64,000 bases of DNA, from the NCBI GenBank assembly GCA_015179045.1, contig WHUZ01000008.1:248001-312000 (forward strand). Reading direction: 5' to 3'. Position 1 is the first letter of the stretch. Every line of letters begins with the position of its first letter. This DNA is from Kalaharituber pfeilii (lineage: Eukaryota; Ascomycota; Pezizomycetes; Pezizales; Pezizaceae). Made by a program: the position numbers and the translations under genes. Shown here in pieces: positions 1 to 64,000 of the stretch. The notes below the pieces were generated by a model. That model did no database searches. It saw nothing but the letters and a program-made list of their open reading frames with translations, and was not told where the DNA came from.

Positions 1-1100
1 GTACGTCGAGATGTGGTGAAACACAGTAGTTGATTGGCAGAAATTGACTTGTGTGTATAACAGTACCAAAGTTTGAAAGTAGTTCTTGACTGACTGGAAC
101 AAACATAAAAGAAAAAAAAGAAAAACGTGTATTTCGAGAAGAAGTACTTATTCGGCTGGCTAATTCTATATTGTTGATCATTTTACCTGTAAAGCATTTA
201 GTATCTTAAAAATTTCTCAACACCAGCAATTGTAGAATTAATAGCTCAGGCTGAAGATTGATCGTGACCTTGGGAAGGGAATTTCAGAGCGTGTCCTTAC
301 CTGAAAGCAATCTAATTCGCGGTGGTTTTAAAGCACACTGAAAGAGACCTAGGTCCCTGGCAGTGGCCCCACACCTCTTGGAATCGATCCATACATTGGC
401 AGAGGAAGCAAAGGCATGGGAACACGGAGGTCACTAGATCCAGTGGCCCGCCAGTTAGACGGAGAGGTCAGTGGGGAGCAAGATTATGCAGTCCGGCGAC
501 GCTAGCTGAAACACAGAAAAGAGATTTAGGTTACTGCACTTTGGCCTATAGACAAAGGGGGGCGAAGAAGGAGGGGTACAAGTGAGCGTTTGTTAGCGTA
601 GGCGTCGCTGGGCTCGCGAGAGTGGCACTGAGGCGACTACAGATTCGCGAAGGCAGCGAAGCGGACGGCAAAAGGTTACGCGAGAGCGTTAAGTGAGAGT
701 TCAACTTAGAACACCGCGAGTGTCTTGATTTCTTCTAGCTATCTATTCGGCCCCTTTATATAGACTTTCCGGCCATCATACATGACTTGGTCAATTTAAC
801 AACAATATGTCAATAATATAGATAAGGCATGTAGATAAGGAGACGTAGTAGAAACATGCATTAGAAGTAGCAATAGTAGCAACTAATACATGTGCGCATA
901 TTAGTGACAATTGGTAAGCGCTGTGCAGTGCTGTCATACGACTTACTGCTTGACACACTTCATTAGCCACCTGCCGGTTTGTGGGCTGAGGAATCCCTGC
1001 GTTGCCTAGTGGTGATCAGTCACATCTTCAGCATACGCCTTACAGCGATTCAGGCAGGGGTTCCGGACGTTTCCCGTAAGTGTTACCTTAGACGTAACAG
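1..1100. other. Non-coding stretch, no gene seen
   Basis: No frame has coding character. A TATA-like CTTTATATAGAC at about 754-765 lies in otherwise non-coding, moderately GC-rich sequence, which would suit an LTR or an old promoter. I found no paired LTR, primer-binding site or TSD, so this is not assigned to an element. Confidence 0.3.
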
Positions 1101-1124
1101 CGTTCACGATATGGAAGCGGAAGT

Positions 1125-1565
1125 GTGCTGCCCTCCTGCTTTATAGAAAGCAGCGGCCTAGATGTATATAAGCGGCGTATGAGTTGCAGAATGCGATTAG
1201 TTCGCATAGACGTCAGAGGTGAGCTTGGAAACAAGCGTAGAGATATCGCTGGTAATATTCACAGACTCGCAGCCAGCAATTGCGGCGGTTCCAAAGGCGG
1301 GCATAGGGGGCGGGGCGAGGACGGATGACCTGCCGAGGGTAGTGACAGATAAATCAAGGAGAAAGAGGCAGGGAACAAGACGAAGCCCATGTGGGTCAAG
1401 GCCCACTTAAACACTGATGGGGAAAAGGAGGGCTGATGAGGAAGCAAAGAAGGCGACCAATAGGGACCGATCGGTGGTCACGGAGAGGGACTGCGGCAGA
1501 ACTGGAAGCAGATAAGGGCGTAGGACAGGAGGAATGGGGGGACAGAGGGGGGAAGGTCATGAGGT
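1125..1565 (+). pseudogene. Lineage-B LINE relic, RNase H part (plus strand)
   Basis: Broken plus-strand frames retain an RNase H signature: TDSQPAIAA near 1255-1280 (LINE RNase H usually has TDSQAAI) and MWVKAHLNT near 1390 (usually WVKAHIGI), followed by an EEAKKAT-like stretch in another frame. Stops and frame changes interrupt every 60-100 codons. The right edge abuts a minus-strand copy of the same lineage at about 1570, so the two 3' halves face each other. Family assignment is good; the exact ends are uncertain. Confidence 0.6.
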
Positions 1566-1569
1566 CGAG

Positions 1570-2060
1570 CTGGTTCCACCCCCTTCTAAAACCTGATCCC
1601 AGAAACTTCCGGACGGTTCTTCTGGTTTCTGCATCAGGGAAGCTCCCCTATATCCCTCCACCTCTCCCCCCTCCCCTCTCCTCCACACCTTCGCAGCCCG
1701 GAACGAAAATTTCTCGCTGCATTACGTCATTCCCTCCTTATTCCTCGACCCGGGTCAGTAAATCGCACACTTCTAAAACCTTTCCCGGAAAAGAACCTTT
1801 CCAACTCATCCCACACCTTCCCATTCTCCGCCGTCCTTTTCCAGTTCTTCTCCATGTCCCCCCATTCTCTAAAGCCTTCTGGACGAAACCTCTGCTGACT
1901 GCACTGGAAGGCTAGGTGCTCCCCCATCTGGACCTCCCCGCAGCTGCACTTCTCCGATTCTGCCACTCCTATCCTCTTAAACCATGCCCTGCACCTCCCT
2001 CTCTCCAGGCGCAAGGCAGTGAAATTGGATACTGCTATCCTATTCCACTCCATGACCCTT
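1570..2060 (-). pseudogene. Lineage-B LINE C-terminus (zinc finger) and 3' UTR
   Basis: A minus-strand frame of about 108 codons (1727-2053) encodes the C-terminal tail of the LINE ORF2: NFTALRLERGRCR, then a CxC-x7-H-x4-C finger (CSCGEVQMGEHLAFQC), then a Trp- and Glu-rich end (WDELERFF). The same peptide recurs at 15158-15318 and 16192-16480. The lineage-B 3' UTR follows leftward, but the terminal hairpin and poly-A are missing. The copy is therefore 3'-truncated, unusual for a target-primed insertion, and fused tail to tail with the plus-strand relic at 1125-1565. Confidence 0.7.
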
Positions 2061-2602
2061 CCCTTCCCGTATCCCTCTACTTTTCTCGCTTAGCGATCGA
2101 TCTCACAGGTACAGGGATATGTATCGGAGTGCTAGAAGGAGCATGAGGAGTTGCTGGGAGGTCAAGGTGAGTATTGGCATATAGTATGTTGGTTGCAAGT
2201 ACAGAACCGGAGCTGGGGGATCTCGGGTAAGGGGCTCCGGCCGGAGCGTCGGGAACTCCCACCCCGCGGCGGGGACGGGGATTGGTTCATCACACTGACC
2301 TTGAGAAAACACAACTACAAACTCAACCAAAAGTACTCCCTTTTCAAATTCGAAAAAAAATTTAGATTCTCCGATGCCTATTCTTGTGGTCTATTAATTT
2401 TATGCAATTTTCTAGCTACGTTATGACCTTTTTTAAGTGATTCTTCGACCAGTAGTGAAAAAGAGGTGCAAGAATAAGGAATGTAGCTCCAGAATTTGTA
2501 ACTCCAACAACTGATAGGAGAGGCATGTTATATTTATTAGTACGAAATGTAGCATCTAACTCCGTTATAAAGCCCGATGCGAAGCGTCTTGTTCGATGAA
2601 TT
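2061..2602. other. No gene recognised
   Basis: Short frames only. The right end (2603-2616, TAGCTGTTGGACGT) is the left TSD of the next insertion and recurs at 2996-3009. Confidence 0.4.
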
Positions 2603-2616
2603 TAGCTGTTGGACGT

Positions 2617-2995
2617 CCTAGGAAATAAAGGACTACGGCATTGGAAGTTCCAAATCGGAAGAGCCGACGGACCGGAATGCCGGTGGTGCGGCAGGGGCCT
2701 GGAGAATACCACCCACGTGCTGACGGAATGCGAGACATGGAAAAGGAAGTGGCCCGGGGGGAGAAGGACATCAGGAAACCCCCCAAAGACGGAGACAGGG
2801 ACACACTGGCAGGACTACTGGAACGGGTTGGACGGTCATAGGCTTTCTTAGTGTTCACTTTCATTTCTTCTCCCATTTCCTCTCATTTTCTTCCAATCTG
2901 TTATCCCCTCCATGTATTTAAACAATACCTCGCCATAGCCTCACAGGCGGCATGCGAGTAATGATATAAGAAAAAAAAAAAAAAAAAAAAAAAAA
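2617..2995 (+). mobile_element. Lineage-A LINE 3' fragment with TSD
   Basis: A 379-bp insertion bounded by TSD TAGCTGTTGGACGT (2603-2616 and 2996-3009). It encodes the last ~75 codons of ORF2, including the finger CRWCGRGLENTTHVLTEC (C-x2-C-x8-H-x4-C) and WKRKWPGG, then a 3' UTR, the lineage-A hairpin (CTCGCCATAGCCT / AGGCGGCATGCGAG) and about 27 A. The upper stem reads CCT/AGG instead of the usual CCC/GGG, a compensatory pair. Confidence 0.9.
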
Positions 2996-3009
2996 TAGCT
3001 GTTGGACGT

Positions 3010-3131
3010 ACAAAATAGGGTGTCTAGGCGGTGTATCTCAAATTCTTGCTGAACTATTGTATAGCGTAGTATACAGTGCATATTTGCATTTTCTAGTAAC
3101 TGAAAGATGCGCACTATGGTTTGTGATTAAC
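3010..3131. other. Short unassigned spacer
   Basis: Between the LINE insertion and the next hairpin insertion; no coding signal. Confidence 0.3.
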
Positions 3132-3141
3132 TATCAGTAAC

Positions 3142-3195
3142 ACTCGCCATTGCCCTTAGGGCGGCATGCGAGTACTGATATAAAAGAAAAAAATA
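3142..3195 (+). mobile_element. Hairpin-only insertion, lineage A
   Basis: TSD TATCAGTAAC (3132-3141 and 3196-3205) flanks only the terminal hairpin (ACTCGCCATTGCCC / GGGCGGCATGCGAG), ACTGATAT and a short A-rich tail: 54 bp with no other LINE sequence. Confidence 0.85.
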
Positions 3196-3209
3196 TATCA
3201 GTAACAGGC

Positions 3210-4168
3210 TTAGCTATTATAGTACGCGTTCGGTCCAATTGGGGCAAGTAGAATATTGTTAGCTTGTGTATGGCTAACACCTGCTTCCTTAAGACGACGA
3301 GCTTCTGCAAGGATCTTTTCATAGTCTTGGTTGAATACCAAATGCTCAGAATATTCGAATAGATCTTCAGCTATTTCATGAGTATGATTAAGTTCGTTTA
3401 CTCCTTGTAGCCACTCCTTTTGTGTGCTACCATCGTCGAGTTTTTCAGCATTCTTTAGTGATACATATACCTCCCATTTGCAGCCTAGGTGGCAATGCTA
3501 ACTCGAACTCAGTAATTAACCTATAACCTCTACATAGTTTAAGTGTCAACTTGACTTACCAATACCTGCGGTTGATAAAGCTTTTTCCCAGGCTCATCTT
3601 GACTTACACTGCCAGTAGCTTTATATTCCTTTTGGGTCATAGCAACCGGAATGCAGGTGGTGCGGGAAGGGCCCGGAGAACTTCGCACACATAGCTAATG
3701 TGTGCCAGACATGGAGGAACAAGCTAAAAGACGGAGCGGGGGGACTGAGACAGCCGGAGAAGGGAATAAACATCGCGGAGATACTGGAATGGGCAGGACA
3801 AGAATGACAGTTTAGCTTACTCTACTTCCTTATTTCCTAGCTTCTTATTTTCGTGTCTAACTCTATATGTATCTAATAAAACCTCGCCATAGCCTACCAG
3901 GCGGCACGCGAGTAATGAAATAAAAAATAAAAAAAAAAAAAAAAAAAAATTGGGTCATAGCGGTAGCTGTTAACCCATGCCGGTCACCAGGACCATCCCT
4001 ATAGTGAGCGCATCTGTACCAAATCCTGCCAGCCTGCTGGGAGCCTCTTGCTACTGAGACCAAGAAGCCTTGCGAAACTGCGTAAGCCGGCAATTGGGTT
4101 TTTGCAGCACTCGGGTTTAGCCCATAACTTTTACCCTTCTCAGGCTTTTTTAAATATGCAGCTGGCAT
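3210..4168 (-). pseudogene. FAR1-like N-terminal half of a MULE transposase
   Basis: After removing the LINE insertion at 3644-3949, the minus strand reads from ATG at 4166-4168 through a FAR1/WRKY-GCM1-like DNA-binding region (LPAYAVSQGFLVSVARGS ... RIWYRCAH). A plausible donor GTAAGTCAAG follows just downstream (about 3555), with an acceptor at CCTAG. The second exon, KWEVYVSLKNAEKL ... NHTHEIAEDL ... LKEAGVSHTQANNILL, matches the Cys/His part and helical linker that follow FAR1 domains in fungal MULE transposases. The frame ends at a stop (3210-3212) where the DDE core would begin. Cysteines expected in the second part are partly lost. I found no terminal inverted repeats, so it is a relic or an N-terminal-only derivative. 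Confidence 0.7.
3644..3949 (+). mobile_element. Lineage-A LINE 3' fragment inside the MULE relic
   Basis: A 306-bp insertion with TSD TTGGGTCATAGC (3632-3643 and 3950-3961). It contains degenerate C-terminal ORF2 (CRWCGKGPENFAHIANVC-like), the 3' UTR, the hairpin with CCT/AGG upper stem, and poly-A. The surrounding frame (MTQKEYKATG) closes up when it is removed. Confidence 0.9.
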
Positions 4169-4169
4169 A

Positions 4170-4738
4170 GCCGCAATGATCTAATGGGTACGTACGAGAG
4201 AGGCAGCAGACATTGTTGTTGATTTTTGTTTTTATATGTTGTGTGAGGTAAGGCAATATGAAGCGAGCAATAGAGGGTGGTGGGGCAGTGTGAGATATAC
4301 TGTGGCATTCCAATTTTTCAAAGATTTCGTGATTTCAATTTCAGAAAGTGACTAGACAGAGACATTCCGGCGGGATACTGCAAAGGAGAAGGTCAATTGG
4401 ATTGCAACAAAATTAAGTGCAGAAGTGGCATAGCAAGAGCCTGGGATATCTGGCGGGCTGCGGGGACGTCTCGACAGTGGATTTCACAGGCGAAGGAGAT
4501 GAAGAGGAGAGCGGGGGAGATTGGAGGGACTAGAACGTGGGGTGGGCAAAGGGGATAAGAGATGTCTTCGAGTCTGTAGCAGACGCATGCATAGCATGGT
4601 CAGCTTTGTCATGCCTGAAGGAGTAGATGAAGTATTATGGGGGGGAGAATGTGAGAGACTCAATGTGAGAGACTAGAAGTAAAAGAGGTCTCAGGGAATG
4701 GGAGGAAAGGAGGGGCGACACAGAATGGGAAGCTTCCT
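4170..4738. other. No gene recognised
   Basis: Plus-strand purine-rich sequence running into the LINE relic at 4740; part may be degraded ORF2 upstream of RNase H, but no motif can be read with confidence. Confidence 0.3.
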
Positions 4739-4739
4739 T

Positions 4740-5290
4740 TAAGTAGGCCACCAAAGGCATGGCGAGGGTGTACACTGATAGGGGCAAGGATAAGAAGGAC
4801 AGGATGGAGGGTGGTTTCTGGCACTGGGATGGAGGTGGGAGGGAAGGCATGGGCACAGGGGACACTGTGTGGGATGGGAAAGTCAAGGGGATGAAAAAGG
4901 GCTTGGAGAGGGCAGCAGAAGCACCAGCATCTGTGATGATACTGACAGACTCACAGGCCGCAATAGGAGCAGTTGAGGAAGGCAGGCAGGCGGGGTAGGG
5001 CAAGAACGACGGACCTGAGGTGGGTGTGAAAGAAATTGCAAGAAGGAAGAAGGTGGGCAGCGACATGAAGCTTATATGCGTAAAGGACCACATAGGCATC
5101 AAGGGGAACGAGAAGGCGGATGAGGAGGCGAAGAAGGCAACCAGGAGGGAGTGGGCAGTGGTCACAGAGGGGGGGTTGAGACAAAAGTGCAAGCAGCTGA
5201 GGGCAGCAGAGAGGAGGGGGGGGAATATGGAGGGGGGAAGGTCATGGAGTAGAGCAGACGAGCGGCTACCACCTTCACGAGGCTGAGGAG
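4740..5290 (+). pseudogene. Lineage-B LINE RNase H relic
   Basis: Plus-strand frames carry VYTDRGK (normally YTDGSK) at about 4765, ILTDSQAAIGAVEEG at about 4935-4980 and, after a frame change, KDHIGIKGNEKADEEAKKAT at about 5080-5140. These are the RNase H core motifs of the ORF2 C-terminus. The motif order is right, but the D/E active site is only partly kept and stops separate the blocks. The zinc-finger tail and 3' hairpin are absent. Confidence 0.7.
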
Positions 5291-5294
5291 GAGA

Positions 5295-5604
5295 ATGGTG
5301 AATAAGTGGATATCCTGGAGCAACTGTTCTACTCCTTGAAGGCATAGATAGAGGGAGAAGGTAGTCTCTTGGCCAGACTTAGACGCTGACTAGGGACAAG
5401 GGGCGATGCAGGTCTCGTGTAGGCTCGTAACCAGACGCTAACTAAGCGGAGTTTCATGCGACGCTGACTAAGTCTGATTACGAGGCTGGGTTTCGTGTAG
5501 ATAGTTGAGTCCCTCTTGTACATGCTTGCGTCCGACTTCGGCCCAGGGGCCCTACCATAGCGAGTACGATAAGCGAGGTTACGTCATAACTATTAAAGAA
5601 AATA
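5295..5604. other. Unassigned; degenerate lineage-B tail at about 5548-5600
   Basis: No gene. CCCTACCATAGCGAG ... GCGAGGTTACGTCA near 5548-5585 resembles an old lineage-B terminal hairpin on the plus strand with an eroded A-tract. The preceding part repeats GACGCTGACTAAG-like words about three times. Confidence 0.3.
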
Positions 5605-5990
5605 CAAAAAAGACAAAGAATCTGCCTGGCCAGTTCGTGAACCGCAATGTTTGTTCTTCATCCCACCTTCAAGGCATAGAACAATTCTCGAGGATGTCTA
5701 CCTCTGCATCGTTCTCCTGCCTCTCCACCGACTCCTCTTGCTCCACATCTTCCCATCTTTCCCACCCTAGGGCAGTCTCCTTCTTCACATCTGAGGGCCA
5801 GATGGTCCGCAGTAGTCTTTCCCACGCCCTGCCTTGGCGAACAGCTGCATGCGGGGTCACATGAAAAAAAAATGAAAAAAAAAAAAAAAAGTCTTTCCCA
5901 CACATTCCGCCTCTCTCCTGCCGATTCTCTCTCCCCAGTCTTTCATCATACTCAGGCCTATTCCAAGCCTCATGAAAGTTGTGGCCGCTC
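5605..5990 (-). pseudogene. Probable degraded LINE ORF2 C-terminus
   Basis: Minus-strand frames read WERLLRTIWPSDVKKE and WERWEDVEQEE, resembling the Trp/Glu-rich C-terminal end of lineage-B ORF2 (EWGDMEKNWKRT). It is interrupted by the hairpin-only insertion at 5826-5889. No finger or RNase H motif remains, so the assignment is tentative. Confidence 0.35.
5826..5889 (+). mobile_element. Hairpin-only insertion, lineage B
   Basis: TSD AGTCTTTCCCAC (5814-5825 and 5890-5901). The insert is the hairpin GCCCTGCCTTGGCGAACAGC plus TGCATGCGGGGTCACATGA and an A-tract: 64 bp. Confidence 0.9.
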
Positions 5991-6173
5991 TACTGAAGCC
6001 TCCTGAGGGCAGCCCCTCGCTACTACCTGCGGTCCGGTACTCCTAACGTGAGGGTGCTAGCGAGCTTTAACATATTGTTACTAGTAAAATAATCACTACT
6101 ATGATGCTAGAGCTGTGATCAAAGGATATTAAAGTAATTGCCACCCTCGGGACAATCATATGGATTACCAAAT

Positions 6174-6231
6174 ACCCTGCCATGGCCAAGTGCTACAAGC
6201 GGGGTTATGTGATTAAAAAAAAAAAAAAAAA
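6174..6231 (+). mobile_element. Hairpin-only insertion, lineage B
   Basis: TSD ATGGATTACCAAAT (6160-6173 and 6232-6245), a perfect 14-bp duplication around ACCCTGCCATGG ... GCGGGGTTATGTGATT plus about 18 A. Confidence 0.95.
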
Positions 6232-6278
6232 ATGGATTACCAAATTGTGGAAGTTCGGTAATTAGCACTCAGTGAGGA

Positions 6279-6279
<1 letters not shown>

Positions 6280-6314
<35 letters not shown>
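6280..6314 (+). mobile_element. Poly-A-only insertion with 13-bp TSD
   Basis: ACTCAGTGAGGAT occurs at 6267-6279 and 6315-6327. Between the copies lies only AT followed by about 33 A. It has the structure of a target-primed insertion in which nothing but the tail was copied. Confidence 0.85.
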
Positions 6315-6318
<4 letters not shown>

Positions 6319-6392
6319 AGTGAGGATGTGGAGTGGTAGTGGGTTAGTTTTTTAGCCCAGTCCTGCTTGACTATTGCGAGGGCTATCGAGTG

Positions 6393-7455
6393 TTTTTTTT
6401 TTTTTTTTTTTTTTTAATTTCACGTAACCCCGCTTGCAGCTGTTCGCCATGGCAGGGTCCCTAGACCGAAGCCCGGAGACAGGCACCTGTGCAACTACCT
6501 ACAAAATCATCCCCTGTAAAAGCACACAACAATACCACGACTTCGGTGATGCAGAGGAAACACAAAGCGAAAGCCCAATCCCCCAAGAGAACAATCAAGC
6601 ACAAATACCTAAATATCCTCCCAGAAAATCAAGCAGTCATGTCCATCTCCTCCACATCCCTCCCCTTCCCCTTTCTGTCCACCTTTGTAATTCTATCCCA
6701 GTCATACAGGCACGAATCGTACCACTTGCCTGACAACCTTACCTTCGCTAGTGTTTAGCTATCCAATTCCACCTCCCCCTCCAGGTAGATCACAACCGAG
6801 CTAGCCTTCTTTCCCTCCCTCCTCTCTTTCTTCACCAACCATCTTGCCGCAGCAATCTTTCCCATCCATGGGTTCGCATTCTCCATCCAATCTCTTACTT
6901 TCCCGAGTTTCTTTGTCACCGCAATTCCATGTACTACGATCGCACGACCGGATTGCGGGAGTGTCCTTTCCTTTGGGGTTGGCTTCGGAGATGGCTTTTT
7001 TTTATTATTTCAGTACTCGCGTGCCGCCCTAGGGGCTATGGTGGGGGTTTATTGTAAATGAGAAAAGAAAAGAAATAACTAGATACATGTATTTCCCGCG
7101 GTGCTCATACGTGATGCGGGTGGAAAGTTAAAACTTGTACCGAGCCTGTCTATTTCCTTCCTCTGTCCGGCTCGTACACAGTCGTCCGCAACCGTCTTCC
7201 CCCGAGTCTCACTTTCCCAACGTCCTTCTTACACTCTAGGTATAACACCACCGAGCTTGTCTGCTTTCCTTCCTCCATCAGGGTGGTCTTCTTCCGCAGC
7301 CTTCGGAGATGGTGCTGGAGATGGTTTCTTGGACATTTTCTGCTTAGGAGGACTAGTACTCTGCCCCCCTTTCACTTTTTTGGACTGGAAAGCAGTGGAC
7401 TTTGTTCGGCATTTGGGTGGTGCCACTGGAGGTCGGTCAGAATTGTCCCCTTCCG
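6393..7455 (-). mobile_element. ORF1-only LINE-like element, lineage-B tail
   Basis: TSD GGGCTATCGAGTG (6380-6392 and 7456-7468). After removing the nested insertion at 6995-7300 and its TSD, the minus strand encodes an ORF1/Gag-like protein. It has a basic, Ser/Pro-rich N-terminal part (STSPPKQKMSKKPSPAPS) followed by AIVVHGIAVTKKLGKVRDW ... GKKASSVVIYLEGEVEL, the conserved C-terminal block of fungal LINE ORF1. A ~300-bp non-coding 3' region leads straight to the lineage-B hairpin and poly-T. No RT, endonuclease or RNase H sequence is present. The 5' end is probably truncated. Confidence 0.75.
6995..7300 (-). mobile_element. ORF1-type 3' fragment with lineage-A tail, nested
   Basis: TSD CTTCGGAGATGG (6983-6994 and 7301-7312) inside the element 6393-7455. 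The minus strand reads QTSSVVLYLECKKDVGKV then VRLGGRRLRTTVYEPDRGRK and stop, and then the same 3' UTR as the ORF1-only element at 25191-26882 (TTTCCACCCGCATCACGTA ... ACCGCGGGAAATACA), ending in a lineage-A hairpin. Thus an A-tailed ORF1 element jumped into a B-tailed one. Confidence 0.85.
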
Positions 7456-7468
7456 GGGCTATCGAGTG

Positions 7469-7834
7469 GTTACCTACAGTATGTCAAAGGGAAAGGAAAA
7501 GGAAAAGCACAATCGTTGCGAACTACTCTTCTCTGCTCTCCTCCACCACAACCTCTAAAATGACCAAACATTCAGTGGATGGCCGCAGGTGGCACCTTCT
7601 TCGTTTGGTAGCAAAAGAAATAGAAGTACCACCAGCAAGCAAATGAATCACCCTTCCAGTACTCCATACGCTTTACAGTAGTAGAATAAATTTACAGGAT
7701 TAAATCAACCAGCCAGGCGCTGGCCACCATATGCACCAAGAGTCATCCACCACCGACATCGATTTAGAACTTCATCCTGTCTTGGCTCTCCTAACTTGCA
7801 CTATCTCCAGGTACCGAGCACCTGTCCTCTCCCT
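7469..7834. other. 3' flank of membrane-protein gene copy 1; no other gene seen
   Basis: Non-coding between the LINE TSD and the stop codon of the minus-strand gene. No poly-A signal could be singled out. Confidence 0.3.
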
Positions 7835-8945
7835 CTATCCAGCTAACTCCACAGGAACTGGGGTCGCGGAAAGGTCAGCCTTGTACACTGGCACTTCCTC
7901 CCTGGGGTTCCTCATCAGGTCCTCCGCTGCCAATTCTGCACCATGGGGCCCAGCAGTTGAGGGCCCTGAATTTGGACCGTTCGAACCTAACAGTGACGAA
8001 CCTAGATGGCCAATGTCTTGAAAATGTGACGGCAAAGCAGCTATTCTCCGCTTGCGTTGCCTCCAGATTCTAATGCTCATAGCAATGAGCAGGACTCCGA
8101 TGAGTGAAGAGACGCCCACGATTGCTGCCAGAGCGCCTTTCGTGAGGCAACTGCCGCCTGGAAGATTCTTGTTGCTCTGGTAGGCCCAAATTCAGCTTTG
8201 GAAGGTATGTCGAAACCCTGACATTGGCGTCTCCACCGTCCACATCAGAAGCGCCAATACTGTTGATCGTAGTGATAACCACTATATCAAAGTCTATAGT
8301 ACTGGTGGCGATATTGATGGTCCGTAAATTAGAGGCAGAAGTATTGGTGACGATTGTGGTGATCGCCTCTACAGTGGAGGCGGCGGTACTGTCGAAGATA
8401 GTGATGGTGGTATCCTCGGCAGTCCCCATCGTACCGCCGCGCACCAGGCGACGACAATGCCCTCCTGGATACCCTTGCCTTCGTCGTCAGCGCAGAACCT
8501 GTAGCAGTCAAGGGCTATCCTTGCAGTGTCACATTTGCACTGGTAGTCAGTCCCTGAACATTGCTCAAACTTCCTGTTGGCATTCCTAAGGCAAAGGTCC
8601 GAGCTGGCTTGCGCGTTGCACTGGTTAGGATTGGGCCCGAGGCTTATCTCTGCAGCAAACGCAGCATGAACTGTTTGCGTTCTGCCGTCTTGCTTGGTCG
8701 TATAAGCGAACGAGACAGACGTTGGGAGTGAGGTAACATCGTTAGTGATGGTGAGGACGCTGGGCTGATTTTGGACGTAGCTAACACACGATGGACGAGG
8801 AAGGCAGGAGAAGCCACTACGTAATCAGAATATACCAATAGGAGGTTTATGTCAGTTCAAATATAAGAATTCCGTGCATTCTTAGCGCAGCTGCATTCCA
8901 TCCGAAGAAACATTGAGGGCGAACAGCTCCAAATGCGACTTACAT

Positions 8946-9008
8946 TTTTTTTTTTTATTTTTTTTTATTTCACGTGACCCCACATGCAGCTGTCCGCCAA
9001 GGCAGGGC
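8946..9008 (-). mobile_element. Hairpin-only insertion, lineage B, in an intron
   Basis: TSD ATGCGACTTACAT (8933-8945 and 9009-9021) duplicates the minus-strand 5' splice site GTAAGT, so two identical donors flank the insert. Poly-T, then TTTCACGTGACCCC, TGCAGCTGTCCGCC and AAGGCAGGG. Confidence 0.95.
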
Positions 9009-9320
9009 ATGCGACTTACATCGGGCAACAGCCGAACCCGTATCCAACCTCTTGCAAATACAATGCCTCCTTACTGAAGTTGTCGCCCTCATGCTCACAT
9101 AGAGTGTACGACGTTGGGCATGCGGTTGCCGTCCTCACAACTTCGCAGCAGCCTATTTCGCTGTGAACGATGATGCATTCATTGAAATTGGAAATGGTGC
9201 ACAGGCGAGTTGTCCGAGTTGGCATTCGTGGCTTGATCTCTTTATGCGCAGTGCAGAAGATCAGAGAGCTTGAGAGTCCGCACGAAAATGACTGATTGGA
9301 GGGTCCTAATGTCCGTATGG

Positions 9321-9595
9321 TCCGACCCGGGTCGGGGAAAAAATTTGCAGGTTGCGAGGGTGTGGAGAAAACTGCGAAGGTGTGGAGAAGAGGGGAGGGG
9401 GGAGAGGGGGAGATATATAGTGGAGCCTCCTGTGGCAGAACCGGAAGGACCGTCCGGAGGTTTCTGGAATCCGGTTTTAGAAGTAGATAGAAATTTCTTT
9501 GTTTGTTAAGCCTGTCTCCGGGCTTCGAGGGCTTGCCCAGGGACCCTGCCATCTGCAAGCAGAGTTATGTGATATTAAAAAAAAAAAAAAAAAAA
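9321..9595 (+). mobile_element. Lineage-B LINE 3'-UTR fragment
   Basis: A 275-bp insertion with TSD AATGTCCGTATGG (9308-9320 and 9596-9608), splitting the signal-peptide exon of the membrane gene. It contains the B 3' UTR (CCTGTCTCCGGGCTTCGAGG, then GCTTGCCCAGGGA) and a hairpin that has lost its loop (CCCTGCCATCTGCAAGC), then poly-A. Confidence 0.9.
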
Positions 9596-9714
9596 AATGT
9601 CCGTATGGTGGTTTTGGGGCGTTCACCTGACGAGTTGTGGATTGTTGCTTGCCAATGTATCGCCGAGCTGATCAGGAATGCAATAATGCTCACCAGCAAG
9701 GGCTTGTGTGAATT

Positions 9715-9766
9715 TTTTTTTTTTTTATCACGTGACCCCGCTTGTAGCTGTTCGCCATGGCAGGGC
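9715..9766 (-). mobile_element. Hairpin-only insertion, lineage B
   Basis: TSD GGCTTGTGTGAATT (9701-9714 and 9767-9780), a perfect 14-bp duplication; poly-T, ATCACGTGACCCCGC, TTGTAGCTGTTCGCC, ATGGCAGGGC. It lies at the start of the signal-peptide exon of membrane gene copy 1. Confidence 0.95.
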
Positions 9767-9792
9767 GGCTTGTGTGAATTCAGCGCGACCTA

Positions 9793-10147
9793 TGGGCTAT
9801 GGCGAGTGTGAAGGCGTGGAGGAAGGAGAGGAGAGAGGTGGAGAGGAGAGAGGAAGGAGAGGAGAGAGGAAGGGGAGGAGAGAGGTGGAGAGATGTGGGA
9901 AGGAGAAAGTCATGGAGTGGAAGAGGGGAGCATCGCGCTTCCCGATGCAGAAACCAGAAGGACCGTCCGGAAGGTTCTGGAATCAGGTTCTAGAAGGGGA
10001 GAGGAGGGTGGAGCGGCGATGTGTATGTAGAACTTTCTTTGTTAACCCTGTCTCCGGGCTTGGAGGGCTTGCCCAGGGACCCTGCCATGGCTTAGCGCTA
10101 CAAGCGGGGTTACGTGATTTAAAGAAAAAAAAAAAAAAAAAAAAAAA
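9793..10147 (+). mobile_element. Lineage-B LINE 3' fragment
   Basis: A purine-rich (GAGAGGTGGAGAGG-type) segment followed by the B 3' UTR, CCTGTCTCCGGGCTTGGAGG, the hairpin CCCTGCCATGGCTTAGCGC ... GCGGGGTTACGTGA and poly-A. A clear TSD was not found. Confidence 0.7.
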
Positions 10148-10638
10148 GGAGCGAGACCTGCATTCCGAGCGGACCCTCAAAAAGATCTAGCGGTGGACTA
10201 GTGGGCCTTGGTAGCTGCAAGGAAGCCTGAAAACCTCTGGGTGGTCCTGAATCCAACATGCCAACCAGGCCGGTCCAGGTCAACCAGGCCATTTACGTAA
10301 ATTCAAGCGATTTTAGAATTTATCCCAGATGGATTAGATTTTAATAGTCCTGTATATTTCCACTATCAGTAATTGACAGTCGCCCATTAGGTATCATCAT
10401 CGAAGAATTGAGTCCCGTCTGTTGTATTGTCTGGAAGGTCCATCATTTCTAAAATATTTGTTAGTATATATACTTGAATATAAAGTGTGATACATACCTT
10501 TTTCTTTTTTGTTAAGCAAACATGCTCTCACGCAATACATGCTGTCATGCAACATAAAATATATACTGTAAAAAAACGTCGAGTGATATGGTACAAAACC
10601 TCTCGGGGCAGGCACTTTCTGCCTGTACGCACACTGGC
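10148..10638. other. No gene recognised
   Basis: Contains GGCC-rich words (CCAGGCCGGTCCAGG, about 10266-10290) like those in the hAT-type element at 16574. CCTCTCGGGGCAGGCA ... TTTCTGCCTG at about 10600-10627 resembles the terminus of the MULE at 45803. Both are single ends without partners here. Confidence 0.35.
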
Positions 10639-11416
10639 CGTTTTTCCCACTTATGATCGCCTGGTCTCAGCCTGGGCCTCAGCTTGAGTCCCAGCTGGCC
10701 ATGGAATTGCCCCAAAATACCGGTAGCCTCCGCTTGTCTGAGAGTGCTTTCACTTGATCTGCCAGTAGTATGTATGGCAACGCATAGGGCAGAAAGATTT
10801 TTTTGCAACGGTAGCCCCATGCATTTTTCCTAACGCTAGACAAGTAGGGACAAGTGGTAATCACCAGGACATAGTCTGTGCCCTAGTTTCAAGTCACCTG
10901 CGGGCATTACCTAGCTATTTTTGAAAATTACTTGTTTAAGTTATAAATTCTAATATCATACTGCATATTTTTTTTGCCAATCTTGCATTTTTGTGAGATT
11001 ATCTTGACATTACTCTCTGCCATAATTGTGAACTACGCAATGAAGTTATAGGTTTGCTCTCTGGGCATGAAAACAATAGAGTAGTAAGTATAGAGTTACT
11101 GATTGTGATACCTATTGCTATTATACTTGTATATCTTATGCATGCAACGCTCACTGACACTCTACCTACTATGATTATGGTGACCTGTGACCTTGAAGGC
11201 AGGCCAACTCAGCACATTGCTGAACGGAGTTTACAAATATGTATTAGATATTAAGGCTCACCTAGTGCAAGTGCTGAGTAGAGCGCACAATACTTGTATG
11301 AGAGCAGTACACAGCCAAATATGTACTGAGTACATATATGCGATAGGATGGTCATATATGATAATCGCAGTTATAAATTGCATAGAGGACTAGCGGATTT
11401 GCTAGCCAACTATTTT

Positions 11417-11674
11417 TTTTTTTTTTTTTTTTTATATATTATCATTACTCACATGCTACCTTATGGGCTATGGCAATATTAAGTATATAGGGAATAAGTA
11501 AGGAGAGGGAATAGAAAGAACAAAAAAGTAATTACGTAGCATAGAAAAGTAAAAAGCCCATTTTATCCTTTGTGTTCGATCTATTTCATCAGTTCCACTA
11601 GTGGGTCTCCTTCTCCTTTGCCCTACTCTATACTGTCTTTTTAGCCTAATGGACTGGCAATTCTCTATGCTTGC
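11417..11674 (-). mobile_element. Old lineage-A LINE 3' fragment
   Basis: Poly-T at 11412-11433, an eroded hairpin (ACTCACATGCTACC / GGGCTATGGCAA), then 3' UTR and CACTAGTGGGTCTCCTTCTC, which matches the C-terminus-coding region of the copy at 20201. Flanks TGCTAGCCAA and TGCTTGCCAA (about 11407 and 11665) may be a diverged TSD. Confidence 0.6.
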
Positions 11675-12459
11675 CAAAAGTCAGTTATATCAGATATATA
11701 GTACTATGACTATTTCTTGCTATCTGTTACGGGCTCACTGCAACCATAGATAGGCGATTGGTTGATGCAAATATGACATGAGCGACGTATGATAGCCGAT
11801 AGCGTTGCAGTCGCATAAATGAGTATAGTAAGCATTGCTAGTTAAGTATGTTTTAGCCTGGCAGACGGTAACTCTCTGCATTTACCACCTCCATTACACT
11901 ATCACTCATACCACCTGTTGGTATTCGTACTCACTGTCACTCATATACCACTACTCCTACCTGCTGTTGTACATACCTCTCACCATGGTACCTTTCTGCC
12001 CTATGGTCCTTGCATATAGTATAGAGCATATGTAGTTGCTAGCTTATATTCTAGTATGTCTGTCATGAAAATGCAAAGGATAAGTATGCAATAAAACAAT
12101 TACTAGTACAGTGTCTTATTATTTTATTGATTTGAGGCTAAAGAAATAGAGATGATCAATCAATCTCTACTAGTAGGTTGTTCTCGTCTAGTAGGTATTT
12201 GTCTAGTATAAAAAAAAAATAAATGCATGGATATTGCAAGCCTCATTCGTGCGTAGCAAGCCTCTACCAACTACATCAGTACGCAAAAAATCTTTCTGCA
12301 CTTTCGTCCCTATGCGGTGCTGTACCACTGGCAGATTAAGTGAAAGAGAAAACCTTTTGTTCCCCCCTGTTTTCATGACGCCACTGAGATTTTTCCCCTG
12401 TTCAAGTTTCGGATGATCAACTAATACTATTTTATTTAGTCTATTCGTAATATTACATA

Positions 12460-12893
12460 GCATTGTACTCCAATACAATAAATCCTTAATTTTACACATT
12501 TATAGTGAAATATGCAACCATTGAATCTTTAATATTGTTGCATATTTAATGTATAATTTCTAGTCACATATTTTTCTCAAGTTCGCAATAAAATATGCTA
12601 TAAGAATATTATATTGAACTTTAATTATGCAATTAAGAAATAAGAAACTCCTATGCTTTATTTAATCCATTTTAATATTGTAGTTCTATGTAATATTCTA
12701 GTATTATGAACTTGAAAATGAAATATGCGACTAGAATATAAAATATATAACCAGGATATACACAAAATATGCAACTAAATATATATAAAATATGCGACAA
12801 GATATATTGTATTGAATTTCAATATGCGACTACATTGAAGTTTAATGGTCGCATATTTCACTAGAATCAATGCCTTATTGCATTGAAGTGCGG
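12460..12893. repeat. AT-rich core with repeated AAATATGCRAC words
   Basis: The loop of the 12341-13012 inverted repeat is very AT-rich and holds about seven copies of AAATATGC(A/G)AC or close variants (near 12509, 12590, 12719, 12764, 12787, 12818 and, inverted, 12849). Regularly repeated subterminal words of this sort are known transposase-binding sites in some DNA transposons; that role here is inference. Confidence 0.5.
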
Positions 12894-13190
12894 TGATATG
12901 TAATATCATGAATAGACTAAATAAAATAATATTAGTTGATCATCCGAAACTTGAACAGGGGAAAAATTTCAGTGGCGTCATGAAAGCAGGGGAAAAGAAA
13001 GGTTTTCTCTCAAGTGAAAGCACTCTCAGACAAGCGGAGGCTACCGGTATTTTGGGGCAATTCCATGGCCAGCTCGGACTCAAGCTGAGGCCCAGGCTGA
13101 GACCAGGCGATCATAAGTGGGAAAAACGAACCCGCCCAACGGGTTCTCAGCAGAGGCAGAACCCACCCGTTGTAGTGGGTCGGGCGGGTC

Positions 13191-14311
13191 TTTTTTTTTT
13201 TTTTTTTTTTTTTATATCATTAATCGCATGCCGCCCTAAGGGCTTGGCGATACTGTGCTATATAATTAAAAGAAAATTAATTTCCACGACCGAAGCTTCC
13301 CGCCTAAAAACCCCAAGCCTAAAACCTATCCTAACTCCTTGTATTTCCCGCTGTTTCCAGTGGTCTTTTTTTTTATTTTTTTTTTTTTATATCATTACTC
13401 GCGTGCCGCCCTGGGGGCTATGGCGAGATTAGTTACATGAGATTAGATACATATGAAGGTAGAAGAAAAGGAATAAGAAAAGATCCTGTGTGTCTCCTAT
13501 GCCCCTGCCCACTCCAAGATGTCTCTAAGTGGGTCTGTGTCCTTGCTCTTCGGAGGAGTGACCAAGTCTTGCATGCCTCCTGGCCACTTTCGTTTCCATG
13601 TCCTGCACCTAGTGAGCACATGTTCAGTAGTCTCCTCCTCCTCCCCACACCATCGACATTCTGGGCTGTCTGCTTGCCCGAATTCGTACTGCCATTTCCG
13701 TAGTAACTTGCCGCCCAGTATTCCTGCTAGTGTGGCTATGTGTCGGCTTCCAAGTCTTGTCAAGGGACGGTAGCTGAGCCCTAGCCGGTTTCTCTCTGTG
13801 GCGCGCTGATGTCTCGAGGTTTGTCGTATCCCATCTTCTGTTATGGTTTCATCTTGGTAGGGGAGGCATGTGCCTATTTTCGCAGCTGTGTCTGCCTCGG
13901 TGTTCCCTTTGACTCCTATATGGGACTTGACCCACATCACTGCAACGTCCCAGTCACCTCGGTCTGTTCTCGCTTTCCAGGCGTCTCTAACCAGTTTTGC
14001 CGGTCCTTTGTGGGTGGGCTCTCCCTGGGCGATCTTTAGGAGCTTGGATATCGATACCTTAGAGTCGGTTATGATCAGGAGTTCCCCAGCTTGATTGCGT
14101 AATGCTGCGCTCATGGCAATGAGTTCTGCATCATTGACAGTAGTCTGTTCCCCTAGGTATGTGGAAGTAGAGGTGTCTTTTGCGTAGGTGCCTAGGCCTG
14201 TCTTGTAATCTATCCTGCTCCCGTCAGTGTATCCATTGGTCTTGCGGGAGGGAAAGCGGCCAGCAGTCTACCTCACCCCCGTCCCCTTTCGGCTTCATAC
14301 CGGCACGCCCT
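13191..14311 (-). mobile_element. Outer lineage-A LINE fragment
   Basis: TSD GGTCGGGCGGGTC (13178-13190 and 14312-14324). Poly-T and hairpin at 13191-13260, then 3' UTR; the body is interrupted by a second lineage-A LINE at 13368-14232. The target is a small CCCGACCCG-rich sequence at 13135-13190 / 14325-14350. Confidence 0.8.
13368..14232 (-). mobile_element. Lineage-A LINE fragment with intact RNase H frame
   Basis: Flanks CCAGTGGTCTT (13357-13367) and CCATTGGTCTT (14233-14243) form a TSD with one mismatch. One open minus-strand frame of about 205 codons (13497-14114), extended upstream by YTDGSRIDYKTG-like codons, covers the RNase H domain: NDAELIAMSAAL, LLIITDSKVSISKL, MWVKSHIGVKGNTEADTAAK. 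The finger CRWCGEEEETTEHVLTRC and WKRKWPGG follow. TDS retains the catalytic Asp and NTEAD the later acidic residue. The copy starts exactly at the RNase H domain, so RT is missing. Tail: hairpin ACTCGCGTGCCGCCC / GGGCTATGGCGAG. Confidence 0.9.
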
Positions 14312-14344
14312 GGTCGGGCGGGTCGGGTTGCGGGTTACCCGACC

Positions 14345-15150
14345 CGTTTGCGCACGCTACTTAATTAAGGAAGCCCTGAAGACACCAATTGGAGACAGGT
14401 TGGTAAGAGAGATCGCTAAGAACTGGATATGCAACTTGTCACGCGGCGGCAAGCTGGTGCTGCTAAGGGATACGGCTGGTTCAGGGTAACAGTAGTTTCG
14501 CAAGGGTTGAACGGCAGAGGCTTGACAGGAGAGGCTTGCAGGTAGTAGTTCAGCGGTTCCAGTTCAGCGGCGATGGCAGGCTATGGTGAAAAGGCCGAGA
14601 AGACCAAGTACTGAATTAGATCTAGGGATTGATAAGAATAACAAGAGCATATGGACTCCGAGGAACCATATCCGTCTATTAAGAAGCAAGACAACAGACA
14701 AGGAGAGAAGGAACTATTTACATGAGGGCAAGATAGAGCCTATATATACATGATAGGTTCATTACCTAAGAAACATAATACAAAGGTAGAAGCTGCGACG
14801 AGGGCAGTAGTAAGAACAGAGCGGTGAAGGCAGAGTTTTCATGGCAGGGAGGCTATACTGGCAGGCGGCTATACTAGCAGGCGGGCTGTACTGGCAGGCG
14901 GGCTATACTGGCAGGCGGGCTGTACTGGCAGGCGGGCTATACTGGCAGCTTGCTAGCTACCTATAGCTAGCCGGTTCTATGAGCTTGCCGGGAGGCGGTC
15001 ATGACTTGCCGGTGGTCGTGGCTTGCCGGCAGTCGTGGCTTGCCGGCAGTCGTGGCTTGCCGGCGGTTGTGGCTTAGTGTGCGGAGACTGTAGGGCGTGG
15101 GCTGTGACACAACTAAACTCTGGCAGAGTAGAGAGAAATACGAGTGGTCA
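14345..15150. other. Unassigned non-coding, possible LTR remnant
   Basis: Holds a TATA-like CCTATATATACATG near 14735 and the two minisatellites described separately. No gene and no paired LTR were found. Confidence 0.3.
14855..15078 (+). repeat. Two adjacent ~18-bp minisatellites
   Basis: About six units of GGCTATACTGGCAGGCG (with alternating CTGTACTGG units) at 14855-14950, then about four units of GTCGTGGCTTGCCGGCA at 15008-15075. Units within each array differ by one or two bases. Confidence 0.85.
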
Positions 15151-15154
15151 TAAT

Positions 15155-15690
15155 TCTGAAGTTAGACAAGGATATCTAGCCTTCCAGTGCAGTCAGCAGA
15201 GGTTTCGCCCAGAAGGCTTCAGAGGATGGGGGGATGTGGAAAAGAACTGGAAAAGGACGGCAGAGAATGGGGAGGAGTGGGATGAGTTGGAAAGGTTCTT
15301 TTCCGGGATCAAGTTTTAGGAGCGCGCCGCGCGATAATTTTCGGGCCGGTTTGCGAAGGTGTGGAGGGTTTTTAGTGCGCCGCGCGGTTTACCGACCCGG
15401 GTCGGGAAAAATTCGCAGGTTGCGAAGGTGTGGAGGAAACTGCGAAATTTGCCGTCGGGGAAGTTTGCGAAAGTGTGGGGAAGAGGGGAGGGGATATATA
15501 GTGGGGCCTCCTTGAGGCAGAAACCGGAAGGTCTGTCCGGAGGTTTCTGGAAGCAGGTGGTAGAAGTAGATAGAAAGTTCTTTGTTTGTTAAGCCTGTCT
15601 CCGGGCTTCGAGGGCTTGCCCAGGGACCCTGCCATGGCTTGGCGCTGTAAGCGGGGTTATGTGATTTTAAAAAAAAAAAAAAAAAAAAAA
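15155..15690 (+). mobile_element. Lineage-B LINE 3' fragment
   Basis: The plus strand encodes the ORF2 C-terminus from LAFQCSQQRFRPEGFRGW to WDELERFFSGIKF and stop. The B 3' UTR follows, including a duplicated GTTTGCGAAGGTGTGGAG-like unit, then hairpin CCCTGCCATGGCTTGGCGC ... GCGGGGTTATGTGA and poly-A. The TSD is unclear. Confidence 0.8.
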
Positions 15691-15729
15691 GACCATGAAA
15701 GTGTAGAGGCCAATCAACCTAATCAACTG

Positions 15730-15792
15730 GCCCTGCCATGGCGAATAGCTGCATGCGGGGTCATGTGAAAGAAAAAAAAAAAAAAAGAAAAA
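15730..15792 (+). mobile_element. Hairpin-only insertion, lineage B
   Basis: TSD AACCTAATCAACTG (15716-15729 and 15793-15806); GCCCTGCCATGGCGAATAGC, TGCATGCGGGGTCATGTGA and an A-rich tail. Confidence 0.95.
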
Positions 15793-15919
15793 AACCTAAT
15801 CAACTGTATCGGGAAGGTTGGAGAAAAGATAATGGCCAGCAGGCTTCAGAAGAAAGACTACCTCTTTCACAGGCTGCAGCTTGGAACCTGGAAAGGAAGG
15901 AATGCGATCTCGGTAATAA

Positions 15920-17330
15920 TTTTTTTTTTTTTTTTTTTTAAATCACATAACCCCGCTTGTAGCACGTGGCCATGGCAGGGCCCCTGGGCAACCCCTCGAA
16001 GCCCGGAGACAGGCTTAACAAACAAAGAAATTTCTATCTACTTCTACCACCTGATTCCAGAAACCTCCGGACCTTCCGGTTTCTGCCTCAGGGAGGCTCC
16101 ACTATATATCTCCCCCTCTCCCCCCTCCCCTCTTCTCCACACATTCGCACCCCGGCAAGCAAACCTCCCCGACGGCAAACCGCACGGCCGCCTAGAACCT
16201 GATCCCGGAGAAGAACCTTTCCAACTCATCCCACTCCTCCCCATTCTCTCCTGTCCTTTTCCAGTTCTTCTCCATATCCCCCCATTCTCTAAAGCCTTCT
16301 GGGCGAAACCTCTGCTGACTGCACTGGAAGGCTAGGTGCGCCCCCGTCTGGGCCTCCCCGCAGCTACACTTCTCCGATCCCGCCACTCCCATCCTCTTCA
16401 ACCACACCCTGCATCTTCCTCTCTCCAGTCGCAATGCTGTGAAGTTGGACACCGCCGTCCCCTTCTTTGCCCACTCATCAGCCTTCTCATTCCCTGCAAT
16501 TCCGATATGAGCCTTGACCCACATCAGTTTCGCGTCCCCTCCCTTCTTCTTCCTCCTCGCCACGGCATCCACCCAGTGTTCCCAACGGGCCGGCCTGGGC
16601 CATAGAAATCTAGGCCGGCCGTGAGGTCCGCCCGCGCCGGTCCAGGCGGCCTGAATGTTTCAGGCCGGCCCAGGCCATTGAGGCCATTCAGGCTACAGTG
16701 TGAGTTAAGTTATACAGTAGCTATATACAGAACGTACTCTAAATTCTACTCTAATGTTTAGGATTTTGCTTGCTGATTTTACACCGCCAGTATCGCTTTC
16801 CATTAGCCATGCACAGCTTCACCATACTGTCAAATCCAACTTTGTCGCACCAGATTTTTGTAACCCAAATTCCAGAAGACTCGATATCGGCATCAGATGG
16901 GACTGCAGGGAATCGTCGATGCAAGATCAAAACTTGAACTGCACTATGGAGTAAAGGAATCATCATCGCCAGTACCGGTGGTTGGAATGTCTGTCTCCCT
17001 GCAATACTAATAAGAAATTAGTATATAGTCAAGCGATACAAAAAAAAATTACTTACCTGAATACCTGCGAAAAGCGCTGCTCAATAAAAAAAAGTCTAGA
17101 TAGTTATCCGAAAATATTGAAAGGTTCATATTAAATCCGTGTCCAAGTAACCTGAAGGTGGCCCCTGAAATAGCCTCATAACCAACCCTCCTGCCCCTGA
17201 AATTGCTTAAACGGCCTGGCCGGTTGGGAACACTGCATCCACCACTCTCCTCACATCCTCGGTTTTTCCCTTTCCCTCCCTGCCTGCCTTCTGGATCGCC
17301 ATGATGGCAGCCTCAGAATCTAAACAGATC
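15920..17330 (-). mobile_element. Lineage-B LINE copy interrupted by a hAT-type element
   Basis: Poly-T and B hairpin at 15920-15990. On the minus strand, after removing 16574-17243, ORF2 reads through ICLDSEAAIMAIQKAGRE (RNase H, about 17290-17325), DAVARRKKKGGDAKLMWVKA, HIGIAGNEKADEWAKKGTA, then NFTALRLERGRCR, finger CSCGEAQTGAHLAFQC and WDELERFFSGIRF. This is the longest lineage-B ORF2 tail in the window with no internal stop between the RNase H motifs and the end. The 5' side stops within RNase H. A TSD was not resolved (GGTAATAAT versus GGTAGTAAC at the flanks). Confidence 0.85.
16574..17235. mobile_element. Non-autonomous hAT-type element
   Basis: A 662-bp element with perfect 13-bp terminal inverted repeats CAGTGTTCCCAAC / GTTGGGAACACTG and an 8-bp TSD CATCCACC (16566-16573 and 17236-17243), the hAT hallmark. 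Subterminal GGCCGGCC-rich blocks sit at both ends. There is no transposase. The central 16750-17100 part is also found, diverged, at about 60840-61370. Removing element plus one TSD restores the LINE reading frame. Confidence 0.95.
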
Positions 17331-17606
17331 AGTACAGAGGGTAGTAACTAAGGTACAGAGGTGTCTCACAGGATGGAAAGAGTAGCATGGGTGACAGCAG
17401 ATGTTAAAGGAGGCTTTAATATCATGAGGAGAGAGTAATGATATATAAAAAAAAAAAAAAAAAATTCCTGTTAGGGAATATAATGAAATAAAGAAGTACA
17501 AACCCCGTAAGGGGGTTTGCCATAAGCTGAGACCCTGCATGCGGGGTTACGTGACCAAACAAAAAACAAAAAAAAAGGAAAAAACAAGAAAAGGTTTTAC
17601 CAATTA
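17331..17606. other. Unassigned, with two eroded LINE tails
   Basis: GAGAGTAATGATATAT plus about 20 A (17430-17463) looks like an old lineage-A tail, and ACCCTGCATGCGGGGTTACGTGA (in two parts, 17531-17553) like an eroded lineage-B hairpin. No gene. Confidence 0.35.
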
Positions 17607-17619
17607 TATGTACAGTAAT

Positions 17620-18229
17620 TTTTTTTTTTTTTTTTTAATACCATTAATCGCTTGCCGCCCTATGGGCTATGGCGATGTCTTAAATACACAAACGTGATAA
17701 GTGAATGCAGACTAAGGAAATACAAATGGTAAATGACGCTGGAACTAAAGAAAAAGCCTCCTCACTCCCCAAGCATCTCCACCAGCTTCTTCAATGGGTC
17801 CTCCTTCCCCCCCTCGCCTCGGGGGGGTTCTCTGACGTGCTCTTCTCCCCCGGGCCACCTCCGTCTCCACACCCTGCACTCGTCTAGTACGTGTCTTATT
17901 GTCTCCTCCTTCTCCCCGCACCATCTGCATTCGGGGCCATCCTCTTCTCCTATATGCCATCTCCACGCCCGTAGCCCCTTCCCCCATAACAGTCCCGCCA
18001 ATCGTCCTGTCATGTGTCCAAGCCTCTCCAAGGGTTTGTACGACAACCCCAGCCGGCTCCTCTCCACGGCTCTCTCTCTCCTGCCCCCCTGTCTCAGTCC
18101 CGCTTCCGTTATCATCTCCGGTTCGATCTGTAGCGCCGTGCTCACTCTGGCCGCCTCGTCCGCTGCCTCGTTTCCAGGGATGCCTTTGTGTCCTTTAACC
18201 CATAGCACAGCCGTGTCCCAGTCGCCTCG
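17620..18229 (-). mobile_element. Lineage-A LINE 3' fragment (RNase H C-half)
   Basis: A 610-bp insertion, TSD TATGTACAGTAAT (17607-17619 and 18230-18242). The minus strand is open from GDWDTAVLWVKGHKGIPGNE through AADEAARVSTAL, finger CRWCGEKEETIRHVLDEC and WRRRWPGG to the stop near 17762. Hairpin ATCGCTTGCCGCCC / GGGCTATGGCGAT. It belongs to the same sub-branch as the copies at 20201 and 59401 (LRAWRWH rather than LKEWRF). Confidence 0.95.
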
Positions 18230-18312
18230 TATGTACAGTAATAAAATACTTTGCTGCGTGCTATATTGATATGCACCAACAATTTCTCCAAAACGAGCAT
18301 AGATGGACAACT

Positions 18313-19680
18313 TCACATTGCTTCGCTTGTCCGAACTTGCAACATCTCAGGACACATTGAACCTGTCCTGACCCCATCTGCAGCCAACTCCATAGGAACT
18401 GGGGCGGCTGAAAGCTCAGCCTTGTATACCGCCACTTGCCGCACTGGGTTACTTATTAATAAGTCATCAACTTCCAATTCTGCCACATTGTATCCAGTAA
18501 CCAAGGGCCCTGAGTCTGGACCGTTTGAAGCTAGCTCCAACGGGCCTATACGGTCATTGTCTTGCAATCGTGATGACAATACAGTCATTCTCTGCTTGCG
18601 CTTCCTCCAGATTCTAATGCTAATAGCAACCAGAAAGACTCCGATCAGTGAAGAGGTGACCACGATTGCTGCCACGGCGCCGGTTTGAAGTCCACTACCT
18701 CCACCTCCTTGACGATTATTCTCGTTTGCTTGCACTGGTTGCCCCAAATTTAATTTTGGAAGGTATGTTGGAAACACGCTGCCTGAATGGAGCGTTCGGG
18801 TCGCGATAACAGTGATCAGACTTGAACTGTAAGGTTCTGTGCTTGTTACGTGTGGCTCAGTAGCCATCGTCAATGTCTCGGTGGACACTGGTCCAGCAGG
18901 GCTTGAGCGCTCTTCGTCAGCGCTTGTTTGGTTTCCAATAGTCACTGTGTCGGATAATACGACCGTTTGCGTTGTGCCAGCTTGGGTTATCGTAACAACG
19001 ATGACCGTGAGAAATGTCGAGACTGATATGCTGGGTTGAACTTCGACGTAGCCGACACATGATGGGCGAGGAAGGCAGGAGAATCCACTAAGTTATCGGA
19101 ATATACCAGTAAGAGGTTAAATGTCAGTTCACACACATCCTCATCATGTCATTAGGATCCCTGGTACAGTTATACCTGCACCAGCTCCAAGCTGACTTAC
19201 ATTGGGCAGCAGCCGAACCGATATCCGACCTCCTGCAAATACAATGCCTCTTCATGGACCTTGTCGCCCTCATGTTCACACAAAGTGTAGGAGGGTGGGC
19301 ATGCAGTTGCTGTCCTCACAACCTCACAGCAGCCTGTCTCTCCACGAACCGTGCATTCGTTAAAATTTGGCAGGGTGCACAAGCGAGCCATCCTTTTTCG
19401 CTTTGGTTCACTTTTATCATGGATGTGTAGATTGGGCACGTAGGTCTTGCAGAAGCTTACAGCCCCGGATGCCGCAAGAAAATGAGTGATTCGATGATCT
19501 TAATGTCGGTGCGGACCTTTTTGGGCTTCTATCTGGAAACGGTGTGGATTATTGTCGGTGGAAAGTATTGTGGAGTTGATCAGGAACGCAGTCAAGGACG
19601 TAAACAAAGATGCGCTGTGAATTCATCCCATGGATGCGCGATTAAAAAATATAAGAAATTCAGAGAAGGGTGCCCCACTT
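18313..19680 (-). CDS. Cys-rich single-pass membrane protein, copy 2
   Basis: Two exons are clear on the minus strand. The upstream exon (from 19201 rightward) encodes a Cys-rich domain (LCTLPNFNECTVRGETGCC, EVVRTATACPPSYTLCEHEG, YRFGCCP); donor GTAAGT at 19195-19200; a 113-nt intron; acceptor TTAG at 19088. The last exon, 18313-19087, is open throughout (about 258 codons): FSCLPRPSCVGYVEVQPSIS, a Ser/Thr-rich stalk, one membrane span (AVAAIVVTSSLIGVFLVAIS), a basic RIWRKRKQR stop-transfer, and an acidic cytoplasmic tail. ATG with AATTCACAGCGC near 19630 aligns with the signal exon of copy 1, but one extra base relative to copy 1 breaks the frame, so the start is unresolved. The layout resembles fungal surface sensors. 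It differs from copy 1 in lacking the second Cys cluster. No insertions interrupt it. Confidence 0.7.
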
Positions 19681-19689
19681 TTTCACTTC

Positions 19690-20187
19690 AACCGTGTAAG
19701 GATTGCAACGCAGCTGAGCTTTGACCAAGTATTACTCTTATTGGTCAATATGATGCTGCCCGACGAAGCTCCAAATTCTGAACAGATATACCGGTACTTG
19801 GGCGGCAAGGGTAAGTCTTCAGAAGCGTGAAAAGTTGGATATAATATGACAGGGATAGTTGCTAGGATTGTTTGTTATGTAGAAAGTATTGTTTACTCTA
19901 CGCGCATACTTTCCTACACGCTTCGCATGGTTACACGCTTTTTTTTTTGTTTCAGACCCGCTCGCATAAGTCTAGTTCCAGTCACAGCAAATCCGCAGAA
20001 GCCTGCATAATAGCGAAATGAAAATCACAGGCACACGCAAAGATTTTAATCATGAAATTCGCAACCGAGAAACTACTCGAGATGAGCGCCTCCGAATTAC
20101 AGTTTTCCCTTGCTATACCGGATACTCTCAGGCTACTACATTCCGTTCGCATACAAAACCCTCTAGCTAGACCGGACGCACTAAGCA
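19690..20187. other. No gene recognised; shares a repeat with 58600-58790
   Basis: TAGCGAAATGAAAATC ... CGAGAAACTACT at about 20010-20090 recurs at 58690-58750, and CTTGCTATACCGGA near 20110 resembles pogo/Fot1-type terminal sequence. An eroded DNA element is likely. Confidence 0.4.
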
Positions 20188-20196
20188 TACCGGACC

Positions 20197-20233
<37 letters not shown>

Positions 20234-20558
20234 TCATTTATCGCTTACCGCCCTGTGGGCTATGGCGATGTGTTAGGTACATGTGATCAACAGGAACTAA
20301 ATGAGATAGAGAAAATAAAATACTGGTACACTGAAATGTAACTGAAGTCACCCTCCGTCCTCTTCCATCATCTCCATCAGCCCCTGTAGTGGGTCACCTT
20401 CTCCTTCCCTGCACTTTGGGGGTTTTCTTATTGCTGCCATGCCCCCGGGCCATTTCTTCTGCCACACTCTACACCCCTCCAGTAAATGTCCGGTGGTCTC
20501 CTCCGCCTCCCCGCACCACCTACACCCTGGGTCTGTCGCCTCCCCTATGTGATGTCTC

Positions 20559-22084
20559 CGGGATGTCTCCGGACAGTCCTTTTGGACTGTCCTGACTGTC
20601 CTGACTGTCCCGAAGGTTGCATAACTGACTGTCCCGTCTTGCATATGGTGCGGCTGAGCTGCCTGTCTCAAACTTGGCCACTAGCGAGAATTCATTAAAA
20701 AAGCGAAGTACCTAAATACATGATTGTACGAAATACAGAATGATACATCATACTGATACAGTAGAAGATACAGTGATACAATCTTGAGTCTTATTACGCT
20801 CCACACTCTCTGTCCGAGCCCACTGTCGCTGCCTTTCTGCCATTTCAGCTCCTGTCAAGGTACGACCAGGCTGCTTTTTCTTTATTTTTACGTGGGGCAA
20901 TATGCTGGAAGATACGACTGGTGCAAAGTAATGAGGTACTGTTGGTACTGTGGAATGATCAGTGATATGACAACCAGCTGTTGTTAGTTCTATTAATATC
21001 CGATTGATTCTTTCCTCAACAGTAATAGGAATTTTACTGCTATGACCGCTGTTATAGTATGCTTTAGGATTCAACTGCATTCCTTCTTCTGTGCGAAGGT
21101 GTAAGGACATATTATAACTCAATCCTGCTCACCTATACTGTATAGTATCTCCTACTGCTTGCTGATAATCAGTATTGCGACGTTTATGCTGGATATATAT
21201 TAATGGATTTGGTGCCAAAGGATGAGTATGGATTTTATCTGATATCGCAAGCACCCAAGTATCTGTTCCACTATCTATATCTACTCGCAAATTGGTAGAT
21301 ATTGTCCATAGACATTCTTTGGCTTCTGTGTTAGTCTGGTGTCTGCGCTGTACTCTATATATATTTACATAAGTCTTAATTAAAATATATTGACATACCT
21401 TCAGAATTCTCTGCATCTAGTTTTCTAGTATCTCGGGGCTTGCCATGATGTACACATCCATAGCGTATACGCCCTTTCTTTTCAGACCCACTCAAAGTCA
21501 CCACAGCGAAGCCTTTGGTGAATGCATAGTCCTGGAGTCTATCTAAAGCCATGCATATTGCTCGCCATCCATAGGGTCTTCACAATGTAATTCAGGCATC
21601 TCTTCTAAAACCTTTATTACTACCGAAACAAGCTCTTTTGGAAGGCTCGGGTGTGAAGTCCAGGTCTGTTTCGCACTCAAGGTACTGGTTGCAGTGGAGA
21701 GTGACATTTTAGTGAGCGCAAAGCAAGTATAGGGCAGAAAAATTAAATAAGGACTCGCGAGTACTATATGAATTTATGTATCGGCTGGAAAATATCTGGG
21801 ATGTAAAGTGCGTGAAGCCTTTGTAATTGTGTTGGAGTCTTGCAAAAATGAAAATCTCAAAACCAGTAGCTACAGTGCGAATTATCAAAGAAAAATTTCC
21901 CAGTTCGGAGAGTTAGGCGCACTGATTACCCTGCACCGAAAATATCTGCCGCACCAAGACAGTCTGCCACACCAAGAGAGTGAGCTCAGCCGCACCATAT
22001 GCAAGACGGGACAGTCAGTTATGCAACCTTCGGGACAGTCAGGACAGTCAGGACAGTCCAAAAGGACTGTCCGGAGACATCCCG
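20559..22084 (-). mobile_element. MULE-type element without DDE core (no. 3)
   Basis: A 1526-bp element with ~100-bp terminal inverted repeats (outer end CGGGATGTCTCCGGACAG) and a 9-bp TSD TGATGTCTC (20550-20558 and 22085-22093). TIRs contain the short repeat GGACAGTCCTGACTGTCC. The outer TIR end resembles that of element no. 1 (CGGGATGACTC[G/C]GGACAGG). It is inserted in the LINE at 20201-22266. Confidence 0.95.
20748..21553 (-). CDS. FAR1-type protein carried by MULE no. 3, lacking DDE
   Basis: Minus strand: ATGGCT (about 21551) starts MALDRLQDYAFTKGFAVVTL, GSEKKGRIRYGCVHHGKPRD (FAR1 DNA-binding fold), with an intron GTATGT...ATAG at about 21365-21405. The second part, CLWTISTNLRVDI ... 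TWVLAISDKIHTHPLAP ... RRNTDYQQAVG, is the Cys/His linker usual in fungal MULE transposases. After a stop at about 21130, the frame resumes with LSYNMSLHLR ... QLNPKAYYN and goes directly to a Lys-rich C-terminal tail (KIKKKQPGRTLTGAEMAERQ). The DDE catalytic core normally lying between these parts is absent. It is either an internally deleted element or a protein kept for DNA binding alone. Confidence 0.6.
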
Positions 22085-22279
22085 TGATGTCTCCATGCGC
22101 GTAGTCCCTTCGCCCCCAACAGTCCCGCTAGTCTCGATACTCGCGCGCCGAGTCTCTCCAGAGGTCGGTATGTCAGACCCAGTCTATTCCTTTCTCGTGC
22201 TCTCTCTCGCTTTGCCTCCTGGCTTATCCCCGCTTCTGTCACCACCTCTGCCGCGCATTGTAGCGCTACCGGACCGGAC

Positions 22280-24473
22280 AGGAATTGCCAGGCACTTACC
22301 CCCCTGTCTCCATGCAAGCACTGTGGTACAAAAAACGTGGGTAACTTCTTACGCTCCAAAGTAATCGCCGGCGGAGAAGAGTAAGTAAGCACCGGCGGTT
22401 AGTACTTCTGCCTATGCCAAGGCGATAATTGATAGAACAGCAATTAGACTACCCATCTTCATAGACTAGCGCCAGCTCAAACCTGCTTTGGAGCAGGGTC
22501 AACCTCGTCAGATCTCTTTGCGCTTTGTTCTTTGCCAATGATCCTTCTTCTTCTGGCGTGAACAGACATAGAATAGTCTCATGAATAGTGATGAACGTGT
22601 ATAGACATATGAGAATGGGTGGAATGCAGTATATATTCTATGCCAGTATAATTCAGATTGAAGATTTGCTTCAGAAGTGGGGATTTTGTATCGCAAATCC
22701 AGAAGAAACCAATAATCATGTGGTCACCTCTCAATCGGGTTTTCTGCTGAAGATGCCGAGACTTGATGATACGTTCACAATGTGAGCTGGGAGCATGTTT
22801 ATACGCACAAGTGCACCTTTAATTGTCGAATTTATGCGTTGGCGGAACAACTTACTCCCCGCAGGAGGGTACGTTTTACTCCCCGCCATAGAATTTTGTA
22901 CCCCAGTGAAATAATATTTGCAATACCGGATACACTAATACTTATACTTAAATCTTGGCTTCCCACCTTTGCATTAATCTTGAACATGCTTACTAAACTG
23001 AAACTTACATAATTAAATTTGGATGTCATTGTTATGAATTAGGCAATTTCCATTATTTTTGCTAGCCCATCCCTATTGTATTTCAGCCAAGCATTTTATT
23101 TTATAACGGAACCTTGCTATACCGGACGAAAAGGGCCGGATTTTACAGATCCGGTAGGTATAGCAATGGAAAACTGCATTACTTTAAGCGAAGATGCACG
23201 GGGGGGGGGGGTGAGAAGTGGGTATTTCAACACTTGAGACCTACAGCTGGGATGATTTAGTGCATTGTGCTACTTGCGGGTTTAAAGAGTACAGTCAGAC
23301 CTTGCTATAATGAACACATCTCGCTCTCGAATTTCCATTCCCACGCAATTTGACCTTGCCATAATAAAATTGCAACAAATGGTGTAATGCAAAAGAATCT
23401 AGAGGAAGTTAATTGTATCTGCATGCAAATTATTCTTGCTGTAATGAAAAGAGACTAATGACATCCATAGAAACCCCCACGCTACTGCCTTGCCTCCTAC
23501 GCACCGGTGATTCTGGAGCAGCCCAGAAAACAGCATCTATGTCGCTAAACAGCAGAGCTTGGTTTAAACCAAGTTGTGAGTGTCTATTCTTTCCGGGTAT
23601 GTCGCTGGTATGATTGCCGCCGCCTTGTAGACATCTTGACGTTAGTGTTAGAAACCATGACCAGCTAAGGTGTACGACCTGAGAGGTCAGCAGTAATGTC
23701 CGGTCGGATACTAAATAACCGATCGGACATATGGGTCGATCTCATCGGAGTTGACTTATACTGCCGCATGCCAGTGGGGGCCGTGAGGTGGGCCATGTAT
23801 TTAGCTGTCATGGTACAGTATATCATATGCAACTTCATGTTATGTAATTCTCTGTGTATTTTTATGGGTCTGGAAGTGCCGTCTTTTACTGTACTAGACA
23901 GAAGAAGAAGTGTTTGGAAAGGGGAATTATGCGCTACGCACTTTTCGACATGAACTAGCATATTTTGGTATACTTACTTAGCTGTCGGCAGCTGTTCGGG
24001 GCCAGCCATCTTATCCAGGCCACTCATGATTGGCCTGGTCTACCCCTGAGTGGCCCGGGCCAGTCGGTAACTGGTATGCAGTAGTTGGCATAAACTAGCA
24101 CATTTGCGTATGCTTGTGTTTATGAGACCAGTCCAAATGTCGTGGATAGTGTCCAATTTTATTATGTCAGAAGTATCTGGACAGCTGACATAATGAATTT
24201 GGGACTTGCAATACCCACAGTCCTATACCTGCGTATCAGAACAAGGAAAATAGCTATAAGTCCTCTACTAGGAATATAAAAATGGCACTATAGGCAACCA
24301 TGATAAGCGCACAGGTTCAGGCATTATAATGATCAAAACTTACTATTCTAATAGGTCCTAAGACTTCTTGGCAATTAACTCCGCATCGTTAACTGTGGCG
24401 TATGTGCCCAGATATATCAATTTAGTTTAATGTCATTACTCGCATGCTGCCCTGTGGGCTATGGCGGGGACAA
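22280..24473. other. No gene recognised; pogo/Tc1-like terminal fragments
   Basis: AACCTTGCTATACCGGACG near 23109 with the partly inverted CCGGTAGGTATAGCAATGG near 23150, and TACAGTCAGACCTTGCTATA at about 23290, resemble ends of fungal pogo/Fot1 elements. TGGCCCGGGCCAG-type blocks at 24000-24070 resemble hAT subterminal sequence. A run of about ten G (23200) and a few short frames complete it. No transposase can be read. An eroded lineage-A hairpin without tail (ACTCGCATGCTGCCC / GGGCTATGGCGGG) lies at 24437-24473. Confidence 0.35.
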
Positions 24474-24519
24474 CCACTTCAACAGGACGAGCGCTTGCAA
24501 GCCACTCCGCAACCACAAT

Positions 24520-24581
24520 TTTTTTTTTTTTTTTTTTTTACATCACATAACCCCGCTTGCAGCGCCCAGCCATGGCAGGAT
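24520..24581 (-). mobile_element. Hairpin-only insertion, lineage B
   Basis: TSD TCCGCAACCACAAT (24506-24519 and 24582-24595); poly-T, CATCACATAACCCCGC, TTGCAGCGCCCAGCC and ATGGCAGGA. Confidence 0.95.
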
Positions 24582-25190
24582 TCCGCAACCACAATGTCTC
24601 CCCCCGTGAAACCTATATAGATTGAAAGCGCTCAGTGCAGTGAGTCTTTTGATCCAATTTTCACTCTAAACTACCCAACTCCCCAAGGCTCTCATTTGGT
24701 AAACTATCGCGGAAATTTTCAGCTCCCCGCTCCGTTGCCAGCACACCGCTATCCCTAAATTCTTGGCACTCCCAACATGGATCAGACTAATAGATTCATG
24801 GTATTGGACATCCGAGCAACCCACAGGTGGAGGTGGTCATTTTCGATATTGAGGTCGTGTATCAGCCCATCCCGGTCCAAGTACCAAAACAACACTTGCC
24901 AACAGTACCCATCTTGAGGCCTCACTACTCAAGTCTATAGCTGAAAGACTTGGTGGAGCGAATATGACCGATATGCTTGAGGTAGTGGGAAATATATAGA
25001 TGACCACATGACAAGACTAAACTTCGAGCCAACAGACAAGTTCCTAAGCCATATCAACCTCACACACCAGCACATAGATCTACTTGCAACAGTAGTGCAA
25101 GACCATGCAGCTGTACACCGAAGTTATAGGCAAAAGGAAGGAAAAACATAGACCGAGCGAGAGACAATACCTCCACTTTCATATGCACCA

Positions 25191-26882
25191 CCGACAACAA
25201 CCACCTCAGGACGAGCGTTTGGAAGCAACTCCACAACCACAACGTCCCCCCCAGCGAAACCTACATAGATCGAAAGCTCTCAGTGCGCTGAGTCTTTTGA
25301 TCTAATTTTTATCCTCCAAATCCATAACCTGCAAGTTTCCCCCCAGGGTGAAACTTTGAGGAGATTTTCAGCTCACCACCGCCGTTGCCAACACATCAAC
25401 CCCGCGCCAAGACCCAATAAGAGGCCGCGAAACACCGCCCTCCACCAATCAAATGCCGAAGGGAATGAAGAAACAGAGGACCGACTCCTCCCTACCGCCC
25501 CCCCCACGAGGGCCCCCTCCCCCCGCCGTCCCCTCCCCCAGCGGAGGAGGACCTTCCCCAACACGAAAGACAGTGGCGGGACACAGTACAGTCATTGAAA
25601 GACGCAGGCATTGGCTGGACCTACGTATTCACCTCATTGTGGCAGCTGAAGTCCAAAGACGAAAACCTCCCACTGAAAGACGCAATCCTAGCTTGTTACG
25701 GATTGCAACCGACCGTTTGCAAACCGTTGCACCAAAAGGTAGAACTACCGGTACCACCCGGTAGTGCGGTCGGTATATATAGGAGTATCCGTACGGGCCG
25801 GTCAGCGACTCGCTTACGTTTGCGCACGTGGTCAAGGATCTTGGCTCCCTTAGACGTCCACACGTACTAGTAATCAGCTTCCCTCTGCCGCCATGGCACG
25901 CCAAGCCGTGACATAGCTCTTCGATGGACCGAAACCCAAGTGTCAGTCTTGGGGGAAGACCAGGAGTCCCCGTCCCTTCATGGATCAGTCCTCGGCCCGC
26001 CGCTGCTCAACTCCCCAGCCCCTCCCAGCCCAGCCAGCCCACCGAAAAATTGGGGTTCAGCCCAATCACCAGTATAGAGACGGCTCGCGTCTCTCCTCCC
26101 CCACAACCGTTGGGGCTCAGCCCCACCGCCACCACTATAGACATGGCCCCCGCTTCCTCCACCACCCGAAACTCTGGGATTCAGTCCCATCTCCACCACA
26201 GAGACGCCAGAAGCACCACCCAGAACTAACAGGAAGCGCAAAGGGAAGCAGCCGTCCCCCCAGGACCTCTACGCTCTAAAGCGCCAGCTGAATGACAAGG
26301 AGGCCAAAAAATAGCCTCCGCACCACCAGTCAACACTCCGGCAGCACTACCCAGGGAAAACACCCCCGCCGCCAATACCGAACCCCCATCAACACCCACA
26401 CCCATCCCCTGCCCCCGCTCCCAGACATAACCTCCACGCCTCCAGACATTACCTCCAAGTCCCAAAGCCAGCCCGCACTCCCCAGCCAGCCCCGACAACA
26501 CCCACCACAAGACATCGCATTGTCATCCATGGCATTGCCCTGAGGAAAGACTTGGGGAATGTCAGAAGATGGCTGGAGGCTTCCAACAAAGAAATAGGAA
26601 GGACCAGAGGCATCAGATGGCTGCTCGGTGGTATTATACCTAGAGGACGTTGGGAAAGTGAGACTCGGGGGAAGATGGTTGCGGATGACTGTGTACGAGC
26701 CGGACAGAGGAAGGAAATAGACAGGCTCGGTACAAGTTTTGACTTTCCACCCACATCACGTAGGAGCACCGCGGGAAATACACGTATCTTATTATTTCTT
26801 TTCTTTTCTCATTTACAATAAACCCTCGCCATAGCCCCTAGGGCGGCACGCGAGTACTGATATAAAAAAAAAAAAAAAAAAA
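25191..26882 (+). mobile_element. Near full-length ORF1-only LINE-like element, lineage-A tail
   Basis: A 1692-bp insertion with a perfect 13-bp TSD TTCATATGCACCA (25178-25190 and 26883-26895). The 5' region contains the conserved CTCAGTGCGCTGAGTC block; a Pro-rich frame starts at 25453 and TATA-like CGGTATATATAGG lies near 25770. The ORF1-like frames from 25924 include RKRKGKQPSPQDLYALKRQL and, near the end, IVIHGIALRKDLGNVRRWLE, then VVLYLEDVGKVRLGG in another frame (short deletion). Stop, about 130 bp of 3' UTR, hairpin CTCGCCATAGCCCC / TAGGGCGGCACGCGAG, ACTGATAT and poly-A follow. No RT or RNase H sequence is present, so mobility must depend on an RT supplied in trans. Confidence 0.85.
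25985..26225 (+). repeat. ~60-bp coding tandem repeats in ORF1
   Basis: Three units beginning GGGGTTCAGCCC / GGGGCTCAGCCC / GGGATTCAGTCC, each followed by a CACCACTATAGAGACG-like word and a Pro/Thr-rich run; they encode (P)LGLSPTxTTI-type repeats. Confidence 0.75.
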
Positions 26883-27190
26883 TTCATATGCACCAATCGT
26901 CTCTGAAAGAGATCTACCAAACACTTCCAGCACAAATATCCAACTCACCTCCAGCAGCACCACCAGAAAACCAAACCAAGTCTACCACTTTTCAATTCAA
27001 AAATGCAGAAAGAAAATCCAGTGCCAATCCCTCAAAGCAGAACACATCCAAACTAGCAAAGGAAAGAAAATCTCCAACATTATCTCTGAAAGCAAGACTA
27101 TTTTAGAAAGAAAGACTCTTACAATCTGGCCGGACAGTTGTGTTGCATGGTATTAGCAGTCACGTAGAAACTTGAAAAGTAAGAGGTTGG

Positions 27191-28632
27191 ATTTTTTTTT
27201 TTTTTTTTTTTTTTTTAATTCACGTGACCCCGCATACAGGCTACCAGCCTATGGCAGGGACCCGTACACCCGGGCCAGGTTTGGAACAACTAACTACGGA
27301 ATCTACATACACACCTTGAGCACCCAGTGCCCTCCGTCCCCGGTGTGAACAGGCCCGGGTCTAGACTTGGCGGGCTGAGCAATAAGGTAGGCAAAACAAT
27401 CAATTCATAGCATGTAATAGAAGCAATGCATAGCAAGTGATACAGCAGAAAGAAGAAGAGAAAACCGCTACCTAGACATCTCCCACTACATCCACACCTA
27501 CGCCTATATATCACCGGCGTATGACTAAGCCAGACCTTGACCGTAAGCCAAGAAATGACCAAGTTCCCGCCGGCAATTTTTCTCATTATCCCACACCGGC
27601 TACCCCAGATCGAGGCAGGCAAACCAGTACTCGACCGGGTCGCCCTCCACGCCTTCTTGCTTCCACCCTTTCTCCTCTAGGTCCTCCCAGGACTGGCAGG
27701 TGACATGCGCCCCATCTTTGTCCCTCCTCTGGGGCCGCTCCAGTTCGGTGCATCTGAACACCACATGCTCAGCACTCCATGCCTCACCACATGTGCATTG
27801 TACCTCCTCGCCACTGACCATCCTCCTCCACATAGCTCCACCTTTTCCAGTCCGCAGCCATGTATAATTTGTGAGTACTCTCCTGCCCCACTTCACGAAT
27901 TTGCCCTTCCCAAACCCTGCACGTTCCCTCTCCTCTTTTCTTTTTCGAATTAACTCCGCCCTCAATGGGCTGCCCATCATACCTCATGCACTTAGCCCCC
28001 TCTTTGGCCAACTTTTTTTTTTTTTTTTTTTTTAATTTCATTAATCGCATGCCGCCCTATGGGCTATGGCGATGTTTAGTTACATGTGGAAATATGGAAG
28101 ATAAGGAAACAATAGGAAATAACTGAAAGGATCCTCCCTTCTCTACTCTCGGCTAATTCTCCGGTTCCTAACCTACTCCTCCATCGCCCATTCCAGAATT
28201 TCCGCCAGATTCGTGTCTTTGTCTGGTTGTCTGAGTCCTTTCGCTCCGTCTTTGAGTTTTCTTCTCCATGCCTGGCATTCGTCTGTTATGTGTTTTAGGT
28301 TTTCCAGGGCCCTGCCGCACCATCGGCACTCCGGTGAGTCGGCTTTCCCTATGCCGTGTCTCCACTCTTTGAGGCCCTTGTTACCGAGGATCCCCGCTAG
28401 GGTGGAGATTCTTCTTCGGTTGTCGATTCTCTGGAGGGGTCTGTAGGATAGCCCTAGGCGGTTCCGTTCCTCGGCCCTGAGGCTTTTGGCTTCCTGTCTC
28501 AGCCCTGCCTCCGTGAGTCTTTGGCCAACTGATCTGCCTTCTCATTGCCCTCTATCCCCACGTGGGCCTTGACCCATGCCAGCTTCACTGCATCCGCCTC
28601 CCTTAGCCTCTGCCGCCTCTCTGCAATCAGGA
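27191..28632 (-). mobile_element. Lineage-B LINE, interrupted by a lineage-A LINE
   Basis: Poly-T and B hairpin with the extended stem (CATACAGGCTACC / AGCCTATGG) at 27195-27258. ORF2 C-terminus on the minus strand, right to left: RRLREADAVKLAWVKAHVGI, EGNEKADQLAKEGAKCMRYD, then WGRRVLTNYTWLRTGKGG, finger CTCGEAWSAEHVVFRC, WEDLEEKGWKQ and stop near 27600. The reading frame between 27600 and 27980 is intact. It is divergent from the other B copies. A TSD was not found; the right boundary, set by resumption of the ORF1 element at about 28633, implies a short deletion. Confidence 0.8.
28014..28517 (-). mobile_element. Lineage-A LINE 3' fragment nested in a lineage-B LINE
   Basis: TSD TCTTTGGCCAACT (28001-28013 and 28518-28530). 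It encodes a degenerate C-terminus (C-R-W-C-G-R-A-L-E-N-L-K-H-I-T-D-E-C by alignment) plus 3' UTR, hairpin and poly-T. Removing it joins DQLAKE of the surrounding LINE. Confidence 0.95.
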
Positions 28633-29010
28633 AAAAGGCAAACCCATGGATGAGGAAGATTGTTGTAGCAAGATAGTTGAAGAAAGGACGGAGGGAGGGA
28701 AAGAAGACTACGTTGATAGTTGTCTACCTAGAGGGGGAGGTGGAATCAGATAGTCAAGCACTGGCGAAGGTAAGGTTATAGGCAACCGGCACCACTCGTG
28801 TCTGTATGACTGGGATAAACTACAAAGGTGGACACTAAGGGAAACAGGAGAGATGTGGAGAAAATGGACATGACTGCTTGATTTTCTGTACGAATGTTGG
28901 GTATTTGTGCTTGATTTTTCTCTTGGGGGATTGGGCTTTCGCTTTCTGTTTCTTCGGTGTAATTTGAAAGATGGGGTTTCATTTTGCTTTTGTTATTTAG
29001 GGGATGATTT

Positions 29011-29258
29011 TGTATGTAGGTGCACAGGTGCTGTTTCCGGGCCATAAGGACTTCGGTCCAGCTATAAGGAGGAATGTTCTTGATGCCAGCGAAAAAGATT
29101 GGATTGTGCTCAAAAGTCTATCGTGTCGGAACAGACATGGGGGATTAGAGGTCCGTGAGGGCAGACGAATGAAGAAATCCAAGCCTCGGCAATCTTCTGA
29201 CCCCCTGCCGGCTCGGGCACAAATATGGACTTAGAATAAAGCCCGAGAGGAGGACTTA
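29011..29258. other. Unassigned junction
   Basis: A short open plus frame (29004-29231) without recognisable domain, partly LINE 3'-UTR-like (CGGGCCATAAGGACTTCGG). Confidence 0.25.
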
Positions 29259-29464
29259 CGCGATGTGTCATCCCATTTAGTGTTGTCCGCATGGGATGTT
29301 TGGCGATCTTTTTCATACAACATCAAAGGGTTCCTCTTCTCCTTCAATAATGACTGGTGGAGGCGGCGGTTCAGTTTGGCCAGGCAGTGGGTCGCCGGCA
29401 GCAGGTTCGAGCAATGATATGTGGAACACTGGGTAAATTTTCGTGGTGCGAGGAAGTTTAAGTT

Positions 29465-29859
29465 TTTTTTTTTTTTTTTTTATATATATTTAATCGTTTG
29501 CCGCCCTAGGGGCTATGACGATATTTTTAAGTACATTAGGAATAGAGAGAAATAACAGCTACGGAATGGGGAATAAGATAGTAGAGAGGAATGGAAAAGG
29601 AAAAACTGAAATCCTGCCGCCTCTTCCTTCCCTTTTGTCTTTTCAAAAATGTCGTTGAGCCCAGTCCATAAGCTTTTTTTTTTTTTTTTTTTTTAATATC
29701 ATTACTCGCATGCCGCCCTCCGGGCTATGGCGAGGGTCCATAAGCTTGTTGATGTCGGTTTCTTTTGCGGGTCTGAGGAGTTCCTCCTCGCCTCCGGGGC
29801 ATTTGGTCTTCCAGATCCTGCATTTCTGCAATAGGTGTGCGGTGATCCTCCTCCTCGCT
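29465..29859 (-). mobile_element. Lineage-A LINE 3' fragment
   Basis: TSD GGAAGTTTAAGTT (29452-29464 and 29860-29872) in the gypsy relic. Tail hairpin ATCGTTTGCCGCC / GGCTATGACGAT shows a paired change (GC to AT-type) against the usual ATCGC / GCGAT. The coding part keeps CRIWKTKCPGGEEELLRP. It is interrupted by a hairpin-only insertion. Confidence 0.9.
29676..29735 (-). mobile_element. Hairpin-only insertion, lineage A
   Basis: TSD GTCCATAAGCTT (29664-29675 and 29736-29747); 60 bp of poly-T and ACTCGCATGCCGCCC / CCGGGCTATGGCGAG. Confidence 0.95.
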
Positions 29860-30443
29860 GGAAGTTTAAGTTGATAAGCATGACTACCCACAGTGGCGAT
29901 TACCTTAAAGGGGCCCAATTTCTTGTGATCAAGCTTCCTACACGGCCTTTGAGTGCTAAGATGCTTGTTAACCAGACGCGGTCTCCTGGTAGGAACCTTA
30001 GTGCAGGAACTCTACTGCGGTTGGTATATTCGGCATGTCGAAGTTGCATATTCTGCAATTTAGCCTTCCGAGTCTCATATAGCTCTATCAATTCGCCTAC
30101 ATGCTGTTGGGTGTTAAACCGAGCGGTCCCGGCTATGATGGTTCAGTCACTCGTAATGAGTCAGTCGTCTGGGTTCTCTACGAATCAGGGGTAGAAACCA
30201 AAGTTCGCTTAGAAGGGCAACACTTTGGTGGTTTCAGATACCTGGTTGTTCGCTACGAATTCGGCCATTGGTAGGTAAATCAACCAGTTATCCTGTTAAC
30301 AGGTCGTTGGCATATACCCTTAGGTATTGCTCTATGATGGCATTCATCCTTTCAGATTGGCTATCAATTTCAGGGTGATAGGATGTTGACAGTCGAACTT
30401 GGGCTTTTAGTAGCTTACATAGGTGTTACCAGAATTCTGAGGT

Positions 30444-30509
30444 TTTTTTTTTTTTTTTTTTTTTTTATATCATTAATCGCATGCCGCCCTACGGGCTATG
30501 GCGATGAGT
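30444..30509 (-). mobile_element. Hairpin-only insertion, lineage A
   Basis: TSD ATTCTGAGGT (30434-30443 and 30510-30519) splits the gypsy integrase between QFTSE and the next helix; poly-T, ATCGCATGCCGCCC / GGGCTATGGCGATG. Confidence 0.95.
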
Positions 30510-30665
30510 ATTCTGAGGTGAACTGAGAGCTGCGGTCTGATATGATAGACTGTGGTAGGCCGCGGATTCTCCAGACATGGTTAAGGTACAGTATAGCTGA
30601 ATTTTTTTTTTTTTTTTTATCATTACTCGCGTGCCGCCTTTAGGGCTATGGCGAGGTTTACGTAC

Positions 30666-32613
30666 TTTTTTTTTTTTTTTTTTTTTTATTTCATTAATCG
30701 CATGCCGCCCTAAGGGCTATGGCGATGTTTAGTTACATAACGAAATTCACACGAAATTCACGCCGCCCGCTCCAGAGTTACTCCCCTCCTGCCCACTCTA
30801 AAATTTCCCGCACGTTCCTCCCCTTGTCAATCTGTCTTATTCCTTCCGCCCCCCCGCATTTCCTAGCCCATGCCTTGCAGTCTTGCCGTACGTGTTCCCA
30901 ATTCTCTGGGGCCTCCCCACACCATCGGCATTCCGGTGATTCGGCTTTCCCTATGTGGTATCTCCATTCTTTCAGCCCCTTATTTCCTAAGATCCCCGCC
31001 AGCGTTGAGAGGTATCGCCTTCGGTCCGCGATTTGCAGAGGTCGGTAGTTCAGACCCGCCTGCTTTCTCTCCGTGGCTCGCAGTGCCTTATACTCTTGTT
31101 TTATACCTGCTTCTGTTACGGTTTCGTCTTCGTATTGTAGCGCTGTGCCGACTTTAGCCGCCCAGTCTGCCTCCGTGTTCCCTTTCACCCCTTGTGGCTT
31201 TTCACCCATATCACCGCCAGGTCTAGGTCCCCTTTCGCTATCCGGTCCTCCCACCTCTTCCTTACCAGAGTGGATGCTCCGTCGACCGTGGGGTCCCCTT
31301 TCCCTATTCTCCGTAGTCTCGCTATCGCCGTTTGTGAGTCGGTGATTATTAGCAATTCGCCTTGTTGTTCCATTGCTTCGCTTATTGCTATCAGCTCGCC
31401 GTCGTTCACCGTACTCCTCCGACCCAGGAAAAGTGATGTGGAACCCGTCTGGTGGTATACTCCTGCGCCCGTGCTTTCTTCGATTCTACTCCCGTCCGTG
31501 TACACTCCCTGCCTTCGTCGATTTCCTTTTCCAGGATTTTCTCCCATTCTTCCCTGTCCAGGTCGCTCGGGTGTGTCGGATGTATGTAGATCGGCAGGGG
31601 GTCATTATGTCGTAGATCTCCCCTCAGGTACCGGGTATCCTGGTCTTCGAGTGTCATCTCCCCGGGGAATCTTAGTGCACGTGCCTCCACCCGTTCCCCT
31701 TCTCCTTTGACGAACGTGTGTATTGATTCCAAGTTGACTATCGCTTCTACTATTGGTCTTCTTGTTCCCCAAGGGGCTCCGGAGATGTCTCTTGCCACCG
31801 TGTACTGCCACTTTTCGAGGGTCCGTAGCTTTGATTCCGCGGGTGCTCCTTCGCGTAGTTCCTCCATGCCCAGCTCCCGTACGTGGCTATATTCCTTGCT
31901 ACACTGGTGTATAGTTGTCTTCTCTTGCTCGGGGGTATCTTGGTGAGCCTGGCGGCTATATTCCAGGCCGCTTTCCCCAGTCTCAACCTTTTCTCGAAGT
32001 GTTCGTTGTATTTAAGCTCCCAATCCACCGTCAGCCCCACCAATCGGTAGCTTTTCCCCTTCACCCCGACTATCAGCGTCTCTGCCTTGTTGGGGTCGAT
32101 CTCAAAGCCTGCCTCTTTGGCGTTCGAAGTGAGTTCGTTCCTGTGTTCCGCTATCGCTTTCTTCAGCTGCCGTATCGACGGACTCGAGATCACGCTGTGG
32201 AAGTCGTCCACATAGGTGCGTGTGAATTGTCTTTTTTCTGTCTTCTTCGTTAATGGGGCTACCCCCACCAGGAACGTGACCGGAGACAGTGGGGATCCTT
32301 GTGGTACCCCGTCCGTCATTATCCCTTTGCCTCTCTCTTTCCCGTCCCAGGATATCGTGAACTCCGTGGGTTCCGTGAATCCTTGGACGAACGCCGCTAT
32401 GTTCGGGTTTACTTCTTCGATTAGTTCAACCACCTCCTCGCTCCGGACGTGGTTGAACGCAGCCTTGATGTCATCCCCGACAATCGCGGTCCAGTGTCCT
32501 TTTCCCAATGGGTTGTCGACCTCCTTCAGTACCTGTCTCTGTAGGTCTTCGCATCCCCTATGTGGTCTACTCCCTAGTTGATTGTCGCCGAATAGGCTGT
32601 CCATTCGCTGTAT
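30666..32613 (-). mobile_element. Lineage-A LINE with RT and RNase H
   Basis: A 1948-bp insertion, 13-bp TSD GAGGTTTACGTAC (30653-30665 and 32614-32626). The minus strand starts inside RT: GSRPHRGCEDL; motif A DDIKAAFNHV; motif B DGVPQGSPLSP; motif C YVDDF (about 32200); VGLTVDWELKYNEHF; then the thumb, RNase H (YTDGSRIEES, LLIITDSQTAIARL, IWVKSHKG, NTEADWAAK), finger CRWCGEAPENWEHVRQDC and stop at 30778. The endonuclease and the front of RT are missing by 5' truncation. Frame changes near 31860, 31480 and 31190 disable it. Tail hairpin ATCGCATGCCGCCC / GGGCTATGGCGATG. Confidence 0.95.
31750..32604 (-). CDS. Reverse transcriptase domain of the lineage-A LINE (partial)
   Basis: An open frame of about 284 codons covering RT motifs from just before motif A to the thumb. 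Catalytic residues are present: Asp of DDIKAAFN and both Asp of YVDD. It lacks a natural start because the copy is 5'-truncated at 32613; the first Met is internal. The C-terminal ~35 codons are out of the ancestral frame. Replication of such elements is by target-primed reverse transcription at nicked chromosomal DNA. Confidence 0.85.
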   Translation of the reverse strand: MDSLFGDNQLGSRPHRGCEDLQRQVLKEVDNPLGKGHWTAIVGDDIKAAFNHVRSEEVVELIEEVNPNIAAFVQGFTEPTEFTISWDGKERGKGIMTDGVPQGSPLSPVTFLVGVAPLTKKTEKRQFTRTYVDDFHSVISSPSIRQLKKAIAEHRNELTSNAKEAGFEIDPNKAETLIVGVKGKSYRLVGLTVDWELKYNEHFEKRLRLGKAAWNIAARLTKIPPSKRRQLYTSVARNIATYGSWAWRNYAKEHPRNQSYGPSKSGSTRWQETSPEPLGEQEDQ

Positions 32614-33170
32614 GAGGTTTACGTACAGAAATGTATAATTGAAAAGGAAATGGAATCAAACATGAAGTCAAATACAATCGCTATGCCCAATTCAATATAT
32701 ATCCACCAGTTTGTCTTCCCCGTCCTGGCTGCTGTCTCGCCCATTCCATTATTTCCACCAGTGTGTCTCTGTCTCCCTCTCTGGTGCCTGTGGGGCAGCA
32801 CAGGTCGTCTTCGCCCCTTGGGCATTTCTGTCTCCAGACCCTGCTCTGTGTTAGTATGTGGCGGGTGTTTCGTAGTCCTCGCCGCACGAGCGGCACTCCG
32901 GACTGTTCCGATCTTGTGTTTCCAGTGGCGCAAGCCCTTCCCCCCGAGGATCCCTGCTAGGGTTGAGACTCTGCGGCCTAATCAAGATACAGCTGAGCGA
33001 GGTCTTCTGCGGTAGCTAATTCAGTTGTAGGACATAGATGTCGCATTTCAGTGAGCCTGTCAACCACCATCAGAATGGCATTGAATCTCTAAGGTCTACA
33101 TTCAGGAAGTCCAATGACGATATAGTGGCCCGTTGCATCAAAAAGGAATGTCAACATCTATAAGAGCCGA

Positions 33171-33640
33171 TGGAGCTGGCTCAAGTGGATGATTGCAGGC
33201 TGAATGAGGTGGAAGCAGAGGATAACAGTGTGATAGATGGGCCGGACAGGTGCCTGGGGAAGGAGATGGTGAAGACTAGAGGCCCCGAAGAGGGAAGAAC
33301 TGCGCAGGTACTCTGCGCTGAGACCAAGTGGCTGCGGCGGGGACAGGCTTAAGAAGTTGGAGAAGCGGCGGCGCGGTGAGGAGAGCTATATTTATTCCAC
33401 CACGCAGTCGTGCTCTTTGGGTTAGTCTCATACCAAATCCCTAGGGCACTCTCCTCTTTGGGTAGTCTCGTAACCAGCTCTTTGGGTAACTGTGGTCACA
33501 AGCCCTGGGTCTTGGCATGAGATTATTGTGCGAGTATGTTAACATGTAACGTCCTGTTATGTAGCTGTTAGAACATACCACGCGCTTAGTAAGAGAGGTC
33601 GGCTTCGCACGGACGGGGGAGGCTCTTGGCGAAATTGTCG
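33171..33640. other. Unassigned, possible solo LTR
   Basis: Contains CTATATTTATTCC (about 33387) and TCTTTGGGTTAGTCTC-like repeats (three copies of CTCTTTGGGT, 33413-33485). No partner LTR or TSD found. Confidence 0.3.
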
Positions 33641-33720
33641 TCGCACTGCCATGGCGAACAGCTGCATGGGGTCACGTGATGAAAAATAACAATAAAACGA
33701 GCTAAGCTGCTGGACATGTT

Positions 33721-33781
33721 TTTTTTTTTTTGTTTTTTTTCACGTGACCCCGCTTGTAGCTGTTCGCCATGGCAGGGCCGT
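33721..33781 (-). mobile_element. Hairpin-only insertion, lineage B
   Basis: TSD TGGACATGTT (33711-33720 and 33782-33791); poly-T with one G, TCACGTGACCCCGC, TTGTAGCTGTTCGCC, ATGGCAGGG. A second, older plus-strand copy (CTGCCATGGCGAACAGC, TGCATGGGGTCACGTGA) lies 30 bp upstream at 33648-33695. Confidence 0.9.
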
Positions 33782-33982
33782 TGGACATGTTGACCGGTAA
33801 TCACTACCCGTGATAATAACAACAGCTTACATAATAGCTTTGCCAACACCCACTCGCAGAACTGTCATTCAGCGCCTGGTCCTAGTGTAGGCTAGGTTCC
33901 TACTTGAGCAGTACTCATCTGTAATGCAAAAGGGCTGCTTTAATTACGTTGAGTTCTGAGCCGCATGCGCGGGTTCAAAAAG

Positions 33983-34017
33983 TACAGTCACTGGGCAAAA
34001 GTCTAGGTAACGCCACC
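33983..34017 (+). repeat. Orphan Tc1/mariner-type terminal sequence
   Basis: TACAGTCACTGGGCAAAAG then TCTAGGTAACGCCACC resembles Tc1-type ends; the inverted end at 49101-49127 (TTTTGCCATGTGACTGTA) is similar. No transposase is adjacent. Confidence 0.45.
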
Positions 34018-34227
34018 TTTCTTGGCACCTCCAAGTGCATTCTTACATTGCTTCAAGCTCCAGAACCAAACAGTGCGATTACGAAACTTGCACCTGCGGT
34101 TTGTAGAGCTTTGCCCGTAGCATCACATAGCACAAGGAGGAGTCATGACAATAACTGCAGTAAAATATATACATCATTACTGAAAGAATAAATAATAAGT
34201 GTTTTTTTTTAGAATTTGCACTGCATA

Positions 34228-34393
34228 ATCTATTATAGTACTGAGCTACATCCCTCTTGGCGTCCACCTAACCCCTGTCAAAAAAGGCCTTGGCAACAAC
34301 CGCGAATACCATCTATTATAGTACTGAGCTACATCCCTCTTGGCGTCCACCTAACCCCTGTCAAAAAAGGCCTTGGCAACAACCGCGAATACC
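34228..34393 (+). repeat. Perfect 83-bp tandem duplication
   Basis: The block starting ATCTATTATAGTACTGAGC (34228) is repeated without change from 34311, period 83 bp. Identity implies a very recent duplication. Confidence 0.95.
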
Positions 34394-34461
34394 ATATCAA
34401 TGTACTGAGTGAAATGTTCCACATACTCCTGAACCTCAACATACCCCTGAACCTTCGTCAT

Positions 34462-34525
34462 TTTTTTTTTTTTTTTTTTTTTTTAATCACATAACCCCGC
34501 TTGTAGCACTTGGCCATGGCAGGGT
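34462..34525 (-). mobile_element. Hairpin-only insertion, lineage B
   Basis: TSD TGAACCTTCGTCAT (34448-34461 and 34526-34539); poly-T, AATCACATAACCCCGC, TTGTAGCACTTGGCC, ATGGCAGGG. Confidence 0.95.
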
Positions 34526-34779
34526 TGAACCTTCGTCATAAGGCACATATTAATGTGGAATATGCCAAACGCCCGACAATACCTATATCAAGAGTTTGCG
34601 TCACATTTCGTATGGAATCAACCTTCACGGAAATAGACACCACGACAATGAGGAGTTGCAATTGGCCGTATCTATCACTGCAATCCCTTTATGTGAAATG
34701 TTCACATTCTCCAGAACCTCAACATACTCGGCATAAGATACAGAAGAATGAGCCAAATTTTATAGGTATGATATATCTC

Positions 34780-36014
34780 TCTCACTATCAGGAGATGAAG
34801 CATAACGAGTTCAATTTGACAGGTACAGCCGCAGCTTTCCATAGCACAATAGTAACAGAGTGAGCTGAATTTAACAGGTATAAGAGTACAATTTGACTGG
34901 TATTCGATGGCACGAGATGCAGCTGAACAAGTCAAATTTGACAGGTATGGTAGGTCCATTTCACCTCGCGAGATACAGCAGAATGAGCTGAATTTGATAG
35001 GCACTTTGACAGGCACGACAGCTCCTCAATGGTGTGAGGTGCAGCAGAACGAGTCAAATTTGACAGGTATGGTAGGTCCATTTCACCCCGCGAGATGCAG
35101 CAAAATGAGCCGAATTTGACAGGTACTTTGACAGGCACAACAGCTCCTCAATTTGACAGGCATGACAGCTCTTCAATTTGACAGGTATGATAGCTCCTCA
35201 ATTTAACAGGCACGACAGCTCCTCAATTTGACAGGCGCGACAGCTCCTCAATTTGACAGGCACGACAGCTCCTCAATGGTGTGAGATGCAGTAGAACGAG
35301 TCAAATGTGATAGGTATGGTAGGTCTATTTCACCTCACGAGATACAGCAGAATGAGCCGAATTTGACAGGCACTTTGACAGGCACCGCAGCTCCTCAATT
35401 TAACAGGCACGACAGCTCCTCAATTCGACAGGCACGGCAGCTCCTCAATGGTGTGAGATGCAGCAGAACGAGTCAAATTGACAGGTATAGTAGGTCCATT
35501 TCACCCCGCGAGATGCCGCAAAATGAGCCAAATTTGACAGGCACTTTGACAGGCATGACAGCTCCTCAATTTGACAAGCACGACAGCTCCTCAATAGTGC
35601 GACATGCAGCAGAACGAGTCAAATGTGATAGGTATGGTAGGTCTATTTTACCTCGCAAGATGCAGCAAAATGAGCCGAATTTTACAGGAACTTTACAGGT
35701 ATGATAGCTCCTCAATGGTGAGATGCAGCAGAATGAGCCGAATTTAATAGGTATAACAGTCTTCCTCGATGGCGTAAGATGTGGTCAAGTTGACAGATAT
35801 GACCTTGACAGGGAAAAATGAGGCAGAATAAGCCCAATTTAACAGGTATGACAGCTTTCTCTCAATGGCGCGAGATGTGGCCGAATGAGCTCAAGTTGAC
35901 AAGTATTACAGGACTCTTTCCATAGCGTAAGAGCAGCAGAATGAGCTGAATTTGACAGGTATAGTAGGTCTCTCTTGCCCTGCCATGGCGAGCAGCTGCA
36001 AGCGGAGTTACGGG

Positions 36015-36051
<37 letters not shown>

Positions 36052-36980
36052 TAGGTCTCTCTTGATAGCACGAGATGCAGCAAAATGAACTCAATTGCAC
36101 CGGTGTGTAAGTCTCCCTTGACAATACAAGATACAGTAGAATAAACTAACTTTAACAAGTATATAGGTATGGCAAGACTCTTCTATGGCACGAGATACAA
36201 AAGAATGAGCCAAATTTCATAAGTATGGCACACCTCTCTTACCAGCGTGAGATGTAGTAAACGAACTCAATTTGATAGGTATAGTAGTACCTTTCCATAG
36301 GAGAGTAGCAGAGTGAGCCAAATTTGACAGATGTAATAGGACTCTTTCCGCATTGTGAGATATAGTAGAATGAGCACAATTTGATAGTTATTCAATAGCA
36401 CAAGATGCAGCAGAACGAGAGTCGAATTTGACAGATATCGCAGGTCTATTTGAGCCTGGGAGATGCAGCAGAATAAGCCGAATGTGACAAGGATTGGTAG
36501 ATCTCTCTTGCTAACATGAGATACAGCAGGGCGAGCACAATTTGACAGGCATGACAGCTCCTCAATAATGTGAGATGCAGCAGAATGAGCCGAATTCAAT
36601 AGGAATGGCAGTCTCTCTCGATGGTGTGAGATGAGGCAGAATGAGCTCAATTTAACAGATTATGACAGCTTCCTTTCGATGGCATGAGATGAGCCAGAAT
36701 GAGCTCAAGTTGACAAGTATTACCGGACTCTTTCCACAGTGTGAGAACAGCAGAATGAGCCAAATTTGACAGGTACGGCAGGACCCACCTGGCAGCGTGG
36801 AACATGGTAAAATGAGCTCAATTCACAGTTAAGGCTGGCCCCTTTCTATGGTGCAAAGTGAGGCGGTATGGCTCAATTTGACAGATACAATAAGACCGCC
36901 TTGATGGTGCAAGATATGCCAAAATGAGCTCAATTTACAAGTATGGCAGATTACTGCAACATGAGAATGCGCTGGACTGG
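34780..36980. repeat. 2.2-kb degenerate tandem array (~56- and ~66-bp units)
   Basis: The motif GAGATGCAGCAGAATGAGC followed by C(A/G)AATTTGACAGGTATG recurs throughout. Between about 34920 and 35720 two unit types alternate: one ending GGTAGGTCCATTTCACC and one with CTTTGACAGGCACGACAGCTC, giving a higher-order period near 120 bp. In places the short word CTCAATTTGACAGGCACGAC is itself amplified (35130-35275). Divergence rises toward 36980. No coding frame is kept. Confidence 0.85.
35978..36049 (+). mobile_element. Hairpin-only insertion, lineage B, in the tandem array
   Basis: TSD AGTAGGTCTCTCTTG (35963-35977 and 36050-36064); CCCTGCCATGGCGAGCAGC, TGCAAGCGGAGTTACGGGA and about 30 A. The long pure A-tract suggests it is young. 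Confidence 0.95.
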
Positions 36981-36989
36981 TACAGCATG

Positions 36990-38848
36990 GCGGGGTGATA
37001 AAGGGGCACCTGCCAAAGGTTACAATCATCGGCTACTACAGTACCTACTGACTTAGGCTCCATTCCCCACCCTTTACTGTTTTTTAAATCGCAAGCACTC
37101 TATAGATAGCGATAGCTATGTCTATTCTTCATCATCACCCTCAGCCTTCAATTCTTCCACTTTCTCATATCCTCTTGCCATCATTCCAGCTGTATTAGTT
37201 ATATCTTTTTAATTACCTTACACGTGTTAATATTCTCACTTGAATAGCATTTATACGTGGGTCTAGAGGGCGGATAAGGAAGCTGGGTACACCTAAAAGG
37301 GCATATGCTGGACATCTGAGCAATATCATTGTGGGTAGATATTAACCGGAATTTAGGTAGAGTTTATGGGCTGTAACGAGGGTTTCACTATCCATAGGTT
37401 CTACAATTATTAGCATTATACTCTACAAAATATATAAAATTAATACTAGAGCTCCCTGGATGCAGGAGTGGGATTACGTGATATTATAAATAACAATGAG
37501 AATATACCGATATGAGTAAATGCAGAGAAAAGAGATTGTACGGTCATGGAACTGGTAAAGAGTGTACAGTCACTTGACGCCGACTATACGGGTCCCTTAT
37601 CCACTACCGCTATACCTACACTCACCCTCGCGGTCGCGAGGTGGCCACATGCTAGTAGTTTTGTACTACATGAGGAAAACCTTTTTGTCCCTGATATGCC
37701 CTGATATGACAATACATCCTGATTCAAATCTATTTCATATTCTTAATATTTTTTCCATGATGCTATGGGTTTTGTGGAGAGCTATTAGGTTCTATGTACC
37801 ATACCGTATTTATGTCTCAAAACGTCAATTTTATATGAGAATTTGATAGTCTTGGCATTTTTGATAGTCTTGGCATTTTCCAGGTTGTAATTTTTGCTTG
37901 CCAACCCCCAGAGCTCGAAATGCAGTTCTACTACCTGAATTAAAAAATTCTAGCTATTATCTGTTATATAGAAAATCACCTTTATGTATCTGATTATAAT
38001 AATAGCAGTGTATAGAGCTTAAAAAGTAGTGGTTTTTGTTTGCAGTCTCCAGTAACCAAGCAGTTTCTTTCAATGCTACACTATTGACCATTGTGCTATA
38101 GTCACTTCCTTCACTGTAGCTTTTTCCATACCCTATATACTACTGCCTGTTCAAGTTATACGTTAATCGGGTCACTGACGGTTGAGATATTTCAATACTT
38201 GTTCATATGGACCCTGTCACCGCGTGCGCTCAGATCGCTTTCGCCAAGACTTTACTCAGTTCGAGCAGCTGAGATCAACTTATGTACGTATACTCTCTAC
38301 ACTTACTCAGCTGCTCCAATGCATTTCAACCCTGGAGTCTCATAGCACATCCGCAAACCCAATGGGAAAAAATTAATGAAAATTGAGAAAACCACAACGT
38401 GAATAAAAATCTATATTAGTAGACGTCATGAGTTTAATGTTTTTGATGTATTTTTCGGCTTGTTAAATACATTCCAAAACTGTTCTCGAGAGTGAAAATG
38501 TGTTATGTTTGTCAAACTACTGTCTTAGTTAGCACGCTTTGTATTAGTGGTTTATTTTGAAGTTCATCAATAAGGATAGTCTCAGTTCTAACTTTGGTGC
38601 CTTGCTGAATAATACTTTCAAATTGCCTTGCCGCTCACACTAGTTGTACCTGCCTGTCCCTGCAGCCAGAAATCTGAGCATCATATCACATATCGCTACC
38701 ATGAAACGAAGTTTGACATTGGACAACTTGAATAAAGAATCTAACGGTGAGTGTATTCTAATTTATTACTTTTGTTCTACAGAGGAAATTAATTGATAAT
38801 GCAGCGATATGCGAGTTCTTCGCATGGGGGTGCCAGTCTCATACATCT
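36990..38848. other. No gene recognised
   Basis: AT-rich with short frames. An eroded B-type tail (CTCCCTGGATGCAGGAG, TGGGATTACGTGATATT) at about 37450-37490 and a Tc1-like TACAGTCACTTGACGCC at 37565 are the only recognisable pieces. A possible small split ORF starts at ATG 38701 (donor GTGAGTG) but is too short to support. Confidence 0.35.
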
Positions 38849-38862
38849 ATCAACTACACTTT

Positions 38863-38931
38863 TTTTTTTTACTACCAACTAACCCCACTTGTCGCTGCTC
38901 ACCCACTTGTCGCTGCTCACTATGGCAGGGC
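38863..38931 (-). mobile_element. Hairpin insertion, lineage B, with internal duplication
   Basis: Flanks ATCAACTACACTT (38850-38862) and ATCACCTACACTT (38932-38944). Poly-T, ACTAACCCCACTTGTCGC, then CCCACTTGTCGCTGCTCA present twice, ending TATGGCAGGGC. Confidence 0.75.
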
Positions 38932-38944
38932 ATCACCTACACTT

Positions 38945-39140
38945 TGAACGGCGAAACCAAAAGGAATCAAGGAAGTGCTTGAAGAGTGTGGGCTTTGGAG
39001 ACAGCGTATTGTTTTCCAGACGTTGGAGCACTTATCTCTCACGTGAAGTCAACTTCTTTCGGATCATTCTTCCGGGATTGATCTGTGGACGACTTCTATT
39101 ATCAAGCCTTCGCAGCCGAAAATTGTGCCAATGGTAAGCA
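38945..39140 (+). pseudogene. Fragment of a DDE-type transposase
   Basis: Plus-strand AKPKGIKEVLEECGLW, RQRIVFQTLEHLSLT then stop resembles the [KG]I[KR]xVLEERGLW segment common in a widespread family of fungal DDE endonuclease-like transposases. Only about 60 codons are recognisable, with no catalytic motif, so family and function are tentative. Confidence 0.4.
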
Positions 39141-39826
39141 GAGAACGTAGTTTAGAGCGACCTTGGGCACAATATACGTTCCATCAAACGCGTTGATGAT
39201 TTTTCATTTTGTTTGTGCGAAGAAGGATAGTGGTTAGTTCGGCATAGGCAAAGTCGAAGGTGTATAGTGCCAGGTAGGAAACGCAGGAATGATGGGACTG
39301 GCAAGGTATGCGTTTGGATTGTCTATGTCCAGATAAAAGTTATCCATCGGGCGACCGATCGAATGTCCGATGGGGTGTCCGAGATTGTCGTACGCGTCGG
39401 TTTGTAGGAACTGAACGTGATTTCTTGGAACAAAGGGGGTACTTACAAGGGGAAATGGAAGCTCATGGATATTTAGTTTCTGTTCTATCAATATCCTCGT
39501 TTTCACTGTGAACTCAACGTTATTGAGTGTTTTGGGTGCAGCAAATTTTTATGCGCGAAATGATGGAGGGGATTTCAGAGGTTTTTGCTTTTTTTGTGTC
39601 TAGAGTAGGTTTTGTTGATTTCCAGTTTACCAAACCGTTGGAAAAACTAAACTACGGCGGTGCCGGGCATGAATATTGGGGCGGGGAATAATGCCGTACG
39701 ATCTAGGTAGAAAAGAAAGAAAGGATCTGCACTCAGTTACAACACGGTCACCACGTGAGACTAACGTCGCCCCCCCTGCCTACATCTCCTGGTGTGGTAG
39801 AGTACTTGGATTAATACCAATCTGGT

Positions 39827-40030
39827 CCCTCGGGCACACGAAATCGTAAAATTTCGTCCCCACCCCAAAAGAGCTTGGTTATGGAGCTCAAATGACGACA
39901 GGTACCCTTGCAGAGTCTGTGATGAGCCAAAATTCGAGGCTTCCATTGGCCAGTAGTTGTCCTTGCGCTGTACACATATACTCCCAAGAAGTTTTAGGGT
40001 GGGAGGATTTCGCGTGCCCGAGGGACCCAA
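39827..40030. repeat. ~200-bp hairpin/MITE-like inverted repeat
   Basis: CTGGTCCCTCGGGCACACGA at about 39828 pairs with CGCGTGCCCGAGGGACCCA at about 40012-40030; similarity continues inward (CCCCACCC, AAAGAGCTTGG / CCAAGAAGTTTTAGGG) for about 50 bp. No TSD was resolved. Confidence 0.55.
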
Positions 40031-40563
40031 TCTGTGGACCCAGGAAAGACCGGAAAAACGGATTTGGACGATTTTGAAGTCAAATCAAATTGTACAAGTC
40101 GAATTACGTTTGAGGCTTGATAATCTGCGAATTCCGACCGTGAATATGAGACTTCTTGTAGCTAGAGTACAGCGTTTTGATTGTTGCCTTATGCTTACCC
40201 ACATACTGGTACATGCGTGTCCAATTGTTTTTTCGCTAACGTTTCGCAGGTGTGGGTGCTGGTTTGGAAAAAGTACAGGGATGCGGATCATTGCTCGCAT
40301 GCCGCCCTACGAAAATGCAACGGCTAGCTATAAAGCTCCACTGATTTTTAGAGGTCCTATTAAAACATAGCTCATTAACACGCTATATAATTCAAGCATG
40401 CGAGCCTACGTTTTTTTGCTCATCGTAATGGTATTCTATAGTACTCTTCACCAGATTCAGCCTTCCACAGTCTCCCTTGGTACTTGCCCAAGCCTGCAAC
40501 TAACGAAACACTCTGAAGGAACTCGATGGAAGCTCATACGATGCCGGCTTGTGAGTGTGACCT

Positions 40564-42163
40564 CGGGATGACTCGGGACAGGTACTTTTTACCTGTCCGC
40601 TCAGGGACAGGTAGTTCCTTGTACGGTAAGCGGATCGCCAGTGGCGTGCGCTAATATGCAGAGTTTCCAAGGTGTGCGGGATGACTCGGGACAGGTAGTT
40701 CCTTGTACGGTAAGCAGATCGCCAGTGGCGTGCGCTAATATGCAGAGTTTCCAAGGGTGGCGACCTCGCATGTACCGGAGTACAACTTCATGTATATCGA
40801 AGATATTGGTTGCTACCCACTCACAGCTTTTCTCTTTCGCCTCTGCTGTCGCAGAATCATTTACTAGTTACCACTTGATAGCCAGGACTTTCAATAAACC
40901 CAACTGCCACTACCCCCGAAGTTAGCCATACATCCATTAAGTCTACCAGTAATACAGACCATTTATTATGTACTTGTGTTGTTGCTGCGTCCTACTATAG
41001 TAAATGGCTGAATAATAAGTAAAAAAAGCTGTTACCGCAATTTTGTAAATACTTGGCTGAAGAACTTTAATAGTATATAAGGCTCTTGAAAACTGTTCTG
41101 GCATATATTTTCTGCTTATTCAATAACTTGCCATGCCCACTCTCACTCAGATTACCTAACTTTTAGCATTACCTATCATCTCGGTCTTATTCTTCTTACC
41201 AATACCTATCTCCTATGCATATCTTTTTATACCTAAATAGGCAATATTAGATATGATATTCCTGAACTTCATTGAAGTACTCCAATCACTGAAGAGCAGT
41301 ACGCTTTTATTAATGATGTATTACATCGTCTTCAAGACTATGCATCAGTTACTGGATTTGTAGTTGTTGTTTATGAAAATCAACAGATTCCTCTTTAGCT
41401 TCTCCATCCACACTAGCAAATCAAATGTCCAATAGCACCCATAAAATAGACAATGACCGACAGAGAAGTACCTCCAGATCTACCTATTACAATACCTCAA
41501 CAGCAGCCACAGGACCAATATACTAACCAAGGCTGACATCTCCTTCTACAATCATTATATGACCAAGAACAGTTATATGGTACCCTTACTGGTGAGAAGG
41601 CATCGCCATAGCCCTATGGGTGGCAAGCGATCAATGATATTAGAAAGAAAAAAAAAAATAGTGAGAAGGCAAAGCTTTTTGCATGTTTGTAGCATACTCA
41701 TACCAGCCACACGCAATGAATGTTCACCAGCACACCTGCTAGTCATGGTGCTCAGTCAATTATCTAGCAATTTGTACCACCAGCTTCAAATCAATTTCGT
41801 CAGAAAAAGACCAAGGGAAAAGCTAAAGTGCATGCTATGACCTCTGCTGAGTTGGCTGAATGAACAGCTGCTGCAAGAAATACTAGAAAGCGCCATAGAG
41901 AAGGCTCCTCAGGTGTAGTTGAGCTTGAAGAGGATACGCAAGCTACGCAGGATATTCTTGTTGCATCAAGGTCCCATGTATCTTCCACTGCACCTATTTA
42001 GATGTTCAGGTATTGTACATAATATCTTGGCTTAGGTACCTCTGAATCGTAACCCTTGAAAACTTCTGCATATTAGGGCACGCCACTGGCGATCCGCTTA
42101 CCGTACAAGGAACTACCTGTCCCTGAGCGGACAGGTAAAAAGTACCTGTCCGGAGTCATCCCG
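40564..42163 (+). mobile_element. MULE-type element without DDE core (no. 1)
   Basis: A 1600-bp element with ~105-bp terminal inverted repeats starting CGGGATGACTC and a 9-bp TSD GTGTGACCT (40555-40563 and 42164-42172). The left TIR is followed by a second, partial tandem TIR copy (40679-40760). The interior has a FAR1-like start (PITEEQYAFINDVLHRLQDY, ASVTGFVVVVYENQQIPL, about 41285-41398) and a C-terminal tail (KKTKGKAKVHAMTSAELAE, ARNTRKRHREGSSGVVELEE, 41805-41960). The DDE region is absent, the same arrangement as MULE no. 3. Confidence 0.9.
41603..41660 (+). mobile_element. Hairpin-only insertion, lineage A
   Basis: TSD GTGAGAAGGCA (41592-41602 and 41661-41671), inside MULE no. 1; TCGCCATAGCCC / GGGTGGCAAGCGA and an A-rich tail. 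Confidence 0.9.
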
Positions 42164-42831
42164 GTGTGACCTCGAGCTCCTGTCAACCGAATTCTTACCT
42201 CTCACTGTGACAAACCCAACGTTCATAATCCCTACGGCCATTTCTCTAGGCCCAAATATGCAAGGGGCAAGTCAATTTCTGATGATTCTTCCACCGGGGG
42301 TCGAGCCTCGGGGAGTTGTATAGAGGTAATTATATACATCATTTACAGAATGCAAGTCCATTTCACCGTCCTCTGGTACTAATATGCTACTGAACAATAG
42401 TAGACGGAATGTGGCAGGAGATCACGAAAGCTTTTTAGGCAACCTTAGTGCAAACTGCCCGAGGCACCAACAGGAAGTCACAGGAGGACTATTCCATGGA
42501 CCAAATACGTATAATTACAACCACCTGCCGACATCTTTCAATCAATTTCCTGATCATAACACACTTATCACCAGCGACACCATTTCTAATCCCGTATTCA
42601 ATCATGCATCGTTATCGGTCCCACCTCCCTGCAGCAACTATGTATATGCGCAAATGATCAAAGACTCCATGGCTGACTATGTGCTTGATGCGAATCGGGG
42701 CATGGCTTTTGATCATTTTCTCATTTCTGCCCCCCGGACCCAAATTGCAGACGAAGAAGGAATATTTGTGTTACTGTGGGCGGGTTATCTATCAGCGCGA
42801 TAAGGTCCTTTGTGCTATTTCGTTTATCATA

Positions 42832-42835
<4 letters not shown>

Positions 42836-42871
<36 letters not shown>

Positions 42872-42920
42872 GTCGTTGTTGGGGGTCACACAACCCCGCA
42901 TACAGGCTATGAGCCTATGG
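42836..42920 (-). mobile_element. Lineage-B hairpin insertion, diverged
   Basis: About 26 T, a GTTGTTGTCGTTG microsatellite, then GGGTCACACAACCCCGC and the long-stem hairpin CATACAGGCTATG / AGCCTATGG. No convincing TSD. Confidence 0.6.
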
Positions 42921-43905
42921 AAGGGAATTTTATATTTTAATTATCGACTTTTTAGAAAGTCATACATATAGCCTGTCGGGTGGGTTGTGAATGAAGAGTT
43001 CTATTTAAAGAAACCAAGGGAAAAAGGGATTTAGTAAAGAATGCGGCGCCGAAGGTCACAGGTGCTCTCTGTAATCGTCCTCATGCTTGCAAGAAGTGCT
43101 TCGTGATGAGAACGCTCTAGATTAGACTTTCTAATGCAACACGAACCCGGAAATAGACCGAAAACAAACACGAAGGAATAACTATAAACTTACATAAGCT
43201 AGAGTAGAACAGGATTACATAATGATTTTTTCAGAATCCGTATTGGAACGCTGCACTAGCCTGGTCTTGGCTTTGGACAGCTGACTCACAATCATGGAGT
43301 GAGGGGGTCCTATTGGCATAGTCAGACCTACGGTACTTATACTTTAGAGGCATGAACCAACTTATGTCATTCAATTCATGGTTCCCATTTTGACGTGTGC
43401 TTATTATCAAAGTGAGAGACCTCTCATGCCTGTCGTGGCTGAGTGACAGTCTTGCATGCCTTTGTGGCTACTGGACTCCAAGGCATTGCCAAGGGGCGGG
43501 ATTTTGTTAGCTGTTGAAGATTATGCAACAAGCATCACGGGACATACCACGTGAGGCTGTCATGTGTGAAGACACCACTAGAACGTGGATAGCACATGAG
43601 CCGAGATCATGGTACGAGGTAATTCCAATGTGATGATGAGGTATCTAGTTGTGGATACGCTTGTTGTAATGATGAGCAACCTCATACTCGCACCAATTTG
43701 CTGGCAGCTCATGTCTATATATATATGTGGGTGTTAGGAGCTCATATTGTACGTTGAATATACAAGAGACAAGTGAGAATACAATACGTATCCCTGCGCA
43801 CCTTTTCCGTATATGTTGCTTCAGTAGCTCCTTATGCTATAATTGGTTGCCGCCGAGCCTCGTGACCCTATTACGCACAGCTCCTCTCCCTTGGTACGAA
43901 TTGCA
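42921..43905. other. No gene; possible copia-type solo LTR at about 43507-43870
   Basis: TGTTAGCTGTTGAAG near 43507 and a TATATATATATGTGG box near 43715 resemble a copia LTR. No TSD or partner was found, so it is only suggested. Confidence 0.3.
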
Positions 43906-43917
43906 GCTTTGTCCGAG

Positions 43918-43984
43918 TTTTTTTTTTTATTTTTTTTTCATTTCACGTGACCCCGCATGCGGCTGTTGGCCATGGCAGGACAGC
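43918..43984 (-). mobile_element. Hairpin-only insertion, lineage B
   Basis: TSD GCTTTGTCCGAG (43906-43917 and 43985-43996); poly-T, TTTCACGTGACCCCGC, ATGCGGCTGTTGGCC, ATGGCAGGACA. Confidence 0.95.
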
Positions 43985-43996
43985 GCTTTGTCCGAG

Positions 43997-44555
43997 GTGA
44001 AGCAGCTCTCAGGCTCGCTATAAAACATGCAAGCTGCAGCGGAACCGGGTATACGCTCGGTAGATGGCGTCAGCGCAAGGGAATGTCAAAAGCTGCCAAA
44101 ACAAACAAAAGAGCCGCGAGGTGACCGTACCTCTTAATAGTCCGTAATGCAGCTGGAACAGATCAGCGATCTGTTTTTTTTCGTCGGAGGCAGGCCAGTT
44201 CGCAACTTTTGCCGCTTGACTAGGTTGGCATCTGGAATAGAGAGCGCAACGAGCCTAATACTCTAGGTTGTACAAAGATTTAGCGGACTATCTTGGGAAG
44301 GTATTGCAAACAGGGTACTGGTTGACAGGGGATCGAATCGAGATCTAGATTTCCCATTAGAGGGCACAAAAGTGGCGATCATGTGAGCTAACAAATGCTT
44401 GATAATGGTGTGGGTGCAAAGGGATTATGGCTTGTCGCATTTTTGTTGAAAGTCTTGGCATTTCTTTGTATGGGATCTCCATACAAAATGTTTATAAGAC
44501 CCGAATGTAGTCCTACTCTTCAACGCTAATTACAATAGCTATGACAGTATATGTC
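43997..44555. other. No gene recognised
   Basis: Short frames only; no repeat or RNA gene identified. Confidence 0.3.
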
Positions 44556-44559
44556 AAGA

Positions 44560-44930
44560 ATCACCTGAAGAGGTATAGTAAGAAACTTGAGTTGGGTATT
44601 TTGGAAGGAAAAATAAATGAAAAGACTCAGTGCACAGAGCGCGTTCGAATCACGTAGGTTACGCCTAGGGGGACATTGAGGTTGCGGAGAGATGTGGTTG
44701 CCGCTGTTGTTGCAGCTATGAGGGTGCCTTCTTCTGGTGCAACCCTCAAAAGCTGGGGGTTTGAGGGGAGCGGTCGGGCGATAGACGGTGTGGTAGGAGG
44801 TTATGGATGGCAGGCGTGGACTGCAGTGGGGGTGAGCTAGCATTCGCTGCGATCTAGGGAGGCATGCATCGAGATCGGGTGGAATCCCTGTGCGATGCTT
44901 CTTAATTTGTACGCCAAGAACTGACACGCC
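44560..44930 (-). pseudogene. Relic of the conserved 5' region of the ORF1-type elements
   Basis: The minus strand carries CGCAACCTCAATGTCCCCC and CTGTGCACTGAGTCTTTTCA, matching the 5' regions at 24580-24650 and 25235-25300. No downstream ORF1 or tail remains. Confidence 0.5.
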
Positions 44931-46719
44931 TGCTTGATCGTGCTCACATTCCTTAGATATGAATTCAAATCCTCAGTCTCTGGCTCTTGTTTTTGCATAT
45001 TTATAGGGCCGGCGTCCCATACTACTTCCACGAGATACATCCTTAACGGTCTTTGTTGCTTGCCTGACAATTAGCCAAACACTTCGACTCTAGAACTTTT
45101 GTCCTTAATGGAAGCTCGTGTGACATCGATGTCAACTTGTGAGCCTGATTCAAGGCTCCTGTCAACAGAACTCGTACCTCTCACCGTCACAAATCCAACT
45201 TTTCAAGTCCCCACAGCCATTGCCCTCCCAAGTGTGCAACAGACCAGTCAGTTTCTGATAGTTCTTCCACTAGGGGTTGAACCTACGGGGATCCTTTGCA
45301 GGTGAATATATCGATTATCTACTGAATGCAAATTTGTTCATAATTATCGGGTACTTCTATGCTAACAACGAATATACATAGCCGGGCGGTGTCAGGAGGG
45401 CTTGAAGTCTTTTCGGACAACTTTCCAACTGGGCTGGAGGACCAGCAGGCTTCCACAACATTTCTATCTTATACGCCCAACCAGCATACCTGCTACCAGC
45501 TCCCGACTTTAGCCAATGGTCAGTTACCGGAATATGACACGATCAGTATCGGCAACACCGGAACCACCGACCACTCGTTCCACCACATGTTTTCGGCACT
45601 ATCTCAACCTTGTACACAAGTCGTCAATAGCCCTATTGGCTATACAATTGATGAGAGCCAGGAGGGTACTGAGGGGGACCCCACTTGCATCATGGATCCA
45701 AGCACGTACTTGGACTGGCAGGAGTCACAGCCCATGTTCAATCCTGATGCGGCTTCCGCTTCTCAACCATCTCAAGGAATGTTCTGGATGCCTCCAAATG
45801 TTCGGAACCTCTCCGGACAGGCAGATTCTGCCTGCGGCTCCCGGACCTCATCAGACGATAAACTTTTACGCCATGACCCTGTGAGACAGGTACCAACATT
45901 GCGGAATAGTAGATCGATCGATTGTTGGTACTCGTACAATACTCAGCGATCTAAGACCACACCTTCTATGAATACAGCAGGGCAAATGCTTGCAAATATT
46001 CGAGCAGGCTTAACAGAGGCTGGATTTCATTACCGATCTCGATACTCCTATACCCAAGAGGATGGTACTTCAGTTCCACAATCGCGACAACTAGAGCAAC
46101 TCTTTTTCTGCACAGACGATCAAATTAAGCTTGCTCGCAGATTTGTTTCTCAATTTGTAATGCAAATTGATGCTACATTTTCTACTAATATATTAAAGCT
46201 ACCTCTTTCTAGCTGTATCGGCATAACTAATACTGGTCTTACATTTCCCTTACATTTCCATTTGCTTTGTCATTTATTCGCGCGGAGAGTAAAGAGGCAT
46301 TTGATTTTATTTTTGACTGTTTGGATGAACTTTTCTGGGTTGATGGCAGTGCTAGACCTCGGGTTATTTTAGCTAATCAAGCAGCTGGGCTCCTGGCTTC
46401 CTTTCAACTACGTTTTAGGGATAGTTCTGTCCTACATCAACTGTGTGAGTGGCATGCAGCTGAAAACATCAAAGCGCGTCTCACCAACTCAGGCCGCTAT
46501 GGCAAGACAGTTCGTAATATCTTAGGCAACTACATTTGGAGATACATCAAAGCGTCAACAGTGGAAGCACTAGATGAGGCACGAAAAGAGCTCCTAGACC
46601 AGCTTTACGATCCCGAAAAGGAGTATCTACGTATACATTGGATTCCTAAAGAAGTACAATTCTGCCGCGCTTATACAACTACCTATCCAAATCTTGGCTG
46701 TTTTTCAACTCAACGTACC

Positions 46720-46732
46720 AAAAAAAAAAAAA
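46720..46732 (+). mobile_element. Poly-A-only insertion with 12-bp TSD
   Basis: ACTCAACGTACC at 46708-46719 and 46733-46744 flanks 13 A and nothing else, interrupting STQRTESYH of the transposase. Confidence 0.8.
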
Positions 46733-46757
46733 ACTCAACGTACCGAAAGTTATCATC

Positions 46758-46814
46758 ACATCGCCATAGCCCTTAGGGCGGCATGCGATTAATGAAATAA
46801 AAAAAAAAAAAAAA
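46758..46814 (+). mobile_element. Hairpin-only insertion, lineage A
   Basis: TSD GAAAGTTATCATC (46745-46757 and 46815-46827), beginning one base after the TSD of the neighbouring poly-A insertion; ATCGCCATAGCCC / GGGCGGCATGCGAT, then AATGAAATA and about 18 A. Confidence 0.95.
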
Positions 46815-47168
46815 GAAAGTTATCATCGCCCACTCAAAGAAGGCCTTAATATGCAACTTAGTTTAGAGGCAGCAGTTAAAGCATTAACAGCCCATGTTAA
46901 GCTATTAGCACAGAAGGTTGATGAGGCAGAACGTGATAGTCGAACGAAAATTCCTATTGGAATTGATCAAAAGATATTTAGTGCTTTATTGCATAATCTT
47001 TATTTGCTTTAAATCTTTTGCGTATTGAATGGGCAAAAGCACCAATAAATTCGGATTCTCAAACTGATTGCAGATGTAGTATTACCTATCAATATGAGCT
47101 TCCATGTCACCACAAGCTCAGGCCTTTGTTTGAATTGCAGACACCAATTCCAATTACTTCAATTCATT

Positions 47169-47309
47169 GGGATGTAGATAGTTTCCCTTTCCCGCATCAC
47201 GTAGGACCACCGCGGGCAACACATGTAGTTAGTGGGTGCGATCGTTTTTCTTTTACTTTCATTAATAAAGACCCTCGCCATAGCCCTTTGGGCGGCATGC
47301 GAGTATTGA

Positions 47310-47355
<46 letters not shown>
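47169..47355 (+). mobile_element. ORF1-type 3'-UTR fragment, lineage-A tail
   Basis: 187 bp: TTTCCCTTTCCCGCATCACG, TAGGACCACCGCGGGCAACA (same 3' UTR as 26745-26800), the lineage-A hairpin and about 42 A. The TSD is short (TCATT; AATTCATT / AAATCATT). Removing it joins ITSIH to SRWLLTT of the transposase. Confidence 0.8.
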
Positions 47356-47359
<4 letters not shown>

Positions 47360-48275
47360 TCTAGATGGTTATTAACTACATCCGAGTCAATCGAGCCTAC
47401 AGTATCTATGTTTAAAACAACCGGATCACGATCGCAAACAGCACCGACTGGATCATCAAGCTCGCATATGTTGGTAAAATCATCTGTTGAACTAGAACAA
47501 TTTCACGCCAATCTCTCTATGAAGAAGCAGAGCGGTTTGCTTACCTTCAAGCCCGTCAAACTGCTCAACTTATTCGGCAGTTTGAAAATCGTCAGGCCTT
47601 GCAGAATATACCAGAATGTTTACCACCTACACCTGCACCTCGATCGCATACTCTGAAGAGACTCCGTACTGCAAATGAACAAGCTCTTATACGTCTAGAG
47701 CAGCGCACTGCAAATACAACTGAGAATAACACCTTATATCCTAAGAACAAGAGACAGCGAAAGACGGAAGCTGCCAGCAGTGCGAAGGCTACCGGCAGTG
47801 CGGCCAGAACAGATAAGAGAGTAATGTCAGAGAGTGAGGTGGTTCAGGAGACGCAAGATTTTATTTTTGTTTCCTCATCCACTCATTAGTTTGTTTCCTC
47901 ATACACTTGTTATTTCAGATCCATTTTTTCATTTTTTTTTTTTCCCTAATTGAGTAATCCCACATTCAATCTAGTTGCTCAGCATGGGTTGGTAGCGAGC
48001 GGGCATGTACGTACTTAATTACCCTTGTCTTTCCATCTACCTGTACCAACAATTGATCTACTATTCCGCAATGTTGGTACCTGTCTCACAGGGTCATGGC
48101 GTAAAAGTTTATCGTCTGATGAGGTCCGGGAGCCGCAGGCAGAATCTGCCTGTCCGGAGAGGTTCCGCCAAATGTTCCACACGACTTTGTGGCTGCCCCA
48201 GCCTTACCTGAATATGGCATCAGATTTGAAGAACCTGCAATCGTTCCGGCTCCAGCTCTCATTGATAGGAAGAAG

Positions 48276-48775
48276 GTATGCATAGTCTCAACTTCGGTGT
48301 TATCGTGATTTCTGCGTTTATGCTTACTGTGATCCTCACTCTAAAGCAGATTTATGGTAGTGCTGTTGGACCGTGCGTCGCAGCCCTATCTAAGCATACC
48401 TGAGCGTGCGTAGGCGTTGTTCTCATACCCAGACAATAAAGAAGGCTGAATGAATAAATATTTTGGAGTCCCATTGTGGTGACGACGACGGAGTGGGTTA
48501 AGGCAAGCTTGGCATGGAAGGCATGTGGAGATAAGGGCGGCACGTGAGGCAATATCATATATATAGACTTTCTGTACTGTAGCACATACAATCAACAACC
48601 TTCTTCTCTTCTCTTCTTTTCGCACTCGCACTCGCATTTGGCCGTTCCGCCAGGTCTCACCGCTCCGGTCCTTCGAGAGGCAGTACCGGATATGACCCAT
48701 CTCTCTTAAAGCTCTCTGACCCATCTCTATCAAAGCTCTCTCTACAGGAACATGTAAAGGAAATCTAGACATCAA
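48276..48775. other. Intronic or intergenic; possible LTR remnant
   Basis: TGTTGGACCGTGCG (about 48363), CATATATATAGAC and the pyrimidine-rich CTTCTTCTCTTCTCTTC resemble an LTR, but no TSD was found. Later exons of the 45108 gene, if any, were not identified. Confidence 0.25.
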
Positions 48776-48779
48776 AATT

Positions 48780-49127
48780 GACTCATGAGCCCTCGATCAG
48801 AACCTCCGGCTTAAGGGCTGTCGGAAGTGGAGAGCTAGAAAGAGACCTAAATTAACTCCTATCCATGCTGCAGCGAGGTTAGCTTGGGCCCTGGAGAGAA
48901 AGGATTGGGCGGAGGAAACCTGGGCAAAGTATGTTTGGTCTGATGAATGCAATGTTGAGAGAAGTAATGGCGGTGGTGTGAAGTGGATATGGAGGAAGAA
49001 TGGAGCGGAGCGATATGCAGTGGACCCTAGCCTTATTGGCGTTAGTGGCGGTAATAGCGCGTATGTAGGTCTAAGACATCAAATTATGCAAATTTAGGTG
49101 GGCGTTTTCTTTTGCCATGTGACTGTA
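48780..49127 (+). pseudogene. Tc1/mariner transposase fragment with one terminal repeat
   Basis: The plus strand reads CRKWRARKRPKLTPIHAARL, AWALERKDWAEETWAKYVWS, DECNVERSNGGGVKWIWRK. This is the region around the first catalytic Asp (WSDE) of Tc1-type transposases, ending at GVSGGNSAYVGL. The second half is absent. TTTTGCCATGTGACTGTA (49110-49127) is an inverted Tc1-like terminus, so the 3' end directly follows a large internal deletion. Confidence 0.75.
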
Positions 49128-50366
49128 TTTTTCTGTCTAGTACAATTTTGTCTAGGTACTGTAAATGCATGCCAAGACATCAATGAAAAACTCAAGGTGC
49201 CATTAATCAACCACAATGTCTTTCCAGTGTAAATAGAGGGACTAATAACCCTATATTTATTTCCCCTGAAGAGCGCATACGAAATTCTATTCTGGTGGTT
49301 GAGATATATGTTGTCGTGCCCGGTCAGTTTTGGTGTGAAAGGTGCGTCGGGGCGTGGTGCACGTCGGGTTGTGGTGAAAGATGGTGTAAGGTTGATCTTG
49401 ACTTGGGGTTCGCAGACGTTGAGACAAGGTTTAACGTGGGATTGCGCGATGTCTAACCAGTATAAGTTGGTACATCGCCAAAAGAATAGTACAAGGTGTA
49501 AATTATATCCTAACATGAGAACTTCATGCCCAACGAACGTAGCTGATTTTCCAGACCAAGATTCTTTGTCCTTCGTCCCAGGATCGATTCCTGCAGCAAC
49601 CACAAGACACTATTCTCAGATGCTGAGATTCTCCGATTTGTCAGTATATCAACCACTACTACAAAGGTAAGCTTCTTGTCCACATATATCGTATGAATTT
49701 TGATGTTTTTTTTTTTTTTTTTTCTTTTTCACGTGACCCCGCGCGCAGCTGCTCTCCAAGGCAGGGCATGAATTTTGATGTAATGCTGCTGGAGTCAAAG
49801 AAAATCACCTTCTATCATTGTCGCTTATTTTGAAGGGCCTATACTCTTGAAACAAGTAGTTAAGACAGCTTCTTTCAATTCGTCGTCGGTATGAGCGGAG
49901 ACATTTCGGCGTAGATACAAGGAAGATGACATTCTCAAATTTTGAGTTGAGGCTAGATATGCAAATTACAAGATATGCAGTATTTTGATTCTACTCCATT
50001 CGTTCTCTAACCTCTTTTGTTTGTCTGAAAATTTTCTGTGAATCTACAATCTGGCGGAGGAGGGGCAGTTTCAGCTTTGAGAATTTGGAGCTGGGGTTGC
50101 AAATTTTTATGCGATTCTAGCGCTGATAAGATTTGGGGTCTGTGAGCTGCCATAGCCGGCGTGAGAAATTCCGTGCTTTGCAATTAGGACGTGTCGATGA
50201 CTAGTTAGTCATCATACCAAGTAATACTATTGTGAAAGAATATTAAATAACATAGGGTGAGTCTCATGCCAAGACCTATTTCGACTTCTCTGTGATTTTG
50301 ATCACGTAATCCCGCATACAGCTGTCAGCCTATAGCAGGACATTGTGACGTCTCTTGTTTTCTTAA
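49128..50366. other. No gene recognised
   Basis: The 169-codon minus frame 49094-49603 shows no domain and overlaps the Tc1 terminus, so I do not support it. An eroded lineage-B hairpin (CACGTAATCCCGC, ATACAGCTGTCAGCCTATAG) lies at 50310-50340. Confidence 0.35.
49707..49767 (-). mobile_element. Hairpin-only insertion, lineage B
   Basis: TSD ATGAATTTTGATGT (49693-49706 and 49768-49781); poly-T, TTCACGTGACCCCGC, GCGCAGCTGCTCTCC, AAGGCAGGGC. Confidence 0.95.
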
Positions 50367-50525
50367 CTTTCAGGGAGATCTTTTTTTTTTTTTTTTTTTT
50401 ATTTCATTAATCGCATGCCGCCCTATGGGCTATGGCGATGTTTAGTTACAGTGGTATGATGGAAAAATGATAATGAAAGAGTAAAGAAAAATCGATAATG
50501 AAAGAGTGAAGAAAATTGAACCGTC

Positions 50526-51295
50526 CTATTCCTCCCCCGCCCATTCCAATATTTCCGCCATGTTTGTGTCCTTATCTAACTGTCTTATCACGTCTGCTCC
50601 TCTTGCGGTTTTCCTGTTCCATGCCGAGCAGCTACTCTTTATGTGATCCCAGGTCTCCGGCGCTTCGCCGCACCATCTGCACTCCGGGGAGGTGGCCTTT
50701 CCAATCCTGAATCTCCATTCCTTCAGTCCCTTATTGCCCAATATCCCTGCCATTGTGGCCAGATACCGGCGCTTGTCGACCTTTTGGAGTGGGCGGTAGT
50801 TCAGTCCGGCTTGGTTTCTTTCGGCAGCTCTGGATGCTTTGTATTCTTGTCTTATTCCTGGCTCTGTCACTATCTCGTCTTCGCTTCGCAAGGCAGTGCC
50901 AACTTTCGCCGCTTGGTCCGCCCCCGTGTTGCCTTGTATTCCTTTATGGCTCTTGACCCACATGATCGCAAGGTCTAGATCACCCCTGGCTGCCCTTTCT
51001 TCCCAACGTCTCCTCACCTCGCTGGCGGCTCCGTCGGGTGTGGGGTCGCCTCTCGCTATCTTTTGTAGTTTTGCGATCGCCGTCTGTGAGTCGGTGATTA
51101 CCATCAGCTCGCCTGGCACTTGTAGGGCCTTGCTTATCGCTATGAGCTCTCCATCGTTTACCGTGCTTCTCTTCCCCAGGTAGTAAGACTGTGCAGTGGA
51201 TCGATGGTATACTCCCGCTCCCGTTGTGTCCTCTATCCTGCTCCCGTCCGTATACACCCCTTCCCATCCTTCGTCTGTCTCTCTTTCTATGATAG
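50526..51295 (-). CDS. LINE ORF2 C-terminal part: RNase H and zinc finger (partial)
   Basis: Open on the minus strand from the frame change at about 51290 to 50526. RNase H degrades the RNA strand of the cDNA hybrid; the C-terminal C-x2-C-x8-H-x4-C finger is thought to help nucleic-acid binding. Active-site candidates: Asp of YTDGS, Glu of NDGELIAISKA, Asp of TDSQTAI. The fourth acidic position (usually Glu/Asp in NxEAD) is altered to NTGAD. No own start: it is the downstream part of ORF2. Confidence 0.85.
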
Positions 51296-52078
51296 TTCCC
51301 ATTCGTCCCTGCTCAGGTCGCTCGGTTGTGTGGGGAACGTGTGTAGCGGTAGCGGATTCCGGTGCCTTAGATCTCCTCTCACGTAAGCAGAGTCCATGTC
51401 CGGGCGAAGGATCGGTTCGTGTGGGAATCTCAGTGTTCTGGCTTCTACTCTCTCTCCTTCTCCTGCTACGAAAGTTTCTATCGACTCTAGGTTGACGATC
51501 CCCTCGACTATTGTTCTCCTGGTTCCCCATGGTGCCCCGGTGATGTTTCTCGCTACCGTGTACTGCCATTTCTCTAGCTCCCTTAACTTCTTTCCCGGCG
51601 GAGCCCCTTTCGCATGTCTGAGCCAGGCCCAGCTCCCGTAGGTTGCGATGTTTCTGGCTATGCTGGTGTATAGCTGTCTTCTTTTGCTTGGGGGAATTTT
51701 TGTTAGTCGAGAAGCCGTGTTCCAGGCTGCTTTCCCTAGTCGGAGCCGTTTGACGAAGTGTTCGTTGAACTTTAACTCCCAGTCCACCGTTAGCCCCACT
51801 AGTCTATAGCTCTTCCCCTTTACTCCTATTACCAACGTTTCCGACTTTTGTGGATCTATCTCGAACCCTTCGTCCTTGGCTTCCTGAACTAGTTGCATGC
51901 GGTGTTTCGTTATGTCTTTCCTCAATCGACTTAGTGACTTGTTGGACATCACGCTGTGAAAGTCGTCGACGTATGTCCGTGTGAACTGTCTCTCCTCGGT
52001 CTTCTTGACTAGCGGGGCTACCCCTACCAGAAATAGAACCGGAGACAGAGGGGAACCCTGTGGGACCCCGTCTGTCAT
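51287..52078 (-). CDS. LINE ORF2 reverse transcriptase, C-terminal half (partial)
   Basis: 263 codons from RT motif B through the catalytic YVDD to the connection before RNase H. Motif A is missing through 5' truncation, so the domain cannot be active by itself. Nearly all residues match the copy at 31750-32604, confirming one family. Confidence 0.85.
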   Translation of the reverse strand: MTDGVPQGSPLSPVLFLVGVAPLVKKTEERQFTRTYVDDFHSVMSNKSLSRLRKDITKHRMQLVQEAKDEGFEIDPQKSETLVIGVKGKSYRLVGLTVDWELKFNEHFVKRLRLGKAAWNTASRLTKIPPSKRRQLYTSIARNIATYGSWAWLRHAKGAPPGKKLRELEKWQYTVARNITGAPWGTRRTIVEGIVNLESIETFVAGEGERVEARTLRFPHEPILRPDMDSAYVRGDLRHRNPLPLHTFPTQPSDLSRDEWELS

Positions 52079-52122
52079 CGTGCCGCGTCCTCTGGTTTTC
52101 CCGTCCCACTTTCAGGGAGATC

Positions 52123-52616
52123 AGAAATTCAGTATAAAACTGTTTTGGGCCCTACTGATCCTTCTACCATGTTGTGACGAAATCCAATCTATCATCCCAT
52201 TTACCAGGAATCTATCCGCACTTACACGCCATGCTTCGATCTCACCTGATTCTCGCACATTAGCATTAGCAAACTGGCGGAGTTCCACGAATACGTAGGT
52301 GCGTATATGCGACCTTGTCGCACACTGCAGCTGCCGGAAACGAGAAGTGCGATAGGGATTGCTTAATTGATTAACTACAACTGAACGAGAAATTTGTAGA
52401 GCAAAAAAACCAACGATCTCCTGGTTTGCACTTGATATCCTATGGAATCGGATTGATGAACTCCAGCCTGCCGCCCGCGCATTCTTCCTTCCCAACTTCA
52501 GGGTGTTTCTCTTATCAACTATTTTCGGATCGTGCTGTCTGAAATTTCCATTTTGCTCAGACTCTGTATGACAGATTCATTTACCGAAAAGCCAATTTAA
52601 GCCTATATAGTATATA
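52123..52616. other. No gene recognised
   Basis: Downstream flank of the 52829 gene on the minus strand; a 124-codon minus frame (52121-52495) has no recognisable domain. Confidence 0.3.
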
Positions 52617-52630
52617 CCTAAGACCCGTTT

Positions 52631-52759
52631 TTATTTTTATTTTTTTTTTTTTTTATTTCATTACTCGCATGCCGCCCTAAGGGCTATGGCGAGGTGTAAA
52701 TTAACTAAAGAAAAGAGAGAGCTACCAGTCTAACTACATGTAGTGGGAGGGGTGCCGAG
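52631..52759 (-). mobile_element. Short lineage-A LINE tail insertion
   Basis: 129 bp with TSD CCTAAGACCCGTTT (52617-52630 and 52760-52773): poly-T with interspersed A, hairpin ACTCGCATGCCGCCC / GGGCTATGGCGAG and about 80 bp of 3' UTR. Confidence 0.95.
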
Positions 52760-52828
52760 CCTAAGACCCGTTTGTGCCATCATGTATTCTATGACTTCTG
52801 CAACGGGTAGGTCTGTGAGCATTTCCTC

Positions 52829-53908
52829 TTAACACCAACGGTAATTGGGCATGGAGAGACGTACTCTTTGTCTTTTAGGGCGTAGATGGGCAGCGGTGGA
52901 AACCGTCTCAGGTGGTGCGAACATGAGACTATACCCAACTGGAGCTGGCACTGGTACGAACGTGTGTGCGGCACAAGGGGTATAAGGTATCCACGTTACT
53001 TGATTTTCCTCATCACACTGAGTGGAATTGGGCTGAGGCCCCTTGCCATTGTTCGACCTCTACAATTGCGGAATAAAAATGGTTACTAGTTTAAACAAAT
53101 GTTCTTGACCCAAGCATTTAGTTAAGGAAAGGTATAGCTATATAGCGCACTCACAGCTCTCTTTCCACGAACAGAAACCTGCTTGCTGTGAGCGATATCG
53201 ATTTCTGGATCGCAGATCTCCATTTGCTTCCTGCGTGTGGTAACCTCTTTGCCCTTCTCAGATTGCTCATCCATGCTGGCGAAGTTTTCGGCACGTTCGT
53301 TCACAGGTTTCTTCCTATCTTCAACTTGAATATCAGGCTCCGGCTGTTTAGCAAGGGACATGGTCAATTTTGCAGCGCTGCAGCTATGTGCAGGCATAGG
53401 AGCAGCGCCATAGACAACACATGCCAGAACCTGTTGCGAGTTGGGCACAGTGGTTGCGTCGTAAGCCTCTGCGCTGGGGGCCAGCTTCCAACTCTGGCTG
53501 GTCCATAAGTCCCAAGGATAATCAACTTCCGCAATATCGACAGTGGCGGAATGCCTTTGTACATCAAAGTCCGCATCACATGTATTATTAGCACCCCCAT
53601 TAAGGCAACAAGTTTTCATGATAGTCGCGCAGCTGGTGCACAAACGTTGACAGCTTGGGAAATAGTCTTGATCTTCGAATGCTAGGCCACTGTGTAAGGA
53701 TGGTGAGATGGAGAGGGTGTGTTGCGGTACTAATGTATTGGTGTCGTACTCCTGGCTTTAATCTTTTGTTAGAAGAGCTTACCCACAACACTGTCAAATG
53801 GTACTCACCAGTCGGGATTGAACTGTTTTAACACTTCTTCACTCAGATGGGTAGTGAAACGCATGTTGATGTTAAGGTACTGATAAACATTGTTCCGATG
53901 AGCTTGAT
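52829..53908 (-). CDS. Multi-exon Cys-containing gene of unknown family
   Basis: Minus strand, three exons supported: 53809-53908 (HRNNVYQYLNINMRFTTHLS, EEVLKQFNPD), donor GTGAGT, 53-nt intron with CTAAC branch site; 53155-53755 (QEYDTNTLVPQHTLSISPSL ... FEDQDYFPSCQRLCTSC, MKTCCLNGGANNTCDADFD ... VDYPWDLW ... a charged Lys/Glu-rich region); donor GTGAGTGCGC, 95-nt intron with acceptor TTGTAG; 52829-53059 (QCDEENQVTWIPYTPCAAHT, FVPVPAPVGYSLMFAPPET ... MPNYRWC, stop). Phases match at both introns. Cysteines cluster as C-x3-LC-x2-C-x6-CC-x8-C. The first exon is not located; the frame 53928-54365 upstream may contain it but lacks support. No signal peptide was seen in the known part. Not recognised; no insertions interrupt the exons, so it may be functional. 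Confidence 0.65.
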
Positions 53909-54677
53909 CTAACTTCAAGTCTTTAACTTACTGGGCATACAGATCTCCGATACATACCGTAATTTCGCGATTGAGCAGCCTAAGAGGGCTGGAGTACACT
54001 ATTGCGGTCGTAGAAGGCCTGCAGACTGTGTGAGGGGACAGAGGAGCAGCTTTGACTGGGTGGAGGTGTATCTGGGGTGCAAGGAACCAAGGACGCCGTT
54101 GCTCGAGGACTTTAGCAGCTGGTTGGTACCAAAAGAGGGCAAGATGGACTAGGAGCTTACAGTTGCGGTGAAGACCTTTGTCAAAAAGAGGCAATGGGAG
54201 GAACGTGAAGCTTGGGGCGAAGGATGGGAAACTAACCCTGTCAGGGCGGGCGAAAGATTGTGGTCTTAAACTCTGAGTATTGAACCGAAACCAAAAAAAG
54301 TTATTGTCGTCGTTATTCTCTTCGAGTGGGTGAAGGTGAAGCGTCTTAGACTGAAGAGGGAGCACTCCGAATGTAACGCGCTGTCGTTGGGAGACAGAGT
54401 GAGAGGATATGAAGAGACAGAATCACCGCTCTTTATAGATATTTGATATCCATGCTCTTATATATACATGTCTGTGAATCAGGAAACCGCAGCTTCATTG
54501 CGGAAAAAGCAATTGAAAAAAACAGCACAGCGAATGAATTGCCAGAACGGGCCTTCGCACTTGGCAAGTCATTCGTTGAAATTCACTCTTTCTAGCCAAC
54601 AATTAATTTCCCACATACCTTTTTGGGTTTGGAAGGCTGCAATACTTTATGTAAACACAGAGCTGTAGGTACGCTAG
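53909..54677. other. Upstream region of the 52829 gene
   Basis: Possible promoter and first exon. A 145-codon minus frame (53928-54365) is Pro/Leu/His-rich without domains. TATA-like TTTATAGATA and CTTATATATACATG lie at about 54432-54465 in the expected direction. Confidence 0.3.
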
Positions 54678-56619
54678 CGTGCCCGAAGTGGTAACGATCT
54701 GCCCCCTGTAACGATCCACTCTCTGGGCACTCCTCGTCATGCATTCCTCACTCTACTACTTTTATTTGAATATATTGCAACTATAGAAATTGCTTAACTT
54801 ATACCAATTTGACATCGCTGAATCCGAATTTGCTATCATAATGAGGAAAAAATCAAAATTCCAATATCTACAACTAAATTTATCATTATTTACCTAAGTT
54901 GAGTCCTCCCTGTATATAGTATAGCTCAACATCCTCGAAATCAGGAAAATTAGATAGAAAACTAGTAATTCTCATCTATCTAGGGCTGGTCTTTTTATTA
55001 AAAGTCAATATTGCATATACAGATCCTGTGGGATGCAATGCACCTTCAATTGTATAGAAGTAGTTTATATTCGTGAGCTAATCTCTATACCTTGATCTGA
55101 CCTTCAGTGTTCCTAGACTCCTCAAGTGATTCAGGAATACCAGGACTTGAAGTAGTAGTAGTTGAAGCACTAGGGGTGGTAACAGTAACTCCTTCTGAGG
55201 TGCCAGGTATGACAGAAGAGACCTATGGCTCAAATATGCTATTGGAACCTTCTTCTACCCACCCCCCCTTCTAGTATTCAGACTTTCCTATCTCATGAAC
55301 TAAAGATCTTTCCCAGCCCCAGCCTTGCATGTGAGTTCCTCTATGGTATCTTTTTGTAACTTGTTCAGCTGCAGCCATCTCTCTCTATTTTCGTTCTTCT
55401 TTTGCCTTGCTGTCATGGGTCACCTCGGGTAGGCGATAGAGCGTATATGCGACGTATGCGAAATGCGACAGCAAATATATGGGATGCAGGTGCGTATTGC
55501 TAAATGAGCTATGCAGAGGACTAGTAAACGTCACTAGTCAAGTGTTTTTTCACTGATCTGGTGGGATGCGGTTCTCTACCCAAGACGCCCAAGACGTTAT
55601 ATTCACTCACTTCCTCCTAAGCCGCCTCGAGCTGAAGTTAAAGCAATTCTGGAAATAGAAGGAAAAAATAGTAGGAGATGTCGAAAAGGAAACAGAGAGT
55701 ACCAGCGAAGGTCAGAAAGGAGGAAGAGAAACTTCAGAAGGTGCGAAAATAGTTTAGGATAAGAAAAAAGCCGCTGATATGCAAAGTAGTTAGCAGCGAT
55801 GGATCGAGAAAATAAGGCAAAAGAGGAACGAAAATAGAGAGAGATGGCTGCAGCTGAACAAGTTACAAAAAGATACCATAGAGGAACTCACATGCAAGGC
55901 TGGGGCTGGGAAAGATCTTTAGTTCATGAGATAGGAAAGTCTGAATACTAGAAGGGGGGGTGGGTAGAAGAAGGTTCCAATAGCATATTTGAGCCATAGG
56001 TCTCTTCTGTCATACCTGGCACCTCAGAAGGAGTTACTGTTACCACCCCTAGTGCTTCAACTACTACTACTTACCCTGCCATGGCCAAGTGCTACAAGCG
56101 GGGTTATGTGATTTAAAAAAAAAAAAAAAAAAAACTACTACTACTTCAAGTCCTGGTATTCCTGAATCACTTGAGGAGTCTAGGAACACTGAAGGTCAGA
56201 TCAAGGTATAGAGATTAGCTCACGAATATAAACTACTTCTATACAATTGAAGGTGCATTGCATCCCACAGGATCTGTATATGCAATATTGACTTTTAATA
56301 AAAAGACCAGCCCTAGATAGATGAGAATTACTAGTTTTCTATCTAATTTTCCTGATTTCGAGGATGTTGAGCTATACTATATACAGGGAGGACTCAACTT
56401 AGGTAAATAATGATAAATTTAGTTGTAGATATTGGAATTTTGATTTTTTCCTCATTATGATAGCAAATTCGGATTCAGCGATGTCAAATTGGTATAATGT
56501 TAAGCAATTTCTATAGTTGCAATATATCCAAAATAAGTAGTAGAGCGAGGAATGTATGACGAGGAGTGCCCAGAGAATGGATTGTTACAGGGGGGCAGAT
56601 CGTTACCACTTCGGGCACG
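54678..56619. repeat. 1.9-kb inverted repeat (arms ~730 bp, 405-bp loop)
   Basis: The left arm 54678-55408 and right arm 55814-56619 are near-identical reverse complements; the right arm carries a 61-bp hairpin insertion plus TSD. Outer ends CGTGCCCGAAGTGG / CCACTTCGGGCACG. Differences are few (e.g. TTCTTCTTTTG versus TTCCTCTTTTG). The loop encodes Lys/Arg/Glu-rich peptides on the plus strand but no known domain. No TSD was seen at the outer ends. A transcript through it would fold into a long double strand. Confidence 0.9.
56073..56133 (+). mobile_element. Hairpin-only insertion, lineage B
   Basis: TSD ACTACTACTACTT (56060-56072 and 56134-56146), only in the right arm of the inverted repeat; ACCCTGCCATGGCCAAGTGC, TACAAGCGGGGTTATGTGA and poly-A. 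It post-dates arm duplication. Confidence 0.95.
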
Positions 56620-59088
56620 TTAAGCCAGTTTTGGAAAAAACGGGTTGGGTAGTGATACGCGCCACACAATGGAACTATTGGTGGACAATTTCATTCCACC
56701 ACTCACAACTGCTCTCAGCGCATGCCAAGATTTGCGTCGCACTCCAGCGAAAGTGTCACGTTTGTACTCGAGTAGGAATTTTCTCAGTAGGTTTCCTGAG
56801 CAGAATACAGCAGTAATCAGGATGCCGTCGAAATTCTGAAACAACAATCATCCGATGGTTTTGATTGTCTACCGTATTTGATTTCTCGTTAAGGATCATA
56901 GATTTGCGGCTCTTTTTGCACTGTAAGCCACGTTCAAAAATAAGGCAGTAACTTTTAATCCTGTAGTCATCACAGATAAGGCAGGGGTGCCTAGTGTGCC
57001 TCTGTAGCTCGACCTTGAGGGACTGATAACAAATACAGACCCTGCTGGCTAAATTGGCCTCTCAAGTCACCATCTATGGTTTAGATGATTATAGCAAATA
57101 TCCGAAAGCACTGTCCATTCCCTTATCTTCTGTATTTTTTTTTCTTTTTTGCAATTGTGTTTATTTGATCGTTTTCAGCCTTATTTTGGTTACTGTAAAC
57201 CACATTTGCGTGATTCTAAGACTAGCGGCACTGTAGGAGGCTCATTCTAGTCGACCTATCGGGTCGCACCCGCATGCAAAGAATAATCACAATAGCTTTA
57301 TGTCCTGATGCTAGATTTCCAACTATGATGACTAAGTACACAGCCATCGATCAGCCTCCGCTATGCTACCGTATGTGCCTACTAGAGAATGCCCGCTCGC
57401 TATGCTCACAATAGGGGCAGAGCGTGCGGTGGGAGCTGACGCGACACTCGCGACCGAGATTAGTGCTGTCACGGAGTAGTAAATTGTACGCTCCTGACCG
57501 CGAAGACTTTTTCTGGTGAGTTTGAACATATGTTTTCAGCCGCTTGCACACATGCTCACTGAGGGACCCCACTCGCTTCGTTCGAGGGTCCATACAACTG
57601 CTAGGGGGGTTGGTGCACCTAGGAAAGTGATGCCCCTAGGGGGTGATGCGCCTAGAGTGATGCGCTCTGTGGGGGTGACATCAAGAGGAGAAAAACTGAT
57701 AGAGGTGTACACTTAACACTGAATGATAGCACTGTATTATCAAGACCCGCACCTTTAAAATTGGTCTCTACTATCCCTTAGATGTCACATTCCGGTCTGG
57801 ATACTCGCATCCCTCCGCTGCAGTCATATTTACAACAACTATATCTGTCAACTTTATCTAATCAACCACTCTAACTAAAATCCCACCACTATGCTCACTA
57901 TCTCTTCTGAACTTCCAACTTTCCAGTTGCCCACCCATCAACTACAACTTGCTGAATCACTTGCTGAATCGACCACTGAATGACCTGCTGAATTCCCCGT
58001 CTGCTGAATCCCCTACCAAATCGCTTGCCGAATCGCTTGTAGAACTATATGCTGAACTTGTTTGTTGACTCGGAACTTTCTAACTCATCTGCTAAGCTGC
58101 TAGTTAGCTCACATAATGAATTGCTTGCTGAACCCTTCACTGAATCGTATAGTGCATTCTCACTTACCTATTAGGCTATCCAATATAGCATTCAAGTTCC
58201 TCAAGTAGCAAGTTTAGTAGAGTACAACCTGATAACCTATAATTTTTTCAGTATTAATATAGTAGTGCCAATGGAATAAAAGTGACTCTTACCTTTGCAT
58301 TGTCAAGTTGCGGAGTTGTAAAGGGTGAAGGTGAGGAGGTAGTTTTAAGATAGATTTATTCTTAATTCAGGAGAATATCATAGAAGTCAAGCTATCTTTA
58401 TTTTGATTAGTTTGATGGGACAACTTGCTCAAGTTGACAGAGATTTGCACAGTTTTATTAAAAGTGCTGATCAGAAGCCACTTGTAGAGGTCATAGCTAC
58501 AAAGTATAGAATTCTATTGGGCAATAAGAGAGGAGGCCCGAGTTGAATTCAAAACGGTTTTATCTCAGTACTATATAGACTCTACAGGCGCGCTCCGCAT
58601 AGCTACACGCTTCAATATTTGCTTTCAACCAACTCACACAACTCCATTTCCCAGTCACAACCCGCTAAAGCCTCGTGCAGTAGCGAAATGAAAATCCGAG
58701 CTCGGCATGCAACGATTTCAGTCATGAAATCCACAATCGAGAAACTACTTGAGTTGAGCAGGTCTGAATTATTACTTTAACATGCTGAATGCACAAATGA
58801 GTTGGAAAAGAGCTTCAATAGAGTGGGATAGGATGATAAAAGAAAGGTTCCTGCCATTAGTTGGAAGTGCGCTGGATCAGCTTCACTGTTACGGCAGTCA
58901 AATGGGAATTATGCAACACCTTTTGACTTGTATGCAGTTGAAAAAAATACGTGTGTTGTATTTTTGTGTGTAAATCCCAATACAAAAGTTCTGAAGACTA
59001 TTCGGCACAAAGTCATACGTTGTTCACTTTTGACCCCCTTGTCGAGTGGCCTACAATAATGCATGCATAGCGCTACCCCGGAGTACCT

Positions 59089-59121
<33 letters not shown>

Positions 59122-59387
59122 AGTGAGCGAGTTGCGGGGCTATGTGACCCCCTCCCCCCCCCTCCCAAAAAAAACAAAAACAAGAGCAACCGAGTTAATC
59201 ACCCACATATGGCCATGCAGCATCTGCCTGTTGTGAGTAGTTTCGTCCCTACTCCGCGCGTAGTCGGGCCGGCCCGTTTGCTACATTTGCTAGTGCTAAC
59301 CGCAGGAAAACTGCGCACAGCCATAAACAATGTTCTACAGCTCAGCAACGCAATTACGCACTTCTAAGCGGCCCCGGCCGGGACCTC
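56620..59387. other. No gene recognised; minor repeats
   Basis: Coding-like short repeats of CTTGCTGAATC(G/A)C at 57948-58145. A segment at 58600-58760 is shared with 19920-20100. GAGTGGGATAGGATGATAA ... GGATCAGCTTCACTGTTACG (58820-58895) may be a transposase remnant, also hinted at 59965-59995. A T-tract at 59090-59120 is followed by GTTGCGGGGCTATGTGACCCC, perhaps an eroded B tail. Confidence 0.35.
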
Positions 59388-59400
59388 GACGTTGTAGCTC

Positions 59401-59893
59401 TTTTTTTTTTTTTTTTTTTATATCATTAATCGCTTTCCGCCCTATGGGCTATGGCGATGTGCTATGGATTTGTAAACAAATAAATACAGTTAGTACCGGA
59501 AAAAAGGGAACAAAGAAATTATTAATGATCACTCTCCGAGCATCTCCATCAGCTTCCTCAACGGATCCTCTCCCCCCTCCCCTTCGACCCGCGGTGGTCT
59601 CCTCACGTGTTCCTCCCCCCCTGGCCACCTCCGCTACCACCCTCTGCACCGTCCTAACAAGTGTCTCGTCGTCTCCTCCTCCTCCCCGCACCACCTGCAC
59701 TCTGGTCCATCCCCCTCCCCCAGGTGCCACCTCCAGGCCCGTAGCCCCTTGCCCCTCAACAATCCCGCCAGTCTCCCTGTCAGATGTCCCAGCTTCTCTA
59801 GTGGTCTGTATGCCAATTCCAATCGGTTTCTCTCTCCCGCCCTTTCCCTCCTTCCTCTTTGTCTCATACCGGCTTCGGTCACAATCTCCGGGG
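59401..59893 (-). mobile_element. Lineage-A LINE 3' fragment
   Basis: A 493-bp insertion, TSD GACGTTGTAGCTC (59388-59400 and 59894-59906). The minus frame is open: EIVTEAGMRQRGRRERAGER, LAYRPLEKLGHLTGRLAGLL, finger CRWCGEEEETTRHLLGRC, then 3' UTR, hairpin ATCGCTTTCCGCCC / GGGCTATGGCGATG and about 20 T. Confidence 0.95.
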
Positions 59894-59906
59894 GACGTTG
59901 TAGCTC

Positions 59907-60838
59907 GCCTGGAGGCCTTATTAGAGAGAGAGAGAAAAGGAATGTAGGAAAATACGGAAGCGTTCACCATATTGAGTGGGATAGAATAATAATGAACTGA
60001 TCATTTGATATGCCGAAATAAAAGAGACATACATGCCCAGATTATGGGTCTTTTGCTGCGGACTCATTACTACATCAAAGAGTACAAGCAAACAAGGATC
60101 GACTCGATGCTACGGTCCTGGAGGATTATCCGTCGGCCGGCACCATGGTTACTCGCTACTTAGTTCACCAAGGAAAAGCGCAAGATTGAGTCACCTCCGC
60201 CAACCAACATCCTCACCCTAGTCCAGACAACTTCCATCCATCATAACTCAACCTCACAATCACAAAGGTAGTTTCCCTAAGCCTCTCCAAACAACCATGA
60301 GCGTTTCAGACCTGATTGAAGGGAAACGAAACAAACTATTAGTGTTCCAGCCCTCAGCGAAGGGAAACAATACAACAATCAGGGTTTATTGGGGATATTT
60401 ACCCGAGAAATTAATGTTTACCCCGCCGGGGGTGTAAGCGCAGACCGGCCGAGTGGCGGAACGGTTGAGAGTCAGAACTTAGAAAGGGATGCCGGTTAGT
60501 CAATGCCTCGAGCTCTACATCCCTTTACCTTGCTTGCTTGCGCACTGCAATTTTTTCCTCACAGTTTCGCGAACCACGGGGTAGGCTATTGTAACACTCC
60601 GATAGGGGAGGGCCAGGAGCAGGAACTAGTCATCGTATAAGCTTAATTTTAGACTTTTGTGGTACTGGGGGTGGCGCGCGTATGACAGCTCGCTTAGCTT
60701 TCCCAAGATGGTAGTGGGAAGGCTAGGGCTACGTTTCGAGGTGCCAGCCCCATGGGGAAAAAGCTGGGGTAAGCGAGGGGAGATTAGCGCGGGGAAAGAA
60801 GATGGAAACGTATGATATACCTCATTCTCTAACATTTA
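59907..60838. other. No gene recognised
   Basis: Short frames. GGCCGAGTGGCGGAACGG at about 60459 resembles a tRNA box A but no tRNA folds around it (see rejected). Confidence 0.3.
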
Positions 60839-60839
60839 A

Positions 60840-61370
60840 GATTTCACTTCCAGATTTTTGCACTGTCAATGTTACAATGCATTCTCATGCACATTTTTCA
60901 CCATACTGTTCAATTCCAACTCGTCGCGGCGCGTTTTTGTAGCCCAAATTCCAGAAACCTTGATTTCGGCATCAGATTGACTGCAGGAAATCGTCGATGC
61001 AAGATCAAAACTTGAACTGCACTATGGAGAGTGAAAAAGAATCACCGAAGGAATCGTCTTCTCCGGTACCGGTTGGTTCGAATGTCCGTTTTCTACGCTG
61101 TACTAATAAAAGAATTTAGTTCTACAGTCAAGTGCTATATAGCCCATTAGGCGGCTCGCGAGTAATGATATTTTTTTTAAAAAAAAAAAAAGAAATCAAG
61201 TGATACTAAAAGCACTTACCTTTTTTTTTTTTTTTTTTTTTTTTGTCACGTTACCGTGACCCCGCTTGCAGCTGTTCGCCATTGGCAGGGAAAAAAGTTA
61301 CTTACCTGAATACCTGCAAAGAGTGCCGCTCAATAAAAAAAAAAAAAGTCTAGATAGCTACGGAATGTCT
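60840..61370. mobile_element. Diverged relative of the hAT-type element
   Basis: TTTTGTAGCCCAAATTCCAG, GCAAGATCAAAACTTGAACTG-type words and TACTTACCTGAATACCTGC match 16850-17070 in the same order. The TIRs were not found. Two LINE tails are inserted: an A hairpin remnant near 61142-61190 (flanks TCAAGTGCTA / TCAAGTGATA) and a B hairpin at about 61221-61303 (poly-T, CACGTTACCGTGACCCCGC, TTGCAGCTGTTCGCC). Confidence 0.65.
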
Positions 61371-61434
61371 CTGTCCAAGTCACTTTCTGACGGGGACACA
61401 AAGCCAGGATTTTAGCTATGCGAGGATATAGAAT

Positions 61435-61466
61435 TTTTTTTTTTTTTATTTTTTTTTTTTTATAGT
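61435..61466 (-). mobile_element. Poly-T (poly-A) insertion with 11-bp TSD
   Basis: GGATATAGAAT at 61424-61434 and 61467-61477 flanks about 26 T with one A and a TATAGT end. No hairpin is present. Confidence 0.75.
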
Positions 61467-61477
61467 GGATATAGAAT

Positions 61478-61990
61478 GGGTACCACGCTATGGGAGGCAG
61501 TCAGGAAGAGGATCGTGGAACTACACAAAGGGAACTATGGCTTTGGGAAGGGCTTCGAGGAGAGTAATGATACTAAAGAAAGAAAGGGACAGACGCGAGG
61601 TCAGAAACTGGAGGCCAGGTACACTACTAAACACAGTAGCAAAACTAGGTCGGAAGGGTTGTTGCAAGGTTCTACAAACTCACGACTCTCTCTTCCACAG
61701 CAGTCAGCTGGGCGACAGACCCTTTAGAGGAGCAGAAGACCTATAGCGTCAGACATTGAAGGAAGTTCAGGAGCCGGCTGGATAAGAACGAGTGAGTGGC
61801 TATTATAGATGATGACATCAGATCCGCCTTCAACTTCCTGAGGCGAGATAAGGTTGTGGCACGCATCCAGAAGGCGGACATTAAGTGAGCGGCCTTTGTA
61901 AACGGCTTTCTACAACCTATATCCTTCAACCTCTCCTGGGATAGAAAGAAACGAGCAACCCCGGCCCCGGAATGATAGACGGCACGAAGT
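61478..61990 (+). pseudogene. LINE reverse-transcriptase relic (front part of RT)
   Basis: Plus strand: VRNWRPGTLLNTVAKLGRK (fungal LINE RT: NWRPVTLLNTxxK), HSSQLGDRPFRGAEDL, VAIIDDDIRSAFNFLRRDKV (motif A DIRSAFN) and AAFVNGFLQPISFNLSWDRK, in shifting frames with stops. This is the RT segment 5' of what the two larger copies retain, the only trace of that part in the window. Motifs B and C are gone. Confidence 0.8.
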
Positions 61991-62773
61991 AAATCTTGAC
62001 CATGTATCACCCGTTCCAATACCTTCTCCACGCGCACACATACATACATACCCATATACATCATCACCTCCCTCCAAACACCCCATTATCGCAATCACAA
62101 AAACAACCATTTCATATACCAAACGCCCGCCCCTGAAGTGAAACATATAGTAGCCACTCTTCCCACACGCAACTTCCCCAAAATATCGAATCTTGCATAT
62201 GCCTGCATCTCCAATCCATGGATGGTAACGCGCAGAATCTAAATTTTTTCTTATATCTTGTGAAATGTCATAGCTTACAAACATGAACCTGTTGTTATGA
62301 GGCCCGGAACTGTTCGATACCACTGTCGTGTCCGATATCCCCTTCTAATACAGTGCTGCTGGGACATAGTGCATTGGTAGGCCCAGAGGTTCGGCATTTG
62401 CGTTGCCGTGCATCGAGACCGTCCTTGGGGCCGCCGGGATATCCGGTGATTGTGCTGTGGAGCATGGAAATTCCATTAATACATTGGATTGAGGGTAATC
62501 TATGGACCCCGCATGATGGAGCCATCAGTCGGGATTTTTCAATCTATATCCACTTGTATAACTAATACTACCAAACACACGAATAATAGAAGTAATTACT
62601 ACAGACAAAAAAAACACTCTCAAAAACCGCAAACAATGAAAACGCATCGTAGATGTCTCGAAAAATTCTGTGCCCGGACTCTAGTCAAACTCAGCTTCGC
62701 AACTATACTCTCGCTGGAACTATGCTACTTGTATGCATATTAATCCAATCCCCTGCTGGTATGACCCTAGCCC
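61991..62773. other. No gene recognised; 3' flank of ankyrin gene
   Basis: Short frames with no domain. If the donor at 62843-62848 is used, downstream exons of the ankyrin gene would lie here. Confidence 0.3.
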
Positions 62774-64000
62774 TCACGGCCTCGGAAACTCCATTGACGG
62801 GGCATGCGTAACATGCATGTGCTTGTACAATTTTTTAAAGACACTCACCGCCGAGACGCCCTCATCGTCCTCCCAATACGGATCCGCGCCCGCGCAGACC
62901 AGCAGCCGGTTCAGCTTCATCCTAGTTCCACATGGTCCTTGCGAGCGCCACGACTTGGTCAGCGCAATCAGTCCGGTCCCATGGACTTGCGCCTCTGCGC
63001 CCTGCCGCATCAGCCACTTGACTGCGCCCAGGCGCTGGTGCTGGCACGCCAGCATCAGCGCGGTCAGGGGCTCCCCCGTGCACAGCTCGGCAGCGGCGAG
63101 ATCCTGGCCCAGCGCACGCGCGTGCTCGCACAGGAGCTCCATGGCCTCGACAAGGCCCGCTTTTGCGGCCCACATGAGCGGCGTGAATGCGTGCTCGTCG
63201 CGCGCGCGCAGGTCTACGCCAGGCGCCATCTGTAGCAGCATCTGCAGACATCGGAGGGACCGCGCGTGGGGTATGCTGTAGTACCACTCCCTGCCCATCC
63301 TCGGCCAGATGATCCCATTGGAACACAGCGCCGAGAGCGGCGTAACCCCACCCTTATTTGGTATACCGGCCGTCTTCCGGGCGACTGGGTGAGCAAGCAG
63401 TACGTGTAGGGACCTCTCTGCCGCCGTCATGGCCGCCCACATGAGCGGCGTGTTGCCATCCGCGCCCGCCACCGCTGGATTCGCGCCAGGCAGGCCCAGG
63501 AGCATCTCGACAACCTCGTAATGGTCAAGCCGGGCTGCGATACATAACGGTGTATCGCCGCGGCTGGTCTTCTTGTCCGGGTCGATGCGGCCGTGGGCAG
63601 CATCCAGCAGCGCACGAGCTAGCACCGGTGGGCCCGCAGCCGCCGCTTTGTATAAGGGCGTTTCTCCAGAGCCATCCTCGCAGTTGGGGTCCACGGCGCC
63701 TGCGGGGAGCTGGCTGAGAAGGTGTCTGATGATGCGGACGTGGCCGTCGAATTTCGAGAGCTTGCCTGCATCGTGGTTCCACCTTGCGTGCTCTATAAGG
63801 CCGCCGGAGGCGGCGTGGCACAGCGCGCTCCCTCTGTCACAGGAGTCCGGAGAACCCTTCACGCCTGCCCTGGCGAACTCCAGCAGGGCGCAGAAGGCGT
63901 CGTAGTTGCCTTCGAAGGCCGCGTAGCGGAGCGCTGTCCAGTGGGTGGACGTGGAATCTCTGTTGTCATACCACTTGGCGGTAGGGTCGAAGAACGCGCG
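62774..64000 (-). CDS. Ankyrin-repeat protein (5' end beyond window)
   Basis: Open on the minus strand from the right edge of the window to a stop at 62774-62776: about 408 codons with no interruption. At least eight ankyrin-type units are visible, e.g. WTALRYAAFEGNYDAFCALL, GETPLYKAAAAGPPVLARALL, GDTPLCIAARLDHYEVVEMLL, GNTPLMWAAMTAAERSLHVLL, FTPLMWAAKAGLVEAMELLC and LTALMLACQHQRLGAVKWLM. Ankyrin repeats mediate protein binding; no other domain is visible in this part. A good donor GTGAGT (62843-62848) inside the last codons (after DDEGVSA) suggests the true C-terminus may be spliced. It is markedly more GC-rich than everything to its left and carries no insertion. Confidence 0.85.
   Translation of the reverse strand, partial: RAFFDPTAKWYDNRDSTSTHWTALRYAAFEGNYDAFCALLEFARAGVKGSPDSCDRGSALCHAASGGLIEHARWNHDAGKLSKFDGHVRIIRHLLSQLPAGAVDPNCEDGSGETPLYKAAAAGPPVLARALLDAAHGRIDPDKKTSRGDTPLCIAARLDHYEVVEMLLGLPGANPAVAGADGNTPLMWAAMTAAERSLHVLLAHPVARKTAGIPNKGGVTPLSALCSNGIIWPRMGREWYYSIPHARSLRCLQMLLQMAPGVDLRARDEHAFTPLMWAAKAGLVEAMELLCEHARALGQDLAAAELCTGEPLTALMLACQHQRLGAVKWLMRQGAEAQVHGTGLIALTKSWRSQGPCGTRMKLNRLLVCAGADPYWEDDEGVSAVSVFKKLYKHMHVTHAPSMEFPRP

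Follow-up and report, generated by a model that had tools for sequence, protein, structure and literature searches.

Inserts consisting of a LINE 3' hairpin and a poly(A) tail in the genome of Kalaharituber pfeilii

The window, the whole 64,000-nucleotide stretch analysed here, contains 18 inserts consisting of the 3' hairpin of a LINE and an A-tract between target site duplications (TSDs). They belong to two hairpin lineages, A and B, and are listed in Table 1 with longer LINE copies and poly(A)-only inserts. Distances (d) are given in nucleotides from the hairpin base (position 1) to the TSD end. All 18 inserts of the original prediction were recovered at their coordinates (18/18), with TSDs of 10 to 15 nucleotides and one mismatch at 38863, and the fixed 5' end that it placed at the hairpin base was confirmed for 18 of 18, within −2 to +3 nucleotides. 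Seven of seven loci taken from outside the window have TSD ends −5 to +4 nucleotides from position 1, and in four the end falls exactly on it. The insert at 35978..36048 and C339:56660 have an identical TSD and were counted once. The LINE copy at 50390..52106 contains reverse transcriptase and RNase H reading frames (Pfam RVT_1 and RNase_H).

Table 1. Hairpin-only inserts, poly(A)-only inserts and longer LINE copies in the window.
Feature	Lineage	Position	Strand	TSD	d (nt)	Remarks
Hairpin-only	B	5826..5890	+	AGTCTTTCCCAC	0	
Hairpin-only	B	6174..6232	+	ATGGATTACCAAAT	0	CCAAGTG subfamily
Hairpin-only	B	8946..9008	-	ATGTAAGTCGCAT	0	
Hairpin-only	B	9715..9766	-	AATTCACACAAGCC	0	
Hairpin-only	B	15730..15794	+	AACCTAATCAACTG	0	
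Hairpin-only	B	24520..24581	-	ATTGTGGTTGCGGA	0	
Hairpin-only	B	33721..33781	-	AACATGTCCA	3	3 extra nt at 5' junction
Hairpin-only	B	34462..34525	-	ATGACGAAGGTTCA	0	CCAAGTG subfamily
Hairpin-only	B	35978..36048	+	AGTAGGTCTCTCTTG	-1	within repeat array
Hairpin-only	B	38863..38931	-	one mismatch	0	18-nt internal duplication
Hairpin-only	B	43918..43984	-	CTCGGACAAAGC	3	3 extra nt at 5' junction
Hairpin-only	B	49707..49767	-	ACATCAAAATTCAT	0	
Hairpin-only	B	56073..56133	+	AACTACTACTACTT	0	CCAAGTG subfamily
Hairpin-only	A	3142..3192	+	TATCAGTAACA	-1	
Hairpin-only	A	29676..29735	-	AAGCTTATGGAC	0	
Hairpin-only	A	30444..30509	-	ACCTCAGAAT	3	3 extra nt at 5' junction
Hairpin-only	A	41603..41658	+	GTGAGAAGGCA	-2	
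Hairpin-only	A	46758..46817	+	GAAAGTTATCATC	1	
Poly(A)-only		46720..46733	+	AACTCAACGTACC		body 0 nt
Poly(A)-only		6282..6315	+	ACTCAGTGAGGAT		body AT
Poly(A)-only		61434..61461	-	ATTCTATATCC		body 5 nt
5'-truncated LINE copy	B	9322..9593 (end approximate)	+	AATGTCCGTATGGT	221	terminal hairpin internally deleted
5'-truncated LINE copy	A	50390..52106	-	present	1667	ends in A hairpin

The 3' hairpin of lineage A shows compensatory changes across 50 distinct sequences, in keeping with the stringent type of LINE. Column pair 2-31 is C-G in 32 sequences, A-T in 14, T-G in 2, and another combination in 2, while column pair 14-18 is C-G in 34, T-A in 13, and another combination in 3. A third covarying pair, 18-32, lies outside the stem. 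The lineage B hairpin is a prediction of folding alone; its covarying columns (1-33, 1-35, 22-33, and 22-35) are not predicted stem pairs, and covariation was set aside as support for this stem. The stem predicted by folding includes position 1.

The 5' ends were surveyed in 264 kb of the genome, which contains 140 tailed hairpin matches, with TSDs sought within 1,200 nucleotides. The signature of TPRT insertion, TSDs together with a 3' A-tail, is present in 88 of the 140 at a score of at least 9, two artefacts included. The artefacts are TSDs within the hairpin at window position 30727 (-) and at C339:109468 (-), which matched an adjacent hairpin copy. Without these and two duplicated loci, 84 distinct copies remain. 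Half of them (42) start at −2 to +5 of the base, 8 within the hairpin, 4 at +6 to +64, and 30 at +65 to +1200. The density of the flanking ends predicts 1.1 copies in the 8-nucleotide base interval (Poisson tail 1.5e-50). The comparison with longer LINE copies bears out the earlier statement that the inserts lack the spread of lengths predicted by random truncation. Short (n = 43) and long (n = 31) copies are alike in median TSD (13) and median tail length (21).

A scan blind to the hairpin covered 206 A-tracts, with two passed over for lying too close to an end, and looked for a TSD within 300 nucleotides. It gave 58 of 206 A-tracts with a TSD, two of them artefacts matched to an adjacent hairpin copy. 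The insert body is 35 to 49 nucleotides long in 35 cases, the same peak as in the hairpin-based census, against 0 of 408 in the control. Poly(A)-only inserts also occur, three in number. Mammals too have L1 insertions that are near-empty or carry poly(A) alone, in which, as in these three, the TSDs enclose a tail and hardly any or no body; the main class here differs in retaining exactly one full hairpin. The ends within the hairpin are found 5' as well as 3' of the loop and are not restricted to the 3' arm. The insert lengths form a spike above a low background of poly(A)-only and partial-hairpin inserts.

Exact hairpin cores number 3,155 for lineage A and 783 for lineage B in the genome, long copies included. 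Of 1,311 exact B hairpins, 766 are, by subtraction, not directly preceded by the LINE motif, which gives a genome-wide step at the base. This short fraction is 47%, 59%, and 75% in the B subfamilies, and one subfamily is mostly short, with the motif missing in 152 of 202 copies (by subtraction). Among the matches listed for the CCAAGTG copies that keep the motif, the next 12 nucleotides are also exact in 90 of 100. Ordinary random 5' truncation, made to look otherwise by a small sample or by the detection of TSDs, is hardly credible given this step and the persistence of sequence beyond it. The 5' ends of the longer copies are dispersed, as such truncation would have them, although about 8 of the 30 at 65 to 1200 may be false, since a swapped-flank control of 700 draws at a score of at least 9 gave 0 at −30 to +5, 3 at 6 to 64, and 41 at 65 to 1200. 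Dispersion is the mark of randomly truncated LINE copies, whereas 42 of 84 ends here fall within 8 nucleotides. A uniform score threshold of at least 11 leaves TSDs in 72 of the 140 matches, 36 of these at −2 to +5, against 3 at −30 to +5, 1 at 6 to 64, and 7 at 65 to 1200 in 700 swapped-flank draws, and the hairpin-blind scan also speaks against truncation of this kind.

The inserts resemble 5'-truncated TPRT copies of LINEs in their intact 3' end, A-tail, and TSD length, which equals that of the longer LINE copies here, but their 5' ends are concentrated at a single structural point. Their body of about 40 nucleotides is also below the 100 to 1,000 bp given for truncated LINE copies in the available text of the review PMC3747384. 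That text describes LINE-dependent SINEs of the stringent type, which have a hairpin and poly(A) tail in common with the partner LINE, presumably as the recognition element. A tail of this shared kind occurs here, with a 39-nucleotide hairpin identical in four short and two long or unresolved CCAAGTG copies. The inserts differ from the SINEs of that text (PMC3747384) in that no head or Pol III promoter was found and their sequence tracks LINE subfamilies. According to the portion of PMC4176376 available, the ORF2 protein of a zebrafish LINE binds a 3' stem-loop of such a type. The zebrafish L2 LINEs likewise have a 3'-terminal hairpin beside the tail, with binding here being putative, and that portion concerns recognition, not hairpin-only insertions. 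In LINE-1 chimeric inserts, recurrent breakpoints in 5S rRNA and U3 are described as possible RNA cleavage or processing before insertion (available text of PMC13174262). There, foreign RNAs are joined to LINE-1, whereas the present inserts consist entirely of the LINE's own 3' end. Hairpin-only insertions were not found in the literature searched, a search with most subscription journals outside its scope.

The short copies could instead stem from a dedicated short gene or transcript, which would make them a genuine minimal SINE family possessing source loci and a promoter of its own. The high number of exact cores and the subfamily that is mostly short are what such a family would produce. 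Even so, this origin is improbable. The hairpins of the short copies in the aligned set are variants from several LINE subfamilies, some identical to long copies, and in the window ARAGORN found 0 tRNAs and Rfam gave 0 matches at the gathering threshold. The inserts begin at the hairpin base, with no head derived from tRNA, 7SL, or 5S carrying an internal Pol III promoter, and about 40 nucleotides would be too small to hold both A and B boxes. G precedes position 1 in just 4 of 27 lineage B base copies, giving no sign of a copied cap. The inserts are not a classical SINE, as they follow several LINE subfamilies and a Pol III head is absent, and the suggestion that they are a separately replicating minimal SINE was not upheld.

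The 5' junction is sharpest in lineage B, where 18 of 27 distinct base copies have a d of 0. Upstream of position 1, none of the 27 extends into LINE-templated sequence by two bases or more; two have one G there. Reverse transcriptase reads its template 3' to 5' and will have opened the stem well ahead of reaching position 1; a stall at the structure would therefore sit at its 3' edge and not at its 5' edge. A stop at the 5' edge, sharp to one nucleotide, resembles run-off from a template. The original prediction had offered either a systematic halt of reverse transcription or a discrete short template; its class with a fixed 5' end stands, and the one-nucleotide precision, with 0 of 27 running on by at least two templated bases, favours a template ending at the stem base over the halt. 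This suggests that a small, defined piece of RNA was copied, not a randomly shortened one.

No preference for hairpins was seen in the 28 longer copies, whose 5' ends were compared with control positions (on average 0.43 of controls were stronger; KS p 0.17), and a general rule that LINE copies start at hairpin bases was rejected. Microhomology at the 5' junctions concerns only 16 longer copies for which a homologue extends further upstream, one duplicated locus accounting for two of them. The 5' end of three lineage B copies lies at the base of hairpin 2 (d of 36, 38, and 38). Hairpin 2 was rejected as a second stop in a ladder, as 183 of 203 copies of one subgroup tested across the genome retain 7 nucleotides upstream of it; it is at most a minor stop, with no more than 20 of 203 lost there in that subgroup. 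A further 9 nucleotides beyond hairpin 2 were matched at 99 places, and those bases vary between copies. From the absence of preference in the longer copies and the small loss at hairpin 2, the effect appears limited to the terminal hairpin.

This confinement also fits abortive TPRT, in which reverse transcriptase anchored on the hairpin would be non-processive and fall off once the hairpin is copied, or the cDNA hairpin would fold back and leave the template, with synthesis processive beyond that point. The eight partial-hairpin and three poly(A)-only inserts would be its zone of early termination, followed by few ends (4 of 84) at +6 to +64. They indicate that synthesis or templates can end earlier, and fall-off explains them without a special RNA. 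With the stem already melted at position 1, an exact stop is not expected from RNA structure, and the lack of templated overrun in lineage B also makes abortive TPRT a rather unlikely account.

The preferred reading, with a probability of roughly 0.55, is that LINE RNA is trimmed or cut to the hairpin and poly(A) before reverse transcription. The inserts would have arisen by TPRT from the poly(A)-tailed LINEs of this genome, copied from a 3' fragment of LINE RNA whose 5' end already lies at the base of the terminal hairpin. By analogy with stringent-type LINEs, a LINE-encoded protein would bind this hairpin. Decay in the 5' to 3' direction or a cut at the stem base would then remove the upstream RNA, and a protected stump of hairpin and poly(A) would remain. 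After a nick primes on the poly(A), reverse transcriptase would copy the hairpin and run off at the stem base, where the inserts do end. Joining, sometimes with a few untemplated bases, would leave the TSDs of 9 to 15 nucleotides that are observed. Longer copies would come from the same enzyme acting on intact or randomly shortened RNA.

Several observations count against trimmed or cut RNA as the template. No TSD was found in 52 of the 140 tailed matches (score of at least 9, within 1,200 nucleotides). The ends of lineage A (−2 to +4) are less sharp than those of lineage B. An exonuclease stump might keep a few upstream nucleotides, and lineage B keeps none. The unequal short fractions among B subfamilies are not predicted by a uniform process. 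The three starts at the base of hairpin 2 also weigh against it, though genome-wide counts give no clear step there.

Tentatively, and with somewhat less assurance than for the trimming itself, the cell may process LINE RNA to a defined stump of about 40 nucleotides of hairpin plus poly(A), a major substrate of the LINE machinery that would yield thousands of headless, promoterless retroposons. These would possibly be the smallest class of retroposon, and the genome would preserve in them a trace of RNA decay that stopped at a bound hairpin. If this is true, the genome carries a footprint of the LINE RNA pieces present when reverse transcription starts, at one-nucleotide resolution in one lineage. 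Such a footprint would make it possible to distinguish fall-off of reverse transcriptase from shortened templates, two causes of LINE shortening that are not easily separated. The recognition hairpin would then be mobile by itself, and SINEs could plausibly begin in this way.

All 18 inserts that the original prediction described as only a LINE's terminal hairpin plus its A-tail were found in the window. Each contains a hairpin of about 40 nucleotides, an A-tail, and a target-site duplication (TSD) of 10 to 15 nucleotides ending −2 to +3 nucleotides from the hairpin's 5' base (position 1). The hairpins are of two kinds, lineages A and B.

The assembly comprises 78 Mb in 360 contigs. TSDs were analyzed in the window (64 kb, C339:248001-312000) and positions 1-200000 of the same contig (C339), a total of 264 kb from one contig. 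This sample is richer in these repeats than the genome: going from sample to genome, length grows 296-fold, whereas the count of four exact cores rises by a factor of 112, from 40 to 4,466. Profile searches gave 160 hairpin matches, of which 148 were retained and 140 had a tail and enough flank. A TSD was sought within 1,200 nucleotides at two thresholds, with a swapped-flank control of 700 draws.

At a score of at least 11, 72 of the 140 matches have a TSD. The 39 lineage A copies end within the hairpin (5), at −2 to +4 (11), or beyond 64 nucleotides (23), with none at 5-64. The 33 lineage B copies end within the hairpin (2), at −2 to +5 (25), at 36-38 (3), or further (3). The control gave 3, 1, and 7 per 700 draws at −30 to 5, 6-64, and 65-1200, respectively, and 0, 3, and 41 at a score of at least 9. 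The lower threshold yields 88 TSDs of 140, leaving 52 matches with none. Merging two duplicated loci leaves 86, and removing two in-hairpin lineage A calls, which are matches to a neighboring hairpin copy, leaves 84. These are distributed as 42 at the base, 8 inside the hairpin, 4 at 6-64, and 30 at 65-1200, about 8 of which may be false going by the control; at a score of at least 11 the values are 35, 5, 3, and 25. Judging by the surrounding density, 1.1 copies would be expected in the 8-nucleotide interval at the base (Poisson tail 1.5e-50). Among 63 copies without a TSD in the first finder, judged by eye, about half extend into recurrent LINE 3' sequence, and a handful resemble hairpin-only copies whose TSDs have decayed.

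A-tracts chosen without regard to hairpins (206 on both strands, two close to an end omitted) were also scanned. A TSD lies within 300 nucleotides in 58, two of which are artefacts; 53 of the 58 carry a lineage A or B hairpin label, 35 have a body of 35-49 nucleotides, and three consist of poly(A) alone. With random right flanks, none of 408 had a TSD.

Individual loci are collected in the table below.

Loci noted in the sample (TSD, target-site duplication)
Position	Feature	Remark
window 46720-46733	poly(A)-only insertion with TSD	A-tract scan
window 6282-6315	poly(A)-only insertion with TSD	A-tract scan
window 61434-61461	poly(A)-only insertion with TSD	A-tract scan
window 38863-38931	hairpin-only copy	18-nt tandem duplication within the hairpin
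C339:56660 and window 35978	same hairpin-only insertion, same TSD, in two copies of one repeat	insertion therefore probably older than the repeat's duplication
C339:109370-109468 (L019)	two lineage A hairpin copies back to back	longer apical stem in upstream copy; TSD first called here rejected as hairpin-to-hairpin similarity
C339:3259-3583 and C339:176283-176605	same pair of hairpin-ended copies at both places, in opposite orientation	apparently a segmental duplication; TSD-bearing copy counted once
C339:74578, 172028, 194955, 182054	hairpin-ended copies, 600-940 nt	no homologue in the sample extends further upstream; may belong to rare LINE families or contain transduced host sequence
window 46231-46776	MULE transposase fragment	Pfam PF10551

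The TSD ends exactly at position 1 in 18 of 27 distinct lineage B base copies. All 27 were compared with the upstream LINE sequence TTGCCCAGGG; none matches it by two or more bases and two match by one G. The base preceding position 1 is G in four. Four copies carry 3-5 extra nucleotides, in which no more than one G agrees with the LINE upstream sequence. Nine representatives were folded; the predicted structure is a hairpin in two parts, mostly with an internal loop, and its stem takes in position 1. Lineage A shows compensatory change at two stem pairs.

Each of seven loci beyond the window, six of them spread over five further contigs and one from another part of C339, has its TSD at the hairpin; as best matches to a query holding a hairpin-only copy, they test generality and not frequency. 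Four end exactly at position 1, and three (−5, −1, and +4) have mismatched or short TSDs. Genome-wide, 321 of 783 exact B cores have AGG within 0-2 nucleotides upstream, 50 of 202 exact TTGG-type hairpins (a lineage B subfamily) are preceded by CAGG, and 174 of 326 of another, the CCAAGTG type, have the upstream motif. Summed, the motif is kept in 545 of 1,311 and, by subtraction, missing in 766, although the two patterns of a pair are not quite the same at the 3' end, and copies from a LINE with other upstream sequence score as lacking it. Among 100 listed of the 174 motif-keeping CCAAGTG places, 90 are also exact over the next 12 upstream nucleotides, and seven of the ten failing mismatch at position 1 itself, so sequence is lost at the base and not gradually. 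Lineage A exact cores number 3,155, counted irrespective of upstream sequence. Reversed-pattern controls gave no matches in any pattern search. Multiplying the 42 distinct sample copies by 112 gives a rough total of a few thousand base copies.

Reverse transcriptase travels 3' to 5' along its template and reaches the hairpin's 3' arm first. If reverse transcription were aborted by the hairpin, stops would thus be expected within the hairpin or on its tail side. A small number of inserts do end this way, 3 of them poly(A)-only and 8 with part of the hairpin, whereas the main class ends at the far (5') edge, past the opened stem, with one-nucleotide precision in lineage B; abortive reverse transcription is accordingly rather unlikely as its source. 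A template RNA that itself ended at the stem base would be the simplest cause. Longer copies show no preference for 5' ends at hairpin starts, and a second upstream hairpin gives a minor step at most in the subgroup tested, so the terminal hairpin seems to be the special feature. Stringent-type LINE proteins are described as binding such terminal hairpins (PMC4176376). Given this specificity and the far-edge ends, a putative 3' stump, protected or cut, is favored as template with a probability of roughly 0.55.

A dedicated short transcript, as from a master SINE, is improbable beside such a stump, since hairpin variants are numerous among the short copies, some identical to those of long copies. 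The CCAAGTG hairpin is identical in four short and two long or unresolved copies; one short and one long copy likewise share a TTGG-type hairpin. LINE frames in the sample include reverse transcriptase and RNase H; an endonuclease-like frame was noticed by eye only. A protein search with one of the reverse transcriptase frames gave 23 matches, seven of them proteins named Kalaharituber pfeilii, and the genome is very probably that of this desert truffle. Median TSD and tail lengths are the same for short and long copies. Together, the many variants, the shared hairpins, and the equal medians fit one enzyme type working on RNAs from several LINE subfamilies, and not one master SINE.
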